64,000 nucleotides of DNA from G963667425 sp963667425 [NCBI: bacterium] (GTDB taxonomy: Bacteria; UBP6; UBA1177), in the NCBI GenBank assembly GCA_963667425.1, contig OY763407.1:930001-994000 (forward strand), read 5' to 3'. The position numbers and the translations under genes were made by a program. This document shows positions 1-64,000 of the stretch, in pieces; the first letter of the stretch is position 1; every line of letters begins with the position of its first letter. Below the pieces are notes generated by a model, which had not been told where the DNA came from, made no database searches, and was given only the letters and a program-made list of their open reading frames with translations.

Positions 1-1787
1 AATGATATTTCTGTCTGAGCATATGTCATTGAAAACATTGAAAATGAATCATTGTTAGCAATACTTGAATTATCAGTAGCAAAAGCAAAAACTCTTGGCA
101 TAAAGGTAACTGTGAGAGACAGTAAACAACCAAGATTGTAAGAATAAAAAGGAGAACCTGATCTCAAATAATTTACAGATATAGTTTTGTTGAAACCGGC
201 ATTATTAAAAACCTGAAACTGATTAGCAGGAGAAGCCTCGGAGCTACTCCATTGGGCAAAAGCATCATCATCCGTTAAAGTATAATTCCATTTATATCCT
301 GCAGCAACACTTTTTCCAGGAACAAAGGTTCTTCTAAGATCTCCACTTTGCGGAAAATTTTTATCATAAACAGCAAGTTCCATATCAGTTGAAAAAACAG
401 TCTCAGCAGTATTGCCTGAAGCGATATCAATAGACTTCCATGCTTTTGCAGTAATGTTTTCAAGTGTATCAAAAACATTAAAATTAGAAGAAGAAAGAAA
501 AATAGTTTTTAGATTTTTTCCTGTATTATTGTTAATTTTTATATCAACACCGGAATAAGATTCTTCATTAGTTTCACCGTAACTGACCGTGCAGGCTGAA
601 TTATTACTACATTTAACAAGAATATTGGAAGCAAGCGGATTAAGAAGATCTATTTCGACATCCGAAGATGAAATAAATGATGCAGGTAAAGTATCGCCCA
701 TAACTGCAGTTTCACCACTTATAATTTTATGAAGATAAAGCTTTGGAATAGGAGCAAACCTTAAAGATTCATCAGGTAAAACATTTTCTTTTTTAAAGGC
801 GGCATTTTCATTATTCATAAGATAAAATGAAAAAGCCTTATAACTTGATGAACTATTCTTCACATAAAAAGAACCATCACCGTAACCTTCATCACTAACA
901 AACCATTTAGGAATATCAGAATCAGAAGTCTGTTCAAAAGTATAAAGTTTTGAAACATCGCCATTTTTTTCAGGAATATACCAAACCGACTCAGATCCTG
1001 AATCAGCCTTTATAACAGCAATCTGAAAAGTATTATCCATAGTAAAACTCAGATCAGAATCGCTATTAAGCTTAAAAACTTTCCATGCAATAGGAGTTAT
1101 ATTGCTGTTATAATCAGTAAAATAAAGAACATACTCTTTATTTTCAGTTCCATTGTTTTCTATTTTCACAATGCTTTTAGATAAATTATCAAAACCACTG
1201 TAAACCTTATCTGCGATAACAACATCAAAAGACTTGATTACAATACCGCATCCATCAGAAACAACGGCCTTCCAGCTCCATGTTCCAGCAGTCTCGGCAG
1301 TAAAATTTAAAACACCTTCTGAAGAAGAAATCAAAGATGCTCCACCGGAAACAATAGAAAAAGTAAGACCCTGATTTTCATCAGGATCAGTTGCAGAAAT
1401 AGTCACAGAAAAAGTATCACCAACTCGAACAAGAGGAGAAGAAACAACTACATCAGAAATTGTTGGTAAATTGTTTTCAGCACAAACACCATCTTTGCCA
1501 TCCAAACCATCCTTACCATCGGAGCCATTTTCTCCATCAGTGCCGTCTTCACCATCTTTAGATTTACAAATATATCTAGTGTCATTGATTTCGCCTTCAT
1601 CAAGAGAGCCATTACCATTAACATCAATGCCGGTATTTATTCCGGTTCCACCATTTACGCAGTTTTCACCAGCCTCCTCCTCAAAAAAACTTATTAATGA
1701 AGATTTACCATCCTTATTTGAATCATCAGAACATGAAACCATAAAAAAAAGTGCAGCAAAAAGCATAAAATAAAGATATTTTAACAA
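1..1787 (-). CDS. Large surface lipoprotein with collagen-like segment, 3' end outside the window
   Basis: My own reading of the minus strand gives one open frame of about 595 codons from 1787 that runs off the left edge. The start is a TTG preceded by GGGAGAA; the first residues (MLKYLYFMLFAALFFMVSC) are a lipoprotein signal with the lipobox Cys at residue 19. Then comes an EF-like segment (GIDVNGNGSLDEGEI) of the type seen in DUF7151-like lipoproteins, a short Gly-x-Asp repeat (KDGEDGTDGENGSDGKDGLDG), and an Ig/cadherin-like region (ATDPDENQGLTFS). The remainder is Ser/Asn-rich beta-type sequence with no family I recognise. Likely anchored in the outer membrane. A related head (ENCANDG...GLDINSNGILD) recurs in the short lipoprotein near 55.5 kb. 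Function unknown. Confidence 0.75.
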   Translation of the reverse strand, partial: MLKYLYFMLFAALFFMVSCSDDSNKDGKSSLISFFEEEAGENCVNGGTGINTGIDVNGNGSLDEGEINDTRYICKSKDGEDGTDGENGSDGKDGLDGKDGVCAENNLPTISDVVVSSPLVRVGDTFSVTISATDPDENQGLTFSIVSGGASLISSSEGVLNFTAETAGTWSWKAVVSDGCGIVIKSFDVVIADKVYSGFDNLSKSIVKIENNGTENKEYVLYFTDYNSNITPIAWKVFKLNSDSDLSFTMDNTFQIAVIKADSGSESVWYIPEKNGDVSKLYTFEQTSDSDIPKWFVSDEGYGDGSFYVKNSSSSYKAFSFYLMNNENAAFKKENVLPDESLRFAPIPKLYLHKIISGETAVMGDTLPASFISSSDVEIDLLNPLASNILVKCSNNSACTVSYGETNEESYSGVDIKINNNTGKNLKTIFLSSSNFNVFDTLENITAKAWKSIDIASGNTAETVFSTDMELAVYDKNFPQSGDLRRTFVPGKSVAAGYKWNYTLTDDDAFAQWSSSEASPANQFQVFNNAGFNKTISVNYLRSGSPFYSYNLGCLLSLTVTFMPRVFAFATDNSSIANNDSFSMFSMTYAQTEIS

Positions 1788-1967
1788 TTTATTCTCCCAA
1801 CAATCAAGTTATAATCACTAGGAGTATATTCCTGTTTGAAAAAATAGAAATAATTTTCAAAGAGTTTCATTTAAAATGAACTTTTTAATGAATTGACATG
1901 TTCTATTCTTAAATCATAGCAATAGTTTGGAATTAAATCTGTTCCACTAAAAACAATACTTATAAAA

Positions 1968-2738
1968 CTAATTCTTTAAAGCTTTTGTTGCAATAAAGCT
2001 TGATGAATGTTTATCCATTGGATATTTTCCACCCCAATTATCTTCATAAAAGCCTGTTATAACAAAACCTGCTTCAATTTGTCCACCAATAAGCTGCTCT
2101 AATGTATGCCCGAACTCAACTGGTTCATTATTATCAATAAGCTTTTGTAACTTATCTTTTTCAAGCTGTTCCAAATCTGAATATGGAAGAGAACGAACTA
2201 TCTGGAGTATTCCTTTTTCCTCAAGTTCCATATCAATAAGATAAAGAATCGGATTTGTAACTCCTGAAATCATTGTCCCACCTTTTTTTAAAACTCTGTA
2301 GGCTTCTTTCCAGACTTTTATAACATTGTCAACACAATGATTTGAACATGGATGAACTATAAAATCAAAACTTTCATCTTCAAAGCAGCTTAAATCTCTC
2401 ATATCTCCCTGAACAGTTGCTATTTTAAGATTATCACGCTCTGCAACGAAAATATCCTGCTGAAGCTGTTTTAAAGAGTTGTCAAAAACAGTTACATCTG
2501 CTCCTGCGGCAGCTAAGATCGGTGCCTGCTGTCCACCACCAGATGCAAGGCATAAGACTTTTGCATTTTTCAGATCAGGATACCAATTTTTCGGAACTGG
2601 TTTGGTCGGTGTAAGGATTATTTTCCAGTCACCTTTTCTTGCCTTTTCTATCTCTTCACTAGTTACAGGCTGTGTCCACTCATTCCCTTTTGCAACCTCA
2701 GAATCCCAGGCGTTACTGTTATGTTTTAAAATATCCAT
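1968..2738 (-). CDS. Class I SAM-dependent methyltransferase
   Basis: 256 residues. A Rossmann-type SAM site is visible: motif I as VLCLASGGGQQAPILAAAGA around residues 59-78, the acidic end of strand 2 (VTVFDNS), then GDMRDLSCF and the post-I strand FDFIVHPCSNHCVD, followed by YRVLKKGGTMISG. The substrate cannot be told. The start ATG has GGAGAAAAACA upstream. It is the first of three unrelated-looking methyltransferases on this strand (also at 3626-4309 and 5640-6380), separated by a GNAT gene and an ATPase gene. Such small-molecule methyltransferases often belong to detoxification or accessory gene sets; that role is inference. Confidence 0.85.
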   Translation of the reverse strand: MDILKHNSNAWDSEVAKGNEWTQPVTSEEIEKARKGDWKIILTPTKPVPKNWYPDLKNAKVLCLASGGGQQAPILAAAGADVTVFDNSLKQLQQDIFVAERDNLKIATVQGDMRDLSCFEDESFDFIVHPCSNHCVDNVIKVWKEAYRVLKKGGTMISGVTNPILYLIDMELEEKGILQIVRSLPYSDLEQLEKDKLQKLIDNNEPVEFGHTLEQLIGGQIEAGFVITGFYEDNWGGKYPMDKHSSSFIATKALKN

Positions 2739-2759
2739 TGTTTTTCTCCATAATTATTA

Positions 2760-3539
2760 TTAAGATTTTTTATTTAAAATGCTATTCATAATATTTTCGA
2801 ATCTTGTATTACTAATTGGATGATGACTTATAATTTTACCGTTATATATAATGCAGAAAGTTCCAAATGGTGATGGTGTATTCTGAGCTGAAACAGGATC
2901 GTTTACATCTATTAACTCTGTTTTCAATTTAAATTTCTTTTGAGCAGTATCCAAAATGCTTTTAACGTTTTTTTCTGTATATGGACATTGATATGAACGG
3001 ATTATAGTCAGCCCCGCTCCATATTTTTCAGGTTCTCCAAGTTTAAATTCAGGATCTTTATAGTTTTCATCAAACTTTTTTACCAGCAATTCAAAATCAG
3101 GCTTTGCCTTGTCAGCTACTTTAAAATCCTTTTTTATAAATATCGAATTGCCAACCATAAAGGAACCTTTTCTTGTGACTACTGCAACGCCCTTCATATT
3201 CTTATCCTTTGCCTCTTTAATACATTCATCAATAAGCAAAGAAGCATAACCTTTTCCCTTAAATTCCTTTTTAAAACCGACAAAAACGCAATGAATAAAC
3301 ATATAACCTTTAGCATTAACAGGACGATGAGCATATTCTCCGGGAATATATTCTACCATTCCCTGATATCCGCCAGTTTCAGAAAAAACTATCTTTATCC
3401 TTAGTCCTTTTTGATAATATTCACTAAACCATTTTATTTTATTACGTAATTCCAGATGTTTTTCTACATCCTTGTAGCCACAGACCCCATATTCAGAAAT
3501 GTTATCAGGAGTGAGATCTATAATACTAATTTCACTCAT
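2760..3539 (-). CDS. GNAT N-acetyltransferase with YoaP-like C-terminal domain
   Basis: 259 residues. The first ~150 residues are a GNAT acyltransferase: the acetyl-CoA loop region reads VGFKKEFKGKGYASLLIDE, corresponding to the Q/RxxGxG/A motif. The last ~80 residues (GLTIIRSYQCPYTEKNVKSI, then a strand ending NGKIISHHPIS) match from memory the thioredoxin-like YoaP domain, which follows GNAT domains in this family. Substrate unknown. Start chosen from GAGGAATT before ATG. It sits 21 bp from the next methyltransferase gene and is probably co-transcribed with it. Confidence 0.8.
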   Translation of the reverse strand: MSEISIIDLTPDNISEYGVCGYKDVEKHLELRNKIKWFSEYYQKGLRIKIVFSETGGYQGMVEYIPGEYAHRPVNAKGYMFIHCVFVGFKKEFKGKGYASLLIDECIKEAKDKNMKGVAVVTRKGSFMVGNSIFIKKDFKVADKAKPDFELLVKKFDENYKDPEFKLGEPEKYGAGLTIIRSYQCPYTEKNVKSILDTAQKKFKLKTELIDVNDPVSAQNTPSPFGTFCIIYNGKIISHHPISNTRFENIMNSILNKKS

Positions 3540-3625
3540 AATTCCTCAATAGTTATGAACAAAGCAGATTAAAAATAAATTATTACTGAAAAAATTGCAA
3601 AGAATTCAACTCTATCTTTAAAAAT

Positions 3626-4309
3626 TTACTCTTTTAAAGCCCAAACAAAAAGTTCATCACAATCTTCATTGTTTTCTTTTTCAAAGATTTCGTAATCATG
3701 AACTAAAAGACCTGAATTATTTATTTCATCAATAATTGAGTCAGGTTCACCTATATATCTTGTTGCAATTTCTCTGACAACAACAAGTCTATTTTCATAA
3801 TCATTTATGGCATAAAAATCACCGCACATTGTCCCCGTGATAAAAAGTCCGCCTTTTTTAAGAACTCTTTTTGCCTCTTTTAAAAACATTTTTCTGTCAT
3901 CACCTATGATGCAGTGAAGACAGTGACTATCAAGTACAATATCAAACTGATTATCACTAAAACATGAAAGATCAAGAACATTGCCAATCATAAAATTGAT
4001 ATTCATACCTGCTTTTTCAGCTTTTTCCTTTGCCCACGATATTGCAGTTTCCGAAATATCAACACCTGTAACAGAATAATTATTTTCAGCAAGTGCAATC
4101 GTAATATCTCCTGCACCACAGCCAAGTTCAAGTATTGAAGAATTCTTTGAAACTATAGGATGAGAAAATGCATTAAGGAATCTGTCAATGTTGGCTTTTG
4201 TTCCTTTATCATCATCCCAGCCAGCATATCCTAAAGCTTTTCGTTTTATATAAGTTTTATCGTGACCTTTATACCAAGTTTTAAAGCTTTTTTTAACTGG
4301 TTTTGTCAT
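3626..4309 (-). CDS. Class I SAM-dependent methyltransferase
   Basis: 227 residues. Motif I is ILELGCGAGDITIALAENNY (about residues 60-79), followed by VTGVDISETAISWAKEKA, the acidic residue binding the SAM ribose, NVLDLSCFSDNQFDIVLDSH, and RVLKKGGLFITGTMCGD. This is a Methyltransf_11/25-like fold; substrate not determinable. The ribosome binding site before the ATG is weak. It is separated from the GNAT-YoaP gene by about 86 bp and from the ATPase gene by about 29 bp. Confidence 0.85.
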   Translation of the reverse strand: MTKPVKKSFKTWYKGHDKTYIKRKALGYAGWDDDKGTKANIDRFLNAFSHPIVSKNSSILELGCGAGDITIALAENNYSVTGVDISETAISWAKEKAEKAGMNINFMIGNVLDLSCFSDNQFDIVLDSHCLHCIIGDDRKMFLKEAKRVLKKGGLFITGTMCGDFYAINDYENRLVVVREIATRYIGEPDSIIDEINNSGLLVHDYEIFEKENNEDCDELFVWALKE

Positions 4310-4338
4310 TATAGTTTTCTTTTTTCTATAGTTAGTAT

Positions 4339-5472
4339 CTATAAAAACTCAAAGTAATTATCTTTGGTAATAAGTTTAAATGTACTATTTCCATAAAGTT
4401 GTTCAAATCGTTCACTCGTTGATTTTTTTATTTTACCTTTTGTCCATTTAAATTCAAAAGCATCGAATTTTCCATTATATTCTTCAATATAATCAATTTC
4501 TTTCTGGTCATGAGTTCTCCAAAACCAGAGATTTCTTTTAATACCGGAAAACTCAAGAAATTTTAACCTTTCAGCTATCATAAAATTTTCAAACAATGCT
4601 CCGGCATCATTTCTGATTTCAATTGGCTGAAAAGCCGATATTATACTATTTCTTATACCATTGTCATAAAAATATATTTTTTCCTTTCTTGCGACTTCGT
4701 TTCTCTGATTTCTTGCAAGAGGTTTTAAACGAAAAATAACAAAAGCCTTTTCTAAGAGATCAATATATCTTTCAACAGTTTCTCTGCTGGTACCAAGTTT
4801 TACAGCTATTTCATTTTTTGAAACCTCAGCCCCAATCTGAAATGCAAGTAATTGAAGAATATTCATCAATAAATCAGGTTTTTTGAGATTTTCAAACTCA
4901 AGAATATCTTTATACAAATATTTAGCTGCTAAATTTTCTATAAGTTTAATAGCATCATTTTCATTCTTTTTTATCACTTCTGGATAAAGCCCATAAATCA
5001 TAAAAAACTGTATAAGAGAATCAATTTCTCTATTCTTGTATAACTGACTGATTTCATTAATAGAAAAAGGAAGTAATAAAAACTCTATTCCTCTTCCTGT
5101 CAGAGGTTCATTAGTTGAATTTTTAAGAGCAAAACTACTTGAGCCTGTAGCTATAATTTGTATGTCAGGCATATGATCGTGTATTATTTTTAAGGTCAGA
5201 CCAATATTTTCTATTCTTTGAGCTTCATCAATTACAACTAGTTTTGCATTTCCAATAAGCCTTTTTAATAAAACTGGTTCAGGATTTTGAAATCTGGATG
5301 CCACAGAAGGGATATCGCAATCAAAATAATCATCAGTTGAACCGTATTTCTTTAGTATATCAATTGCTAAGGTTGTTTTTCCAACCTGACGCGGACCATA
5401 AATTGTTAAAATTTTACCTTTAAACAACCATTTTTCGATCTGAGGCATTAGCTCTCTTTGAATTTTGAACAT
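4339..5472 (-). CDS. AAA ATPase with C-terminal DUF4143 domain
   Basis: 377 residues from the ATG at 5472, which has AGGAGTATTG upstream; a TTG just before it is less likely. Walker A is IYGPRQVGKTTLAIDILKKY (about 24-43), Walker B is KLVVIDEAQRIENIG (about 77-91), and a sensor strand reads IIATGSSSFALKN. A winged-helix stretch follows (EVSKNEIAVKLGTSRETVERY). The C-terminal DUF4143 part carries FWRTHDQKEIDYIEEY and AFEFKWTKGK, a nuclease-fold-like arrangement typical of this family. These proteins are common in accessory gene pools and are not tied to one pathway. Confidence 0.9.
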   Translation of the reverse strand: MFKIQRELMPQIEKWLFKGKILTIYGPRQVGKTTLAIDILKKYGSTDDYFDCDIPSVASRFQNPEPVLLKRLIGNAKLVVIDEAQRIENIGLTLKIIHDHMPDIQIIATGSSSFALKNSTNEPLTGRGIEFLLLPFSINEISQLYKNREIDSLIQFFMIYGLYPEVIKKNENDAIKLIENLAAKYLYKDILEFENLKKPDLLMNILQLLAFQIGAEVSKNEIAVKLGTSRETVERYIDLLEKAFVIFRLKPLARNQRNEVARKEKIYFYDNGIRNSIISAFQPIEIRNDAGALFENFMIAERLKFLEFSGIKRNLWFWRTHDQKEIDYIEEYNGKFDAFEFKWTKGKIKKSTSERFEQLYGNSTFKLITKDNYFEFL

Positions 5473-5545
5473 CAATACTCCTGAATGCTCCCTTTAATAA
5501 CAGTATAAGTATCTATTTTTAACAAAACAAATCAAGAAATTCATT

Positions 5546-5603
5546 AAAAACGCAGGTTAACCTTCAAAATTTGTACTAAAAACGCAGGTTGTCCTTCAAA
5601 ATT
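5546..5603. repeat. Two direct repeats of 26 bp, 32 bp apart
   Basis: Two copies of AAAAACGCAGGTT..CCTTCAAAATT begin at 5546 and 5578 and differ only at the two middle bases (AA versus GT). The start-to-start distance is 32 bp, close to three helical turns. They lie in the gap between the ATPase gene and the third methyltransferase gene, about 75 bp upstream of the ATPase start, so they may be a protein-binding site or a remnant of a longer array. Confidence 0.85.
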
Positions 5604-5639
5604 CATATAATTTTTACAAGAAACATCAAAAATATTTAT

Positions 5640-6380
5640 CTATTTTTTCAATCTCACAATAAATGCAGAAGGAATTTCCATCCATATTTTTGGGAATCGG
5701 GAAATATTTTCTTGATTAAACACAGGTTCAACAATTTTATCAACAGTAAAACCAGCATCTGTAAATGTATTTAAATAATAGCTAATAGAACGAGACCACA
5801 TTAGATGCTGTGATGGCTGAGAAGGTTTGGCTGTTGCTGATTCTGCTTTAAAGGTGTTATAAGATTTTATCTCAACACTGCTTTCTTTTGTTTCTGCATC
5901 ATTATTAAAACATGGATGTGGCACTGCAAAAACAAATCTAGCATCTTTTTTTAAGGCTTTATATAATTTTTCAGCAAGAGGCTTTACGTTATACATATCC
6001 TGCAAAGCCATTAAAGAAACTGCTGCATTGAATTTATTATCTTCTATCTTTTCAAGTTCATCAGGGTTACATGCATCAATAATAAGATATTCAATTTTTG
6101 ATGAAAGAGATTTTTCTTCAGCCTCTATTTTTGCTTTTTCAATGAATTTTTCACAAAAATCAAAAGCCATGACTTTTGCACCTTTCATTGCCATTTTAAC
6201 AGAATAATGTCCACCACCACAGCCGACATCTAAAACGTTTTCATCATGAGCTATATTTAAAAGCTCATCAACAACGGGGACAATCAATGTATTCTGATAT
6301 AGATCTCCTGATTTTGTCTGCTCAAACCACCAGTCAGCGACTGTTTCCCATTTCTTCTTTGATTCTTCTGCAATATTCAT
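5640..6380 (-). CDS. Class I SAM-dependent methyltransferase
   Basis: 246 residues. Motif I is VLDVGCGGGHYSVKMAMKGA (about 49-68), then VMAFDFCEKFIEKAKIEAEE, LIIDACNPDELEKI, FNAAVSLMALQDMYNVKP and ARFVFAVPHPCFN. The tail (YYLNTFTDAGFTVDKIVEPV) resembles Methyltransf_11 enzymes acting on small molecules. Substrate unknown. Start supported by AAGGATATT before ATG. It is the third methyltransferase of the cluster and lies next to a transposase relic. Confidence 0.85.
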   Translation of the reverse strand: MNIAEESKKKWETVADWWFEQTKSGDLYQNTLIVPVVDELLNIAHDENVLDVGCGGGHYSVKMAMKGAKVMAFDFCEKFIEKAKIEAEEKSLSSKIEYLIIDACNPDELEKIEDNKFNAAVSLMALQDMYNVKPLAEKLYKALKKDARFVFAVPHPCFNNDAETKESSVEIKSYNTFKAESATAKPSQPSQHLMWSRSISYYLNTFTDAGFTVDKIVEPVFNQENISRFPKIWMEIPSAFIVRLKK

Positions 6381-6474
6381 TTTAAAATATCCTTATTCAA
6401 ATCTATTATTGCTATAGCCCCCTAAAAACTGTATAGAAATCAATCAAAAACTTTCCCAACATTTTTTCCTGTTT

Positions 6475-6640
6475 TTAATAATATCTGCTCATAACATCTG
6501 ATGGTGTTCTATAACAGTATCCTTTATGAGTTTTCTCTTCGTTATAAAATTCTATCTAGGCTCTTATCACTTTGTCAAGCTCATTATAGTTTTCAAAACC
6601 TCACATTGTTACTATAAATCTCTGTTACAAAATCCCAGAA
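6475..6640 (-). pseudogene. C-terminal relic of an IS3/IS481-type transposase (rve integrase)
   Basis: In one minus-strand frame the gap between the methyltransferase and nitroreductase genes reads FENYNELDKVIRA, a TAG stop, then IEFYNEEKTHKGYCYRTP followed by SDVMSRYY and a stop at 6475. The pattern of a helix, a YN....H.GY..RTP motif and a closing helix is the usual end of rve-type transposases. The in-frame stop falls where Trp would be expected. Upstream the frame is broken and no catalytic D-D-E region remains. No inverted repeats are obvious. This marks past transposition beside the accessory methyltransferase cluster. Confidence 0.6.
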
Positions 6641-6647
6641 AGTGTAT

Positions 6648-7169
6648 TTACCACTTATTATAATGAATATTTTCCTTATTGAATTTATCTTTTGGCTTTT
6701 CACTTCCTTCAGGTGTTCCAATCGGAATTAAAGCAAGCGGAATTATTTTTTCCGGAAGCTCAAGAATTTTTTTTACTGGAACAATTCTATCTTCATTTGG
6801 AAAAACTGCTGTCCATACTGCTCCAAGTCCAATTGCTTCAGCTGCAAGCAGAATGTTCTGAACTGCCGCGCTACAGTCAAGAACCCAGTAAAGCTCTTTT
6901 TCCCCTCCGTTCTGTTTTTCAAGATTTCCTGTAACAACAATTGCAGATCCTGCCGGCGCTGTCATTTTTGCATAAGGAAGCGAATCTGAAAGTTTTTTAA
7001 GCACTGCTTCATCATTTATTATTATAAATCCCCACGGCCTTTTATCTTTTGCAGATGGAGCCGCCATTCCTGCTTTTATGATAAGTTCAAGCTGCTCAAC
7101 GGTTGCTTTTTTGCCTGTGTATTTTCTTACGCTTTTTCTTTCAAGCATTGCATTGATAACACTGTTCAT
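6648..7169 (-). CDS. Nitroreductase family flavoprotein
   Basis: 173 residues from the ATG at 7169. That start is preferred over an ATG 12 bp upstream because the latter overlaps the ribosome binding site GGAGGAAATT. FMN-binding features of the nitroreductase fold are visible: MLERKSVRKYTGKKAT near the N-terminus, AGMAAPSAKDKRPWGFIII (about 29-47), and AAEAIGLGAVWTAVFP (about 108-123). This short form is common in anaerobes; the substrate is unknown. A convincing promoter lies just upstream (7201-7228), divergent from iorA. Confidence 0.88.
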   Translation of the reverse strand: MNSVINAMLERKSVRKYTGKKATVEQLELIIKAGMAAPSAKDKRPWGFIIINDEAVLKKLSDSLPYAKMTAPAGSAIVVTGNLEKQNGGEKELYWVLDCSAAVQNILLAAEAIGLGAVWTAVFPNEDRIVPVKKILELPEKIIPLALIPIGTPEGSEKPKDKFNKENIHYNKW

Positions 7170-7200
7170 AATTTCCTCCATATAAAAATCAGCTTAAAGT

Positions 7201-7228
7201 ATTATATAATAATACGGTGTTATGTCAA
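7201..7228 (-). promoter_or_regulatory. Sigma-70-type promoter for the nitroreductase gene
   Basis: On the minus strand TTGACA (7223-7228) is followed after 16 bp by TATAAT (7201-7206), both perfect consensus hexamers, about 32 bp upstream of the chosen ATG. Confidence 0.65.
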
Positions 7229-7290
7229 AGAGAGTTTTTATTATTAAAAAACCTTTTAACAACATTTCATTGCAGACATTAAATGATATT

Positions 7291-7318
7291 TTGACAAAGC
7301 GGTGAAAGATGATATTCT
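7291..7318 (+). promoter_or_regulatory. Candidate promoter for iorAB
   Basis: TTGACA (7291-7296), a 16-bp spacer and TATTCT (7313-7318) lie about 43 bp upstream of the iorA start codon. The -35 box is perfect, the -10 box weaker. Confidence 0.5.
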
Positions 7319-7360
7319 AAGGTGACAAAAGTAATAATTACATACAAAACGGAGGTTTAA

Positions 7361-9223
7361 GTGATTAATTCCGGTAAATTTCTTGTTCAGGAAGAGCCTT
7401 TCTCAGAAATTGTTATTGGCGACACTGCAATCGTAAGGGCAATGGTCGAAGCTGGTGTAAAAGTTGTTACAAGTTATCCTGGAAGCCCGACTCCTGAAAT
7501 AGGAGCTGCCATAGGAACAATTCCTCATGATGAAAGACCTTTTTATTTTGAATATTCAACAAACGAAAAGGTTGCTCTTGAAATCGCATATGGTGCAAGT
7601 ATAAATGGACATTTAAGTACCGTGTTTTTTAAAAGTGTAGGTTTGAATGTTGCTTCGGATACGTTTGTTCAGCTTTCACATATGAATCTGATTGGCGGTA
7701 TGGTTGTTGTTCTTGGTGATGATCCTGGTGCCCATTCTTCACAGAATGAACAGGACAATAGACATTATGCCGAACTTTCCTATATGCCAGTTTTTGAACC
7801 TTCAACTCCTACTGAGATTTATACTTTCTTTAAAAAAGCGGCAGAAATTTCCACAAAAAGGAAAATGCCGGTAATTCTAAGGCTCACAACACATACTTGT
7901 CATCAGAAAGAGAGAGTTTTTTTTGATGGATGGAAGAGAAAGGAATACGATTTTTCTCCTAAATTTAATGTAAGTAATGGTCCATATGTTCCTGTTGCAT
8001 CAGCAGTCTTTCCCCTAAAAAGAAAAGCTCTGGAAAAGCTTGACTCCATTCGTTTCAGCGAAGAGTGTCGTTTTTTCAATCAATATATCAACAACGGAAG
8101 TTCCAGAGGAATCATCACTATGGGAACTACATATCTCTCATTGATGGAACTTGTTAAAAATATCTCAGATAAACCTGATATTCTTAAACTTGGAATGGTG
8201 TATCCACTTTCTGAAGAGGAAATTTTATCTTTTCTTAAATCACATAGAGAAGTAAAAATCCTTGAAGAGCTTGATCCTTGCCTTGAGAAAATGATAAAAG
8301 CTCTTGCTTTTGACAATGGAATTAAATGCAAAATAGTTGGTAAGAATAAAATCTCAGATTTTATAGGAGAATATACACCTGACAAAGTAAGAGAAATTAT
8401 GTCGGAATGCTGGAGCGATATTTTTCCCGCTTCAACTTTTGAAAAGAAAGATATTCCTGTTCCTGCAAGACCAGCTCAGCTTTGCCCGGGCTGCGGTCAC
8501 AGATCGGCATACTATGCCATTAAAAAAGTTCTTGATGAAAACGATATAAAAGTCGGAGATATCGGCTGCCATACACTTGGATTCCTTCCTCCATATAATA
8601 TGGTGCAAATGCTTATGAGCATGGGAGCATCAACCGGAATTGCATCAGGTCTTTCTCTCTTTAATAAGGAAAGAAAGGTTGTATGTTTTCTTGGAGACTC
8701 CACTTTTTTTCATGCAGGAATGCCGGGAATTGTCAATGCTGTTTTCAACAAACACAATATTACACTTATAATACTTGAAAATGGAACAACAGCTATGACA
8801 GGTCATCAGGAACATCCAGGAACAGGTCATAATTTTGATGAAGAGACTGTTGCTCTGCCAATTAAAGACGTTCTTGAAGGATTCGGAATAAAAAATATAA
8901 CAATTGTTGATACTTATCAGCAGAAAAAACTTACAGAAGCTGTAAAAAATGCAGTAAATAAAGAAGGTTTTTCAGTCGTAATTGCAAAACACCCATGTAT
9001 GCTCAAATTTGCAAAATTACAAAAAAGAAAGGGAAGTTTTATCCAGAGACATGTGCATGTTGATAAAGAAACATGCGAACAGATACATGAATGTCTGAAA
9101 TTTTTCGGATGTCCATCTTTCAGTATCAATAACGATATGAGTGTAACTGTCAATAAAGATCTATGTATAGGTGACGGCAGCTGTATTCAGACTTGTCCTG
9201 TTTCTGCAATTAAGTATCAGTGA
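7361..9223 (+). CDS. iorA: Indolepyruvate:ferredoxin oxidoreductase, alpha subunit
   Basis: 620 residues, normal length for IorA. The enzyme oxidatively decarboxylates aryl-pyruvates from transaminated aromatic amino acids to acyl-CoA, reducing ferredoxin. The N-terminal pyrimidine-binding part has SYPGSPTPEIGAAIG (about 39-53); the thiamine pyrophosphate part has QLCPGCGHRSAYYAIKK (about 374-390) and GDSTFFHAGMPGIVNAVFN, then ILENGTTAMTGHQEHPGTG. The C-terminus carries an Fe-S region ending CIGDGSCIQTCPVSAIKY. GTG start with GGAGGTTTAA upstream. It is followed 7 bp later by iorB, the expected partner. Confidence 0.95.
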   Translation: MINSGKFLVQEEPFSEIVIGDTAIVRAMVEAGVKVVTSYPGSPTPEIGAAIGTIPHDERPFYFEYSTNEKVALEIAYGASINGHLSTVFFKSVGLNVASDTFVQLSHMNLIGGMVVVLGDDPGAHSSQNEQDNRHYAELSYMPVFEPSTPTEIYTFFKKAAEISTKRKMPVILRLTTHTCHQKERVFFDGWKRKEYDFSPKFNVSNGPYVPVASAVFPLKRKALEKLDSIRFSEECRFFNQYINNGSSRGIITMGTTYLSLMELVKNISDKPDILKLGMVYPLSEEEILSFLKSHREVKILEELDPCLEKMIKALAFDNGIKCKIVGKNKISDFIGEYTPDKVREIMSECWSDIFPASTFEKKDIPVPARPAQLCPGCGHRSAYYAIKKVLDENDIKVGDIGCHTLGFLPPYNMVQMLMSMGASTGIASGLSLFNKERKVVCFLGDSTFFHAGMPGIVNAVFNKHNITLIILENGTTAMTGHQEHPGTGHNFDEETVALPIKDVLEGFGIKNITIVDTYQQKKLTEAVKNAVNKEGFSVVIAKHPCMLKFAKLQKRKGSFIQRHVHVDKETCEQIHECLKFFGCPSFSINNDMSVTVNKDLCIGDGSCIQTCPVSAIKYQ

Positions 9224-9230
9224 GGTTATT

Positions 9231-9803
9231 ATGAAAGAAATGAATATTTATATAACAGGTGTTGGTGGTCAGGGAATAGGAATGCTCAGTGAAATTATTG
9301 CTAGGGCTGCAGATTATGCAGGATATAAAATTAAAGCTGTAGATACTCACGGTTTAGCGCAGAGAGGAGGAACAGTAACTTCAGAAATAAGAATAGGATA
9401 TGACATCTATTCACCTATTATTGAAAAAGGAAATGCAGATCTTGTAATTGCTCTTGAAAAACATGAAGCTTTAAGGGGTATGAATGAGATGCTCAAAGAT
9501 GGTGGAACTCTTTTATGGTATGACACATCGTGGCAGCCTCTTCCCGTAAGACTTGGAGAAACCAAAGAAGTTTCAGAAAAAGATATTGAATTTGAAGCTT
9601 TATCAAGAAAAATCAGAAATATAAAAGTTCTTGATAAAGATCTTAAAGAAAGCAGAATGCAGAATATAGTTCTGCTTGCACATCTGATAAAAAACAGGCT
9701 TATTGAAAAAATAGATGAAAATATTTGCAAAAAAGTTATGAAAGAACTCATGAATGATAAAATATACTCTATGAATGAAGAAATTATGGAGAAAACCACA
9801 TAA
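9231..9803 (+). CDS. iorB: Indolepyruvate:ferredoxin oxidoreductase, beta subunit
   Basis: 190 residues from the ATG at 9231, which has GAGGTTATT upstream; the longer in-frame extension from 9171 would overlap iorA and is rejected. The gamma-domain signature is clear: YITGVGGQGIGMLSEIIARA (about 6-25) and DTHGLAQRGGTVTSEIRIG (about 40-58), followed by LVIALEKHEALRG. It forms the heterodimer with IorA and is co-transcribed with it. Its presence argues for anaerobic fermentation of aromatic amino acids. Confidence 0.95.
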   Translation: MKEMNIYITGVGGQGIGMLSEIIARAADYAGYKIKAVDTHGLAQRGGTVTSEIRIGYDIYSPIIEKGNADLVIALEKHEALRGMNEMLKDGGTLLWYDTSWQPLPVRLGETKEVSEKDIEFEALSRKIRNIKVLDKDLKESRMQNIVLLAHLIKNRLIEKIDENICKKVMKELMNDKIYSMNEEIMEKTT

Positions 9804-9818
9804 TTTTAAAAATATCCT

Positions 9819-9848
9819 TTGACTTTTAATTATGCTTCGGACTATAAT
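9819..9848 (+). promoter_or_regulatory. Sigma-70-type promoter for the propeptide/metalloprotease pair
   Basis: TTGACT (9819-9824), an 18-bp spacer and a perfect TATAAT (9843-9848) precede the ATG at 9898 by about 50 bp. This supports the start at 9898 rather than the longer frame from 9832. Confidence 0.6.
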
Positions 9849-9897
9849 CCCGCTAAGTTTGGTTGTTGTTTTTATTTTATTTCGGAGGAAATGTTTA

Positions 9898-10503
9898 ATG
9901 AAAAAGATTATTTTATTATCTTTTCTTATGCTCTTTGCTTTTTCGGCTTATGCTGCTGAAAACAATGAAAAAATTGTTTATAATGGAAAAACTATTTCAG
10001 CGGTTGACCATATAAACTACACTGTAACAAACACCCCAGAAGGCTTAACACAGTTTCTTAAGGTAAATTTTGTTGAAAAATACAATCTTGGTAAAGAAAT
10101 AGCACCTGTCTATTTTTCAAAATTTGGTGACAGCAAAAGCAGCGTTTATGCATTTGACTACACCTACAAAGGAATTCCTGTTGAAGGCGGCAGAACATCT
10201 GTTCTTGTAAAAGATGGAAAGGTGATAAGAATAAATAATACTTTAGGTAAAATAGAATTTGATAAAAATTCTCTTATTTCAGACAAGCTTGCTACAGAAA
10301 AAGCTTTTGTTAAATTTTCAGATAAAAAAGTTGAAACTCTTCCAAAACACACATCAGAGCTTGTAGTAATAAAAATGATGGGTAAATTTATTCCGGCATA
10401 TAAAGTACGTTTTCAGCCTGTTTCTCTTCTTGATGGCAGAGTAGTATACATAAATGCTATTAACGGCTCTTACCTTTACACTTCTAACAAAATTATTTAC
10501 TAG
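9898..10503 (+). CDS. Secreted stand-alone protease propeptide-like protein (FTP/PepSY type)
   Basis: 201 residues from the ATG at 9898, preceded by GGAGGAAATGTTTA. Signal peptide MKKIILLSFLMLFAFSAYAA. The rest resembles the N-terminal FTP and PepSY-like propeptides of thermolysin/fungalysin proteases: YFSKFGDSKSSVYAFDYTYK, then GIPVEGGRTSVLVKDGKVIR and a closing strand PAYKVRFQPVSLLDGRVVYI. No catalytic motif is present. The next gene, 12 bp downstream, encodes a secreted zinc protease whose own N-terminus lacks such a propeptide. I infer that this protein acts in trans as foldase or inhibitor of that protease. Confidence 0.6.
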   Translation: MKKIILLSFLMLFAFSAYAAENNEKIVYNGKTISAVDHINYTVTNTPEGLTQFLKVNFVEKYNLGKEIAPVYFSKFGDSKSSVYAFDYTYKGIPVEGGRTSVLVKDGKVIRINNTLGKIEFDKNSLISDKLATEKAFVKFSDKKVETLPKHTSELVVIKMMGKFIPAYKVRFQPVSLLDGRVVYINAINGSYLYTSNKIIY

Positions 10504-10515
10504 GAGGATTAAACG

Positions 10516-12654
10516 ATGAAAAAGATACTTTATTTTCTTGCCGTTATTTCTTCTCTTTTAATCCTTTCATCATGTGATGATGATAAAAAAGACAAACCGG
10601 TAGCAGATAATGACACTATTACTGATAATGATATACCAGATACAGAAACGCCTGATGCGGATGAAGGAAGAGTTCAGAATCCCGATATACCTGAAAACAG
10701 TGATGCAACAGATAATGCTACTGTTTTCGAGTTTAATCCTCTTAAAACCCCGAATGTTATGACAGCTGTTCTTCCATGGATTGCAGCATATGATGATAAT
10801 GAACTTTCAATAAAAGAAAAAGCTTATCTTACAGGTCTCAAAGACGACGAAGGAATAAGAAAACTTAAAGCATACAACTGCCCGGATATTGAAGGATTTG
10901 CAATCGAGATTCCGAAAGAGCTTCTAGGACTTCCTGTAGATCTGAAGGTTCACACATGTTCACCGACTCAGATGGCAAACAAAAACCTTTACGGAAGTTT
11001 TGAATACAACGATTATGAAGATGGAAAAGGTCCTTTTGATGCCTCTCTTCTTACATTTGACAAGATAGATCTTTCAGCAGAAGTTTCAATGTATTATCAT
11101 GCATCAAAGATTTATAAATACCTTGTAGACCTTGGTGTCGAAGGTTTTAAACACCTTGATAACCACGAACAACAGGATGGCTCAATGGAGCCTATAAACC
11201 TTATAGCAAACTTCACAATGCCTGATATGAATGATTATATGGGACTTATGAATGGAACAAACGGAATTGCTGCTTTTGACAATGCTTTCTTTATGCCTAA
11301 TGATCCAATGTATTCAGCTCTTTTTGGAAGTTTCGGAATAAAAGGTGATATGCTCGTTTTCGGTCAGGCAACCTATGGCGATACTGCTTATGATGGCGAA
11401 GTTGTTTATCATGAATTTGGTCATGCAACTATTCACTCAACAGCAAAACTTGAATCAGGCATGAATCCTGACATGTATGGAATATCAAACATACCTGGAG
11501 CAATTCATGAAGGTGTTGCGGATACATTTGCATTTATAATATCTCCTGATCCATGTATGGCTGAGTTTGCTTCTGAAGTATTCAGCAAGCTTGGTGGAGA
11601 ATATACAGAAGATGGTGATTTTGTCTGTATGAGACATGCGGAAAATGAAAATGTTGCAAATGAAGATTTCATTGGTGAAGTTCACTATGATGGAAGACCA
11701 ATGCTTGCAGCAAACTGGGCAATTTATCAGCTTATGAAAGAAAAAGGAATCGGTTCAACAGATAGAGAAACTCTTGACAAATTTGCAAAACTTCTTCTTA
11801 AAACACTCCTTTCAATGGCAGATCCATATGCATATTTCAAAACATATGCTGACTCGATGCTTGCCGTAGCAGCAGCAGATGAAGAACTTAGTGCTATAAC
11901 GACAGATATGGAAAAAATCTTTACAGACAGACATTTCTTTGACGAAATAAGAGCAAGAAGTGCTGAGAAAAAAATTGATATAACCTACACAGGCGGAGCA
12001 AGTGAAAACAGTTCATCAGGAACCTCATTAACAATAACAGAGGGAGATTCAACAGCTAATGTATCTCCATCATACATGCAGTTTTACTATAAAATTCCTG
12101 AAAATATGGATATGATAACCATTTCAGCAACACCTGCCGCATCAGGTTCAAGCCTTACAGGCTCAAGCGGAACTGTTGATTACAAAGTCTTCCTTCGCAA
12201 GGAAGCTCCAATAGAATACAGCTACGGAGCATCAGCCGTTGAAGTTGCATATGATGCAAAAGCTGATATGGAAACAAACACATGGACATTTACAGGACTT
12301 GAAGCAGGTAAGAAATATTACTTCCAGTTCATAAACTATGGAACATCAGAAGGAACGCTAAGCAATATTACTGTTACAGCATCAAAAATGGAAGAAACTC
12401 CTGATGAAGATGTAATAACAGATAATGAAACTTCGGACGATGATACAGCTACTATTGATGAAGATGAAATAGTTCAGGATGAAGATATAACCAACGCTGA
12501 TGAAGATACAGCAGAAACACCAGACGAAGATGTTTTTCCTTCAATTTGCGGTAATGGAGATATTGAAGGCAATGAAGAGTGTGATGACAGCAACCTGGTT
12601 AGTGGAGACGGCTGTTCTTCATTATGTACAATAGAACCACCTGTAACGAAATAA
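10516..12654 (+). CDS. Zinc metalloprotease lipoprotein with acidic linkers and DUF4215 tail
   Basis: 712 residues. The lipoprotein signal (MKKILYFLAVISSLLILSSC, Cys 20) is followed by an acidic Asp/Glu linker. The catalytic site is VVYHEFGHATIHSTAKL (about residues 297-313), an HExxH zinc motif, with the third ligand probably the Glu of GAIHEGVADTFAF about 32 residues later; this is the thermolysin/fungalysin (gluzincin) arrangement. A beta-rich domain follows (ITISATPAASGSSLTGSSGT), then a second acidic linker and a C-terminal DUF4215 Cys-rich repeat (CGNGDIEGNEECDDSN...GDGCSSLC). Likely surface-anchored. Ribosome binding site AGGAGGATTAAACG. A strong hairpin terminator follows. It probably forms an operon with the propeptide gene. 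Confidence 0.85.
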   Translation: MKKILYFLAVISSLLILSSCDDDKKDKPVADNDTITDNDIPDTETPDADEGRVQNPDIPENSDATDNATVFEFNPLKTPNVMTAVLPWIAAYDDNELSIKEKAYLTGLKDDEGIRKLKAYNCPDIEGFAIEIPKELLGLPVDLKVHTCSPTQMANKNLYGSFEYNDYEDGKGPFDASLLTFDKIDLSAEVSMYYHASKIYKYLVDLGVEGFKHLDNHEQQDGSMEPINLIANFTMPDMNDYMGLMNGTNGIAAFDNAFFMPNDPMYSALFGSFGIKGDMLVFGQATYGDTAYDGEVVYHEFGHATIHSTAKLESGMNPDMYGISNIPGAIHEGVADTFAFIISPDPCMAEFASEVFSKLGGEYTEDGDFVCMRHAENENVANEDFIGEVHYDGRPMLAANWAIYQLMKEKGIGSTDRETLDKFAKLLLKTLLSMADPYAYFKTYADSMLAVAAADEELSAITTDMEKIFTDRHFFDEIRARSAEKKIDITYTGGASENSSSGTSLTITEGDSTANVSPSYMQFYYKIPENMDMITISATPAASGSSLTGSSGTVDYKVFLRKEAPIEYSYGASAVEVAYDAKADMETNTWTFTGLEAGKKYYFQFINYGTSEGTLSNITVTASKMEETPDEDVITDNETSDDDTATIDEDEIVQDEDITNADEDTAETPDEDVFPSICGNGDIEGNEECDDSNLVSGDGCSSLCTIEPPVTK

Positions 12655-12665
12655 TTTCTTATGTA

Positions 12666-12694
12666 AAAAAAGCCGCTTTATGCGGCTTTTTTTT
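12666..12694 (+). terminator. Rho-independent terminator after the metalloprotease gene
   Basis: AAAGCCGC-TTTAT-GCGGCTTT hairpin with an A-run before it and nine T residues as tail, ending about 40 bp after the stop codon at 12654. Confidence 0.9.
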
Positions 12695-12722
12695 TGGCTT
12701 TACCCTTCGTAGATAATATAAT
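12694..12722 (+). promoter_or_regulatory. Candidate promoter for the M24 peptidase gene
   Basis: TTGGCT (12694-12699), a 17-bp spacer and a perfect TATAAT (12717-12722), about 33 bp upstream of the chosen start codon at 12755 and directly after the terminator. Confidence 0.45.
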
Positions 12723-12754
12723 CAAAAAGATTTTAACTTCAAATGGAGCAGACA

Positions 12755-13192
12755 ATGAAGCTTTTCACAAAAAAAGAACTTTTAAAAAGGTCTGAAATGT
12801 TTTCAAATCAGCTTTCAGATCACAATATAGATGCAGCAATGCTGACACTAAACAGTGATCTTTTCTACTTTACCGGTTCCGTGCAGAAAGGTGTTTTATT
12901 AATTAAAAAAGACGGCAACGCAATCTGGTTTGTAAGAAAAAACTTTGAAAGAGCCCTATCAGAATCTGAAATCGATATTAAACCTTTTGATTATGATGCA
13001 ATAAAAGCTGAAATAAAAGATTTCAACCGGATAGGCATCCCCTTTGATACAATGACAATCAATGAACTTAAATGGTTTGAATCAAAACTTATGACAAAAA
13101 AAGAGATAGTTGATGTATCACTTCCTCTTGCTCTCTCAAAAACAGTAAAAACCGAAACTGAAATAGAATTCATGAAGAAAGCAGGAAAATGA
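12755..13192 (+). CDS. N-terminal creatinase-type domain of a split M24 (Xaa-Pro-like) peptidase
   Basis: 145 residues from the ATG at 12755, chosen because GGAG lies 6 bp upstream; an earlier ATG at 12743 overlaps that site. The region is the non-catalytic N-terminal domain of prolidase-like enzymes: ALTLNSDLFYFTGSVQKG-like strand (LTLNSDLFYFTGSVQKGVLL) and VKTETEIEFMKKAGK, the linker helix that leads into the M24 domain. The frame stops at TGA in AAAATGAATG and the catalytic domain continues in the next frame from an overlapping ATG. Either a one-base frameshift has split the gene or the halves are made by coupled translation. Confidence 0.75.
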   Translation: MKLFTKKELLKRSEMFSNQLSDHNIDAAMLTLNSDLFYFTGSVQKGVLLIKKDGNAIWFVRKNFERALSESEIDIKPFDYDAIKAEIKDFNRIGIPFDTMTINELKWFESKLMTKKEIVDVSLPLALSKTVKTETEIEFMKKAGK

Positions 13193-13926
13193 ATGCTGCA
13201 ATTCCTGAAGTTGTAAATAGGATATACAAAAAAGGGATGAAAGATATTGAGCTTCAGAGCAAGTTCGATTACATAATGAGAACAGAATACGGGCATGCAG
13301 GTTTTGTCTGGACACGCGGAACAAATATGGATGCCGGAATATCACTGGTTGTAACAGGCAAATCAGCACTTGAACCGACATATACCGATTTTCCTATCGG
13401 AGGAAAAGGGCTCTCACCCTATTTTGCTCAGGGAGTTTCAGGTGAAACAATAGAAAACACTCTTGTTGTTGATTTTATAGGCACATATCATGGATATAAT
13501 GCCGATTCAACAAGAACATTTTTTATAGGAAAACCATCAGAAGAACATGCGGCAATATATAACGATCTTATTGAACTTCTTGAAAAACTTACAGCCTATA
13601 TGACAACTGAAGTAACAGCCGAAGAAAGCTGGAATTACTTAAAAACACTTCTTAACAACTACTCATGGAAAGATAATTTCATGGGGCTTAAACAGAAAGT
13701 AGGTTTTATAGGACATGGAATAGGAAATGAAGTAAATCAGCTTCCGGTAATTGCACCGAGACAGAGAACAACTATCAGGGAAAACATGGTAATAGCTCTT
13801 GAACCTAAAGTATTTATTGAAAATTATGGAATAATAGGACTTGAAAACACATATCATGTTACAAAAGACGGATGGATATCGATAACAGGTGAATTTCCTC
13901 CTCTGGAAGAAATAATACTTAACTGA
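13189..13926 (+). CDS. Catalytic domain of a split M24 metallopeptidase
   Basis: 245 residues with the pita-bread peptidase fold. Candidate metal ligands: the first Asp in TLVVDFIGTYHGYNADSTRT (about 93-112), His in VGFIGHGIGNEVNQLP, and Glu in MVIALEPKVFIENYGIIGLE. The start ATG overlaps the stop of the preceding half by ATGA, and MNAAIPEVVNRIYK is the natural continuation of EFMKKAGK. Inserting one A in the run of four would restore a single ~390-residue enzyme. The ligands appear intact, so the product may still work. The transporter downstream suggests a role in peptide use. Confidence 0.8.
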   Translation: MNAAIPEVVNRIYKKGMKDIELQSKFDYIMRTEYGHAGFVWTRGTNMDAGISLVVTGKSALEPTYTDFPIGGKGLSPYFAQGVSGETIENTLVVDFIGTYHGYNADSTRTFFIGKPSEEHAAIYNDLIELLEKLTAYMTTEVTAEESWNYLKTLLNNYSWKDNFMGLKQKVGFIGHGIGNEVNQLPVIAPRQRTTIRENMVIALEPKVFIENYGIIGLENTYHVTKDGWISITGEFPPLEEIILN

Positions 13927-14054
13927 AACAGTACATTCAAACTAAAATAGACTCTAATAAAAATCTAATAAAAACAAATCTTTTCTTGCTTTTACCCATT
14001 TTTACCGATACGTTTAAGTGCGGTTTTTCTTTTTTTTATATCATAGGAGGACAA

Positions 14055-15614
14055 ATGCCCGACTTTATTGCAAAAGCAAGCAACCTGGATCTTATCATTT
14101 ACGGATTTATACCAATTTTAGCCGGAGCTTTTATCTTTATTATTCATTCGTATATTAAAGGACTTAAGGATTCTCCCAGAGAAATATGGATTTTATTCAG
14201 CTCAAAGCTTATAGAGTATGCTGCATATGGCGCCATGAACATGACCTTTGTACTGTTTCTCTCAAAAGATATAAATCCGCCTCTAAGTGATATGAGTGCT
14301 GGAAGTTTTATTGCCGCATGGTCAATAATAATTACCATGACAACAATGCTTGTTGGATCAATATGCGATGCAATAGGGATAAAAAAGACACTACTCATAG
14401 GAACAGCAACTCTTCTTTTCGGAAGATTCTTTATGCCTCACACAGACAACATAATTGTAGCATCACTTCTTGGATTTGTACCGATGGCATTTGGAACGGC
14501 TATCATGGGACCTGTACTTTCAGTCGGAATTAAAAAATTCACAACAAAAGAAGGAACAACTCTTGGGTTTGGACTTTTTTATACAATGATGAACGTTGGC
14601 TGGGCAACAGGAGCATGGATATTTGACGAAGCAAGAAGTAGTTTTGGAGAATATGCCGGAACAACAGTCCCTATATTTGGTCATCTTTCAACCTATCAGC
14701 TTATATTTCTAATAGGATTTCTTCTGACAATACCGACATTTATACTCGTTCTCCTGATGAGAGATGGCGTTGCCATGACAGAAAAAGGCGTTGTTGTGAC
14801 AAAAGCTGAAAAAACAGGCAAAAAAGCAATAGAAACAGTTAAAACAGCAGTGCATGATACTTTTACAATACTTTCTCAGGTTGTAAAAGAGAAAGCATTC
14901 TGGCGTTTTATCTTCATGCTTGGAGTTCTTGTATTTGTAAGACTTACATTTTACCATTTTCACTATACATTTCCGAAATACGGCATCAGAGTTCTCGGTC
15001 AGGGGGTAAAAATAGGACACATTTACGGAGTTTTAAACCCGACTATAATTATATTCCTCGTTCCATTCGTAGCAGCGCTCACCAAAAAGGTTAAATCTTA
15101 TAAAATGATGGTAATAGGAACATTCTTAAGTGCTTTTTCAGTTTTCATAGCCACATTCCCAAGTGAAATGTGGAGTGGACTGATAGACAGCTGGGTCGGA
15201 GAGCTTGTATACATTAAATTTCTTGGAATAACAGGAGAAAGAATCCCTGAAATTATGGGACTCGTTGTATTTGTAATACTCTTCACAATAGGAGAAGCCT
15301 TCTGGAGTCCTAGACTTATGCAGTTCACAGCTGAAATAGCCCCTAAAGGGAAAGAAGGTACATACATTGCACTTTCATACCTTCCCTATTTTGGAGCAAA
15401 ATTTATAGTCGGACCACTTTCAGGCTGGCTCGTTCACAGATATACACCGACTGATATGGCAGGAAATCCGCTTCCATCATACCCTGAACACTACATGGTA
15501 TGGATATGGATAGGAGGAATGGCAATAATAACACCTCTTGGACTTGTAATATTCAGAAAACTTTTCAAGAAAAGCGAACAGGAGCAGGAAGCTCTAAACG
15601 CAGAAACCAAATAA
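14055..15614 (+). CDS. Major facilitator superfamily transporter, POT/peptide-transporter-like
   Basis: 519 residues from the ATG at 14055, which has AGGAGGACAA upstream; an upstream extension from 13986 lacks a ribosome binding site. About 12-14 membrane segments are visible, with MFS loop motif A-like sequence GSICDAIGIKKTLLIGTATL (about 99-118). The late segment GEAFWSPRLMQFTAEIAPKG and YLPYFGAKFIVGPLSGWLVH resembles proton-dependent oligopeptide transporters. Its position after an M24 peptidase fits uptake of peptides followed by cleavage, which is inference. It is convergent with malQ, with only 2 bp between the stop codons. Confidence 0.8.
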   Translation: MPDFIAKASNLDLIIYGFIPILAGAFIFIIHSYIKGLKDSPREIWILFSSKLIEYAAYGAMNMTFVLFLSKDINPPLSDMSAGSFIAAWSIIITMTTMLVGSICDAIGIKKTLLIGTATLLFGRFFMPHTDNIIVASLLGFVPMAFGTAIMGPVLSVGIKKFTTKEGTTLGFGLFYTMMNVGWATGAWIFDEARSSFGEYAGTTVPIFGHLSTYQLIFLIGFLLTIPTFILVLLMRDGVAMTEKGVVVTKAEKTGKKAIETVKTAVHDTFTILSQVVKEKAFWRFIFMLGVLVFVRLTFYHFHYTFPKYGIRVLGQGVKIGHIYGVLNPTIIIFLVPFVAALTKKVKSYKMMVIGTFLSAFSVFIATFPSEMWSGLIDSWVGELVYIKFLGITGERIPEIMGLVVFVILFTIGEAFWSPRLMQFTAEIAPKGKEGTYIALSYLPYFGAKFIVGPLSGWLVHRYTPTDMAGNPLPSYPEHYMVWIWIGGMAIITPLGLVIFRKLFKKSEQEQEALNAETK

Positions 15615-15616
15615 AC

Positions 15617-17119
15617 TTAAATTTTACACCTGTTTGAAGCAATCGTAAGACCTCTGAGTCTATCCTTGTGCCACTGATTAAGCTCTCTCTCCTCATATCT
15701 CCATGTCCAGTTTATGTCACCCACAGCACCGGGGACATTAAATCTTGCCTCGGAACCAAGCGCAAGAATATCCTGAACAGTAAAAATAGCCATATTGGCA
15801 ATAGAAAAAAGAGCAGCCCTCATCATTGACCAGCCAACCTCATCACCATAATGCATATTGAGGTAGAAATTGACAAAATCCCGCTCCTTATCACCAATCT
15901 TTTCATACCATCCGATAGTGGTATCGTTATCATGCGTACCACTATAAACGACATAAGATGAAGCATCATAATTATGAGGAAGGAAATAGTGATCCGACCC
16001 CTCAGCAAAAGCAAACTGAAGAACCTTCATACCATAAAAACCGAACTGTTTTCTAAGCTCAGTAACATCTTCGGTTATCTGACCAAGGTCTTCAGCAACA
16101 ATAGTAATATCGCCAAGATGCTTTTTAACCTCAGTAAAAAGCTTTTCACCAGGAGTCTTAACCCACTTTCCATTTCGTGCTGTAGTCTCACCGGAAGGAA
16201 CAGCCCAGCATGCGGAAAAACCTCTGAAATGATCGATTCTTATAATATCATATAAAGTCATATTAATTTTAAAACGGTCAATCCACCACTTGAAACCATC
16301 CTTTTCCATCTGCTTCCAGTTATAGAGAGGATTACCCCAAAGCTGACCGTCCTTTGCAAAATAATCAGGCGGAACACCGGCACTTTCAAGAAGCTGACCA
16401 TCCTTCATCATAAACTGTTCCTGATTAGCCCAGACATCAGCACTGTTATAAGCAACAAAAATAGGAATATCCCCCATAATGGAAACACCCCTTTTATTTG
16501 CATACTCTCTAAGCTCCTTCCACTGTGAATAGAAAAGCCACTGATAAAAACGGAACCTGTTAACCTCTTTTAAATGCTCCTTCTCAAACTTATCAAGAGC
16601 TTTCTTATCATGTTTTTTAAGCTCTTTAGGCCATTCTGTCCACATTACATAATTAAAATTAATATTTAACGCCATAAAAAGAGCGTAATCATCAAGCCAC
16701 CATCTGTTATCATTCACAAACCTGTCAAAATCCTTACTGTTTCCAGCTTTTCCTTCAATAAAATTTTCATAAACCTCTTCAAGAACACCATATTTGTAAG
16801 CCATAACAGCATCATAATTAATTTTATGAGGATTAGACTGCATAGGCTCAATTTCTCTCTTTATAAAACCAGCCTTCATAAGCTTATCAATACTTATAAG
16901 AAGCGGATTACCTGCAAAAGCAGACTGGGAATTATAAGGACAACCATCACCGCCAGTCGGAGTAAGCGGAAGCATCTGCCATACGCTCTGTTTAGAATCA
17001 GCAAGAAAATCAACGAAATTATAAGCATCCCATCCGATATCACCAACGCCCCACTTCCCAGGCAGGGAAACAGGATGAAGAAGCACACCGGAAACTCTTT
17101 TTTCTATTTTATTAACCAT
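15617..17119 (-). CDS. malQ: 4-alpha-glucanotransferase (amylomaltase)
   Basis: 500 residues from the ATG at 17119, preceded by GGAG with a 9-bp gap; the longer frame to 17203 has no such site. A GH77 enzyme that transfers glucan chains in maltodextrin or glycogen metabolism. The start reads GVLLHPVSLPGKWGVGDIGW, with WQMLPLTPTGGDGCPYNSQS (about 49-68). The GH77 catalytic features are IIRIDHFRGF (nucleophile Asp), IVAEDLGQI (acid/base Glu) and YSGTHDNDT (third Asp). Length is typical. It is transcribed away from the 21-bp array, toward the transporter. Confidence 0.95.
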   Translation of the reverse strand: MVNKIEKRVSGVLLHPVSLPGKWGVGDIGWDAYNFVDFLADSKQSVWQMLPLTPTGGDGCPYNSQSAFAGNPLLISIDKLMKAGFIKREIEPMQSNPHKINYDAVMAYKYGVLEEVYENFIEGKAGNSKDFDRFVNDNRWWLDDYALFMALNINFNYVMWTEWPKELKKHDKKALDKFEKEHLKEVNRFRFYQWLFYSQWKELREYANKRGVSIMGDIPIFVAYNSADVWANQEQFMMKDGQLLESAGVPPDYFAKDGQLWGNPLYNWKQMEKDGFKWWIDRFKINMTLYDIIRIDHFRGFSACWAVPSGETTARNGKWVKTPGEKLFTEVKKHLGDITIVAEDLGQITEDVTELRKQFGFYGMKVLQFAFAEGSDHYFLPHNYDASSYVVYSGTHDNDTTIGWYEKIGDKERDFVNFYLNMHYGDEVGWSMMRAALFSIANMAIFTVQDILALGSEARFNVPGAVGDINWTWRYEERELNQWHKDRLRGLTIASNRCKI

Positions 17120-17783
17120 AAGTAATATCTCCATGATAAAAACCGGGTTATAATGCCAGAAAAGAATTTTTTTGTCAAAATTATGGAAAAGAAGTAAAGC
17201 CAAACAGCTAAAATCTGAATGTAATTTTCACTAAGACCTTAAGAAAATACTTAACACGCTAACTTTAGAGCATAACGGTCTTAAAAAGACGCCAAAGGTT
17301 TTAAAAAAAATGCTTAACGGTCAAAGAAAAATGTCTTCCGGTTTAAAAAAAATGCCTTCCTGTCACCAAAAAAGCATTATCCGGTCAATGAAAAACGACT
17401 CACCGTCAAGGAAAAATGACTTACAGTTTAAAAAATAGAGACCACGACTTAAAAAAAATCAAAGCCGGTCATCGGGTTCGTTCATTTCGGTCAAAGATTT
17501 GAGCTATCCGGTCAAAGATTTGAGCTATCCGGTCAAAGGTTTGAGCTATCCGGTCAAAGATTTGAGCTGTACTGTTTCGTTTTTGTGCTGTCCGGTCAAT
17601 GAATTCTGCTCGAAGTATACCGGAATGGTTCTTCCAAGAATAAAATGTCTGGATTAACTACAAAATTATATGATGTTCCTGTTTAAGGCACTCGAACTTC
17701 TTTTTCCAATATTTTTTTAGTAAAAAATGATTCTGTGACTATAATCGGAAAAGTTTTGATTTTTATTTCTTTAAGAGGTCTTG
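17120..17783. other. Long non-coding region between divergent malQ and glycosyltransferase genes
   Basis: 664 bp with no convincing gene. The middle is filled by the 21-bp array (17277-17614). Short open frames inside it (for example a minus-strand frame with TAQIFDRIAQTFDRIAQ) have no start codon or ribosome binding site and simply reflect the repeats. The flanks hold the upstream regions of both genes. Confidence 0.8.
17277..17614. repeat. Array of sixteen degenerate 21-bp direct repeats
   Basis: Units start at 17277, 17297, 17319, 17340, 17361, 17383, 17404, 17425, 17446, 17467, 17489, 17510, 17531, 17552, 17573 and 17594, so steps are 20-22 and nearly all 21 bp. Each unit begins with GGTC or a variant (GTT, GTC) and most end in TCC or similar. 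The left units carry an A-tract (GGTCAAAGAAAAATG...); the units at 17489-17552 are almost identical (GGTCAAAGATTTGAGC...). Two helical turns per unit put the A-tracts on one face, which predicts bent DNA. Unequal divergence argues for an old array with a recently duplicated core. Confidence 0.9.
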
Positions 17784-18935
17784 TTGAAGATTTTATATGT
17801 AAACGATCAGGTTTTTCCGTGTCCTGATACTGATGCGGAACAGATAAGTCAGACTGTTTATTCTCTTGCTTCAAATGGAGAGGATGTAACTATGCTTCTG
17901 CCTAAAGAATTTGGAAAGCCAAAGGTATCTGCCCTAGAAATCAGCAGTTATTATGCTATTGGCGAGAATTTCAAGGTTGATGCTGTGGGTTCTGTTTTTC
18001 CTTCTTTCAGGTTTCTGGAAAAATTCTTTCATGCTGTTGTGTCAGCTTTTTCTTCAGGAAAGAAAGATTTTGATGTTGTCTATACAAGGAATATACCGAC
18101 TATTCTTGCGTTTCTGATTTTTACAAAGCTGCCTGTTTTTTATGAAACTTACAGACCATGGCCCAGACAGCTTTTCTTTATGCCTTCTCTTTTCAGGTTT
18201 ATCGGCAGAAAAAAAAGATTCCTCGGTGCTGTTTTTCATTCGGAATATGCAAGAAGAAGTTATATTGATGCTGGTCTTGATGAATCAAAGCTTCTGACTG
18301 CTCATAATGCTTATGATCCTGAGAGAATCAAACCTGTTCTTTCTGCTGATACGGCTAGGGAGATGCTTAATCTTCCAAAGGATAAAAAGATTGCAACTTA
18401 CACTGGAAATGTGAGTATAAAAAAAGGAATTGGTCTTTTGCTTGATATGGCTGATGCTATGAAGGATGTTTACTTTGTCATTGTTGGTTCAAAGGAAAAG
18501 AGTGAGGTTGAATCAAGAGCCGAAAGTATGGATAATGTAAGAATTGTTCCGTGGCAGAAATTTAAGGAGACTGTTCCTTATCTTTATGCTTCGGATATTT
18601 TAATTATTCCTCCGACGGCTGGTCCTTTAAATAATGTTGGCAATACCGTTCTTCCTATTAAAACTTTTCTTTATATGGCTACTGAAAGAGCTATTTTCGG
18701 ACCTTCAACACCTGATCTTGCCGAGGTTCTTGAAAATGGCAGGAACAGTGTTCTTGTTGAACCTGATAATATTGATGCTATTGTTGAAGGATTTCAGAAA
18801 CTTGTTTCTGATGATGATTTGAGAGTAAATGTTGCTAGGGCTGCCAGAGAGGAATCAAAACACCTTACATATCAGGCCCGCTCTCTTAAAATTGCAAATT
18901 TCATAAAAGAGAAAATTAAACAGCATCAGTTTTAA
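17784..18935 (+). CDS. GT4-type glycosyltransferase
   Basis: About 383 residues. Starts with LKILYVNDQVFPCPDTDAEQ, a Rossmann strand followed by a Gly-poor loop, typical of GT4 (GT-B) enzymes. The C-terminal half has KKIATYTGNVSIKKGIGLLL, then FVIVGSKEKSEVE and the nucleotide-sugar site region IIPPTAGPLNNVGNTVLPIK with KTFLYMATERAIFGP. Acceptor unknown; probably envelope polysaccharide or glycolipid. The start is TTG; of two adjacent TTGs the second (17784) is better spaced from AAGAGGTC. Codons end mostly in T, unlike the A-ending codons of the plus-strand genes left of the array. Confidence 0.85.
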   Translation: MKILYVNDQVFPCPDTDAEQISQTVYSLASNGEDVTMLLPKEFGKPKVSALEISSYYAIGENFKVDAVGSVFPSFRFLEKFFHAVVSAFSSGKKDFDVVYTRNIPTILAFLIFTKLPVFYETYRPWPRQLFFMPSLFRFIGRKKRFLGAVFHSEYARRSYIDAGLDESKLLTAHNAYDPERIKPVLSADTAREMLNLPKDKKIATYTGNVSIKKGIGLLLDMADAMKDVYFVIVGSKEKSEVESRAESMDNVRIVPWQKFKETVPYLYASDILIIPPTAGPLNNVGNTVLPIKTFLYMATERAIFGPSTPDLAEVLENGRNSVLVEPDNIDAIVEGFQKLVSDDDLRVNVARAAREESKHLTYQARSLKIANFIKEKIKQHQF

Positions 18936-18994
18936 AAATTTGACATCTCGGCGTCTCTATCTAAACTGGATATGTTCACTTTTTTGGAGTTGGT

Positions 18995-19582
18995 ATGAAA
19001 AAAACGGTTATTCTCACACTATTTTTTATTTTATGTTTTTCTCTTACTGCTAAGGCGGAAACTGAATCGTGGTATACTCAGTGGGGCGGCGGTCTTGGTC
19101 AGCTTTTCATTCAGGATGGTGCTCTTTCAAGTTATATGGAAGATAACTATGACCAGAATGTGAGTCTTGGTTTTGATTTACTCGGTTTTTACTGGCCTAT
19201 TTCAGATTCAATTCTGCTTGGAACTGCAACTACGGGTTCGTTTAACTTTTTTAAATCCGAGAATGATGCCCTTAAAGATATGGTTTTCATTCAATATCAG
19301 GTTTCCGTGAGTGGCGAATGGTATCTTACGGGCGATGGTATCGGTGATGGTCTATTTTTCAGGACGGATCTTGGAATAACGCAGGCTATTTCAACGGAAG
19401 GTGAATTTACTGACGGAACTGAGGTTGGTGTAGGAATTAATCTTGGTGTCGGTTACGCTATTAAGATGTCTGAAGGTGAAAGTATTCTTATTTCTCTTCT
19501 TTTCAATCATGCTTATATGAACGATGATTTTCTTGATGTAAAAACTAATAATCTTCACATAACTTTTGCCGGTCTTTTCTAA
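18995..19582 (+). CDS. Small outer-membrane beta-barrel-like protein
   Basis: 195 residues with signal peptide MKKTVILTLFFILCFSLTAKA. The mature part alternates hydrophobic and polar residues (GFDLLGFYWPISDSILLGTA, GVGINLGVGYAIKMSEGESI) and ends in a C-terminal strand finishing with Phe (LHITFAGLF), the usual outer-membrane barrel signal. Probably an 8-stranded barrel. Ribosome binding site TTGGAG. No family recognised; it may be a structural or adhesion protein. Confidence 0.7.
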   Translation: MKKTVILTLFFILCFSLTAKAETESWYTQWGGGLGQLFIQDGALSSYMEDNYDQNVSLGFDLLGFYWPISDSILLGTATTGSFNFFKSENDALKDMVFIQYQVSVSGEWYLTGDGIGDGLFFRTDLGITQAISTEGEFTDGTEVGVGINLGVGYAIKMSEGESILISLLFNHAYMNDDFLDVKTNNLHITFAGLF

Positions 19583-19654
19583 ATTTTAATCTATAAACTT
19601 GCATTAACGCTTTAATTAAAGTAAAACTCGCGGAAAAGCTCTTCGGAGGAAAAC

Positions 19655-20656
19655 ATGAAAAACATTGCTATACTTCATACCGGCGGTACTTTCGTTATGG
19701 AAAAGAACGAGCATGGTCAGCTGACTCCGGGAAAGTATGCTCTTAACTATATTGAAGAAAATGTTTATCCCCGTTTCCCTGAGATTTCTTTCAGACAAAT
19801 ATCTCTTTTCAATATTGATTCTTCTCTCTTAAGACCTGAGCACTGGCAGAGAATTGCGATTAAAATAGCAGAAATTTATGACAATTATGATGGTTTTGTT
19901 ATTATCCATGGCACAGATACTATGGCTTATACCGCCTGCGCACTGAGTTTTATGCTTACTAATCTTGAAAAGCCTGTTGTAATTACCGGTTCTCAGCTTC
20001 CTCTTGAAACTCTCAGAACTGATGCCTACCCTAACCTTACAGATGCAATTGTTGTGGCTTCGGATTCATCTCTGCGGGAAGTTGTTGTCGCATTCAACCA
20101 TACCGCTTATCGCGGTAACAGGGTAAAGAAAAAAAATGTCTGGGATTTTGATGCATTTTATACCCCTAACTACGAACCTCTTATTCATCTTGGCATAAGT
20201 ATGGATGAGAAACTGAATCTTTTTCTTCCCAAACCTGAAACTCAATTTAAACCTGACTTTTCATGTGATTCCAAAGTTGCTCTTATACCGTTTTTCCCTG
20301 GTCTTGATTTCTCAACTTTTCATCACATGGTAAAGCATAAGATAATTCATGGTATTGTGGTTGAAGCTTACGGCAGTGGTAATATACCTTCAGATAATCC
20401 TGGTCTGGAAAAACTTTTTGAATTTGCTTCGATGAATGAGATTCCTATTGCCGTTTGCAGTCAGTCACCTTTTGGCAGAGTTAACTTAAGTCTTTATGAG
20501 GCTGCTTCAAAGGCTGAATTTTACGGGCTGATTTCAGCTCAGGATATGACAAGAGAAGCGACTCTTGTAAAAATGATGGTAGCTCTTGGTCGTTTTAATA
20601 ATATGGACAAAATAAAGGAATATATGAAAACAAATATAGCCGGAGAAAAGGAATAA
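19655..20656 (+). CDS. ansA: Type I (cytosolic) L-asparaginase
   Basis: 333 residues. Hydrolyses asparagine to aspartate and ammonia. Both signatures are present: ILHTGGTFVMEKNEHG (first catalytic Thr, about 5-20) and GFVIIHGTDTMAYTACALSF with the HGTDT motif (about 82-101). No signal peptide, and the sequence SQLPLETLRTDAYPNL fits the type I subgroup. Ribosome binding site CGGAGGAAAAC. Its stop codon overlaps the era start by one base, so the two are co-transcribed. Confidence 0.93.
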   Translation: MKNIAILHTGGTFVMEKNEHGQLTPGKYALNYIEENVYPRFPEISFRQISLFNIDSSLLRPEHWQRIAIKIAEIYDNYDGFVIIHGTDTMAYTACALSFMLTNLEKPVVITGSQLPLETLRTDAYPNLTDAIVVASDSSLREVVVAFNHTAYRGNRVKKKNVWDFDAFYTPNYEPLIHLGISMDEKLNLFLPKPETQFKPDFSCDSKVALIPFFPGLDFSTFHHMVKHKIIHGIVVEAYGSGNIPSDNPGLEKLFEFASMNEIPIAVCSQSPFGRVNLSLYEAASKAEFYGLISAQDMTREATLVKMMVALGRFNNMDKIKEYMKTNIAGEKE

Positions 20657-21597
20657 TGATCGGTACAGAATTGAAACACAGCGGTTTTGTCTCGATAATT
20701 GGGGCACCAAATGCCGGTAAATCAACGTTTATGAACAAACTTTTAAATACAAAAATCAGTATTGTTACAGAAAAGGCTCAAACTACGAGAAATAAGATAA
20801 ATGGCATTTATAATGATGCTGATTCTCAGATAATTTTTGTTGATACACCTGGAATTACCCCTACTGATTTCGGTAAACTTCTTAATAACTGGATGAACAG
20901 ATACAGTTATTCTGCTGCAAAAGAGTCAGATCTTATTATGTTTTTTACAGATGCTTCAATTCAGCATCCTGAAAAAGGCCCTTTAGAGGATGATATTGCA
21001 ATATTAAAAAACTTAAAGACCCATGCCTCTGTTATTCTTGTTGTAAATAAAAAAGATCTTGCAAAAGATATGAGGGTGGCAGATACTATCAATGTTTACT
21101 CAAAAATATATGATTTTAAGGAATCTGTTTCAATAAGTGCAGAAACCGGGGATGGAATAAACGAGCTGCTGAATGTAATAAAGAATAATATTCCTTCCGG
21201 CCCTATGCTTTTTCCTGAAGGAATGATATCAGATCAGCCTGAAGAATTTATGGTTTCAGAAATAGTTAGAGAAAAGATATTTCTGGAATTCAGACAGGAA
21301 ATTCCATATTCAACGGCAGTAACTGTTGAACGTTTTGAGAATAACAGACAGAAAAAAATAGTCTATATCAACTGTGTTATTCATGTTTCAAGAGATAGTC
21401 AGAAGGGAATGCTGATCGGTAAAGGTGGTAAAATGCTTGAAAAGATAGGTAAATATGCCCGCCTTGATTTTGAAAAGCTGTTTGAAAGGAAAGTTCTTTT
21501 AAAACTTTTTGTCAGAGTTGAAAAAAACTGGTTTGAAAAAGAAAAACTGCTTCTGAAAGTTGGTTTTGAAAAAGATTTTGATTATAAGGAGAACTAG
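20656..21597 (+). CDS. era: GTPase Era
   Basis: 313 residues. Essential GTPase that binds 16S rRNA and helps mature the 30S subunit. G1 GAPNAGKSTFMNKLL (about 15-29), G3 DTPGITPTD, G4 VVNKKDLAKD. The C-terminal KH domain carries GMLIGKGGKMLEKIG (about 253-267). ATG overlaps the asparaginase stop (TAATG). The following TPR gene begins directly after the stop. Confidence 0.95.
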   Translation: MIGTELKHSGFVSIIGAPNAGKSTFMNKLLNTKISIVTEKAQTTRNKINGIYNDADSQIIFVDTPGITPTDFGKLLNNWMNRYSYSAAKESDLIMFFTDASIQHPEKGPLEDDIAILKNLKTHASVILVVNKKDLAKDMRVADTINVYSKIYDFKESVSISAETGDGINELLNVIKNNIPSGPMLFPEGMISDQPEEFMVSEIVREKIFLEFRQEIPYSTAVTVERFENNRQKKIVYINCVIHVSRDSQKGMLIGKGGKMLEKIGKYARLDFEKLFERKVLLKLFVRVEKNWFEKEKLLLKVGFEKDFDYKEN

Positions 21598-22329
21598 ATG
21601 TACAGTCTTATTATTTCAATTGTTATTGGTCTTGCTGTAGGAACAGCTGCATCATTTTGGTATCTTGGTTTTGGTATTTTTATAGGATTGGCAGTCACAC
21701 TTGCCTCTTTTATACTTTTCGGTAGAAAATTCTCAGGCAAACTTCAGGCAATTTTTAATCGTGCAAATGTTGAAATCCAGAAACAGAATCCTGAAAGAGC
21801 AATGGAAATACTTGAAGAAGGATATGCTTTAAATAAATGGCAATTTATGGTTAAAAGCCAAATAGAAAGCCAGATCGGTGTTATTCTTTATACTCAGAAA
21901 AAGTTTGGTGAGGCATATAAGCACCTTATAAATGCAAATCCTAGAATTTATGTTGCATATGCAATGCTTATCATCGGTCACGTAAAAAATCATAAGGAAA
22001 AAGAGGCTGAAAACGGTATTTATCTTCTTACAAAGATGAATAAAAAAGAGGCTTTTGTGCATAGTTTATCTGCCTACATCTATGAAAACGAACTTAATGA
22101 CAGAAAGAAAGCTCTTGAAGCACTCAAAAAAGGTCTTAAATTCCTTCCAAACAACAGTAATCTTCATGAACATCTTAATGATCTTCAAAACAATAAGCAG
22201 TTCAAAATGTCAAGATACGGAGATGTATGGTATCAGATGATGCTTGACAAAAATGTTGCTGCAAAACTTCAGCAGAAATATATGAAAGCTCAGAACAGAA
22301 GAGTCAATATTAAAAAGAATATGCGTTAA
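21598..22329 (+). CDS. Membrane-anchored TPR-like protein
   Basis: 243 residues. Two N-terminal membrane segments (SLIISIVIGLAVGTAASFWY and GIFIGLAVTLASFILFG) are followed by helical repeats resembling tetratricopeptide repeats (NPERAMEILEEGYALNKWQF, KKFGEAYKHLINANPRIYV, LNDRKKALEALKKGLKFLP). The C-terminus is basic. Starts on the base after the era stop codon, so it is in the same operon. It ends by a 4-bp tail-to-tail overlap with the hydrolase gene. Role unknown; scaffold for protein interactions at the inner membrane is plausible. Confidence 0.75.
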   Translation: MYSLIISIVIGLAVGTAASFWYLGFGIFIGLAVTLASFILFGRKFSGKLQAIFNRANVEIQKQNPERAMEILEEGYALNKWQFMVKSQIESQIGVILYTQKKFGEAYKHLINANPRIYVAYAMLIIGHVKNHKEKEAENGIYLLTKMNKKEAFVHSLSAYIYENELNDRKKALEALKKGLKFLPNNSNLHEHLNDLQNNKQFKMSRYGDVWYQMMLDKNVAAKLQQKYMKAQNRRVNIKKNMR

Positions 22330-23240
22330 TCTAAAAGAAATTTTACTGTTTCCGCAATAACTTTATCCCGTATGCCATCTCTTTCCATCAATATTTCGTG
22401 TTTGGATAATTCAACTGGATGAAATGTTATAAAATCGGGATTATTCTTAGCCAGAAACATCGACCTGGAATTTTCAACAATAGTATCTTCTCCCGCCTGA
22501 AAGAGAAGAGTTTTAGTTTTTATATCTGTCTTTCCGATATTATTAATTGCTTTTAATGTTTCATAAAGCCATCTGCATGTTACTCCGCCGGAATTAAGTT
22601 CAGGAAACATTTTAAATGACTCTTGTTTCCATAAATTCCATCTTATTCTACTTGATGTGTTTTCCACCCCACCATTTGCAGAAGAATTTCGCTGCATTGG
22701 GAGATAGCTTTTTCCTCTTCCCGTAAAAACATAAAAAGAGGAAATTAAAAACCCCATGATTTTCGAATTCAGTCCAAGCATTGGTGATGAAAGAACTGCT
22801 TTTTTAAAAATATCAGGGTTTTTACCTAAAAATTTAACGGCAACAGCTCCGCCCATTGAATGGGCAATAATATAAAGATTTCCTTTAACTTTTTTTCTGA
22901 CACTTTCTACAAAAAATGAAAAATCATCAACATAATCATTAAAATCGGAAACGTGAACTTTTTTTGTGTCTTCAGTTTCCCTTTCAGAAAAGCCCATTCC
23001 TCTCTGATCCATAAAATAAAAACCTAGATTTTTGTCTTTAAGATCATAGGCAAGTTCAACATACCTTAAAAAAGATTCACTTTTGCCATGAAGGATAATT
23101 ACGGCATCTTCTCTTTCTTCATAAATTGATGCAGCTTCAATTTTTATCCCTTTTTTACCTTCAAAATGCCATCTCCTCCAGCTTTCAAAGAAAGGAATTA
23201 ATGTTTTTGAAAAAGATCTTTCGAGTTCATGTTCTTTCAT
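22326..23240 (-). CDS. Alpha/beta hydrolase, monoacylglycerol lipase-like
   Basis: 304 residues. Serine hydrolase fold: AVIILHGKSESFLRYVELAY (about 47-66; oxyanion region HGKSES), FYFMDQRGMGFSERE, nucleophile elbow YIIAHSMGGAVAVKF with Ser in AHSMG (about 144), Asp candidate in LLFQAGEDTIVENSRSM, and His in ELSKHEILMERDG. This matches the lysophospholipase/monoglyceride lipase (YtpA/PldB) group. Its ATG overlaps the miaA stop (TAATG), placing it at the end of the mutL-miaA run. Confidence 0.88.
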   Translation of the reverse strand: MKEHELERSFSKTLIPFFESWRRWHFEGKKGIKIEAASIYEEREDAVIILHGKSESFLRYVELAYDLKDKNLGFYFMDQRGMGFSERETEDTKKVHVSDFNDYVDDFSFFVESVRKKVKGNLYIIAHSMGGAVAVKFLGKNPDIFKKAVLSSPMLGLNSKIMGFLISSFYVFTGRGKSYLPMQRNSSANGGVENTSSRIRWNLWKQESFKMFPELNSGGVTCRWLYETLKAINNIGKTDIKTKTLLFQAGEDTIVENSRSMFLAKNNPDFITFHPVELSKHEILMERDGIRDKVIAETVKFLLD

Positions 23241-24112
23241 TATTCAATATCTATCCATTTAACGTCATCATATTTTCTAAGCCATGTAAGCTGTCTTTTT
23301 GCCAGATGTCTTGTGTTTTTTGCAATTGTATCAATAAGTTCATCTTCACTTGAAATTCTTTTTTCAAGAAAATCTATAGCTTCTTTATAACCTATAGAAC
23401 CAAGCACTCTGCAATTGTTATAATGAAACCCTTTAGCAAGTATCTCCTCTGTCTCTTCAATAAGTCCTTCAGCCATCATTTTCATAGTTCTGAGATTAAT
23501 ACGCCTATAAAGCCTTTCTCTATCCCAGTTGAGCGCTATTTTTATTCTTTCACCTTTGTATCCACCGATTCTTGGAAGCTTGTTCCATTCGGAAAGAGGT
23601 TTTCCGGTAGCATGAAAAACTGTAAGTCCTCTAACAATACGTTGTTTATCATTTGGTGAGGAAATTTGCAAAGCCCATTCAGGATCTATTTGCATAAGTT
23701 CATCATAAAGTTCTGAAACATCTCTTGAATTCTGTGAACTTATAAATTCTTTCTGAAAATTGTCATCTATTTCAGGTACAGGAGAAAAACCTTCCAGAAA
23801 AGATTCAACATAAAAATTAGTTCCGCCGCACATTACAGCAGAACCATACTTTGATACAATACCCGAAACAATGTCAGCAGCTGTTTTTCCATATTCAGCA
23901 GCATTTATTTCTTTATCAAGTTCATAAATACCGACAAGATGATGCTTAACTCTCTGCATTTCTTCTTCCGTCGGAGCTGCCGAACCGATTTTGAGATCTT
24001 TATATATCTGAACAGAGTCAGCATTTACTATTTCTGTTTTAAGCTGTTCGGCAAACTTAATTGAATAAGCAGTTTTCCCTGAAGCTGTAGGGCCAAGTAT
24101 TACATATAACAT
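23240..24112 (-). CDS. miaA: tRNA dimethylallyltransferase
   Basis: 290 residues. Adds dimethylallyl to A37 of tRNAs reading UNN codons. P-loop LGPTASGKTAYSIKFAEQL (about 6-24), NADSVQIYKDLKIGSAAPTE, and AVMCGGTNFYVESFLEG (about 92-108) are all characteristic, as is NWDRERLYRRINLRTMKM. Length is slightly shorter than the usual ~310. ATG overlaps the mutL stop codon, matching the common mutL-miaA order. Confidence 0.95.
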   Translation of the reverse strand: MLYVILGPTASGKTAYSIKFAEQLKTEIVNADSVQIYKDLKIGSAAPTEEEMQRVKHHLVGIYELDKEINAAEYGKTAADIVSGIVSKYGSAVMCGGTNFYVESFLEGFSPVPEIDDNFQKEFISSQNSRDVSELYDELMQIDPEWALQISSPNDKQRIVRGLTVFHATGKPLSEWNKLPRIGGYKGERIKIALNWDRERLYRRINLRTMKMMAEGLIEETEEILAKGFHYNNCRVLGSIGYKEAIDFLEKRISSEDELIDTIAKNTRHLAKRQLTWLRKYDDVKWIDIE

Positions 24113-25878
24113 TAGATTCTATTAACACCCTTTTCCAAATCATTTTTAGTCATTTTTACAAAGAAAGGTCTTCCATGAGGACATGTCAATGTTTCACTGT
24201 CGTTTATATCTTTTACAAGTTCATCAATTTCGGCATTTGTCAGATAATCATTTCTTTTTACAGCTTTTCTGCACGCCATCGTAGCTATCATTGATAAAAA
24301 TTTATCATCCCATGCCGATGTTATTCCAAGTTCAGCAGTTTCATTTATCATTTCAGCAAAAAGTAAACTCCAGTCAAGTTCAACTCCTATTGCCGGAACA
24401 CCACGCAGAACAACCGTTTCTTCATCAAACTGCTCACTTATAAAACCCGCTTCCTCAAAATAGGTTCTATTTTCATTCCACACAAGCATATCAGTTAAAG
24501 AGAGTTTAACAACAAGAGGATGAAGTGTAAGTTGTGATACACCGCTTTTTATTTTCATGCTGTTAACAAGAGCTTTATAAATAATTCTTTCGTGCGTTGC
24601 ATGCTGATCTATAAAATATACTTCATTTCCCATTTCAAGAATAATATAGAGAGAAAATAGAGTTCCAACTATTTTATAATTATGAAATTTAACTTCAAGG
24701 TCTAAGGTTTCCGAGATTGTAAAATTCTGCGGTACAGGTTCTTTAGCTGGCAATTCCTCTTTAAAAGGTGGGTAAAAAGTTGGAATATTTATATTTTGAG
24801 AAGAGAATGGTGCTTTTTCTCTAACAAAAGAAACTCCATAATCTGAAATTCTTTCACTGTTTCCATAATTAAATCTTTCCATTCCAGAACCATCATTATT
24901 TCTTATAGAGCTTAAAAGTTCCATCAACAGATTTTTTATTATTTCAAGAACTTCCTTTTCTTCTCTAAATCTTATTTCAAGCTTCGCAGGATGAACATTA
25001 ACATCTACAAGTTCCGGCTGAATATCAATAAAAAGAGCAACCGATAAATTGTTATCGCCACCTAAGAACTCTCTCTGAACCTTATAAATTATCGCATTTA
25101 CCTTTCTGTCCGAAACAATTCTTCCATTTACCGAAAAGATATTATTCCCATAAAAACCAGAATTCTCAGACTTAATAAAAGATTCTATTTTTATAGAACT
25201 ATCTAAATAAGCTTTTTTTACAATTTTATCCTTGTTCGTTTTCCAGACAGATGCAAGTCTTTCAATCTTATCTTTTACAGGAACATAGCTTAATATTTTC
25301 CTTTCATTATGAAAGAGTTTAAATGATATCTCAGGATAAAGGACAGCAAAACGCTGTATAAGCTCTCTTGATATTGCGAACTCCTTTTCATCATTCTTAA
25401 GGAATTTTTTTCTTGCAGGCATATTAAAGAAAATTGAACTGACATCTATTTCTGTTCCTTTTGGAATTGAAACCGGCCCGCTAGAAATCAGTCTTCCATT
25501 TGCAAACTGAACTTCAAAACCTTTTCCATGTTCTTCGGCACTTGATATCCTGAACTTAGAAACAGAAGCAATTGATGGAAGCGCCTCACCTCTAAATCCC
25601 ATTGATGCTACAGCAAATAGATCATCGCCATCTTTTATCTTGCTGGTTGCATGTCTTTCAAGGGCCATAAAAATATCACCCTCTTCCATACCTGAGCCAT
25701 TGTCTCTTACGGTAATTCTTTTTTTACCACCATTTTCAAGTTCAACTGTTATTTCTGTCGACTTTGCATCAACACTATTCTCAATAAGTTCTTTTAATAC
25801 AGAGGATGGTCTTTCCACAACCTCGCCGGCTGCTATCTGATTTATCAGTTTTTCCGGCAGTAACGCTATTTTTCCCAT
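24112..25878 (-). CDS. mutL: DNA mismatch repair protein MutL
   Basis: 588 residues. GHKL ATPase motifs: ELIENSVDAKSTEI, VRDNGSGMEEGD, ERHATSKI and SMGFRGEALPSIASVSKF. N-terminal region then continues with DVNVHPAKLEIRF. The C-terminal endonuclease-type part has DQHATHERIIYK, ACRKAVKRND and CPHGRPFFVKM. The DQHA(X)2E(X)4E motif keeps the first Glu but the last position is Lys, so nicking activity is likely but not certain. Stop overlaps the miaA start. No mutS is in the window. Confidence 0.95.
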   Translation of the reverse strand: MGKIALLPEKLINQIAAGEVVERPSSVLKELIENSVDAKSTEITVELENGGKKRITVRDNGSGMEEGDIFMALERHATSKIKDGDDLFAVASMGFRGEALPSIASVSKFRISSAEEHGKGFEVQFANGRLISSGPVSIPKGTEIDVSSIFFNMPARKKFLKNDEKEFAISRELIQRFAVLYPEISFKLFHNERKILSYVPVKDKIERLASVWKTNKDKIVKKAYLDSSIKIESFIKSENSGFYGNNIFSVNGRIVSDRKVNAIIYKVQREFLGGDNNLSVALFIDIQPELVDVNVHPAKLEIRFREEKEVLEIIKNLLMELLSSIRNNDGSGMERFNYGNSERISDYGVSFVREKAPFSSQNINIPTFYPPFKEELPAKEPVPQNFTISETLDLEVKFHNYKIVGTLFSLYIILEMGNEVYFIDQHATHERIIYKALVNSMKIKSGVSQLTLHPLVVKLSLTDMLVWNENRTYFEEAGFISEQFDEETVVLRGVPAIGVELDWSLLFAEMINETAELGITSAWDDKFLSMIATMACRKAVKRNDYLTNAEIDELVKDINDSETLTCPHGRPFFVKMTKNDLEKGVNRI

Positions 25879-25880
25879 TT

Positions 25881-27161
25881 CTAAGCCAGTTTATATAGAT
25901 AATAAATAAAAGCCGCAGCATAAATTATAAATGCTGAAAGAAACAGAAGAAGAAAAAGATAATATTTCATTTTTGAATGAGAAACAATTTCTCCATCATC
26001 GTCTCTAACTTCTTTTATATTGGATATTATATAAAAAGCAATAAACAATGCCGCCACACCAAACATAACAGCAATACCGATAAGGTATCTGACAAGTATT
26101 TTGCCTTTTTCAGCATCAAATTGAGGCTTGTATGAATAACCATTATAAAGAAGCGGAAGTTTTATAAAGTATGAGTTACTGTAATACTTTTCAATAATAT
26201 CACGTATGTTTTCATTATCTGAAAACTCTTTATAAAGCTCCGAATAATAAGAATCATCAGGTATTTTTTTTTCATCTGTTGTAAAAACAGCAAAAGAGGA
26301 TGCAGGTTCGGAAGGATCATTGCTTACCTGAATTCTTGTGCATTTCAGATAATCAGAAGGAAGGGTGACACCATTAAAATCTGATGAAAGTTTTTTCGTA
26401 AAAACCCAGCTTTCATTTTTATAACAGTCAACAAAAACAGAATCAAAGTCAATTAGAGATTTTAAAATCAGCTTTCCGTTAATAGAAGCAATGTTGTACA
26501 TTTTTCCTGTATATGGAAACACTGCATTAACTTTGTCACCATCACTGAAATTTATTTCAACAAAGTGGTTTGGTCCCTGCCTGTATGTAAAAAGAGCATG
26601 TCCGTCCTTCATATCAAATGAGTTTTTGCCGATATGAATGACATTATCACTACATTTTTCATTTTTTGAATAACAGAAGAGATGAACTTTCGTATCAAAT
26701 TCAGGATAAATTGCAAATGTTTCAGGCAGAAGATATATTTTTTTTCCATTTTGTGAATTACTTGCAGCTATTCTCGTATTGGAATTTTCATCACTTTTTT
26801 TATAAAAAACATACTGATATGGCTTTGATTTTCTAAGCATATCACTGTTTACAGGAAAAGATTTCTCAAAACCTTCAAAGGAAACCATTACAGAATTGAA
26901 ATCATTTTCCATATCAACAAGAACTTCACATTGTTTTTTTCCATTTATAACGAAACATGGATTTTTTACAGCAAAACCATCTTTTGAAAATACTCTTGCA
27001 AAGACTTTACTGTTGTTTTCAATACCTGTTCCATAAAAGAAAGGATAGTAGTCAAGACGCATCATATGCTGAAAAAAAACATATCCTGATATTGCTAAAA
27101 ATAACAGCGCTATATATATGATTATAAAAAGTTTAGGAACCCGATTCTTTAAGTTCGACAT
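25881..27161 (-). CDS. Unknown membrane protein with large extracytoplasmic domain
   Basis: 426 residues. One N-terminal membrane segment (LFIIIYIALLFLAISGYVFF) is followed by about 320 polar, beta-rich residues and two C-terminal segments (LIGIAVMFGVAALFIAFYII and YLFLLLFLSAFIIYAAAFIY) separated by a charged loop. I recognise no family. The start overlaps the end of the upstream response-regulator gene by 29 bp and the stop lies 2 bp before mutL, so it is in one transcription unit with both. Confidence 0.7.
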   Translation of the reverse strand: MSNLKNRVPKLFIIIYIALLFLAISGYVFFQHMMRLDYYPFFYGTGIENNSKVFARVFSKDGFAVKNPCFVINGKKQCEVLVDMENDFNSVMVSFEGFEKSFPVNSDMLRKSKPYQYVFYKKSDENSNTRIAASNSQNGKKIYLLPETFAIYPEFDTKVHLFCYSKNEKCSDNVIHIGKNSFDMKDGHALFTYRQGPNHFVEINFSDGDKVNAVFPYTGKMYNIASINGKLILKSLIDFDSVFVDCYKNESWVFTKKLSSDFNGVTLPSDYLKCTRIQVSNDPSEPASSFAVFTTDEKKIPDDSYYSELYKEFSDNENIRDIIEKYYSNSYFIKLPLLYNGYSYKPQFDAEKGKILVRYLIGIAVMFGVAALFIAFYIISNIKEVRDDDGEIVSHSKMKYYLFLLLFLSAFIIYAAAFIYYLYKLA

Positions 27162-28380
27162 TTTTCTGAAGACCTTCTATTTTTTCATCAACGGCATTTT
27201 TCTTTGCAAATTCGGCATCAGCATCTTTAAGTTTCTTAAAAATTATTATAGCCTCTTTATCTTTACCTATTTTTCTCAAATAATTACCGTAATCATTCAG
27301 CATATCAAGATATATCGGATCTTTTCTTCTTGTAGTTTTAGCAAGCTTGGCATAAACTTCAACAGCTCTGTCAAACTCTTCAAGTTCATGAAATGCATTA
27401 ATTGCTATCTTATGGGCATTATAGGTAAATTTATTGGTTTCACTTTCTCTTGCAATTTTGTTATATATTTTCACAATGGAAACCCAGTCGCCAAGTTTTC
27501 TGTAGCCATCAAGAAGTTTTTCAATTAAATTGGCATCACCATTATCAACATAATTTTCAACAATCCTGAGAAGTTCAATAACAGCATCTCTATTTTCCGC
27601 TTTTTCAGCAATTTCAAGGGCATTTAAAGTTCTTAAATGATGTTCAGGTGTCTGTCTTACCGATTCCATAATAAAATGAAGCGCTTTTTCATTATTCCCT
27701 TCACCGAAATAAGAATTGGCAATCACTTCAAAAGCCAGAGCTTTATATGGCATTTTCTCCATCATAGGAGCAATAATTTCCCTAACTCTTGTATATTCAC
27801 CTTTTTTTAAGAAATAGTTGCTTCTTATAAGAGCCAGCCTGAAATCATTTACCGGTTGCCTGGTTCTTTTTATCTCTTCTATTTCTTCAATTGCAAAACG
27901 ATAACTTTCAATATTGCCATCCTGCCAGAATTCTTCAGCCTGCCATAAAAGTTCACGTTCTTTATTAAATATAACTCTTTTCTCGAAGCTTTTAACAACC
28001 ATTGCTCTAAGCTTGTTTACATCAAAAGGTTTAATCAGAATACCATCTACATCGTATTCCTGAGCAAGTTGTATTGACCCCATATCAACTTCTTCTTCAA
28101 CAACAAGTATAAATGGAAGATTTCTTACTCTTTTATCACTTCTCATTTTCATAAGAAGATGAAGCCCGCTTATTTTCTGGAGAGTTGTATCAGCAACTAC
28201 CATATCCACAGATTCTTCATCAATAAGAGCCCATGCTGCATCACCATCATTAGCAGGCGTTAGATTAGGATACCCAAGATAAGTAAGCATATTTTTTAAC
28301 GTCTGACGCATATAAACACTTGAGTTTGCATACATAATGTTCATATTCCATCTTTTTCTAGCCAGCTGAACCTTATCCAT
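27133..28380 (-). CDS. Response-regulator-like protein with TPR region
   Basis: 415 residues. Residues about 12-130 are a receiver fold (NIMYANSSVYMRQTLKNMLT ... VDMVVADTTLQKISGLHLLM ... GILIKPFDVNKLRAMV). The usual phosphoacceptor Asp is present in VVADTT and Lys in IKPF, but the acidic pair that normally binds Mg near the N-terminus (VDD) is replaced (YANSS). The remaining ~270 residues are helical repeats of TPR type (YTRVREIIAPMMEKMPYKAL, EFDRAVEVYAKLAKTTRRKD). No output DNA-binding domain; probably a protein-interaction adaptor. Ribosome binding site GGAGG lies 11 bp upstream. Confidence 0.8.
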   Translation of the reverse strand: MDKVQLARKRWNMNIMYANSSVYMRQTLKNMLTYLGYPNLTPANDGDAAWALIDEESVDMVVADTTLQKISGLHLLMKMRSDKRVRNLPFILVVEEEVDMGSIQLAQEYDVDGILIKPFDVNKLRAMVVKSFEKRVIFNKERELLWQAEEFWQDGNIESYRFAIEEIEEIKRTRQPVNDFRLALIRSNYFLKKGEYTRVREIIAPMMEKMPYKALAFEVIANSYFGEGNNEKALHFIMESVRQTPEHHLRTLNALEIAEKAENRDAVIELLRIVENYVDNGDANLIEKLLDGYRKLGDWVSIVKIYNKIARESETNKFTYNAHKIAINAFHELEEFDRAVEVYAKLAKTTRRKDPIYLDMLNDYGNYLRKIGKDKEAIIIFKKLKDADAEFAKKNAVDEKIEGLQKNVELKESGS

Positions 28381-28419
28381 TAAGCAAGTTTCCTCCAGAA
28401 ATCATATTACACAATAAAA

Positions 28420-29298
28420 TTAAAGAGATACAATATTTCGCCTTAAGGCATAATATTTAGAAAAAACAGGTTCGAGCATATAAAGAAAATATTTCAGTCT
28501 TTCAAGATCTGTTTTATCAAACAGAAGATCTACTTTTTTATCTGAAAGGTTAAAAACCCCTTTTACATCGCCTTCAACAAAAATAGGAACAGAAAGAAAA
28601 TAATCTTTGGAATATCTTTCTTCTTTTTTACTAAATCTGCTGTCTTTTGTGACATCTTCAACAAAAACCGGTTCTTTATTATTTAAAACTGTGTATGCAA
28701 CACTTTTTTCATCATAAGGGACTTCTATTCCTATAATTTCTCTTTTTGTAGAAGCTTCAATAACGAGATTTCCTCTATCGTTAATCAGCATTACAGAACC
28801 TTTTTCAGCAAACAGAAAATCAAGAGTTTTATCAAGTGCAGCCTGAAGGGCATCAGAGAAAGGACGTTTTTTATTAGAAAAAATATTAGAATATATTATT
28901 GCAAAATTTCCCATGTATTCTTTGAGCTTTGCAACTCTCAAATTGTGAAGCAGATCAAGTGATTGAATCAGAACATAACTTAAAATTGATTTGTCAAGCA
29001 TAACATATTTAGTATTGTCTTTGACACTTGAAATCCATTCCTTGTATTTGGAATCTTTTGATGTAAGAACAATTACAGGAAGAAAATTATTCTCCATTAC
29101 ATTGTATTCTTCAATAAGATTTAGTATCGAAACATAGCTGTCTTCAACTATAAAGATAAGATCTTCTCTCCTCATTCCATTTACTATATCATACCTATTG
29201 ACGGTTGATGTAGTATATCCAAGAACACCGAGTCTTTCATTTAAAAGATCTTCATACTCCTTATCCCTTATAGCCGTGCAAACTTTAATTTTTCTCAT
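28420..29298 (-). CDS. GAF-domain protein with degenerate receiver-like N-terminus
   Basis: 292 residues. The first ~120 residues look like a receiver fold (KIKVCTAIRDKEYEDLLNER, EDLIFIVEDSYVSILNLIEE, FLPVIVLTSKDSKYKEWISS) without a clear phosphorylation site. Residues about 140-280 are a GAF sensor domain: SDALQAALDKTLDFLFAEKG, SVMLINDRGNLVIEASTK and VAYTVLNNKEPVFVEDVTKD. No kinase, cyclase or helix-turn-helix follows. Ribosome binding site AAGGGTTCGGT. It lies 39 bp upstream of the receiver-TPR gene and is probably in the same signalling operon. Ligand unknown. Confidence 0.8.
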   Translation of the reverse strand: MRKIKVCTAIRDKEYEDLLNERLGVLGYTTSTVNRYDIVNGMRREDLIFIVEDSYVSILNLIEEYNVMENNFLPVIVLTSKDSKYKEWISSVKDNTKYVMLDKSILSYVLIQSLDLLHNLRVAKLKEYMGNFAIIYSNIFSNKKRPFSDALQAALDKTLDFLFAEKGSVMLINDRGNLVIEASTKREIIGIEVPYDEKSVAYTVLNNKEPVFVEDVTKDSRFSKKEERYSKDYFLSVPIFVEGDVKGVFNLSDKKVDLLFDKTDLERLKYFLYMLEPVFSKYYALRRNIVSL

Positions 29299-29360
29299 AC
29301 CGAACCCTTTAATCTGTTATTTCACACTGAATTATACAAATTAATAGTTTGTTAGGCAAG

Positions 29361-30011
29361 TTATAAAGAAATGTAATTCGATATTTTATCGTTTATGGAA
29401 CGAACTTTATCTGAAATTGAATCTGCACCGGTAATATCACTGACTATAGCAACTGTTTTAGCTCCTTTTTCAAGAACCTGTTCAATGTTGTATTCCTTGA
29501 TACCGCCTATTGCCACAAATGGAATGTTTATATTTTCCACAACCCATTCAAGATAATTAAGGGTTACGGGAGCACATACATCTTCTTTGGTCTGCGTTGG
29601 GAAAATAGGTCCTACGCCTATATAGTCAGCACCATCTTCAACAGCTTTTAAAGCCTGCTCAGGAGAATGCGTTGAAAGTCCCAAAAGCATTGAATTGCCA
29701 ACAAGCTTTCTTACTTCTTTTAAAGGAGCATCGTCCTGCCCTATATGAAGCCCATCGGCACCAACCATCATTGCTATATCAGCATAATCATTTACAATAA
29801 AAACAATTCCGTTTTCTTTTGTTATCTTTCTTAAATACAAACATTCGGAATAAATATCGGCAAAAGTTTTTGTACTACTTCTTTTCTCTCTATACTGAAT
29901 AATTTTTATTCCACCTTTTATCATTTCATCAACAACAAAAGAAAGGTCTCTCCCTTTTGAAAGCTTTTCCGCCGTTATTCCGTATAATCCGTAAGGAAAT
30001 TGTTTTTTCAT
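29361..30011 (-). CDS. thiE: Thiamine-phosphate synthase
   Basis: 216 residues. Joins HMP-pyrophosphate and thiazole phosphate to thiamine phosphate. TIM-barrel motifs: GIKIIQYREKRSSTKTFADI, FIVNDYADIAMMVGADGLHI with GQDDAPLKEVRKLVG, LGLSTHSPEQALKAVEDGAD and YIGVGPIFPTQTKEDV, then FVAIGGIKEYNIEQVLEKGA. No TPP riboswitch is seen upstream; udk ends 18 bp before the start. No other thiamine synthesis gene is nearby except thiI at 60.4 kb. Confidence 0.94.
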   Translation of the reverse strand: MKKQFPYGLYGITAEKLSKGRDLSFVVDEMIKGGIKIIQYREKRSSTKTFADIYSECLYLRKITKENGIVFIVNDYADIAMMVGADGLHIGQDDAPLKEVRKLVGNSMLLGLSTHSPEQALKAVEDGADYIGVGPIFPTQTKEDVCAPVTLNYLEWVVENINIPFVAIGGIKEYNIEQVLEKGAKTVAIVSDITGADSISDKVRSINDKISNYISL

Positions 30012-30029
30012 TATAAATACCTGAAAAAG

Positions 30030-30659
30030 TTAAGATATTGTGTGTTCATCAAGCCATTTTTTCATTGTCGCAACAATCATATCAATTGCAACATGATTGT
30101 TTCCGCCTTCAGGAACTATTATATCTGCCCACTGTTTTGTAGGCTCAACAAAAGCTCGATGCATTGGTCTTACTGTGTTGTAGTACTGTTTTCTGACATC
30201 ATCAAAAGTTCTTCCTCTTTTTTCAATATCCCTTCTTATTCTTCTAAGAATTCTTATATCGGCATCTGTATCGATGAATATTTTTATGTCAAGCATATCT
30301 CTTATTTCAGGAAGATGAAACGCCAGAATTCCTTCAACAATAATTATATCCGCAACACCGAGACTCTCTGTCTCTTTCATTCTACTGTGAGTAACAAAAT
30401 CATATATGGGTTTTTCTACAGGAATACCGTTTTTAAGATCATTAAGATGCTTTACAAGAAGATCAAAATCGATCGAATCAGGGTGATCAAAATTAAGCTG
30501 AGCTCTCTCTTCAACAGGGTAATGAGAAAATTCTCTATAATAAGCATCAAGTTCAACAATCAAAACTCTTTCATCTTTTGCGAAAGCCGCTTTTATTTTT
30601 TTTGAAACCGTTGTTTTCCCGGAACCTGTTCCGCCCGCTATTCCTACAAAAAGTTTCAT
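30030..30659 (-). CDS. udk: Uridine kinase
   Basis: 209 residues. Phosphorylates uridine and cytidine in pyrimidine salvage. P-loop GIAGGTGSGKTTVSKKIKAA (about 6-25), then VELDAYYREFSHYPVEERAQ with NFDHPDSIDFDLLVKHLNDL, IIVEGILAFHLPEIRDMLDI and RRIRRDIEKRGRTFDDVRKQ. Typical length. The ATG overlaps the nagZ stop by 4 bp (ATGA), with GGAGAAAAATT upstream. Confidence 0.95.
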   Translation of the reverse strand: MKLFVGIAGGTGSGKTTVSKKIKAAFAKDERVLIVELDAYYREFSHYPVEERAQLNFDHPDSIDFDLLVKHLNDLKNGIPVEKPIYDFVTHSRMKETESLGVADIIIVEGILAFHLPEIRDMLDIKIFIDTDADIRILRRIRRDIEKRGRTFDDVRKQYYNTVRPMHRAFVEPTKQWADIIVPEGGNNHVAIDMIVATMKKWLDEHTIS

Positions 30660-31633
30660 AATTTTTCTCCTTGATATATCATTTTTTTCATACTGTTTTC
30701 CAATCTTTTTCTTAAATTGTCATTTTTTTCTATTGCATAAAGTGTATGTTCCCAAAGTTCATGCATAAGTTCAATATTTCCTGAACAGACAGGCATCATG
30801 TCATAACCTGCATTTATAAAAAGAGAAATCTTCTCTTTAGATGAATATACATCCAAAGCCTTCATTTCAATATCATCAATAATTGTAAGGCCTTTAAATC
30901 CGATTGTGTTTCTTAAATAAGTCCCCCATTCAAGGGAAAGAGAGGAAGGTTCATCGGAAAAACCTTCAAAAAGAAGATGCGCTATCATCACGATTCCAGA
31001 ATCAAAGGCAAGTTTTCTGAAAGGAAAAATATCCTCTTTTTCAAGTTCCTTAAAATTCTTATTTATTTTTGGCAGTGCTTTATGTGAGTCAATAATAGTT
31101 GTACCGTGTCCCGGAAAATGTTTAATTACAGGGAAAACACCACCTTTTTTCATCGAATCAATAAAAATTTTAGCTTTTCTTACAACAGTTTCGGGATTAT
31201 CAGCAAAGCTTCTGTCCCCAATAATAGAATCTAATTCTCCTGATCTTATATCAACGACAGGAGCCATATTCATATTCAGCCCTATATCTCTAAAAGTTTC
31301 AGCAAGAAGAAAAACTTTTTCCGCAAATTCATTTTCATCAAGCCTGCTCATTTCTTCCGCAGAAGGGAGAGAATAATTTCCTTTTGGAAGTCTTTTTACC
31401 CGTCCGCCCTCTTCATCAACTGCAAAAAAATCAATTGAATCAATTTTTCTGAGATCTTTTATAAGCATTTTTATAGAATTAAGAGATTCAATATTTCTTT
31501 TAAAAAAGAGAATTCCTCTGGGAGATGTTTCTCTGAAAAAAGAAGCTTCACTGCCTGATAAAAATTCTCCGGAAAGAGAAAAGAAAAAAACCGACCCTGC
31601 CAGTCTTTTTATTTCGGAGAGTTTTGAAGACAT
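30656..31633 (-). CDS. nagZ: Beta-N-acetylhexosaminidase, GH3 (NagZ-like)
   Basis: 325 residues. Removes N-acetylglucosamine from muropeptides in cell-wall recycling. The GH3 NagZ signature KHFPGHGTTIIDSHKALPKI (about 173-192) contains the His-Asp dyad, with DEEGGRVKRLPKG (about 73-85), NMNMAPVVDIRSG, IGDRSFADNPETV and GLTIIDDIEMKALDV carrying the catalytic Asp. No signal peptide, as expected for a cytosolic NagZ. Its start overlaps the rdgB end by 25 bp. Confidence 0.93.
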   Translation of the reverse strand: MSSKLSEIKRLAGSVFFFSLSGEFLSGSEASFFRETSPRGILFFKRNIESLNSIKMLIKDLRKIDSIDFFAVDEEGGRVKRLPKGNYSLPSAEEMSRLDENEFAEKVFLLAETFRDIGLNMNMAPVVDIRSGELDSIIGDRSFADNPETVVRKAKIFIDSMKKGGVFPVIKHFPGHGTTIIDSHKALPKINKNFKELEKEDIFPFRKLAFDSGIVMIAHLLFEGFSDEPSSLSLEWGTYLRNTIGFKGLTIIDDIEMKALDVYSSKEKISLFINAGYDMMPVCSGNIELMHELWEHTLYAIEKNDNLRKRLENSMKKMIYQGEKL

Positions 31634-32208
31634 TTCACCATCTCCTTAAGTTTTCTAAAAGCGTTTCCTCTGTGGCTTATTCTATTTTTTTCTTCTGAGG
31701 AAAGCTCTGCCATAGTTTTATCAAAACCGTCAGGAATAAATATCGGATCGTAACCGAAACCGTTATGCCCTCTCTCTTTGAAACCTATTTTACCATAAAC
31801 TCTTCCTTCAGCAGAAATAATAGTTTCATCAGGAAACATAATAACTGCTCTACAACAGAAATATGCAGATCTGTCATCAATATCTCTCATCATTTCAAGA
31901 AGTTTTTCTCTGTTTTTTTCATCTGTAGCATTTTTACCTGAAAAACGGGCCGAATAAAGCCCCGGCTGACCATTAAGCGCAGGAACAACAAGACCTGAGT
32001 CATCTGCTAAAACAGCATTTTCTACAGAAATATCCATTGCAGATTCAGCTTTTATTATAACATTCTGCAAAAAAGTTTCTCCTGTTTCATCAGGGTCAAA
32101 AGTAGAATCAAGTTCTTTAATGGAAAGGACTTTTGTATTTTCAAATATCTCAGCCGCTTCTTTTAGCTTTCCCTTATTTCCTGTTGCAAAAACAATTTTA
32201 CTGAACAT
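31609..32208 (-). CDS. rdgB: XTP/dITP pyrophosphatase
   Basis: 199 residues from the ATG at 32208 (GGAGAAAAAATA upstream); the in-frame extension into trmB is rejected. Hydrolyses deaminated purine nucleotides. Motifs: KIVFATGNKGKLKEAAEIF (about 4-22), DPDETGETFLQNVIIKAESA, VLADDSGLVVPALNGQPGLY with SARFSG, and GHNGFGYDPIFIPDGFDKTM, all diagnostic of the Ham1/RdgB family. The ATG overlaps the trmB stop (TAATG). Confidence 0.95.
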   Translation of the reverse strand: MFSKIVFATGNKGKLKEAAEIFENTKVLSIKELDSTFDPDETGETFLQNVIIKAESAMDISVENAVLADDSGLVVPALNGQPGLYSARFSGKNATDEKNREKLLEMMRDIDDRSAYFCCRAVIMFPDETIISAEGRVYGKIGFKERGHNGFGYDPIFIPDGFDKTMAELSSEEKNRISHRGNAFRKLKEMVKCLQNSPK

Positions 32209-32813
32209 TATTTTTTCTCCAGCAGAAAATAATTGATATCCCAACCGGCTGCAATCTGCCTCTTTTCCCATTTAGTTTTGACATCTCTCATTGTACCGTC
32301 ATAAGGAAGCACATTAAACATTGATAATGCACCTGAGATCTCATTTTTTATCCACTCTGCATAATCGGGATGATCAGTTGCGATATAAATTCGCCCACCT
32401 TTCTTTAATCTGTTACAAAGAACAATAAGATTTGAAAGCTTTATTATTCTGTTTTTATTGTGCCTTTTTTTAGGCCATGGATCCGGGAAATAAATATGAA
32501 ATGAATCAACTGACTCAAACTCAATAAGCTCTTTTACAACAGACATTGCCTCAAAACAGATACATTTTACTCCGTCTCTTTTTAGAATTCTCGAAAGATT
32601 GGAAAGTCCTCTTTCATAATAACTTCTTTTTATTTCAATTCCCAAAAACGCTGTTTCAGGATTTTTTGAAGCATATTCAGAAAGAAAAAAACCTGAAGAA
32701 AAACCAATCTCAACATCAGTTTTTTTATAATCAGGAAACATTTCTTCGAAATCAAACGGAGCATTCCAGCACTCTTCTGTTATTAAGCGTAAATTATCTT
32801 TTTCTACTACCAT
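32208..32813 (-). CDS. trmB: tRNA (guanine-N7-)-methyltransferase
   Basis: 201 residues. Methylates G46 in tRNA variable loops. VEIGFSSGFFLSEYASKNPE (about 36-55) is a slightly altered SAM motif, followed by TAFLGIEIKRSYYERGLSNL and the family hallmark FHIYFPDPWPKKRHNKNRII (about 111-130), with GGRIYIATDHPDYAEWI. Short for the family, and the SAM motif has Ser-Ser where GxG is usual. Co-transcribed with hpt and rdgB. Confidence 0.92.
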   Translation of the reverse strand: MVVEKDNLRLITEECWNAPFDFEEMFPDYKKTDVEIGFSSGFFLSEYASKNPETAFLGIEIKRSYYERGLSNLSRILKRDGVKCICFEAMSVVKELIEFESVDSFHIYFPDPWPKKRHNKNRIIKLSNLIVLCNRLKKGGRIYIATDHPDYAEWIKNEISGALSMFNVLPYDGTMRDVKTKWEKRQIAAGWDINYFLLEKK

Positions 32814-32814
32814 A

Positions 32815-33327
32815 TTAATCTTCGTTATAAATTACTATTTCAGGGATATTTCTGTAAAGTTCGTTGTAATCAAGTCCATAACCTAAAACAAATTTGTTAG
32901 GAATGTCAAATCCAAGAAAATCTATTTTTACTTTTCCCTGATTAATTTCACTTTTCTCAAGACATGAACAAATCTTTATAGAAAGTGGTTTTACCTGAGC
33001 AAGCAGTTCTGCAAAATAAGAAAGTGTTGTTCCTGTATCAACAATATCTTCAACAATAATAAGATTTTTACCTCTATATTTTTCAAGTTCTCCAAGAACG
33101 AATTCAACTTTTCCTGTAGACTGAGTTCCTCTGTAACTTGAAAGCTGAACAAAATCGACTTCAATGTTTTTGCAGGTTATAGATCTAAGGAGATCAGCAG
33201 CAAAGATATAACTTCCTTTAAGCACAACAAGCATTGTAACAGGCTCATCACCATAAACATCTGATATTTCCTTGCCAAGTTCAGCGACTCTTTTCTGTAG
33301 TTCATCTCTAGTAATAAGAATTCTCAT
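32815..33327 (-). CDS. hpt: Hypoxanthine phosphoribosyltransferase
   Basis: 170 residues from the ATG at 33327 (GGAGATTTATTG upstream). Purine salvage: hypoxanthine or guanine plus PRPP to IMP or GMP. The PRPP loop is NLIIVEDIVDTGTTLSYFAE (about 91-110); MLVVLKGSYIFAADLLRSI (about 32-50) and DFVQLSSYRGTQSTGKVEFV carry the flexible loop; VLGYGLDYNELYRNIPEI is the family C-terminus. The stop codon lies one base before the trmB start. Confidence 0.95.
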   Translation of the reverse strand: MRILITRDELQKRVAELGKEISDVYGDEPVTMLVVLKGSYIFAADLLRSITCKNIEVDFVQLSSYRGTQSTGKVEFVLGELEKYRGKNLIIVEDIVDTGTTLSYFAELLAQVKPLSIKICSCLEKSEINQGKVKIDFLGFDIPNKFVLGYGLDYNELYRNIPEIVIYNED

Positions 33328-33351
33328 CAATAAATCTCCAAATATATGAAT

Positions 33352-35751
33352 TTATTTCTTTAATTTTTCCAGTTCTTCTTTCCACTTTTTTATATATTCT
33401 TCTGAAAAATCAGGATCCTTTATTGCATTTTCCAAAGTCTCAATTGCATCGTCGACTCTATCCAAATCTTTCAGAATCGCAACTTTAAGCTCTATTTTTA
33501 TAGGCGCTTTAGATATAAGCAATGATTTTTCCACAGCAGAAAGAGCATTATCATAAGCGTTCATATAGTAAAGTGAAATTGCCATATTTTTCCACAGCTG
33601 ACCTTCATACGCCCGCTCCTCAGGAGTGGAAATAGTTGCGTTCATAACAGCTATTCTGTAATAGCTGGCAGCTTTTTCATAATCCTTTTTCTCAAAGGAA
33701 TCTTTAGCAAGAGCAGCTATCTGGGTAATTGACATATTTTTCACATCTATTCTGTCTTCGTTTTTTACAAGTTTGGGATTTGTTCCGTAAAGAACTGCTA
33801 TCTCTTTATTAGCTTTTTCTTCAGGAGTAAGAAGTCTTTCAAATTTAATTGCATTTACATTGTCACCTGTTTTCAGAATAAATCTGTTAAGAATATAAAA
33901 AACGGCTATCAGAAGACAGGAAATAGAAACAATCATTGCAGGAATCATTATTGAGTAAACAGATTTTTGTCCTGATTCGACAACTTTGTCAATAATATTT
34001 TCATCAACCACATCTTTATAATTAAAGGTAGGAAGCGGTTCTTCAGCAGGAGCAGAATCAAATGAATCTCCTTCTGTCTCTGTTTTTGTTTCAAGAAATT
34101 CAATTTCAGCCCCTGTTTCAGCAAAAAGAGCATCATCTTCATCACTTTCTTCAGACAAAAAATCAATTGAGTCTACTTTTTTAGTATCTGCAATATCTCT
34201 TGAATCAAATATTTCATCAATATCAGAATGCTTTTCTTCAGAAAAATCAATATCAGAAAGTTCTGATTTTTCCTCAAACACAGTTTCCGGCATATCAATA
34301 GAATGCTCATCAAAAGAAGAATTTTCTGCCGGAGCAATTGTATCGGGATCAAATACGAAGTCTGATTCTGCTTCAGGCTCTGATATTATATCAATGTCTG
34401 GTACAGGTTCATCTTTCTGCTTAAGTTCGGTAACTGTTTCAGGCTCTACAGATTCAGAAAAAGTTTCTTCCGCATTTATGAGGTCTTCCACATCTGATTT
34501 AAAAGCGGCATCCTCTTCAAATGAATTTTCTTCAGACGACTCCGGCAACTCGGATTGTTCATCAGTTTCATCAGTTTCTGTATTTGTCTCTGTATCAGAT
34601 TCTGTTTCTTCAAAGTCAATTTCTTCCAGTTCCTCAAGCTCTTCAAGTTCATCTTCAGGTTCATCTGCAAAAATATCCTCAACAATTTTCGGAACGACTT
34701 CAGTTTCAGTAAAAGAAGTGTCTTCAAGAACTTTATCAGAAGAATCAGTAAACCATGATGGATTCTCAGGAATTTCATATTTTTCATCAGAAGGCTGAAA
34801 AACAATGACACCCATATCAATAAGTTTTTTTACATATTCGCTTTTTTTTCTACTGAATCCTGACTCTTTTCTGAATATCTCATCAAGAAGAATTCCTTCA
34901 GCTCTAAAATGACCTATAATTCCGGCAATAGAATCAGGAAACTTTGAAAGATTTTCAAAAAAACGCTTAAAATTTATATAAACAGTTTTATCAGGATCAG
35001 GAAGTTCTCTTGACCTTAAAGCATTTTCCTGTAAATATTCGCCCAGATTCATCATAAGAGATTTTTGTGAAACAAAAATATTTTTAACAGGCTTCAAAGT
35101 TTCATCATAAAGTATCGTAAAAAGACCATCACTCCAGCCGGATATGTCATAAATCAGAGAAAGCCCATTATCAGGATCGGGATTTTGAAAGCTTTCAGCT
35201 CTTACAACTGAACCATTTAAAAAATATATATAAGCCTTTTCATCGCCGGAAGCATTTATATTAAGAATTCCGCTTTTACCATTTTTTTCTACAATAGCAA
35301 AAAGATCATAAAGAGAAACATTTATAAGTTTTCCTGAAAGTTCTTCAACTGTTTCATCTGAATCTTCTTTAGATAAAGCTCTGTTGAAATATTCCTGAAT
35401 AAGATTTTCTACAAAATTAATTGTTATAGGTTTTGCATATATATTTTCAGCACCCATTTCAAGCGCTATTATTTTATTTTCAACATTTCTGGCTTTTGAA
35501 ATAAAAAAAACAGGAATTTTAGAAGTATCAGGGTTAAGTCTTAAATATTTAAGAAAATCAATACCTGTTCCGTTGTCAAAATCCATCTCAGAGATTATCA
35601 TGTCCGGTGTGAATGATTTAAGAATAACAAAAGCATCCGACAAATTTTCTGCATATCGGGCATCATATCCAAGAGAATTAATCTTCAGTTGAAGAACTTT
35701 TCCTACACTACTATCCTGATCTACAAAAAGAATTTTTTTTTGCTCTGACAT
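33352..35751 (-). CDS. Receiver-DUF4388-TPR regulator with transmembrane helix and long acidic linker
   Basis: 799 residues. 1-120: receiver fold (KKILFVDQDSSVGKVLQLKI) in which the phosphorylation site reads DMIISEMDFDNGTG, that is Glu where Asp is expected. About 145-330: DUF4388/PATAN-like region (LSGKLINVSLYDLFAIVEKN, KSGILNINASGDEKAYIYFL, NGSVVRAES). About 345-590: very acidic low-complexity linker rich in Glu, Asp and Ser. About 615-640: membrane helix SIMIPAMIVSISCLLIAVFY. C-terminus: TPR-like repeats (YEKAASYYRIAVMNATISTP, NAYDNALSAVEKSLLISKAP). DUF4388 with a receiver is characteristic of delta-proteobacteria. Function unknown. Confidence 0.85.
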   Translation of the reverse strand: MSEQKKILFVDQDSSVGKVLQLKINSLGYDARYAENLSDAFVILKSFTPDMIISEMDFDNGTGIDFLKYLRLNPDTSKIPVFFISKARNVENKIIALEMGAENIYAKPITINFVENLIQEYFNRALSKEDSDETVEELSGKLINVSLYDLFAIVEKNGKSGILNINASGDEKAYIYFLNGSVVRAESFQNPDPDNGLSLIYDISGWSDGLFTILYDETLKPVKNIFVSQKSLMMNLGEYLQENALRSRELPDPDKTVYINFKRFFENLSKFPDSIAGIIGHFRAEGILLDEIFRKESGFSRKKSEYVKKLIDMGVIVFQPSDEKYEIPENPSWFTDSSDKVLEDTSFTETEVVPKIVEDIFADEPEDELEELEELEEIDFEETESDTETNTETDETDEQSELPESSEENSFEEDAAFKSDVEDLINAEETFSESVEPETVTELKQKDEPVPDIDIISEPEAESDFVFDPDTIAPAENSSFDEHSIDMPETVFEEKSELSDIDFSEEKHSDIDEIFDSRDIADTKKVDSIDFLSEESDEDDALFAETGAEIEFLETKTETEGDSFDSAPAEEPLPTFNYKDVVDENIIDKVVESGQKSVYSIMIPAMIVSISCLLIAVFYILNRFILKTGDNVNAIKFERLLTPEEKANKEIAVLYGTNPKLVKNEDRIDVKNMSITQIAALAKDSFEKKDYEKAASYYRIAVMNATISTPEERAYEGQLWKNMAISLYYMNAYDNALSAVEKSLLISKAPIKIELKVAILKDLDRVDDAIETLENAIKDPDFSEEYIKKWKEELEKLKK

Positions 35752-35876
35752 GCAGACCCTTTGTTAATAAAAAAATCCTGTTAAATATACAATTCCTTTT
35801 AATGAAGGTCAAAAAAATTATATGTTATTATTGATTGAAATAGTTATTTTTTAATAAATTCTAAAATTAAGTTAAA

Positions 35877-38800
35877 CTATGCAGCCTTTTTTCTGATAAA
35901 AAAGAATACAGAAACAAAAGCGATCATTGAAAGAATAAAGAAAAGTGTTTCATTATCTGAAGAAGATGCACTGACTGTACTGCAACTGCATCCTTCATCA
36001 TCAGAAACTGCATTTCCTTCAAAAGCAGCTGAATATAAAGGAAGTTTAAAAACGGTAAGACTGGCACTGTTTGTAACTCCGCCATTAGGAATATATATCT
36101 GGGCAGTCATTTCTTCAGAAACTGAAAGAAGGGCTGCAACAATGATATAAACATCACTATCTGCCGGACATGGAACAGCAAGTCCATTAAAAGTATATTC
36201 AGTTCCATATTCAAAAGAATCTGAGTATCCTATCTGAGTTTCTCCAGCATCTATTTTGCCGTTATTATTTGCATCAATATAAAGAGCAAGAGCATCAATA
36301 CCATTTCCCAAATATACTGAAGTATCAGATTCTTCAACTTCAAAAGATATTGAAGTTATGTTTGTGGAAGTTGTTTTTGCATTTGCTCTTATCTGCATTA
36401 CAGGAATAAGAGCATCAGAATCGACAAAACCACCCTTTGCATCATGTGCGCCTTTTGTAAAAACAAGAGAATTGGATTCAGGCTCAATTACATATGATGC
36501 AAAAGCCAGTGGAGTTGAACTTAAAGTAACTGTAGGAGTTCCTGAATCAGAAAAAATAACATTGGAAGGGGCAGAAACAACCATTTTAAAAGTATTGTTA
36601 CCTGAAATAGTTCCATCATAACTAATATCAGCAGTAACAAGATAGTTGTAAGCCGTGTTCTTGGCAAGAATTGCATTAATTGTAAATTCAGCATTTGTAC
36701 CTGTAAGAGCAACTGTATCAACAAGAGTATCAGTAGTATCTACAACGCCATCGGAATTATTGTCTTTATAAAGATAAAGCTTTTTTATACTATCAATGGC
36801 AAAGTTCGAATTTTCAATAGTTACATAGAGAGTTTCAAATTTAAAATTAGTTCCTGATGATGCCGCTGCTTTTACATTCACCTGACCCAAAACAAGCCCA
36901 CTCACTGATTTATTAACAGCAATTGGTGAAGAACCGTTATAAGGAGAAGCATCTCCGGATTTTACTGTGATTATGGCATTTGTAGTTCCGTCAGTAATTG
37001 CACCGGTATCTTCCACACACTTTCCACCAACACAAATTTTGTTTGCATCACAGTCATCTTTTGTTGTACATTCAGGAGTTACATTACCTGTTCCAAGATC
37101 TTCTCCGCATGTAGCAGTTGAAGGCTCTGAACATGAAGCAAGTGTTGGGCAAACAGAATCCATTCTTACAACAAGAGGAACGTCGCTGTTTGTCCTATAA
37201 TCTGAAGCACCGGCAGTAATTGTTGCCTGGTTTTCGAGAACTTCTCCTTTAGACCATGTGCCTATATCATCTGGAACATCTACTTTAAATCTTATATAAA
37301 CAGTATCGCATGTGGATTTTGTTGAATCTTCACAAGGAATCATCTCTTCAGCAACAGTAAGACCACCATCAACAGAAAGAGGAAATTCTCCATTAGCACC
37401 ATCAGAGACTTTTGTCCAGTGTGTTGTTGATTCATTTTCTGTACCTACATTAAATCTTGTTGTCATTTCAGTAGTACCTGAAACATATTTGTAATTTGCT
37501 TTAAGTGCATCATAAACTTTGACATTTTTAGCTATTTCATCACCCCAGTTCTGAACTTTTATAAGGAAATAGAGAGGTCTGTCAGGACAAGCTTTTGAAG
37601 GAGAGTCAGAACATGTACAGATAGTTTTTTCATCTTCCCCTGGAATATCAAAAAGAGCAGGTTTGGTATCAACACTTACAACAAGCATGTTTGTAAAAAC
37701 CATATCCTGGTTTGCTCCAACTTTAAGGAACATCTCTGAACCGCCTATATTAAGGTGACCGGGATATTCTTCAGGAGTAAGAAGAAAAGTATCAACATCT
37801 ATTGCATATTCCATTGTACTTTTATCTGGTTTAATGGAATCACCTGAAACAGTGCCCCCGATACATTCAGGAGCAGCTGTAGAATCTGCATCCCAGTTAT
37901 ACGTACTTGATATAGAGTTATAAACTTCAATATATGTTGTACCTGTAGGCATACCAAGAGCGTTTTTGGCTTCCGTTACAGGATTACAGCTATTCTTTAT
38001 ACTTTTCCATGGAAGAGAAGAATCACCTTTAAATCTGAGACCTTCAAGTTGAGTTACAGTTTCATTGTAAAGACCAGGATCTCCTTCAGAAACCATAAGA
38101 GTTATTCTTGCAGTAGGATCTTTTGGAAGTTCAAAACCTGAAACAGTAATATCTGTTTCTGATGCATTGTAGTTTTTAAAACCATTATAGAAATAAATCT
38201 TTTTTGGTTTCATAGTTTGAGAGTTGCTTGTATAAACAAGAAAAAGAGCCCAGTTATTTACAAGAACAGTTCTATCAATATAAGGTTCACCGTCAGCACA
38301 TTCAAGACCTGTAACAGTATAGTCTCCTAAAAATGACTGACCATCATTTTCAAGACCGTTATTTCTACCCTGAGCAAGAATATCTTCAAAGAAATCGGTT
38401 ACATCAATTCTGTATGTATAAAAAGCACTCCTAGTTCCGCAATATCCGTTTATACATTTAAAACCGCTTGATGCTGAATTCGCACATTCACTGTCGGAAC
38501 TACATGAAAGAGCTGAACCTAAACCGTTACGAAGATAATCTTCCATCTTAACACCTTCATAACCAAATTCACTTGCATCACCATAAGTGTGCTCTGGTGC
38601 AGTAATATCAAGAGTTTTAGTAATTGCACCATTAATACTGTTTGTAAAAGTAAGAGTAACAGTATTATCAGGAGCATCTATTGTAGGAATATGCTGATCT
38701 TCAACTTTTGCACCAGCTGTCCACACAAGAAATGCATCTGTAACAATTGCATCTTCAGGAATTTTTCCTGTAGCAAGAGTAAATACTTTACTTGTATCTG

Positions 38801-39035
38801 ATGCACAGGTATCTGCCTGCGGATTAGCAGAATCATCATCAGCTTCGTTGTTTAAAAGAAGAGATTTAAAAAGAACAAAAAAATCACGTCTTCCCTCTTC
38901 CCATTTAAGAGCTTTCCCGTTATTTACAGAAACATTAGGTCCTATTGCGGCGCCACCGACAGAACTATCCTCAATGCCCATAAGTGCAAAAGAGGCTGAA
39001 ATAACAAAGAAAAACACCAAAAAATACCTTTTCAT
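35877..39035 (-). CDS. Giant surface protein with DUF11-like domain and MYXO-CTERM-like sorting tail
   Basis: 1052 residues. N-terminal signal MKRYFLVFFFVISASFALMG. Contains Cys pairs and the segment SCSSDSECANSASSGFKCIN, a DUF11-like conserved repeat (PLYFLIKVQNWGDEIAKNVK ... YDALKANYKYVSGTTEMTTR) around 480-620, a second Cys cluster (CTTKDDCDANKICVGGKCVE), then beta-sandwich repeats of calcium-type Asp loops (KDNNSDGVVDTTDTLVD, DANNNGKIDAGETQIG). The end has GCSCSTVSASSSDNETLFFI, a hydrophobic helix and IRKKAA: Cys motif, membrane span and basic tail, as in MYXO-CTERM proteins. Likely exported and anchored at the cell surface. Specific role unknown. Confidence 0.8.
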   Translation of the reverse strand: MKRYFLVFFFVISASFALMGIEDSSVGGAAIGPNVSVNNGKALKWEEGRRDFFVLFKSLLLNNEADDDSANPQADTCASDTSKVFTLATGKIPEDAIVTDAFLVWTAGAKVEDQHIPTIDAPDNTVTLTFTNSINGAITKTLDITAPEHTYGDASEFGYEGVKMEDYLRNGLGSALSCSSDSECANSASSGFKCINGYCGTRSAFYTYRIDVTDFFEDILAQGRNNGLENDGQSFLGDYTVTGLECADGEPYIDRTVLVNNWALFLVYTSNSQTMKPKKIYFYNGFKNYNASETDITVSGFELPKDPTARITLMVSEGDPGLYNETVTQLEGLRFKGDSSLPWKSIKNSCNPVTEAKNALGMPTGTTYIEVYNSISSTYNWDADSTAAPECIGGTVSGDSIKPDKSTMEYAIDVDTFLLTPEEYPGHLNIGGSEMFLKVGANQDMVFTNMLVVSVDTKPALFDIPGEDEKTICTCSDSPSKACPDRPLYFLIKVQNWGDEIAKNVKVYDALKANYKYVSGTTEMTTRFNVGTENESTTHWTKVSDGANGEFPLSVDGGLTVAEEMIPCEDSTKSTCDTVYIRFKVDVPDDIGTWSKGEVLENQATITAGASDYRTNSDVPLVVRMDSVCPTLASCSEPSTATCGEDLGTGNVTPECTTKDDCDANKICVGGKCVEDTGAITDGTTNAIITVKSGDASPYNGSSPIAVNKSVSGLVLGQVNVKAAASSGTNFKFETLYVTIENSNFAIDSIKKLYLYKDNNSDGVVDTTDTLVDTVALTGTNAEFTINAILAKNTAYNYLVTADISYDGTISGNNTFKMVVSAPSNVIFSDSGTPTVTLSSTPLAFASYVIEPESNSLVFTKGAHDAKGGFVDSDALIPVMQIRANAKTTSTNITSISFEVEESDTSVYLGNGIDALALYIDANNNGKIDAGETQIGYSDSFEYGTEYTFNGLAVPCPADSDVYIIVAALLSVSEEMTAQIYIPNGGVTNSASLTVFKLPLYSAAFEGNAVSDDEGCSCSTVSASSSDNETLFFILSMIAFVSVFFFIRKKAA

Positions 39036-39167
39036 TCAAAACCCCAAAAAAAAAGATAATAAAAAACACCAAAAAATTATTAACATTAGACTAACACAGA
39101 TTTTATAATAATTCAAATATTAATTATAATTCGAAATAGCTATTAATGATTTATTTATCAGATATAG

Positions 39168-40376
39168 TTAAATAATTCTTCTATTAATTTCTTTTGAAAC
39201 AGAAAAAGCAGTTGAGAATGCTGCCTGAATATTATAACCGCCTGTATCACCGTCAATATCAATTATTTCTCCAGCAAAAAAGAGATTTTCCGTTATTCTT
39301 GATTCCATTGTTCTGCTTTTTATCTCTTTTCTGTTTACTCCGCCTGCTGTTACCATTGCAATATTAAAATCTCCTTTAGAAGAAACCTTAAAAGGAATAT
39401 TCATTGCCGTTTCGCATAAACGGGCTATTTTTTTATCTGAGAATGAATCGCATTTCTGACATAAATCTATTTCTGCCAACTCAAGCACCATTTTACTTAC
39501 AGCATCCGAGAGTCCTTCAATGAATTGAACATTTGAAATATCTTTTCTGGAATTTAAGGCAAATATAGCTTTTACTTCAGAAAAAGCCTCTTCCAAATTA
39601 GAAAACTTTGTTATATTGATTGAAATCTCATCACCTTCGCTAAAATATCTTGAAGCATCAAGTATAAGCGGCCCGGAAACACCTTTATGCGTAAAAAGAA
39701 GCTCACCTCTAAAGAGCTGTTTTTTACCTTTCGCCTTTATCCCGGCATTTTTTACAGAATTACCGGAAAGCGATGAAAGAATGAAATTATCACAAAAAAG
39801 AGGAGTAAGAGCTGGCGTTATTTCTGTTATTGTGTGCCCAAGTTTTCCAGCAAAAAAATAACCATCCCCACTGGAACCTGTTAACGGAAAAGATTTCCCG
39901 CCGGTAGCTAAAACCAGAGTCTTCGCCTTATAAATCTCTTTATTTGCATAAATCTCAAAAACATCGTTCTTTTGAATATCATCAACCTTAGTCGAGCATT
40001 TTAAATCAAAAGATTTTTTACTTATCTCATTTTCAAGAATTCTGAGAATGGTTTTTGCGCTACCTGCCGGAAATATTTTTCCACTCTCTTCAGTAACACT
40101 GTCCATCCCTTTTGATTTAAAATAGTTGACAGCATCAACATTAGTAAATCCATAAAGAGCATGTTTCAGGAAGTTGCCGGCATTAGCATATTTAGTTAAA
40201 AAATGAGAAATATCACCGCTATGAGTATAATTACACCTTCCAGAACCGGAAATCAGAAGTTTCTTTGCCGGAAATTCCATCTTTTCAAGAATAAGAACTT
40301 TTAAACCTTTTTGTAAATTTGCAGCAGTGAAAAGAGCAGCCGGACCGGCGCCAACTATAACGACATCATAAATCAT
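39168..40376 (-). CDS. HI0933/YhiN-type flavoprotein
   Basis: 402 residues. FAD-binding Rossmann motif YDVVIVGAGPAALFTAANLQ (about 3-22), then LLISGSGRCNYTHSGDISHF (about 40-59), the HI0933 family signature, TLVLATGGKSFPLTGSSGDG and a C-terminal FAD segment FFAGEIIDIDGDTGGYNIQA (about 366-385). Members are annotated as NAD(P)/FAD-dependent oxidoreductases or aminoacetone oxidase; the physiological substrate is not settled. No operon partner is evident. Confidence 0.9.
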   Translation of the reverse strand: MIYDVVIVGAGPAALFTAANLQKGLKVLILEKMEFPAKKLLISGSGRCNYTHSGDISHFLTKYANAGNFLKHALYGFTNVDAVNYFKSKGMDSVTEESGKIFPAGSAKTILRILENEISKKSFDLKCSTKVDDIQKNDVFEIYANKEIYKAKTLVLATGGKSFPLTGSSGDGYFFAGKLGHTITEITPALTPLFCDNFILSSLSGNSVKNAGIKAKGKKQLFRGELLFTHKGVSGPLILDASRYFSEGDEISINITKFSNLEEAFSEVKAIFALNSRKDISNVQFIEGLSDAVSKMVLELAEIDLCQKCDSFSDKKIARLCETAMNIPFKVSSKGDFNIAMVTAGGVNRKEIKSRTMESRITENLFFAGEIIDIDGDTGGYNIQAAFSTAFSVSKEINRRII

Positions 40377-40433
40377 ATCTTCTCCAGAAAAACATCTTTC
40401 CTATTCTTATAAGTAAAAATTTAAAGTCAAATT

Positions 40434-40462
40434 TTGACATAAAAACCATCTATATATATTAT
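40434..40462 (+). promoter_or_regulatory. Sigma-70-type promoter for the outer-membrane protein gene
   Basis: Perfect TTGACA (40434-40439), a 17-bp spacer and TATTAT (40457-40462), about 30 bp upstream of the ATG at 40493. Confidence 0.65.
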
Positions 40463-40492
40463 TCTCATGCTTAAAACAAAAGGGGTGCTTTC

Positions 40493-41224
40493 ATGAAAAG
40501 AAAAATTGCTTTCAGTATCTTAGTATTTTTCATTTTCCTTACAAATCTAAATGCTGCTCAAACTCAAAAAAAAGATGATGGAAAAAGTGAAGTGCTTTTG
40601 AATATCGGATTAGGACCGGCAGCTAATATGTTTTCAGGTCCGATTGCAGATGAACAACTCTTTCATTGGGGACTCAAACTTGACCTTAAAGCTGTTCTTG
40701 AAAAAAAGACAATTATGGAAAACCTCTCCAAAGTACCTAAATCATATCGCAAATATGCAAAAAAGCTTGATGAATTCTCAATAAGTAAATTCTACATTCC
40801 AGATATGCTTTATATATCTCCGAAAATAGAAGGAACAAACCACACAGGAATCTATGGAATCAATTTCAGACCACTGTCACTAGGATTAAACCTTATAAAA
40901 ACAGGCAATTTAAATCTTACACTTGGAATTGGACTTGATCTTACATATATGTTTATCCATTCCGATAAACTCTTTACAGGTGACGACCATTCCTTTATGC
41001 ATTTTATAAGACCAGGAGCAGACATTCAGGCAGGAATAACATATAAATTCTCAAGATACTTCCTAATGAGTGCAGGCTGGCAGTCCTATTTTTATCTTCC
41101 GCAAAAAGTTGACGGAGACACCGATAAAATTCTTGAATGGGGAGCACTTGATTCAAGTATATGGCATAACGGTCAGATTTTTCTTTTATTTCATTTCAGA
41201 ATTCCTGTCAGAGTTAAAATTTAA
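40493..41224 (+). CDS. Outer-membrane beta-barrel-like protein
   Basis: 243 residues with signal peptide MKRKIAFSILVFFIFLTNLN, cleaved near AAQ. Amphipathic strands follow (EVLLNIGLGPAANMFSGPIA, LNLTLGIGLDLTYMFIHSDK, YFLMSAGWQSYFYLPQKVDG) and the protein ends in strand IFLLFHFRIPVRVKI. Family unknown. It is a single-gene transcription unit on the plus strand amid minus-strand genes. The 145 bp after its stop contain no gene I can support. Confidence 0.6.
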   Translation: MKRKIAFSILVFFIFLTNLNAAQTQKKDDGKSEVLLNIGLGPAANMFSGPIADEQLFHWGLKLDLKAVLEKKTIMENLSKVPKSYRKYAKKLDEFSISKFYIPDMLYISPKIEGTNHTGIYGINFRPLSLGLNLIKTGNLNLTLGIGLDLTYMFIHSDKLFTGDDHSFMHFIRPGADIQAGITYKFSRYFLMSAGWQSYFYLPQKVDGDTDKILEWGALDSSIWHNGQIFLLFHFRIPVRVKI

Positions 41225-41369
41225 TGAACCGCATAGGTTGTGGAATCCAATCTGTGTCTTTCACGTGTTTTTACAACTCCATGCTCTTCCGATTTCTTCC
41301 TCTCTTTAAAGTATTTTTGTATATATTTATTAACCACAAAGAGAAATACTGCGTCAGAATAAATTAGAT

Positions 41370-42533
41370 TTAAATAAAATTATTTTCTATATACTCTTTA
41401 GTAAAATTTTCGACATCCAATATAAACGAATCCATTTCAGATATTGATTCAGGTACAATTCTTTCTCTGAATTCTTCAACTGTGGCTGTAACTGAATCCA
41501 CAATTCCTTTAACAGTCATTTTATTTTTCAGGAAATAAGAGACAGCAATTTCGTCTGAAATGGCATATGCAGTCATTCCTGAATAATTTTCATCCTTTAA
41601 AAGTGATATTGCCAGAGCAAGCAGCGGATATTTTTCCATATCAGGTTTGTAAAAGGAATATGTTTTATTAAATATCGAATATTTTAGTTCCGGTATTTTT
41701 TCAGTTACATTTAAAAGTGTCGGCCAGCTAAGCGCATTTGCAATTGGCAATTTCATATCTGATGGAGATATGTTTGCCGATATTGAGCCATCTTTAAATT
41801 CAAGTGCCGCATGTATTCCGACTTCAGGATGAACAACAACTCCGAGCTGAGACGGTTTTACATCAAAAAGCCAGTATGCTTCAATAAGTTCCATTCCTTT
41901 ATTAAGCATCGTTGCAGAATCGACTGTAACTTTCATTCCCATCTCCCATACAGGATGCATAAGAGCTTTTTCAGCATCAGCATTAAAAGCTTCTTCCTTT
42001 GTCATTGAAAAGAGAGCTCCACCTGAAGCTGTAATATAGACTTTTTTTATTTCATTTGGATTTGCATTTTTAAAAAGCTGCATTAAAGAAGCGTGCTCAC
42101 TGTCAACAGGCACTATTTTCTCTCTGTCGGATGTAATTTTTCTTCCCATCATTGTTCCTGCAATTACAAGTGATTCCTTGTTTGCAAGCGCAACTTTTAT
42201 TCCTCTTCTGATAGCTTCAAGTGTAACTTTCCAGCCAGATTTCCCTGGAACTGCAACAAGAAGAATATCCGGCTTTGAATCAAGAAGAGAAATAAGTCCA
42301 TCTTCACCATAATAAAGATTTACATCACCTTTTATTTCTTCTTTCAGAGAGTTTTCATTTATACATACACTTTTTATAGTTGGAAATTTTTCTATTATTT
42401 CATTTAATTTTTTTATATTTCTACCGGCAGATACGGCAACAATTTCAAATTTATCGGAAAAAGCTTCAACAACTTTACATGAATTGATTCCAATAGAACC
42501 GGTAACACCAAGAATTACTACGCGTTTTATCAC
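41370..42533 (-). CDS. dxr: 1-deoxy-D-xylulose 5-phosphate reductoisomerase
   Basis: 387 residues. Second step of the MEP isoprenoid pathway. NADPH site VVILGVTGSIGINSCKVVEA (about 5-24), VALANKESLVIAGTMMG, PVDSEHASLMQLFKNANPNE (metal Asp and catalytic Glu region, about 142-161), ASGGALFSMTKEEAF, HPVWEMGMKVTVDSATMLNK with GMELIEAYWLF. GTG start overlapping the cdsA stop (GTGA). End of the pyrH-frr-uppS-cdsA-dxr cluster. Confidence 0.95.
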   Translation of the reverse strand: MIKRVVILGVTGSIGINSCKVVEAFSDKFEIVAVSAGRNIKKLNEIIEKFPTIKSVCINENSLKEEIKGDVNLYYGEDGLISLLDSKPDILLVAVPGKSGWKVTLEAIRRGIKVALANKESLVIAGTMMGRKITSDREKIVPVDSEHASLMQLFKNANPNEIKKVYITASGGALFSMTKEEAFNADAEKALMHPVWEMGMKVTVDSATMLNKGMELIEAYWLFDVKPSQLGVVVHPEVGIHAALEFKDGSISANISPSDMKLPIANALSWPTLLNVTEKIPELKYSIFNKTYSFYKPDMEKYPLLALAISLLKDENYSGMTAYAISDEIAVSYFLKNKMTVKGIVDSVTATVEEFRERIVPESISEMDSFILDVENFTKEYIENNFI

Positions 42534-43339
42534 TTTATCAGACTCTCGATAACAACAAAAACATAAACTGTAACTACAGAAAAAAGAAGGCTGTCAACTC
42601 TGTCAAACATTCCTCCATGCCCAGGAAATATTGAACCTGAATCTTTTACACCTGCATCTCTTTTAATTAAAGATTCGGCAAGGTCTCCAAGCTGTCCCAT
42701 TGTAGATGCAACACCTCCTGCAACCATTATAAAAGGAAGAGAAACGTCAGGAAGGAAAATAAATTTATAAACAGCTGCACCAATAATAGAAACAACAAAA
42801 CCGCCAATGGCTCCTTCCCATGATTTTTTAGGACTTATTTTAGGACTCATTCTGTGTTTCCCGAACTTTGAGCCTGAAAAGAAGGCTCCGCTATCACAAA
42901 GCCATGGCATTATAAGAGCAAACAGAAACCATTTAAGTCCATTTTCACCCCATGATCTTAAAAGAGGGAAAAATATCATCGGAATTGATATATAAAAGAA
43001 TGCAAGCATATGAACAGTAAGTTTTTTCGCTTTCTGAGGAAGTTCATCCTTTCCAGCCATGCTTAAAACTGAAATTGCAAGAAGTGAAGTACCAAGTGAT
43101 ATCAGAAAATGAAAAGGAAAACTTTTTATAAGAGAACCATAGTAGACAGTAAACATAACACCGGCACCGGAAAGGAGAAACAGAAGTTTTTCTCTGACCT
43201 TATACATTTCAAGTATTTCAAAAAATGCAATCAGTGCAATTCCTGCAATAAAAAATGTAAAAAATTTATCCGGAAGATATATTATAGCCGCCATTGCAAG
43301 AGGAATCATAATCAATGCAGTAAGAATTCTTTTAATCAT
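42530..43339 (-). CDS. cdsA: Phosphatidate cytidylyltransferase
   Basis: 269 residues with about 7-8 membrane segments. Makes CDP-diacylglycerol for phospholipid synthesis. The family signature is clear near the C-terminus: SLIKRDAGVKDSGSIFPGHG (about 217-236) followed by GMFDRVDSLLF, and KKSWEGAIGGFVVSIIGA (about 170-187). ATG overlaps the uppS stop by 4 bp, so it is translationally coupled. Confidence 0.94.
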   Translation of the reverse strand: MIKRILTALIMIPLAMAAIIYLPDKFFTFFIAGIALIAFFEILEMYKVREKLLFLLSGAGVMFTVYYGSLIKSFPFHFLISLGTSLLAISVLSMAGKDELPQKAKKLTVHMLAFFYISIPMIFFPLLRSWGENGLKWFLFALIMPWLCDSGAFFSGSKFGKHRMSPKISPKKSWEGAIGGFVVSIIGAAVYKFIFLPDVSLPFIMVAGGVASTMGQLGDLAESLIKRDAGVKDSGSIFPGHGGMFDRVDSLLFSVVTVYVFVVIESLIK

Positions 43340-44088
43340 AGCTCTTCTCCTTTTATCTGCTCTCCTGTTTTACCGTATCTCCGTTCTCGTGATGAAAAAT
43401 CGCAGAGAGCATTTATGAATGCCTCTTCTCTGAAATCAGGCCAGTATGTATCTGTAAAATATAATTCTGAATAAGCACTTTGCCAAAGCAGATAGTTACT
43501 TAATCTCTGTTCACCTGAAGTTCTTATTATTAACTCAGGTTCAGGCATATCTTTTGTATAGAGTGAGGATGCAAAAAGCTCTTCCGTTATATCTTCAGGA
43601 TTTATTTCTTTATTTATCCCTTTTTGAACAAATTCTTTAACTGATTTTAAAATTTCCTGTCTCCCGCCATATGAAAGTGCAAGATTCAGAACCATTCCGG
43701 AAGATTTAGCTGTTGCTTTCATTACATCTTCTGCCGCATTTCTGACATTTTCAGGAAGCCTTTCTATCTGACCAATGATATTAAGTCTGATATCATTTTT
43801 TATCAAAGTATCTTTTTTATTTTTAAGATAATCTTCCAGCAGTTTCATTAGAAATGAAACCTCTTTTTCAGGTCTTGACCAGTTTTCTGTTGAAAAAGCA
43901 TAAAGAGTAAGAACCTTTATTCCTATTCTTCTTGCAGTTTCGGTTACGACATCAACACTCTCGGCACCTTCCCTGTGACCTTTAGTTCTGTTAAAAAGTC
44001 TCTTTTTTGCCCATCTTCCGTTACCATCCATAATCAATGCAACATGTTTAGGCGGCTCATATTTGGCAAGATATTCAGAAATATTCAT
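43336..44088 (-). CDS. uppS: Isoprenyl (undecaprenyl) diphosphate synthase
   Basis: 250 residues. Makes the C55 lipid carrier for peptidoglycan and polysaccharide. Catalytic N-terminal motif HVALIMDGNGRWAKKRLFNR (about 16-35), TLYAFSTENWSRPEKEVSFL (about 62-81), LNLALSYGGRQEILKSVKE and the C-terminal PELIIRTSGEQRLSNYLLWQ with ELYFTDTYWPDFR. GGAGCCTTTT precedes the ATG. Feeds the dxr/cdsA lipid pathway genes beside it. Confidence 0.95.
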   Translation of the reverse strand: MNISEYLAKYEPPKHVALIMDGNGRWAKKRLFNRTKGHREGAESVDVVTETARRIGIKVLTLYAFSTENWSRPEKEVSFLMKLLEDYLKNKKDTLIKNDIRLNIIGQIERLPENVRNAAEDVMKATAKSSGMVLNLALSYGGRQEILKSVKEFVQKGINKEINPEDITEELFASSLYTKDMPEPELIIRTSGEQRLSNYLLWQSAYSELYFTDTYWPDFREEAFINALCDFSSRERRYGKTGEQIKGEEL

Positions 44089-44100
44089 AAAAGGCTCCGA

Positions 44101-44991
44101 TTAGATTTTTTTTGTATAATCAGAAATAAGATTTTCAATATAGTCATTCTGTTTTTCCATTCTTTGAGCAAGCTTTAGCTGAAGTATAGCCTGTTTATAA
44201 TCCTTGTTTTCTGCGGCTTCCTTTGCAAGAGAAACAAACCTTTTTGCCTGTTCATTAAAAATGGTATCTATAGGATCAACTCTTGTGTTGAAATCAAATC
44301 TGACATTTTTAGGATTTCTTCTAAGCTGTATATCGTACAGTTTTCTCCTTGTAGGATTTGAAAGAACAGATTGGGCTTCGTTAAGTCTTTTTATAATTTC
44401 ATAAGCCTTAATCCGATCTGCATTTGTAATCTTTTTTAAGCGGTCAGGATGAAACTTTTTCGTAAGCTCCATATAGTTCTTCTTTATCTCATCAGGAGAA
44501 GCGACAATAGAAGCAGCCAGCATCTCATAATAGTTGCTGTCATTAATCATTTCAAAATAATCTGATATTTCCGTATTTGGAGCAAGTTCCTGTTCCTGTC
44601 TCTTTTTTTCCTTTTTAACTTCCTTTTCAATCTTAAGATCATTCATCTGAACATTAATAAGAGTGAAAAGTTCTCCGCTGCTGAAAGGAACTTTAAAAAG
44701 TTTAAGTGCGCCATATTTACCTGCAACAGAATCATTAATGGCAGGACCTCCCGGGAAATCGATGAGAATAAAATTCTTTGCCATTTTAAGAAGAGAGAGA
44801 ATATTAAGCCATATTCCGTCTTTTATAACTGAACTGCAAATAATAAGATGAAGTTTTCTAAGTTCAGGAATTCTTACAGTTTTGATGTCATCGGAAACAA
44901 GAAGCTCTACATTAGGCATTCTCTTTTTAAAGAGATCCTGAAGTGCATTTTTATACCGCTCATCTTTCATTAAAATGAGAACATCAGCCAT
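44101..44991 (-). CDS. J-domain protein with degenerate receiver-like N-terminus
   Basis: 296 residues. Residues 1-120 look like a receiver fold (DVLILMKDERYKNALQDLFK, LHLIICSSVIKDGIWLNILS, GALKLFKVPFSSGELFTL) in which the usual phosphoacceptor Asp is replaced by Ser/Cys. Residues about 155-225 are a DnaJ-type J-domain: YYEMLAASIVASPDEIKKNY, then ELTKKFHPDRLKKITNADRI with the HPD motif, and LNEAQSVLSNPTRRKLYDI. The C-terminus has a helical repeat (KDYKQAILQLKLAQRMEKQN). Probably recruits DnaK. It is inserted between frr and uppS in an otherwise standard cluster. Confidence 0.85.
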   Translation of the reverse strand: MADVLILMKDERYKNALQDLFKKRMPNVELLVSDDIKTVRIPELRKLHLIICSSVIKDGIWLNILSLLKMAKNFILIDFPGGPAINDSVAGKYGALKLFKVPFSSGELFTLINVQMNDLKIEKEVKKEKKRQEQELAPNTEISDYFEMINDSNYYEMLAASIVASPDEIKKNYMELTKKFHPDRLKKITNADRIKAYEIIKRLNEAQSVLSNPTRRKLYDIQLRRNPKNVRFDFNTRVDPIDTIFNEQAKRFVSLAKEAAENKDYKQAILQLKLAQRMEKQNDYIENLISDYTKKI

Positions 44992-45013
44992 AAGGAACCT
45001 CCTGAAAAATCAA

Positions 45014-45577
45014 TTAAACTTCCAATATATCCTTTTCTTTGGCTTTATATACATCATCAAGCTTCTTAATATAGTTGTTAAGCTCTGTCTGGACTTTATC
45101 AGAAAATTTCTTCTCTTCGTCTTCTGTTATTTCCTTATCTTTCTGAGCATTTTTAATATCAGCAATAGAATCTCTTCTTATATTTCTTAAGCTTACTTTA
45201 TATTTTTCAAGAAGAACAGCAATCTGTTTTACGATTTCCTTTCTTCTTGCCTCGGTAAGGACAGGAACAGGAACTTTAATTGCAACACCATCATTCATAG
45301 GATTAAAACCGAGTGATGAATTTCTTATGGCATCTTCAATAAGTTTCATCGCACTTCTGTCAAAAGGCTTTACCATAAGCATTCTTGCATCCATTGCAGT
45401 TATTGTTGCAGCCTGACTTATTGGCGTCTTTGAACCGTAATAGTCAAAGAATATATTTTCTAAAAGTATTGGAGAGGCTTTTCCTGTTCTGAAAGATGAT
45501 ATCTCTGATTTATATGCATCAACAGATTTCTGATAATGTTCATCAAGTTTTTCAAAAAAGTCACTTTTGTCAAACAT
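45014..45577 (-). CDS. frr: Ribosome recycling factor
   Basis: 187 residues from the ATG at 45577, preceded by AAGGAGTTAGAG; the longer frame to 45598 lacks a site. Splits post-termination ribosomes with EF-G. Typical sequence: SEISSFRTGKASPILLENIF, LMVKPFDRSAMKLIEDAIRN (about 71-90), IKVPVPVLTEARRKEIVKQI and ISLRNIRRD-like helix (VSLRNIRRDSIADIKNAQKD). Normal length. Located directly after pyrH, as in most bacteria. Confidence 0.96.
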   Translation of the reverse strand: MFDKSDFFEKLDEHYQKSVDAYKSEISSFRTGKASPILLENIFFDYYGSKTPISQAATITAMDARMLMVKPFDRSAMKLIEDAIRNSSLGFNPMNDGVAIKVPVPVLTEARRKEIVKQIAVLLEKYKVSLRNIRRDSIADIKNAQKDKEITEDEEKKFSDKVQTELNNYIKKLDDVYKAKEKDILEV

Positions 45578-45598
45578 CTCTAACTCCTTATATAACAA

Positions 45599-46303
45599 TC
45601 ACTTTACAATACTTCCTATCTTTTCGCCTGAAACAGCCTTTAAAATATTTCCCTTATCAAAAATATTAACAATCTTTATCGGAAGAGAATTTTCCTGACA
45701 AAGGCTCATTGCAGACATATCCATAACCTTAAGATGATTAAGGATTACATCATCATAAGTTGTCTCTTCTATAAATTTAGCATCAGTAAATTTTGCAGGA
45801 TCCTTATCGTAAAGACCATCAACCTTGGTAGCCTTAATAAGAAGATCTGCACCTATTTCAACCGCTCTGAGAGCTGCGGCAGTATCTGTTGTAAAAAATG
45901 GATTGCCTGTACCTGCACCGAAAATAACGATACGGCCTTTTTCAAGATGCCTCATAGCTTTTCTTTTTATGAAAGGCTCAGCAACTCTGTTCATTGCGAT
46001 TGCAGACATAACTCTTGTCTCCATTCCTGCCTTTTCAAAAGCCGCCTGAAGAGCAAGAGAATTTATAACTGTTGCAAGCATTCCCATGTAGTCACCTGTA
46101 GATCTGTCAATACCTGTTTCTTTGGAAACAGAAAGACCTCTGAAAATATTGCCGCCGCCAACAACAACCGCAATACCTATTCCAAGTTCTTTAACAGGTT
46201 TAACTTCAGATGCCAGATAATCAAGAAAAGACTGGTCTATTGGAGAACCATTCTTATTAAGCATAGCCTCTCCGCTAAGTTTAAGCATAACACGTTTAAA
46301 CAT
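45599..46303 (-). CDS. pyrH: Uridylate kinase
   Basis: 234 residues from the second of two adjacent ATGs (46303), better spaced from GGGGGAG. Phosphorylates UMP. Motifs: RVMLKLSGEAMLNKNGSPID (about 4-23), IAVVVGGGNIFRGLSVSKET (about 50-69), STGDYMGMLATVINSLALQA, IVIFGAGTGNPFFTTDTAAA (about 130-149) and ATKVDGLYDKDPAKFTDAKF. First gene of the pyrH-frr-J-protein-uppS-cdsA-dxr unit; 22 bp separate it from frr. Confidence 0.96.
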   Translation of the reverse strand: MFKRVMLKLSGEAMLNKNGSPIDQSFLDYLASEVKPVKELGIGIAVVVGGGNIFRGLSVSKETGIDRSTGDYMGMLATVINSLALQAAFEKAGMETRVMSAIAMNRVAEPFIKRKAMRHLEKGRIVIFGAGTGNPFFTTDTAAALRAVEIGADLLIKATKVDGLYDKDPAKFTDAKFIEETTYDDVILNHLKVMDMSAMSLCQENSLPIKIVNIFDKGNILKAVSGEKIGSIVK

Positions 46304-46346
46304 CATAACTCCCCCGATTAATCCGGTTGATAATACGTTTTTAACA

Positions 46347-47084
46347 CTATTTTTTCAAGTTTCTCATTTCTTCAAGCCAAATTTTGCCGTTTTTTCTCAA
46401 ATTCCAGACACCGACAAGAGCTTCTTTAAATATGCCGCCGCTCATCTTGGAATTTCCCTCTTCCCTATCAGGAAAAATTATCGGATATTCTTTTATTTTT
46501 GCACCGGAAAGATGAGCACGATAATTCATTTCTATCTGAAAACCGAAACCGGTAAGCTGAAGCGGCAGAGCAATAACTTTATCAAGAAGAGATGCCCTCC
46601 AGCATTTAAATCCGCCAGTAACATCATTCATTGGAAGAGAAAGAACTGTAGAAGCATAAAAAGAGCCGCCTCTTGATATGAATTTTCTCATAAAAGGCCA
46701 GTTTTCTGTCCCGCCGCCCTTAACATATCTTGAACCGGCAACCAGATCAGCACCTTTTTCTATCTCCTCAACAAATTTAGGAAGATATTCAGGTTTATGA
46801 GAAAAATCCGCATCCATCTGAAATATAAGTTCATAACCTTCATTAATCATAGTTCTGAAGCCATCAAAATATGCTGCGCCAAGCCCTTCTTTTGCTTTTC
46901 TGACTTTCAGTTTCACATAAGAATTATCTTTCATAAAATTTTCAACAAGCCCGGCAGTTCCGTCAGGACTACTGTCATCAACAATAAGAATGTCTGCTTC
47001 AGGAAGATATTCATGCACTTTCGGCATAATCTTTAAAATATTTTCCTTTTCATTGTAGGTGGGAATAACAACTGCTGTTTTCAT
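46347..47084 (-). CDS. Polyprenol monophosphomannose synthase-like GT2 glycosyltransferase
   Basis: 245 residues. GT-A fold: VVIPTYNEKENILKIMPKVH (about 5-24), ILIVDDSSPDGTAGLVENF, GLGAAYFDGFRTMINEGYEL and the metal-binding FQMDADFSHKPEYLPKFVEE (about 88-107). DVTGGFKCWRASLLDKVIAL matches the dolichyl-phosphate-mannose synthase (Dpm1) group, which charges polyprenyl phosphate with a sugar. No C-terminal membrane domain. GGAGAACAAAT precedes the ATG. Sugar and acceptor not provable here. Confidence 0.9.
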   Translation of the reverse strand: MKTAVVIPTYNEKENILKIMPKVHEYLPEADILIVDDSSPDGTAGLVENFMKDNSYVKLKVRKAKEGLGAAYFDGFRTMINEGYELIFQMDADFSHKPEYLPKFVEEIEKGADLVAGSRYVKGGGTENWPFMRKFISRGGSFYASTVLSLPMNDVTGGFKCWRASLLDKVIALPLQLTGFGFQIEMNYRAHLSGAKIKEYPIIFPDREEGNSKMSGGIFKEALVGVWNLRKNGKIWLEEMRNLKK

Positions 47085-47198
47085 ATTTGTTCTCCAGTAA
47101 ATATAAAATACCCGTTAATATACCAGCTGTTATGTTTTTTTTGAAGTTTTCCATAAAAATTTATTATTAAAGATATGTTTAAGATTTTTCTAAAGATA

Positions 47199-48101
47199 TT
47201 AATGCCTTCTTTCGCTTGGAATATCAGGTTCTATATGAATTACAACATCCGTAACTTCAGATTCTCTTGAAAGAACAGCTTTCTTAAAATCTTCGGAGAT
47301 TCTATGTGCATCAAGAACTTTCATATTCGGATCAAACAAAAGATGAAGATCGACAAGAACAGTTCCGCCGACTCTTCTGCTTCTTACTTTATGAATTTCA
47401 TCTATATCTTTAAATTCCTTGCTGTAGGCAACAATATTTTTTTCTATCTCCTCCGAAGCACGAAGCTCAAGAATTTCCTTAATTGACGGATATATTATTG
47501 AAAAAGCTGCCTTTATAATCATTGTTGTTACAACAATTGCCGCAATCTGATCAAGATAGGCAAACTGAGGAAAAAATTTGGCACCAAGAACCGCTGCCGC
47601 AACAGGAACTGAGCTGTAAACATCTGAACGATGATGCCATCCGTTTGCAATAACAGCATTACTTTTTATCTCCTTTCCAACCTTTATCGTCCATCTGAAA
47701 AGAATTTCCTTCATGACAATTGAAATCAGAGCAGCATAAAATGCAGACATTCCTGGAATTTTTAATGAAACTTCAGCTATACTTTTTATGCTATTAAATC
47801 CTATTCCAATGCCGACACTTAAAAGAAAAAATCCAATAAGAATATTAATAAAAGTTTCAATTCTGCCGTGACCATACGGATGATTTTCATCAGGAGGCTG
47901 CATCCAGAAATGAGAACCGACAATTACAGCAATATCAGTTGCAAGATCTGAGGTACTGTGAACACCATCTGCAATAAGAGCCTGACTTCCGGCAACAACA
48001 CCTATAAATATTTTTATAACTGCAAGAAAAATATTTATAAACATTCCGGCAACAGTTACATTTCTTATCCTTTTAATTATTTCGCGGTTATTTTTTGCCA
48101 T
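47199..48101 (-). CDS. Cation diffusion facilitator transporter
   Basis: 300 residues from the ATG at 48101 (AGGTATGTTT upstream). Six membrane segments followed by a cytosolic C-terminal domain. Metal-site motifs: SQALIADGVHSTSDLATDIA (about 36-55) and the second site VIANGWHHRSDVYSSVPVAA (about 150-169) with the HxxxD-type ligands on helices 2 and 5. The C-terminus (VGGTVLVDLHLLFDPNMKVL, VVIHIEPDIPSERRH) is the usual dimerisation domain. Exports divalent cations (Zn, Fe or Mn) by proton antiport; specificity unknown. Confidence 0.93.
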   Translation of the reverse strand: MAKNNREIIKRIRNVTVAGMFINIFLAVIKIFIGVVAGSQALIADGVHSTSDLATDIAVIVGSHFWMQPPDENHPYGHGRIETFINILIGFFLLSVGIGIGFNSIKSIAEVSLKIPGMSAFYAALISIVMKEILFRWTIKVGKEIKSNAVIANGWHHRSDVYSSVPVAAAVLGAKFFPQFAYLDQIAAIVVTTMIIKAAFSIIYPSIKEILELRASEEIEKNIVAYSKEFKDIDEIHKVRSRRVGGTVLVDLHLLFDPNMKVLDAHRISEDFKKAVLSRESEVTDVVIHIEPDIPSERRH

Positions 48102-48186
48102 AAACATACCTGTAAATAAGTTAAAGCTTAAATATTTTAATCTTCAGAAATAAAAATAGCAACAAATTAGGAAAAATGAAAAAAAA

Positions 48187-49026
48187 CTAATTCTCAGACT
48201 CTTTTACAGGAAATTTAAGACCTTTCTTTTCAATTGCTCCAAATGTACATGAGTCAATACACTCTCCACACTTAATACAATCAATCGAATCTATCTCATC
48301 AGGAAGATTTAAGCCCATAGGACAGGTTTTAGTTGCAAAACAGACTTTACAGTGCCTGCATTTATCTGAATTAAGTTTGATTCTGTAAAGAGAAATCTTA
48401 TTAAAAAAACCAAGAAAAAGACCAAGCGGACACAAATAACGGCAGAAAGGTCTCTTTTCTCTCATTGCATAAAAGACAAGAGCAATAAAAAATGTAATTT
48501 TCCAGACAAAAGTCATTCCGACAGTTGCCCTGTAACCTTCATTGGCAAGAAGTAACGGAACGCCGGCAGTAAAAGTACCTGAAGGACAGAGATAAGCACA
48601 GAAAGATGGAATATGAAAAATAAAAGGGATAAGAATCACCATAAAAACAAGAACCAGATACTTGGTATATCTAAAGATTCGAGGAAGCTTTGCTTCATAT
48701 TTCTTAAATGGTGATATTTTATAAATAATTTCCTGAAAAAATCCGAAAGGACAGACATAAGCGCACGTTGCAGAACCAAAAAGCGTTCCTGAAACAGTCA
48801 GTAAACCAAAAGCATAAAAAGGAACCGCTTTTGCGTAATCAAAAATAAACTGAATAGTTCCAATTGGGCAGCTGAAAGCAGCAGCCGGACATGAATAACA
48901 GTGAAGACCTGGCGTACAGAAAGATTTAGTACTTCCTTTATGAATAGTTCCGGTAAAAAAATTCTGCAGAAAAGGATTCTGAATCAGGAAAAAAACAAGC
49001 TGAATAATCCATCTTTTAACTTTCAT
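48187..49026 (-). CDS. Membrane 4Fe-4S protein of the NapH/YccM/NosR type
   Basis: 279 residues, about five membrane segments with Cys motifs between them: STKSFCTPGLHCYSCPAAAF with SCPIGTIQF, CAYVCPFGFFQEIIYKISPF, CAYLCPSGTF and CRYLCPLGLFLGFFNKISLY. The C-terminus has two ferredoxin-type clusters (CRHCKVCFATKTCPMGLN and CIKCGECIDSCTFGAIEKK). Such proteins move electrons across or along the inner membrane. Its start overlaps the small CxxC gene by 4 bp, and that gene overlaps the activase gene, so the three form one unit. Confidence 0.9.
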   Translation of the reverse strand: MKVKRWIIQLVFFLIQNPFLQNFFTGTIHKGSTKSFCTPGLHCYSCPAAAFSCPIGTIQFIFDYAKAVPFYAFGLLTVSGTLFGSATCAYVCPFGFFQEIIYKISPFKKYEAKLPRIFRYTKYLVLVFMVILIPFIFHIPSFCAYLCPSGTFTAGVPLLLANEGYRATVGMTFVWKITFFIALVFYAMREKRPFCRYLCPLGLFLGFFNKISLYRIKLNSDKCRHCKVCFATKTCPMGLNLPDEIDSIDCIKCGECIDSCTFGAIEKKGLKFPVKESEN

Positions 49027-49184
49027 TTATAAAGACCTATACAGCTCTGACAGACAGTGCTTCCATTAGTTTTTACAAGAGAAATCTCTTTTGTTCCATA
49101 CTCATCAATCGGAATCACTATGCTTTTCACAACAGCAGTAATTCCCAGACCTATCAGAAGAGCTCTCAACAGCCAGATTTTCAT
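49023..49184 (-). CDS. Small membrane protein with C-terminal CxxC motif
   Basis: 53 residues from an ATG at 49184 preceded by GGGGAACTG. Sequence: one membrane helix (MKIWLLRALLIGLGITAVVK), a short polar stretch and a C-terminal VCQSCIGLYK. It overlaps the 3' end of the activase gene by 80 bp in another frame and its stop overlaps the start of the NapH-like gene. The tight placement supports it as a real gene. The CxxC could carry a thiol/disulfide or bind metal or a cluster. I know no named family. Confidence 0.65.
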   Translation of the reverse strand: MKIWLLRALLIGLGITAVVKSIVIPIDEYGTKEISLVKTNGSTVCQSCIGLYK

Positions 49185-49962
49185 CAGTTCCCCTTTTAAA
49201 AAAAGAATCAGCCGCAAGCAGAGCCGCACCACAAGCACCGGCAATCTGACTAAGCGGAGAAACCATTATATTCTGATGTAAAATATTTTCAAGATGATAA
49301 ACAACAGGCTTTAAAGCGGAAACACCACCCGTCATTACATAAGAAGGTTCTCCATGAATCCTTTTTACCATAAAACCTATATTTTTAGCAGCCATTAAAG
49401 CAACAGAAGAAGCAATAACAAGTGGATTTGTCTCTTCAGCCATAAGAGAAACCACTTCACTTTCCGCAAAAACAGTGCAAGTTGAATTAAGCTCTCTCGG
49501 AACAATCGCAGAAACATCCATTCCGGCAAAATCTGAAATAGAAACGCCAAGCCTTCCAAGAATAACTTCAATAAACATTCCTGTACCAGCCGCACACCTG
49601 TCATTCATGGCAAAATCTTTAATTCGCCCTTTTGCGGCAGTTATAACCTTGCTATCCTGCCCGCCTATATCAATAATAGTCTTGAGATTACCGAAAAGTT
49701 TCAGCGCACCGCGGTAGTGACAAGTTATTTCCGTAAAAGTATTATCAACATTTTTTTCAACAGCAACTCTTCCGTAACCGGTCGCAGCCGTAGGCAGATT
49801 ATTTAAATCAAATTCATCAGGAAGAAGCCCGTTAAGCCTTTCAAAAGTTGCAAAAGCAGAACCCGTAGTCTCAATTATATTCTTATATAAAATATTTCCC
49901 GATTCATCAGTTACAACACACTTTCCGGTTCTTGAACCTATATCAATCCCTCTGAAAAACAT
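49105..49962 (-). CDS. BadF/BcrAD/HgdC-type activator ATPase
   Basis: 285 residues. ASKHA-fold ATPase of the 2-hydroxyacyl-CoA dehydratase activator family. FRGIDIGSRTGKCVVTDESG (about 3-22), TAATGYGRVAVEKNVDNTFT, TIIDIGGQDSKVITAAKGRI (about 94-113), FAMNDRCAAGTGMFIEVILG with the cluster-ligand Cys, NSTCTVFAESEVVSLMAEET with the second Cys, and YVMTGGVSALKPVV. The homodimer holds one [4Fe-4S] and injects low-potential electrons into a partner on ATP hydrolysis. No dehydratase subunit is nearby; the neighbours are a CxxC peptide and a membrane ferredoxin. The final ~20 residues with CCCEKH are unusual. Confidence 0.9.
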   Translation of the reverse strand: MFFRGIDIGSRTGKCVVTDESGNILYKNIIETTGSAFATFERLNGLLPDEFDLNNLPTAATGYGRVAVEKNVDNTFTEITCHYRGALKLFGNLKTIIDIGGQDSKVITAAKGRIKDFAMNDRCAAGTGMFIEVILGRLGVSISDFAGMDVSAIVPRELNSTCTVFAESEVVSLMAEETNPLVIASSVALMAAKNIGFMVKRIHGEPSYVMTGGVSALKPVVYHLENILHQNIMVSPLSQIAGACGAALLAADSFFKRGTDENLAVESSSDRSGNYCCCEKHSDSD

Positions 49963-50747
49963 TAAAAAGATCTCTCCCTTTCAATTTTCTTAGCTTTAAG
50001 CCATAAAGATTCAAGCTCATCAAGAGACATTTTACCTTCAGTCATCTCAGGAGAATCATCTTCCATAATAGTAAACCTTCTTTTAAACTTAAGTGAAGAT
50101 TTTTTAAGAGCATCCTCAGGATCTATCTTCAGTTTTCTTGCAAGATTTGCAGCGGCAAAAAGAAGATCGCCCATCTCTTCGATCATATTCTCTCTATCAT
50201 CAGCATCAACAGCATCTTTAAGCTCGCCAATCTCCTCATGAAGTTTTTCCATCGAACCTTCCCATCTGTCCCAGTCAAAACCGATTGAAGCCGCCTTCTC
50301 GGAAACTCTGGCAGCATAAAGAAGCGAAGGCATCGACGTAGGAGTTCCGTCAAGCAGATGCTTTTTATTCTCCTTTGACTTTTTTATCTTATTCCAGTTA
50401 GACAAAACCTCATCAGCATCTTTAACACTGATATCACCGAAAACATGAGGATGCCTTCTTATAAGTTTACTGCAAATATTTTCCGCAACATCATTAAATG
50501 TAAAGTCGCCATTTTCAGAAGCAATCTGAGAAACAAAAACAACCTGAAGAAGAAGATCACCAAGCTCATCTTTAAGCTCAAGAGTCCCCTTATCAATAGC
50601 CTCAACAGTTTCATAAGCCTCTTCAATAATATAAGGCTTAAGCGATTCAATACTCTGCTTAATATCCCACGGACAACCAGTCTCAGGATCTCTAAGCATC
50701 TTCATTATCTCAAGAAGCTTCTCAATCCCTTCTTTATTTTCAAACAT
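49962..50747 (-). CDS. mazG: Nucleoside triphosphate pyrophosphohydrolase MazG
   Basis: 261 residues. Tandem MazG domains. First: MKMLRDPETGCPWDIKQSIE-like start (MLRDPETGCPWDIKQSIESL), YIIEEAYETVEAIDKGTLEL with KDELGDLLLQVVF carrying EExxE and ExxD metal ligands. Second: LHEEIGELKDAVDADDRENM and EEMGDLLFAAANLARKLKID. Removes non-canonical or excess NTPs. Its ATG lies 2 bp after the purF stop and its own stop overlaps the activase ATG (TAATG). Confidence 0.94.
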   Translation of the reverse strand: MFENKEGIEKLLEIMKMLRDPETGCPWDIKQSIESLKPYIIEEAYETVEAIDKGTLELKDELGDLLLQVVFVSQIASENGDFTFNDVAENICSKLIRRHPHVFGDISVKDADEVLSNWNKIKKSKENKKHLLDGTPTSMPSLLYAARVSEKAASIGFDWDRWEGSMEKLHEEIGELKDAVDADDRENMIEEMGDLLFAAANLARKLKIDPEDALKKSSLKFKRRFTIMEDDSPEMTEGKMSLDELESLWLKAKKIERERSF

Positions 50748-50749
50748 AA

Positions 50750-52162
50750 CTACTCTTTTCCGTAATCTTCAGGTGGATAAATATAATCCCTGTTAAAACA
50801 GGCCTTACAAAAATTCTCAGGATTTTTGAAAATCTTTCCGAAATCCTCAAGTTTAACATATTTAAGAGAATCAGCAGTAAGATAATCCCTAATATCATCA
50901 GTAGATTCAACAGTATTTGCAATAAGCTCATGTCTGGTCGTAATATCAATACCATAATAACACGTACCGATAACCTCAGGAGAACCGATTCTCACATGAA
51001 TCTCTTTAGCACCGTTAGCCTTAATCATTCTTACAATCTTTCGAAGAGTTGTTCCCCTTACAATACTATCATCAACAAGAATAACCCTTTTACCATCAAA
51101 AAAACCGGGAAGAGGATTAAACTTTTCCTTAACACCCTCATCTCTCTGCTGCTGATTAGGCTTAGTAAAAGTTCTACCGACATAATGATTTCTTAAAAGA
51201 CCAAGATCCAGAGGAATACCCGATTTATGAGAATAACCTAGAGCCATAAAGTTTGAAGAATCAGGAACAGGAACAACAACAGTATTACCATCATCATCAA
51301 ACAGATGATTATCATAATCAGCAAGAACAGCACCAGCCTTTTTTCTTACATCATAAACATACTCATCAAAAGTTTTGCTGTCAGGCCTTGAAAAATAGAA
51401 AAGCTCAAAAACACAATGCTTCTTAACCTTACTATTAACAGCAACAACCTTTAAAGGCTTTCCCGTTTCAAGCTTTATTATCTCACCAGGCTCAAGCTCC
51501 CTTAAAAAAGTTGCCCCGATAGTACCAAACGCACAATTTTCAGAAGCAAGAACAGCACCATCCGAAGGAATCTCGCCATTACCGTCATAAGCAAGATGAC
51601 CAAGAGAATAAGGTCTGAAACCGTGAGGATCCCTGAACGCATACATGGCATCTCTATAAATAATTATAGAAGAAAAAGCACCCTTAATCGATTCCTGCGC
51701 CGCAGCGATAGCATCCTCGAATGAAAACTTCTTAAAAATAAAATAATAAGCTACAAGCCTTCCAATAAGCTCCGCATCATTATCACTCTTAAAAACAAAA
51801 CCCTCATCCTCAAGCATTTTTCTAAGCTCATTATAATTAATGACATCACCATTAGAACAAATACTCATAACAGCACCCTGAGCCATCTCAATCGAATGAG
51901 GCTGACTATTAAGCTGATTACTTGAGCCGGCAGTCGGGTAACGAACATGGCCAATAGAAATATTTCCGCTGTAAAGCTCAAGAATCTCAGGATTAAGAAC
52001 ATTCTTTACAAGCCCCATATTTTTATAAGTCAGAATATTACAATCATCCTTTCTTGTTGAAATACCACAACTTTCCTGACCTCTGTGCTGAATGGAAAAC
52101 AGTATCCTTGCAACAAAATTTTCTGCATTAGGAAAATTAAAAACACCTGCAACACCGCACAT
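50750..52162 (-). CDS. purF: Amidophosphoribosyltransferase
   Basis: 470 residues. First committed step of purine synthesis: PRPP plus glutamine to phosphoribosylamine. Begins MCGVAGVFNF, so the nucleophile Cys follows the initiator Met directly and no propeptide is needed. Glutaminase motifs ISIGHVRYPTAGSSNQLNSQ (about 71-90) and SICSNGDVINYNELRKMLED. PRPP motif RVILVDDSIVRGTTLRKIVR (about 354-373). ATG preceded by GGAGGATTTTT. A candidate promoter lies upstream at 52205-52232. Confidence 0.96.
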   Translation of the reverse strand: MCGVAGVFNFPNAENFVARILFSIQHRGQESCGISTRKDDCNILTYKNMGLVKNVLNPEILELYSGNISIGHVRYPTAGSSNQLNSQPHSIEMAQGAVMSICSNGDVINYNELRKMLEDEGFVFKSDNDAELIGRLVAYYFIFKKFSFEDAIAAAQESIKGAFSSIIIYRDAMYAFRDPHGFRPYSLGHLAYDGNGEIPSDGAVLASENCAFGTIGATFLRELEPGEIIKLETGKPLKVVAVNSKVKKHCVFELFYFSRPDSKTFDEYVYDVRKKAGAVLADYDNHLFDDDGNTVVVPVPDSSNFMALGYSHKSGIPLDLGLLRNHYVGRTFTKPNQQQRDEGVKEKFNPLPGFFDGKRVILVDDSIVRGTTLRKIVRMIKANGAKEIHVRIGSPEVIGTCYYGIDITTRHELIANTVESTDDIRDYLTADSLKYVKLEDFGKIFKNPENFCKACFNRDYIYPPEDYGKE

Positions 52163-52204
52163 AAAAATCCTCCGGAAAAACTAAAAAGAAATTTCACCTG
52201 AGAG

Positions 52205-52232
52205 GTATAGCAGATTAAGAATAAAAATCAAG
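52205..52232 (-). promoter_or_regulatory. Candidate promoter for purF-mazG
   Basis: On the minus strand TTGATT (52227-52232), a 16-bp spacer and TATACC (52205-52210), about 42 bp upstream of the purF ATG. Confidence 0.4.
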
Positions 52233-52241
52233 GAGAAAAAA

Positions 52242-52592
52242 TCACTTTACAGCAGAAGGAACAGTAAGCTTTGCGCCGCCCATAACATGAGCATGAAGAT
52301 GCATAACCTCCTGCCCGCCATCTTTTCCAGTGTTAATAGCAAAACGATAACCGCTCTCACTAATCCCTAAAGCCTCAGCAATCTTTTTTGCAGCAGAAAA
52401 CATTCCGGATAAAACAATTTCATTTCTGTCATTCACATCATTAATAGAAGAAATATGAATTTTAGGAACAATCAGAACATGAACCGGAGCAAGCGGATGA
52501 ATATCACGGAAAGCAAAAAGATTCTCATCCTCATAAACCTTATCCGAAGGAATATCACCATTAATTATCTTACAAAAAATACAATCACACAT
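52242..52592 (-). CDS. HIT-family nucleotide hydrolase (Hint-like)
   Basis: 116 residues. CDCIFCKIINGDIPSDKVYE at the N-terminus, FAFRDIHPLAPVHVLIVPKI in the middle and the histidine triad HLHAHVMGG near residue 98-106. The two CxxC pairs-like Cys (CDCIFC) may bind zinc. Hydrolyses AMP-linked phosphoramidates in the Hint branch. Ribosome binding site AGGAGGCTGAT. Role in this cell not determinable. Confidence 0.94.
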   Translation of the reverse strand: MCDCIFCKIINGDIPSDKVYEDENLFAFRDIHPLAPVHVLIVPKIHISSINDVNDRNEIVLSGMFSAAKKIAEALGISESGYRFAINTGKDGGQEVMHLHAHVMGGAKLTVPSAVK

Positions 52593-52654
52593 ATCAGCCT
52601 CCTAAAAAAGTTAATTAATTCTAAAAAAATAAGAAAAAGAGTCAAATTTGCAAA

Positions 52655-53386
52655 CTACCAGCTGCCGCTTGCACCGCCGCCGCCAGAAGAACCGCCGCCA
52701 AACCCACCGGAACTCTTTCCTGAAGCAAGAGCTTTAAAAAGAAAAATCAAAATAACACCAGCAACAGCAAAAAATGCCCAGCCCCAGCCCTTTTTGCCGG
52801 AACGGATACAAGAAATACCTGCAATAATACAAATAAAAGCAAGAATACCAGCAACAATATGCCACTTATAAAAAGAATACCACGGAACCTCTTTAGTAAT
52901 AGACTCAACAACGCCCCTTGCCCCCTCATAAATACCGCGGCTGTAATCATCCGCCTTAAAATAAGGAATCATCTTCTCCTGAACAACATCATTCATAACA
53001 GAATCATAATAATGAGCAAAAGCACCGCCAAGCTCAATTCTGCACTTTCTATCCTTCACAGAAACAAGAATAAGCACGCCGTCATTACTCTTCTTATGAC
53101 CAATTCCCCACGTATTAAAAAGCTTTGTCGCAAAAGATTCAATTGTAGACTCACCGACACCATAATCGCTCATCGAATTAATCGTCACAACAACAATCTC
53201 TCTGCCAGTCTGATGCTCGACCTTCTCAAAAAGCTTAATAACAGCCTCCTTATCAGGAGAACTCATAACATTTGCAAAATCATTAACATAATCATTTACA
53301 GATTCAGGATAACCGGCAGAAAAAAGAGAACCAAAAGAAACAAAAATCAGCATAAAAAAGAAAGACCTAAATAAAAACCTATTCAT
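52655..53386 (-). CDS. TPM-domain membrane protein with Gly/Ser-rich tail (YgcG-like)
   Basis: 243 residues. Signal peptide (FLFRSFFFMLIFVSFGSLFS), then a TPM/Psb32-like domain: YPESVNDYVNDFANVMSSPD, EIVVVTINSMSDYGVGESTI, WGIGHKKSNDGVLILVSVKD and FKADDYSRGIYEGARGVVES. Two C-terminal membrane helices (IVAGILAFICIIAGISCI, WAFFAVAGVILIFLFKAL) and a SSGGFGGGSSGGGGASGSW tail, as in the YgcG family. Starts directly after the stop of the other TPM gene. Function poorly known; linked to membrane stress or protein repair. Confidence 0.9.
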   Translation of the reverse strand: MNRFLFRSFFFMLIFVSFGSLFSAGYPESVNDYVNDFANVMSSPDKEAVIKLFEKVEHQTGREIVVVTINSMSDYGVGESTIESFATKLFNTWGIGHKKSNDGVLILVSVKDRKCRIELGGAFAHYYDSVMNDVVQEKMIPYFKADDYSRGIYEGARGVVESITKEVPWYSFYKWHIVAGILAFICIIAGISCIRSGKKGWGWAFFAVAGVILIFLFKALASGKSSGGFGGGSSGGGGASGSW

Positions 53387-53830
53387 TTATTCCCCCTCAT
53401 AAGAAATAGCATCAGAAAGCTCATTAACATCATCAGCGCTGCGTGGAAAATAAGTCGCAAGCTGCTCACCAGCAAGCTCTATCCCTTCAGCAAGCCCCTT
53501 CGCAAACATATTTTTCTTAAAATTATCAATAACAACATCACGAACCTTGTTCCAGAAACCATCAGGAACATTTTTATTAATACCACTATCACCAATAATA
53601 GTAAAAACACGCTCTTCAACAGCCAAAACAAAAAGAACACCATTTTTCAGCTCAGTCCTGTCCATACCAAGTTTATCAAAAACCTTTTTAGCAGAAACAA
53701 GAGGATTCTTCCCTGCCCTTTTAGCAACATGAACCCTTATCTCACCTGAAGTAGCCATCTCAGCCTTCTGAATAGCCTTAACAATCATATTACTATCCTC
53801 AGCTGTAAAAAAACTTTTTAAATCACTCAT
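53387..53830 (-). CDS. TPM-domain protein without membrane anchor
   Basis: 147 residues. IQKAEMATSGEIRVHVAKRA, then GMDRTELKNGVLFVLAVEER and VFTIIGDSGINKNVPDGFWN match the TPM domain of the short, soluble subtype. Ribosome binding site TTGGGAGTTTTTTT. It is the first gene of a two-gene unit with the YgcG-like protein, a common pairing (often with a LemA gene, absent here). A good promoter sits upstream. Confidence 0.9.
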   Translation of the reverse strand: MSDLKSFFTAEDSNMIVKAIQKAEMATSGEIRVHVAKRAGKNPLVSAKKVFDKLGMDRTELKNGVLFVLAVEERVFTIIGDSGINKNVPDGFWNKVRDVVIDNFKKNMFAKGLAEGIELAGEQLATYFPRSADDVNELSDAISYEGE

Positions 53831-53860
53831 AAAAAAACTCCCAACATAAAAGTATGATGC

Positions 53861-53889
53861 AATATAACCTCTAACTTAAACATTATCAA
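53861..53889 (-). promoter_or_regulatory. Sigma-70-type promoter for the TPM gene pair
   Basis: On the minus strand TTGATA (53884-53889), a 17-bp spacer and TATATT (53861-53866), about 30 bp upstream of the ATG at 53830. Confidence 0.5.
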
Positions 53890-54104
53890 ATAAAAGTGGC
53901 TAATAATATTATTATTTATAATATCATACAGGCAAAAAAATAAATAAATATCTTTACCAGACACATTAAACATTTTTAAAAAAGCATTACATACAATTAT
54001 TTATAAAACAAATACTATAAAAAATACAAAAAAATTTACAAAAACACTCAATATGATATTTTATTAACAAGTTATTTCCTTTTAAACCTAATATGGAGGG
54101 CAGC

Positions 54105-54800
54105 ATGACCGAAACAAAAGAACCTAAATCAGAAAATCAAGAAACAAAAACCGCAAAAAAATCACAGACAAAACCAGATCCTGTAAACAATTTTCTAGCA
54201 AACACAAGTATAATGCTTGAAAACGCAACAATCCCTGAAATCCTTGAAGAACTAAAGAAAATCAACATCAACGAACAATTTATCGAAAACGGAAAAACAC
54301 TCTACAACAGTGTTCTTACACTTCAGGCAGTTTATCAGAAACAGCAAGGTGAATCAAAAGGAGCTTCACAGAAATTTTCTACACTAATGGAAGAATCAAA
54401 ACTTGAATACATGGAATATTTTAAAATTGCAAAAATTCTTTTTAAAGATGACAACAAAAAAATAGAATCATTAAACCTTTCAGGTAAACGTAAAACTACA
54501 ATCAACGGTTTTTTTAATCAGGCGGAACAATTTTATCAGAACATTCTCGGAAACAATGAAAATATTGAAAAATTCACTACATTTATTCCTGAAGAAAAAA
54601 TAAAAAACAGCTACGAAAAACTTAAAGCCGCATTAAAAGAAGATGCAGTAAGAAAATCTGAAAAAGCCGACATAAAAAATGCAAAAACAAACCTTGATAA
54701 CAAATTCAGTGAACTCCGTCAGTGGGCAAAAGATTTTAAAATTCTTGCAAAAATTGCACTTAAAGAGAAAACATACCTTCTTGATAAACTTATGATATAG
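54105..54800 (+). CDS. Unknown lysine-rich, helical soluble protein
   Basis: 231 residues from the ATG at 54105 (GGAGGGCAGC upstream); the ATG at 54093 overlaps that site. No signal peptide or membrane helix. The N-terminus is Lys/Glu/Thr-rich and disordered (ETKEPKSENQETKTAKKSQT), followed by long predicted helices (ENATIPEILEELKKININEQ, KNSYEKLKAALKEDAVRKSE). No family recognised. It is the only plus-strand gene between 41.2 kb and the window end, with very A-rich codons, and it borders the second 21-bp array. It could be a phasin-like or DNA-associated protein, but that is only a guess. Confidence 0.6.
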   Translation: MTETKEPKSENQETKTAKKSQTKPDPVNNFLANTSIMLENATIPEILEELKKININEQFIENGKTLYNSVLTLQAVYQKQQGESKGASQKFSTLMEESKLEYMEYFKIAKILFKDDNKKIESLNLSGKRKTTINGFFNQAEQFYQNILGNNENIEKFTTFIPEEKIKNSYEKLKAALKEDAVRKSEKADIKNAKTNLDNKFSELRQWAKDFKILAKIALKEKTYLLDKLMI

Positions 54801-55315
54801 TTTCCCCTTTTTTATTTTATAATTAATAAACAATTTTCTGATTGACACATGAGTCAACTCCTACAACAAATATTTTTTATAATATTCATCTGACATGAAT
54901 TTATTTTAACATCAAAAAAGTTTTATGACGCACATAAGCTTTCTATTTTAACATCAAAGAATTCTTCAGACGTACTCTGACTATCAATTTTCACTATCAG
55001 AATTTCTTCTGACAAACTTTTTTGTTAAAAAGTGTAAACTTAATTTTATATTTCCTTATATTTTTTTCTTCTGACAAACTTTTTTTCTTTTCTGACGTAC
55101 TTAGATTTTTTCCAGACGTACTTTTTTTTCTATTTTCACTTTACAAAACTGCTCTTCACTACTTTTTTTATTCTCTTACACACTAAAATATTTTTCCGAC
55201 GTACTTTTTTTCTTATAAATGTAATATAAAGTTTACTTTACCTTTGCTCTTTTGTTATTTTGCGTTTAATTTTTCTTTAAAACTTACTTTTGACTTAAAA
55301 ATATGACTTTATTTT
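54801..55315. other. Long non-coding region between convergent genes
   Basis: About 515 bp, very AT-rich, without a gene I can support. It holds the second 21-bp array (about 54904-55217). Unlike the first array, the flanking genes here converge, so promoter function for both sides is unlikely. Confidence 0.75.
54904..55217. repeat. Array of about fifteen degenerate 21-bp repeats with phased T-tracts
   Basis: Recognisable unit heads lie at 54904, 54925, 54946, 54967, 55009, 55031, 55071, 55092, 55113, 55154, 55175 and 55196; gaps of about 42 bp hold weak units. The best copies read CTGACGTACT or CAGACGTACT followed by a run of 6-8 T. Two heads at 54904 and 54946 share TTTTAACATC instead. The register is kept despite heavy divergence. 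On the minus strand the unit becomes an A-rich GTACGTCAG-type repeat that resembles the unit at 17.3 kb in layout (conserved head plus A-tract every 21 bp). Confidence 0.85.
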
Positions 55316-55645
55316 TTAATAATCCTTATCTTCTTCGTCTAAATCAGAGATGTCTTCGTCAAAATCATTATCTGCTTCATCTGAATCAACAATGTCTTCG
55401 TCATTTACTATGTCGTTATCAATAAAATCTTCATCTGATGTTTCTTTTTAATCCAAAATTCCATTTGAATTGATATCAAGTCCTGTTTCAACCTTTACAC
55501 CATCGTTTGCGCAGTTTTCACCAGGATCTTCTGCAGTGATTAAAGTAAGTGAATTTTTTCCACTTTTCCCATCGTCACTACACGAAACGAAAAAGATTAA
55601 AATAAAAGTAATAACTGTTAGGATAGCCAGGATCTTCATCTTCAT
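55316..55645 (-). pseudogene. Chimeric acidic lipoprotein cut by an in-frame stop
   Basis: The first 65 codons (55645-55451) give a lipoprotein signal (MKMKILAILTVITFILIFFV, Cys 22 in SCSDD) and a DUF7151-like head ending GLDINSNGILD, then TAA at 55448-55450. The same frame stays open for 43 more codons (KETSDEDFIDNDIVNDEDIV ... DEEDKDY) to a TAA at 55316. The neighbour at 55774-57450 has ILDEKETSDSD at the matching place, so the stop replaces GAA by TAA. It looks like a head from one lipoprotein family joined to an acidic tail of another at the shared ILDE, then inactivated or shortened. No clear ribosome binding site. Confidence 0.7.
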
Positions 55646-55773
55646 TCTGTAGTTTTATATTTAATAAATACTATTTGATAAGAATTGTAGTTAACAGATA
55701 TTAGAATGCAAAAAATTTAGTTTTAAATTTCTTAAATACAGATTCTTTTTAGATCAATTATCTTTACCAGATA

Positions 55774-57450
55774 TTAAAGATTTGTTCTGTGAAAAGCGTA
55801 AACTTTATTGTTTGCATAGTTGTATGAAAATTTACTGGCAGGAACTTCTTTTTCTTCAAGCACTATATTATTAAAAAGTACAACGCATGATCTATGTATA
55901 TTAAAAAAACTTCCTGTAGCTGAATCAAAAATCATAGAGGCTGAATTTATAACAGAAGATGCTGAATCATCGCAGTAAACAACATTATTTTCTATAACTC
56001 TATCTATAAAAGCTCCATTAAGCTCTCCATCAATATCTTCTACATTAAGCTCTATGGATTCAGGATCTGTTCCACAACAGAAATCACCTGTATCGTCAAG
56101 ATAAAAATCACCATTATCATCTGACGTGCCTATAATTTCTTTTTCTATACCTTCAACTCTATATTTGCATGTGATTTTTATATCTTTAAGAGGATGTCCT
56201 TCACTGTTCTCAACTCTTCCCTGTGTATGGAGAGTATAATGAGTATAAGGTGAACATTCTTCACATAAAATATCTTCATCTGTATCTATCACATCGCTAT
56301 CTGAAAGATCTTCGTCAGATGATGCTTGTTCATCCATAATTATGGAAACATTATTACTACAGTATAACATACCCGAAGCAATCCCGGAAGCGGAATCAAA
56401 AGAAACAGCTGAATCATAGCAGGAAGTTCCAATATTTTCTATAACTCTATCTATAAAAGAGCCGTTAAGCTCACCATCAAGATCTTCTATCATAACTTTA
56501 ACAATTTCAGGATCTGTTCCATAGCAGTAGTCTTCCTCTTCTGAAAGATAAAAGCTGCCATCATCATAAGACTGAACTGAAATTTCTTTTTCTACACCTT
56601 TGACTTTATAGATGCAGGTAACTTTTATATCTTTAAGAGGATTTCCTTCATTATCCTTTACGGTTCCATTTAAATAAAAAGAATAGGGAAGTTCCTGACA
56701 CGGCAAATCTTCATCCAGAATTATATCTTCGTCACTGACAGTATCAGCATCATAGAGATCTTCATCATATTGAACATCTTCATCATATTGAACATCTTCA
56801 TCATATTGAACATCTTCGTCATCAATAATGTTATCATCGTCAATATCACTATCTGATGTTTCTTTTTCGTCTAAAATTACAGAAATTACTCCTTCACATA
56901 CTCTTGTTTTCTCCCAGCCGCTTTCAGGATTGTCGTAGCAGTTTAATTCCATGTCTGTAATTTCTTTATATTCAAATGAACCGTTAAGTTCGCCGTCAAT
57001 ATCTTCTGCAATTATTTTGTTGTTTTCCAGTTTTTCATCATAAAAACAGAGTGGAATAGTATCTGATAACTCAAAATTACCATTTTCATCTGATAAGGAT
57101 GTTGTCTCAAGTTCTTCCTCATATTCAAATTTATATTTATATGTCAGTTTTATTCCTTTAATTGGATTATTATTGTTATCTTTTACAGTACCTGTTACAT
57201 TAACTGAATATTCTGAATACTGACAGCCATATTCTGTGGCCATATCTTCATCCGGATATTGATATGGTTCATCAATGTCTACATCTTCGTCAATGTTACT
57301 GTAATCTGTATCAGGACAGCCATATAAAATATCATATTCCGGCTCTTCATAAGCATCTTCATCATTTTTTTTATTACTTCCGTCATCACATGCTGTAAAT
57401 CCCACAAGAAAACTGAAGAAAACTAGTAAAAGTGTGTAGATTTTTTTCAT
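55774..57450 (-). CDS. Acidic lipoprotein with three carboxypeptidase-regulatory-like modules
   Basis: 558 residues. Signal IYTLLLVFFSFLVGFTAC with lipobox Cys at about 21. Acidic linkers (for example DVQYDEDVQYDEDVQYDED) separate three homologous modules of ~110 residues, each with a Tyr-rich entry, TVKDN..NP.K.IK, a beta-sandwich and DIDGELNGSF followed by a Cys. The layout YGCPD.DY ... GTVKD..GNP..I ... D.DGE.NG.F recalls, from memory, lipoproteins of the rSAM/lipoprotein system (TIGR04134). No radical-SAM partner of that type is in the window. Shares its signal sequence almost exactly with the next gene, so the two are recent paralogues. Confidence 0.75.
   Translation of the reverse strand: MKKIYTLLLVFFSFLVGFTACDDGSNKKNDEDAYEEPEYDILYGCPDTDYSNIDEDVDIDEPYQYPDEDMATEYGCQYSEYSVNVTGTVKDNNNNPIKGIKLTYKYKFEYEEELETTSLSDENGNFELSDTIPLCFYDEKLENNKIIAEDIDGELNGSFEYKEITDMELNCYDNPESGWEKTRVCEGVISVILDEKETSDSDIDDDNIIDDEDVQYDEDVQYDEDVQYDEDLYDADTVSDEDIILDEDLPCQELPYSFYLNGTVKDNEGNPLKDIKVTCIYKVKGVEKEISVQSYDDGSFYLSEEEDYCYGTDPEIVKVMIEDLDGELNGSFIDRVIENIGTSCYDSAVSFDSASGIASGMLYCSNNVSIIMDEQASSDEDLSDSDVIDTDEDILCEECSPYTHYTLHTQGRVENSEGHPLKDIKITCKYRVEGIEKEIIGTSDDNGDFYLDDTGDFCCGTDPESIELNVEDIDGELNGAFIDRVIENNVVYCDDSASSVINSASMIFDSATGSFFNIHRSCVVLFNNIVLEEKEVPASKFSYNYANNKVYAFHRTNL
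56758..56820. repeat. 18-bp tandem repeat inside the acidic lipoprotein gene
   Basis: Three perfect copies of an 18-bp unit (ATCTTCATCATATTGAAC) plus a partial fourth, encoding the minus-strand peptide repeat DEDVQY. The unit length is a multiple of three, so copy number can change without a frameshift. Confidence 0.95.
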
Positions 57451-57466
57451 TTATATTTTCTCCTGC

Positions 57467-58180
57467 TTAATTTTCATCAGAAAATTCTTCATCGTTGTTG
57501 TCTGTATCGTTTTCGTTATCTTCATCTGTAATTTCGCTGTCATCAATTGTATCTTCGTCTATAAATGCGGCATCTTCATCATCAATAGCGTCTTCATCAG
57601 CAGTTTCTTTTGATTCAAGCACCAGATTCACTTCACCTGTACATAATAAAACATTATCATAGTCATATTCATCTAAAGGTTTTGATGAACTGCAGGATAA
57701 GTCTATATCATTTATTTCTTTTGTTTCAAATGAACCATTAAGTTCGCCGTCAATATCTTCTGCAATAATTTTGTTGCTTTCCAGTCCATAATCAAAACAG
57801 AGAAAACTACTGTCTGATAACTCAAAACTACCATTTTCATCTGATAAGGATGTTGTCTCAACTTCTCCCTCATATTCCAATTTATATTTATATGTCAGCT
57901 TGATTCCTTTAATTGGATTATTATTGTTATCTTTTACAGTACCTGTAACATTAACTGAATATTCTGAATATTGGCAACCATAGAGCGTTGTGTCAGAATC
58001 TTCTTCTTCATCCGGATATGGATATGGTTCATCAATGTCTACATCTTCGTCAATGTTGCTATAATCAGCATCAGGACAGCCATATAAAGGACGGTCATCA
58101 TTATTGCTTGTGTCATCACATGCTGTAAATCCCACAAGAAAACTGAAGAAAACTAGTAAAAGAGTATAAATTTTTTTCAT
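57467..58180 (-). CDS. Acidic lipoprotein, single-module paralogue
   Basis: 237 residues from the ATG at 58180 (GGAGAAACAA upstream). The signal MKKIYTLLLVFFSFLVGFTA with Cys next is identical to that of the downstream gene over 21 residues. One module follows: YGCQYSEYSVNVTGTVKDNN, NPIKGIKLTYKYKLEYEGEV, TTSLSDENGSFELSDSSFLC, AEDIDGELNGSFETKEIND. The C-terminus is a purely acidic run (DEDAIDDEDAAFIDEDTIDD). Probably surface-exposed. Tandem paralogues like this may exchange sequence by recombination. Confidence 0.75.
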   Translation of the reverse strand: MKKIYTLLLVFFSFLVGFTACDDTSNNDDRPLYGCPDADYSNIDEDVDIDEPYPYPDEEEDSDTTLYGCQYSEYSVNVTGTVKDNNNNPIKGIKLTYKYKLEYEGEVETTSLSDENGSFELSDSSFLCFDYGLESNKIIAEDIDGELNGSFETKEINDIDLSCSSSKPLDEYDYDNVLLCTGEVNLVLESKETADEDAIDDEDAAFIDEDTIDDSEITDEDNENDTDNNDEEFSDEN

Positions 58181-58213
58181 TTGTTTCTCCTGCAATTTGC
58201 TCAACTCACATTT

Positions 58214-58241
58214 AGTTTAAATTTTTATGATGATTTTGCAA
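58214..58241 (-). promoter_or_regulatory. Weak candidate promoter for the acidic lipoprotein pair
   Basis: On the minus strand TTGCAA (58236-58241), a 16-bp spacer and TAAACT (58214-58219), about 34 bp before the ATG at 58180. Neither hexamer is perfect. Confidence 0.3.
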
Positions 58242-58275
58242 GAAAACGGGATGTTAATTTAAATATAAAGCTGTG

Positions 58276-59571
58276 TTATATTTTCTCAGCCGCTTCGATT
58301 CCTTCTATTACGGCGTTTTCCATTGCGGAGTATGTCCAGTTTCCGTATCTGCCGATGAGCTGAACGGAATTTTCTGCAAATATTTCTTTTACTTCTTTTA
58401 TGTCGTCAAAATATTCCTTGTGGTAGATTACGTAGCCGTTTTCTATTTTTCTGTAGTCCATGAATTCTATTTCACTTTCATTTTCGATTAATTTCATATC
58501 CTGGAGGAGTTTTATGCTTTCCTGTTTGAATTTTTCTATGTCATCAAATTTTCCCTGATGTGTGTATTCAATGTATAGTGATGATTTTCCTTCCGGTGAA
58601 AGCTTTGAATAGATGTTGCTGAAGCTTCCAAGTCTGTACGGCATATATTTTTCTTCAGGGATGTAGTACCAGTGTCCTTTGTGCGGCAGTTTTTTATTTA
58701 TGGCTACGTTGAGGTAACTGACTGATGCTATTTTCATTCTGTCTGAGATTTTTTTCAGTTTTTCCTGACATGGTGCTTTTATTATTTTAAGAAAATCTTT
58801 TAGCGGCACTGATGAGATGATGTTTTCATATTTTACGGTTTCTCCGTCTGATAATTTCATCTCTTTTTTTGTTATGTCGATTTCTATTGGATGAACGTTG
58901 AAAAGATATTTTGTTTTGTCTGTTATTTCAAAGAATTTTTTCGGGAATTCGCCTATTCCACCTTCTTTCGGATATTTAAATGTTGCGTTGTATCCTATAT
59001 TTTTCTGTTCGGGTGCTGTTATTGCTCCGTCTATGACTTGTTCGAGTGTCGGTTTCGGTACGTAGTAATCGCACCAGTGTGATGCGTATTCTTTTGGGTG
59101 TACGGTATATATTTTTGTGTTGTAGGGTATCATAAAGTGTTTTGAGATTCCTTCGCCTAAATATGCCATGCACCATTCATAGAAGTTTTCTTTTGCTTTT
59201 GATTTGTCGTTTTCGTACTGCGCTTTTACAAATCCGATGATGCACTCTTTTATTACCTGCGGCGGTAATCCGTATGTGTTTGACTGAAATGGGTACTGTG
59301 TAAAAACTTTGTGCGAAAAAACGTATGTGTCTCTGACTATTTCCACAAAATTTTCGCCGAAGAGTTTTTTAAATATCGCTTTTGTTCTGTCGTCTCTCAT
59401 GTGAAGCCAGTGTCCTGTCTGGTCAAATGTGTATCCGTTTTTATGTTCGGATGTGCATAAGCCTCCGGGCAAGCCTGTTTTTTCTATTACAAGAAAATTT
59501 TCTTTAAGCGTATATGCTGCTGCGATTCCTGAGAGTCCTGCGCCGAGTACGACTGTTTTTATGTTTATCAT
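58276..59571 (-). CDS. FAD-dependent amine-oxidase/protoporphyrinogen-oxidase-like protein
   Basis: 431 residues. FAD site TVVLGAGLSGIAAAYTLKEN (about 6-25) followed by FLVIEKTGLPGGLCTSEHKN and FDQTGHWLHMRD. The C-terminal FAD segment is SVQLIGRYGNWTYSAMENAV. The overall layout is that of amine-oxidase/UDP-galactopyranose-mutase-like flavoproteins often found with glycosyltransferases; substrate unknown. Start ATG lies a few bases after the lipA stop, so it is downstream of thiI-lipA in the same unit. Confidence 0.85.
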   Translation of the reverse strand: MINIKTVVLGAGLSGIAAAYTLKENFLVIEKTGLPGGLCTSEHKNGYTFDQTGHWLHMRDDRTKAIFKKLFGENFVEIVRDTYVFSHKVFTQYPFQSNTYGLPPQVIKECIIGFVKAQYENDKSKAKENFYEWCMAYLGEGISKHFMIPYNTKIYTVHPKEYASHWCDYYVPKPTLEQVIDGAITAPEQKNIGYNATFKYPKEGGIGEFPKKFFEITDKTKYLFNVHPIEIDITKKEMKLSDGETVKYENIISSVPLKDFLKIIKAPCQEKLKKISDRMKIASVSYLNVAINKKLPHKGHWYYIPEEKYMPYRLGSFSNIYSKLSPEGKSSLYIEYTHQGKFDDIEKFKQESIKLLQDMKLIENESEIEFMDYRKIENGYVIYHKEYFDDIKEVKEIFAENSVQLIGRYGNWTYSAMENAVIEGIEAAEKI

Positions 59572-59576
59572 ATTTA

Positions 59577-60443
59577 TTATTTCTCCGACGTTTTACTGAT
59601 TGTTTCGTAGAGTTCCATTGCATTGAATGAGCTTCTGACAAATCTTCCTGCGTAGACATCTTTTATGCCGGTTTTGAGTGCATAGTTTTTTATTTCCTCA
59701 AATTCTTCTTCGGTATATTCCTTTACAAGTTCGGCATGTTGTTTTGATGGCTTAAAATACTGCCCTACTGTCAGAATATCGCAGTTTTGAGCCGCTATGT
59801 CGTCTATTACTTTTTTTATTTCATCAGATGTTTCGCCGAGTCCTGTCATTATTCCCGATTTTGTTGTGAGTCCTTTCGATTTCATATATTTAAGCATGTT
59901 AAGCGACTGCGCATAGTCTGCCTGAGGTCTTACGGCTGAATATAATCTTTCAACTGTTTCAACGTTGTGATTGAAAACATCGGGTGCAGCTTCAACAATT
60001 ATGTCAAATGCTTTTTCGTTTCCTCTAAAGTCTGGTGTAAGGATTTCTATCAGCGGCGGGTTTTCAGATTTTCGAAGTTCTTTTACAACTTTTGCAAAAT
60101 GCTCTGCGCCTCCGTCCAAGAGATCGTCTCTTGTTACTGATGTTATTACAACATATCGGAGTCCAAGTTCGTGTACTGCTCCGGCAACATTTGCCGGTTC
60201 GTTTGAATCTAGAATAAATGGCTCTTTTGTCTCTTCTATGTTGCAGAATCTACAGTTTCTTGTGCATCTGTTTCCCATTATGAGAAATGTTGCTGTCTTT
60301 TTTTTAAAGCATTCCCCGATATTAGGGCAGTGTGCCGCTTCGCAGACTGATGAGAGGCAGTATTTTCTTAATATTTTTTTTACTGGCGCTACGAATGGTG
60401 ATTTTACTGTTGATTTTTTTTCAAAATTCGATTGTCTGGACAT
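59577..60443 (-). CDS. lipA: Lipoyl synthase
   Basis: 288 residues. Radical-SAM enzyme inserting two sulfurs into octanoyl groups. Auxiliary cluster motif CLSSVCEAAHCPNIGEC (C-x4-C-x5-C, about 29-45), radical-SAM motif CTRNCRFCNI (about 60-69), and the C-terminal RSSFNA (about 274-279) containing the Ser ligand. Sequences VITSVTRDDLLDGGAEHFAK and PDVFNHNVETVERLYSAVRP are typical. Starts within the last 23 bp of thiI. Confidence 0.96.
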   Translation of the reverse strand: MSRQSNFEKKSTVKSPFVAPVKKILRKYCLSSVCEAAHCPNIGECFKKKTATFLIMGNRCTRNCRFCNIEETKEPFILDSNEPANVAGAVHELGLRYVVITSVTRDDLLDGGAEHFAKVVKELRKSENPPLIEILTPDFRGNEKAFDIIVEAAPDVFNHNVETVERLYSAVRPQADYAQSLNMLKYMKSKGLTTKSGIMTGLGETSDEIKKVIDDIAAQNCDILTVGQYFKPSKQHAELVKEYTEEEFEEIKNYALKTGIKDVYAGRFVRSSFNAMELYETISKTSEK

Positions 60444-61602
60444 TTTCTATTGCCTTTTCTATTAGATCTTTTATTTCAGGGTTTAATCTTGCTTCTTCCT
60501 GCTCAACTATTTTTCTTTTTCCTTTTATTATTGGTGATTCGGGAAGAAATACTGTGCATGAGTCGGGACATGGTCTTATGCTTATTTCATATGTTCCTAT
60601 CTGTTGCGCAATATTTATTGATTCCTGTTTTTCATATGTTATGAGTGGTCTTATTACAGGAAGTCTTTTAACGGCATCGTTTATAAGGGTAAGGTTTTCT
60701 ATTGTCTGACTTGCGACCTGAGTTAATGCTTCTCCTGTAACTAGTGCCGAGTAGCCTTCTTTTTCTGCAATTTTTTCTGCAATTCTAAACATCATTCTGC
60801 GAAAGATTACTGTGCGGTAACTTTCAAAGCATCTGGCACGGATAAGAAGCTGTATGTCAATGAATGGAACGATGTAAAGTCTGTATCCTGCGCCCTGAAA
60901 ATCTTTCAGCTTACCTGCAAGGTCTTTTAATTTGGTTAAGCTTTCTTCTCCCATGTGCGGCGGCGAAAAAAAACTTAAAAAGCTTACTCTTGCTCCTCTT
61001 CTCATGCAGAGATAACTTGCAACCGGCGAATCTATTCCGCCTGACAACAGCGAAAGAAAGTGCCCGGCACAGTCTACCGGCATTCCTTTTACTCCGAGAA
61101 CTCTGTCTTTAAAAAGAAAGATTTCATTTCTGTCTATTTCTATTTCAAGATGAAAATTAAAGTCTCTCATTGAAACTGTAAGATTTTCACCGACTATTTT
61201 CAGTACACATGCTGCGAGTTTCTGCTGTATTTCAGGTGATTTCATCGGATATGTTTTATTTGCTCTGTTGCATGAGACTCTGAAGACTGTTTTTCCTTCT
61301 TCTATCGATTTTTCTGCAAGTATTACAGATTTTTCGGCGAGTTCTTCCCATGAAACATCGAGCGGAAACGAAAATGCGGGGGAAAATGTCGATATTCCGG
61401 GAATTTTCCTCAGAGCATCCATTAATTCTTCTACAGGAGTTCCTTCTTTCGGTTTTACGACAAGTCTGCCTCTGAATCTTACAACATATCCTCTGCCGCT
61501 TATATTTTTACGAATATTTTTTTCGAGTAAATCTTCAAACCAGCCTCTGTTTTTCCCTTTTACTCCTATTTCGTCATATCTTATGAGTATTGAATCGAAC
61601 AC
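60421..61602 (-). CDS. thiI: tRNA 4-thiouridine synthase ThiI (no rhodanese domain)
   Basis: 393 residues. N-terminal ferredoxin-like/THUMP region (ILIRYDEIGVKGKNRGWFED, IVGENLTVSMRDFNFHLEIE), PP-loop SLLSGGIDSPVASYLCMRRG (about 185-204), and VTGEALTQVASQTIENLTLI. Lacks the C-terminal rhodanese extension of the E. coli form, as in most bacteria. Makes 4-thiouridine in tRNA and may supply sulfur for thiazole. GTG start with GGAG 13 bp upstream, directly after the permease stop. Confidence 0.95.
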   Translation of the reverse strand: MFDSILIRYDEIGVKGKNRGWFEDLLEKNIRKNISGRGYVVRFRGRLVVKPKEGTPVEELMDALRKIPGISTFSPAFSFPLDVSWEELAEKSVILAEKSIEEGKTVFRVSCNRANKTYPMKSPEIQQKLAACVLKIVGENLTVSMRDFNFHLEIEIDRNEIFLFKDRVLGVKGMPVDCAGHFLSLLSGGIDSPVASYLCMRRGARVSFLSFFSPPHMGEESLTKLKDLAGKLKDFQGAGYRLYIVPFIDIQLLIRARCFESYRTVIFRRMMFRIAEKIAEKEGYSALVTGEALTQVASQTIENLTLINDAVKRLPVIRPLITYEKQESINIAQQIGTYEISIRPCPDSCTVFLPESPIIKGKRKIVEQEEARLNPEIKDLIEKAIENVQTIEF

Positions 61603-62373
61603 TTAGTTAATCTCCTTTTTATTGAAAAATACCACAGCTAGAGCAAGAAGAATAACTATCCATGCAAGAGAATAAAATGTTGCCGATGTTAAAGAAATCT
61701 TATCAATACCTGTGCCGTAAACAAGATTATTTTTTATATTAAAATAATGAAAATCTGGAAGTATATATCTGACTGTGGTAACAAGCTTCACTACTGATTC
61801 AGATGTATTTTTTGTTATGAAATGAACAAGGTTGTAGCTTATTGTTCCAATGATATAAAAAGAAACCGATAACATCGCCGCAACTGCAGGCTCTGCAAGC
61901 GTTGAACAGAAAACCGCAACTGCTGTCACCATTGATGTCTGAATAAATATTGTGTATATTGCCGGAATAAATGTGAAAAAACGGCTGAATCCGCCATAAA
62001 ATGTAAGAAGAATCATAAATATTACTGACATTACAAGTGTAAGAATAAAAAGAGTTATTTCTATTCCGAAAAATTTACCAAGCATATATTCCGCTCTGCT
62101 TACTGGTCTTGCAAAAAGCGGATGAAGTGTTTTAAGCGTAAGCTCACGCCTTACAAGAGAAACTCCGATAAAAACTGATGTGACTGTCAGAAATATTTCT
62201 GTCGTTCCAAGCCCGATATCCGAGATTATATCCTGAGGATTTCCCATTGTCATCTGTGTTATTATTATTCCGAGCCCTATTATGAAGAATGAAAAGAAAA
62301 GAAGAATATAGAGGATTTTGTTTCTAACCATTTCAAGATATGTATAGCGGGCAACTGAAAATATATTTTTCAT
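61603..62373 (-). CDS. ABC-2 type exporter permease
   Basis: 256 residues, about six membrane helices (ILYILLFFSFFIIGLGIIIT, LTVTSVFIGVSLVRRELTLK, FGIEITLFILTLVMSVIFMI, AMLSVSFYIIGTISYNLVHF, SLAWIVILLALAVVFF). The loop LKTLHPLFARPVSRAEYMLG between helices 2 and 3 is typical of ABC-2 permeases. GGAGGTGAAAT precedes the ATG, which overlaps the ATPase stop (ATGA). Pairs with the upstream ATPase; cargo unknown. Confidence 0.88.
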   Translation of the reverse strand: MKNIFSVARYTYLEMVRNKILYILLFFSFFIIGLGIIITQMTMGNPQDIISDIGLGTTEIFLTVTSVFIGVSLVRRELTLKTLHPLFARPVSRAEYMLGKFFGIEITLFILTLVMSVIFMILLTFYGGFSRFFTFIPAIYTIFIQTSMVTAVAVFCSTLAEPAVAAMLSVSFYIIGTISYNLVHFITKNTSESVVKLVTTVRYILPDFHYFNIKNNLVYGTGIDKISLTSATFYSLAWIVILLALAVVFFNKKEIN

Positions 62374-63284
62374 ATTTCACCTCCGTAAACTATTTCTTCA
62401 AGTTTCGGTCTCACTGCGCCGGCATTTATTATTGTATATTTCTTTGCAATGAGTTCATACAGCGCTTTTGACATCTCTTCATCTGTAGCAAATGAGAGAA
62501 GATAAGTTTTACTAAGCTTTTCAGCTTTGGGAAAATCATTGAAAACCGCCCCTTCATTCTTTGCAGAAAAAACTATTTCATATTTTGAGATATTTCTTTC
62601 AAGAAGAGCTTCCAGTGAACCTGAATACTGTTTCTGACCTTTACTCAGGACTAAAACGTTGTCGGAAAGGTCTTCAACATCGGAAAGAATGTGTGATGAA
62701 AAAAGAACTGTTTTTCCATCTCTTCTAAGCGATGCAATAACATCCTTAACTTCCTTGCGACCGATAGGATCAAGCCCGCTCATAGGTTCATCCATTATTA
62801 CAAGATCAGGATCATGAATTATCGCCTGCGCAATTCCTATTCTCTGAAGCATTCCCTTTGAAAACGAGCTAAGTCTTCTCTTACCAAGATCTTCAAGCCC
62901 TACTCTTTTTAGGGTAAGCGGAATAAGCCTGTCAAGATCTGAACGACTTAAACCGGAAAGAGAACCAAAGTAGGATAAAAACTCCCTTGAATTAAGATGC
63001 GTGTAGAAATAAGGTCTTTCAGGAAGAAAACCTATTTTCTTTTTTGAAATTACATCGGACGGCTCTTTACCTAAGACAGAAATTTTTCCCTTAGTCGGGG
63101 TGATAAAACCCATAATCATTTTAATTGTAGTAGTTTTACCTGCGCCGTTGTGTCCGACAAAACCTGTGACTCTACCTTCAGGAAGTTCAAAGCTGAGATC
63201 GTTTACAGAAACGACCTTTTCCCAAACTTTCATTGGGTGGCTGTAAATTTTTACCACATTTTCTAAAACAACAGGATAATTCAT
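62370..63284 (-). CDS. ABC exporter ATP-binding protein
   Basis: 304 residues from the ATG at 63284 (GAGGTGATTTG upstream). Walker A GFVGHNGAGKTTTIKMIMGF (about 41-60), Q-loop region KIGFLPERPYFYTHLNSREF, signature RLSSFSKGMLQRIGIAQAII (about 136-155), Walker B LVIMDEPMSGLDPIGRKEVK and H-loop LFSSHILSDVEDL. Typical of ABC-2 drug, antibiotic or lipid exporters (CcmA/YadG group). First gene of the ATPase-permease-thiI-lipA-flavoprotein run. Confidence 0.94.
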   Translation of the reverse strand: MNYPVVLENVVKIYSHPMKVWEKVVSVNDLSFELPEGRVTGFVGHNGAGKTTTIKMIMGFITPTKGKISVLGKEPSDVISKKKIGFLPERPYFYTHLNSREFLSYFGSLSGLSRSDLDRLIPLTLKRVGLEDLGKRRLSSFSKGMLQRIGIAQAIIHDPDLVIMDEPMSGLDPIGRKEVKDVIASLRRDGKTVLFSSHILSDVEDLSDNVLVLSKGQKQYSGSLEALLERNISKYEIVFSAKNEGAVFNDFPKAEKLSKTYLLSFATDEEMSKALYELIAKKYTIINAGAVRPKLEEIVYGGEI

Positions 63285-63462
63285 CAAATCACCTCACTAA
63301 CAAATTTAATGCGTTTCTATTTAACATATTTAAGGTTAAATTGTCAATGAAACAGCGATTGATAAGGACTAAAAAGCAATAATAGAATAATTTATAAAAA
63401 AGAAAATCATCATTGAAAAAAATACTACAACAGCACCCAAAAATTTTACCTTCTTCAACAAA

Positions 63463-63502
63463 CTATGTAGCAAACAACGCCTATAAAAACATTGCTACAT
63501 AG
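63463..63502 (-). terminator. 11-bp perfect inverted repeat at the end of the right-edge gene
   Basis: CTATGTAGCAA (63463-63473) and TTGCTACATAG (63492-63502) form an 11-bp stem with an 18-base loop. The stem includes the stop codon of the gene at the right edge. On the minus strand it is followed by TTTGTTG, only a weak T-tail, so this may be a terminator or an operator-like palindrome. Confidence 0.5.
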
Positions 63503-64000
63503 CATCCTCATAAGGACATTCATCAGGATAGGCTTTGCAGTGACATTTCATATCTCTGATTATTATTTCAGACCAGCTCTGATATATAAGTTTATCTTCA
63601 TACATAAATGAATAATCTTTCTGGATTCCTTTATCTCTGTCATTTTCAAGGCATATATTTTTACTGTCATTGAATCTGTAATAGCATAGAGAAAGTATAT
63701 GCCTGTCATAACTGTCTTTGCCTATTGAGCGGGTGTATAAAAGATGACTTTCATTTATATCTTCAAGAGCAATAACACTTTCATAGCTAACTATTTCTTT
63801 GTATTTAATATTTTTTGGATCAGAAATATCTGCTTCAATAATTTTATTGGTTTCACTGTCTGACAGATTTTCAGTATAATAGACAACTTTTTTGCTGTTA
63901 TTGTAGATCATTTCAGGTTCTCTATTCTGAAAACCTGTTCTTGATACCATAAAACAGCTTTCTGTCCCCTTTTCAAGGTCGCAGAAGTATATTTCATTAT
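63495..64000 (-). CDS. Beta-propeller-like secreted protein, 5' end outside the window
   Basis: The frame stays open to the right edge, giving at least 168 residues (starting NEIYFCDLEKGTESCFMVSR). Repeating patterns such as NEIYFCDLEKGTES, VVYYTENLSDSETNKIIEAD and LIYQSWSEIIIRDMKCHC resemble the blades of TolB/WD40-like propellers in bacterial lipoproteins. The C-terminus has CHCKAYPDECPYEDAM with three Cys. The N-terminus, including any signal peptide, lies outside. Function unknown. Confidence 0.6.
   Translation of the reverse strand, partial: NEIYFCDLEKGTESCFMVSRTGFQNREPEMIYNNSKKVVYYTENLSDSETNKIIEADISDPKNIKYKEIVSYESVIALEDINESHLLYTRSIGKDSYDRHILSLCYYRFNDSKNICLENDRDKGIQKDYSFMYEDKLIYQSWSEIIIRDMKCHCKAYPDECPYEDAM

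Follow-up and report, generated by a model that had tools for sequence, protein, structure and literature searches.

The window, a 64,000-nucleotide stretch of contig OY763407.1, contains two intergenic repeat arrays. Array 1 (positions 17243–17610, plus strand) consists of about 17 degenerate units of 21–22 bp, which were anchored by hand; its left part carries A-tracts, its right part (17488–17568) holds 3.9 near-identical CGGTCAAAGATTTGAGCTATC units, and its lag-21 autocorrelation (z 11.8) is the maximum of the window. It sits in DNA of 0.37 GC, above the usual level of the window. Array 2 (54901–55310) is a degenerate 21-bp array, placed on the minus strand from the orientation of its GAC/GTC core relative to array 1. 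Eight plus-strand sites in array 2 lie within two mismatches of GACGTACTT, and all seven spacings between them deviate from a multiple of 21 by no more than 1 bp. None of 1000 dinucleotide shuffles matched this phasing, the 9-mer having been picked after seeing the array; all GAC triplets of array 2 taken together gave no significant result in a Rayleigh test. Both arrays are tandem direct repeats with the spacing of about 21–22 bp found at iteron origins. Judged by their sequences, they may share a common unit: with the profile of array 1, array 2 ranked first among the other chains at 8 and 10 units but not at 6 or 12 units, and column-permuted array 1 profiles were equally good in 18, 20 and 68 of 200 cases (8, 10 and 12 units, respectively). 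An Rfam search at gathering thresholds gave no match. Next to array 2, a gene for a 235-aa protein without a Pfam match (54093–54800, plus strand) lies between the A-rich flank and the array, and two paralogous genes for Asp-rich lipoproteins (55774–58204, minus strand; 142 of 204 residues identical) lie to its right.

We examined the composition of the plus strand at fourfold-degenerate sites. After correction for gene direction, it turns from A-rich to T-rich at each array, with steps of about 1.3 log-odds at array 1 and about 2.1 at array 2. This confirms a switch claimed in a preliminary description of this DNA, and makes it stronger than first shown; the five 60-bp A/T counts given there were exact on recount. 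Left of array 1, the plus-strand A/T counts at fourfold sites are 133/21 in malQ (minus strand), 120/76 in the MFS gene and 24/19 and 51/35 in the M24 pieces (all plus strand), and right of it they are 31/103 in the glycosyltransferase gene and 23/83 in the asparaginase gene (both plus strand). For array 2, with all genes on the minus strand, purF (135/26) and TPM (68/11) on the left are A-rich, and the amine oxidase-like gene (14/81), lipA (19/64) and thiI (35/68) on the right are T-rich. The sign of the bias tracks the side of the array in genes of both directions, so that, as the preliminary description had argued, coding direction cannot explain the change, and the bias does not follow the annotated genes as a transcription-associated skew would. 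Codon positions 1 and 2 shift little, and the bias is almost confined to synonymous positions. The GC skew, which had been suggested as a check, steps in the same direction as the AT skew at both arrays of the window but weakly, with C/G log-odds of 0.37 ± 0.22 at array 1 (not significant) and 0.82 ± 0.22 at array 2.

A change-point fit placed the first switch inside array 1 (maximum likelihood at 17469, range 17459–17478, unstranded), with bases of the array itself contributing; when only gene sites are used, it can be placed between 17203 and 17781. The second switch was placed about 120 bp to the left of array 2 (best 54779, range 54695–54791, unstranded), with the lipoprotein genes left out. 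When every pair of centres on a 500-bp grid was scored blind, with several decay lengths, the top pair was 17,500 with either 55,000 or 56,500, depending on the decay length chosen, with a likelihood ratio of 302–346 over a coding-only model. Its second centre was ambiguous across 54.75–56.75 kb because the two lipoprotein genes carry little bias (fourfold AT skew +0.05 and −0.12), and these genes may be recent arrivals. They were left out of the near/far composition tables, the reach fits and the change-point fit, and kept in the gene-wise counts, the blind scan, the control comparison, the permutation and the distance profile; the leave-one-out analysis was run both ways.

Permutation of genes gave p values of 0.01 for array 1, 5e-5 for array 2 and 5e-5 for both jointly. 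Among the 21 gaps of at least 60 bp, 20 of which were scorable, the array gaps ranked first and third, with second place going to 53,961, a gap of the same domain; when all 58 gene junctions were ranked, array 1 came fifth, after four junctions of the array 2 region. When any single flanking gene was dropped, the step stayed at 1.14–1.32 for array 1 (10 genes) and 1.92–2.49 for array 2 (13 genes). As a control, we took 2,677 centres from eight 100-kb blocks (800 kb) of four genomes of one other order, where the absolute step was at most 0.67 and below 0.42 in 99% of cases, compared to 1.29 and 2.16 in the window with the same gene caller. In a fifth genome (G243), a 336-kb contig with many arrays of its own gave steps of up to +0.79 and −1.00, computed with a looser site minimum than in the four-genome control. 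The array 1 step thus exceeds every control, by a smaller margin than that of array 2.

The bias reaches about 3–7 kb on each side of the arrays in box fits and up to 11.5 kb in a linear fit, and both domains fall back to background on both sides. At array 1, the A-rich left domain spans 11719–17469 (box reach 5.75 kb) and the T-rich right domain 17469–20469 (3 kb), with a weaker bias beyond. At array 2, the A-rich left domain (49029–54779, 5.75 kb) has its outer edge near 49 kb and includes mazG, purF, HIT and TPM, and the T-rich right domain (54779–61529, 6.75 kb with the lipoprotein genes left out) is strongest in 58276–61602. The earlier statement that the bias fades over several kilobases agrees with this finite reach; its example, that the bias has already faded at 51 kb, does not hold, as 51.0–52.5 kb contains 142 A and 27 T. 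Linear (likelihood ratio 472) and Gaussian (465) decays beat an exponential one (445), with a box at 461, in a comparison that, on the right arm of array 2, lacks the 3.4 kb nearest to the array, where the lipoprotein genes lie, and is weaker there.

We then read the mutation spectrum from base composition, rather than from counted substitutions. It is mainly A-specific: on the strand running outward 5′ to 3′ from the arrays, A is lost to G and T, and C/(C+T) drops only slightly. Relative to background, the seven rows of arm by gene direction gave ratios of 0.32–0.92 for A, 1.04–1.98 for G and 1.02–1.62 for T, and the pooled ratios for C were 1.01 and 1.05. G/(A+G) doubles in outward genes (0.42 vs 0.21) as well as in inward genes (0.32 vs 0.16), and pooled C/(C+T) is 0.14 vs 0.16 and 0.16 vs 0.21, respectively. 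Cytosine deamination was rejected as the main cause, C/(C+T) being barely lower while G/(A+G) doubles. Single rows vary (C ratio from 0.15, on 78 sites, to 1.59; C/(C+T) from 0.03 to 0.22), and a small loss of C on the left arms is possible. In bacteria in general, the leading strand from oriC is rich in T and G and the composition switches at the origin. The switch in the window has this origin polarity: the strand that loses A corresponds to the lagging-strand template at a bidirectional origin, and the polarity is opposite to that of exposed-strand damage at a resected break, where A would be lost on the left forward and the right reverse strand. It is identical at both arrays although their GTC/GAC cores point in opposite directions, as a symmetric bidirectional process would give.

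We searched the window for components of an origin. Among the 59 window proteins scanned (49 with Pfam, 10 with NCBIfam), there was no replication initiator, and hence the repeats have no cognate initiator gene alongside them, although one may be encoded elsewhere in the genome. The same set contained no transposase to accompany the GGTCA units, which we take to resemble the ends of IS21-like transposons. DnaA boxes with at most one mismatch were not enriched in the window (17 vs 19.3 expected) and formed no cluster of the kind that marks a DnaA-dependent oriC; for array 1 the nearest of these sites is 0.9 kb away, and for array 2 about 4 kb.

Similar arrays were looked for in viral contigs. 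After removal of duplicates of the same array and of arrays without an ORF of at least 100 aa, the samples went from at least 120 loci to at least 107 arrays and at least 86 ORFs for CGGTCA, from 120 to 72 to 64 for GTCACG, a shuffled form of CGGTCA, and from 119 to 97 to 73 for CCTGAG (all lower bounds). Replication-initiation genes made up at least 14 of the 86 ORFs with 21-bp CGGTCA arrays and at least 18 of the 64 with 21-bp GTCACG arrays; among the 73 ORFs listed for CCTGAG, no replication-initiation family had two or more members. These figures are less biased than the 10 of 10 matches to replication-initiation families among the first ten viral proteins scanned, which were hand-picked from 18 of at least 120 loci. 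CGGTCA was rejected as a specific iteron motif, since the shuffled GTCACG performs equally; what tracks initiator genes in viral contigs is a GTCA core spaced at 21 bp. The 9-mer of array 2 occurred in seven viral stretches, whose contexts resemble repetitive coding sequence or chance. Neither lipA nor the response regulator had a match in viral contigs, the window from 48 to 63 kb had no plasmid match, and a purF search of genome contigs returned two loci, titled Flavobacteriales and Aquimarina (23% and 31% identity), which are not close relatives.

The G243 contig carries 17 arrays with a period of 20–22 bp, 11 of them intergenic and 6 coding. Like the arrays in the window, they include intergenic, degenerate arrays with A/T-tract units, one having CGGTCA units and a homogenised middle; a possible identity with the DR22 repeats of Porphyromonas gingivalis was not confirmed. 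However, the AT step at the 11 intergenic arrays (21–22 bp) is weak, with means of +0.06, +0.14 and +0.14 within 2, 4 and 6.5 kb (p 0.32, 0.054 and 0.049), and the short-range C/G step is opposite in sign (−0.31 within 2 kb, p 0.002). The six coding arrays showed no AT step. This speaks against a general law for arrays of this kind.

We propose, tentatively and as slightly short of probable, that short-range bidirectional DNA synthesis from iteron-like arrays best explains these observations. Each array would be an iteron-like landing site, with a protein binding its units, where DNA synthesis starts; replication would proceed outward in both directions over only about 3–7 kb, the forks stopping after a few kilobases. 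The outward 5′-to-3′ strand would then be the lagging-strand template of both forks, and, exposed as single strand or less accurately copied, it would have its adenines replaced by G and T in the course of many generations. The preliminary description had seen a local, origin-like asymmetry radiating from the arrays, and the sign change at or beside them, its reach and its polarity fit that wording. "Origin-like" describes the pattern, and an origin itself is what we infer from it. The 0.37 GC of the DNA around array 1 and the intergenic position of the arrays, unlike phage arrays inside initiator genes, count against an origin, as do the window without an initiator or DnaA-box enrichment, the weak kinship of arrays 1 and 2 and the weak or opposite steps in G243. 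We also know of no bacterial origin whose forks regularly halt within about 6 kb.

Known systems share parts of this pattern. The skew from oriC spans whole replichores, whereas here two switches lie about 37 kb apart and each fades within about 3–7 kb (box) or at most 11.5 kb (linear). Iteron origins of plasmids and lambdoid phages, including those served by lambda O and O-like proteins, have tandem direct repeats and an origin-like polarity in common with the arrays; the lambda O initiator is described as binding four iterons (PMC10797057), and O-like initiator genes contain 21-bp GTCA-core arrays. In contrast, the arrays here are intergenic and hold as many as about 17 degenerate units; they reach only a few kilobases among housekeeping genes, in a window where no initiator was found. 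Run-off replication in Bartonella, reported to start from a phage-derived, non-oriC origin fixed in the chromosome and to copy its surroundings (PMC3610622), is a precedent for a fixed extra chromosomal origin. As that report describes it, however, several hundred kilobases are amplified and the origin lies in remnant phage DNA that carries genes for an exonuclease and a helicase (PMC3610622); none of these is among the 59 window proteins scanned.

The same asymmetry could arise from transcription. Divergent transcription outward from the arrays, antisense to some genes, could through R-loops expose the outward non-template strand over several kilobases to transcription-associated mutation. 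A few kilobases is a natural transcript length, and the A/T polarity is the same as that of the genome's coding-strand bias (far fourfold sites: T 0.50, A 0.31, G 0.085, C 0.099). However, the step is strong in inward genes (lipA, thiI, amine oxidase-like), where antisense transcription would need to exceed sense transcription, and in far coding strands G is rarer than C whereas the array effect shifts the balance towards G, a comparison that codon selection could confound. Promoter-like sites are also without a clear excess (2 vs 2.4 expected, 15 vs 11.4 ± 3.5 expected). We regard this explanation as rather unlikely. Recurrent double-strand breaks at the arrays, resected over several kilobases and refilled outward by an error-prone polymerase misreading template T, would likewise deplete A on the new strand, with a symmetric and finite reach; misincorporation of G or T opposite T gives A-to-G and A-to-T changes on the newly made outward strand. 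At human meiotic breaks, as reported, C>N and A>N changes mark the exposed strand, and to the left of the break this is the forward one (PMC7615360). The arrays show the reverse, their forward strand keeping A on the left and losing it on the right. Hotspots of such breaks resemble the arrays in a spectrum that flips at a site, there protein-bound, and in a reach of a few kilobases, but they are eukaryotic, have the opposite adenine polarity and reach about 2 kb (PMC7615360). As exposed-strand damage does not fit the polarity, only the refilling variant survives, and we consider it unlikely.

Chance, base composition or rearrangement could also be involved, if gene-level differences in codon usage, old inversions or an assembly chimera happened to meet at the arrays; there are only two arrays, array 1 alone reaches p 0.01, and the G243 contig reaches −1.00. 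Against this, none of the 2,677 control centres comes up to either step, the blind pair scan and the joint permutation (p 5e-5) point to the arrays, and an inversion or chimera would not yield domains that return to background on both sides, which makes a coincidence very unlikely. We find it highly improbable that selection for an oriented short motif pointing away from the arrays, comparable to segregation or recombination signals, tilts the synonymous sites. Polar motifs are known near origins, but on the outward strand no 5–7-mer with at least 12 copies rises much above its own sub-words (z difference at most 4.3), and a shift as general as 135 A to 26 T across one whole gene goes beyond what a motif would produce.

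In the usual description, replication of a bacterial chromosome begins at one origin (review PMC7174701), and our literature search, by title and opening of the abstract, returned no report of a bacterium whose repeat arrays coincide with local switches in skew. If the arrays imprint an origin-like bias on 3–7 kb of ordinary genes, this would mean either extra initiation sites of short reach or a site-directed mutational process. It is possible, though rather doubtful, that in some bacterial chromosomes dispersed iteron-like arrays besides oriC start short bidirectional synthesis of about 6 kb and leave local A-specific domains in neighbouring housekeeping genes, which would amount to an undescribed system of site-directed, strand-biased mutagenesis or re-replication. 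The skew itself could then be used as a detector of such sites in assembled genomes.

Using 7,667 fourfold-degenerate sites, we modelled plus-strand A versus T with coding direction as a covariate, and searched for the centres of the A-rich to T-rich switch with a single added step across the window and then with every position pair on a 500-bp grid. The best centres were 17,500, at the first of the two intergenic 21-bp repeat arrays, and 55,000 to 56,500, in the region of the second, and the steps, relative to far genes, were 1.28 ± 0.12 (array 1) and 2.14 ± 0.14 log-odds (array 2). Neither step rests on any single gene, and gene permutation gave p values of 0.01 for array 1, 5e-5 for array 2 and 5e-5 jointly. 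Control blocks totalling 800 kb (four around dnaA, four elsewhere), drawn from four genomes that belong to a single other order, provided 2,677 centres, with a largest step of 0.67; in the array-rich contig of the comparison genome G243, steps reached +0.79 and -1.00. With noncoding bases included, the change points fell at 17,469 and 54,779, the former helped by array 1 itself, which is A-rich in its left part and T-rich in its right. The skew switch reported at both arrays in the preliminary description is confirmed and quantitatively strong, and its exclusion of coding direction as the cause holds: gene direction makes no difference to the bias.

Array 1 (17243-17610) comprises some 17 repeat units, each 21-22 bp long; the right-hand four are almost identical and the remaining ones degenerate. 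No other stretch of the window is as strongly periodic (lag-21 z 11.8). Array 2, spanning about 54901-55310, is more degenerate and carries GACGTACTT at eight plus-strand sites (≤2 mismatches), with all seven spacings multiples of 21 ± 1 bp, a phasing matched in none of 1000 dinucleotide shuffles for this motif, picked post hoc. On the plus strand, GTC prevails in array 1 and GAC in array 2, and the skew polarity is identical at both.

By box fit, the bias in the four flanks extended over 5.75, 3.0, 5.75 and 6.75 kb; linear and Gaussian decay fitted somewhat better than the box, and exponential decay worse. On the outward strand, which runs 5' to 3' away from the array, A was below background in all seven rows of flank by gene direction, with ratios of 0.32-0.92. 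The mildest reductions were to 0.92, among 198 sites of inward genes on the right of array 1, and to 0.76, among 78 sites on the left of array 2; the five remaining rows gave 0.32-0.67. Over the same rows, G rose 1.04-1.98-fold and T 1.02-1.62-fold, and C was unchanged when pooled (1.01, 1.05; single rows 0.15 to 1.59). The spectrum is mainly adenine loss. At codon positions 1 and 2, no base frequency shifted by more than about 0.025.

Because gene direction is irrelevant and both arrays share one polarity despite the GTC/GAC difference, we tentatively favour short-range bidirectional DNA synthesis at the arrays, with replication here read from the skew. Forks would leave the array both ways, so that the outward strand would be the lagging-strand template, and its exposed adenines may be damaged or misread, giving the observed sign. 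Transcription outward from the arrays would be expected to give the same sign on its non-template strand, an explanation that we rank second and consider unlikely. Break repair with outward refilling ranks third and is less likely still. Damage to the resection-exposed strand was rejected as a candidate: by our interpretation of the account of such damage at human meiotic breaks in PMC7615360, it predicts the sign opposite to that at the present arrays. The local, origin-like asymmetry proposed earlier is the best of the readings considered but, with two arrays, is unproven.

We also looked in viral contigs for arrays of three hexamer copies at 20-22 bp spacing, using three hexamers of equal base composition, and scanned the overlying ORFs against PHROGs. 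The commonest family among the matches listed was replication initiation O-like for CGGTCA (at least 14 of 86 ORFs), replication initiation for GTCACG (at least 18 of 64) and tail fibre for CCTGAG (at least 5 of 73), and for these 73 ORFs the matches listed held no initiation family with two or more members. Arrays of 21-bp period with a GTCA core are thus often phage-type iterons. Array 1 looks like one, but by resemblance and not by membership, since both arrays are intergenic and no initiator turned up among the window proteins scanned. Among 59 window proteins (49 by Pfam, 10 by NCBIfam), there was no replication initiator, transposase or reverse transcriptase. A short dispersed element, built of about four alternating 21-bp CGGTCA units and bordered by similar flanks, recurs on three contigs of G296 (L413, L414, L415), and two viral contigs (L018, L083) carry variants of it.

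When 296 genomes from the phylum of G001 were searched by pattern, 11 gave hits, and many of these hits were 7-bp repeats. One of the 11, G243, has intergenic arrays of 21-22 bp similar in build to those of the window; one 336-kb contig of it (L416, L419-L435) carries eleven mostly noncoding degenerate arrays, several with units of GCCCGCCGCC plus a T-tract. At 11 intergenic G243 arrays, the AT step was +0.06, +0.14 and +0.14 for 2, 4 and 6.5 kb (p 0.32, 0.054, 0.049). The C/G step had the wrong sign, -0.31 within 2 kb (p 0.002), and faded further out (-0.11 and -0.05; p 0.07, 0.17). The contig's eight largest listed AT steps include four, the 1st, 2nd, 6th and 8th, that lay within 1.5 kb of an array. 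Given these weak AT and wrong-sign C/G steps, arrays of this sort occur elsewhere without the strong effect found in the window.

The window comes from a bacterial chromosome, is low in GC and carries housekeeping genes including era, mutL, purF, mazG, lipA and thiI. An M24-type dipeptidase lies in two overlapping frames (12743-13192 and 13189-13926), both matching NF040821, and hence looks either interrupted by a frameshift or read with one. A 1052-aa surface-type protein (35877-39035) ends in a Cys-rich, hydrophobic and basic tail, which we take to resemble a MYXO-CTERM type sorting signal. In the first of the two paralogous Asp-rich lipoprotein genes beside array 2 (55774-57450, within 55774-58204, minus strand), an 18-bp tandem repeat (56758-56822) encodes an Asp-rich hexapeptide. 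Both lipoprotein genes lack most of the skew bias; they may have arrived recently, which would account for this if the bias builds up slowly. Directly right of array 2 (55320-55650), the minus strand reads, by eye, like a coding remnant of an Asp-rich lipoprotein, which suggests gene turnover next to the array.
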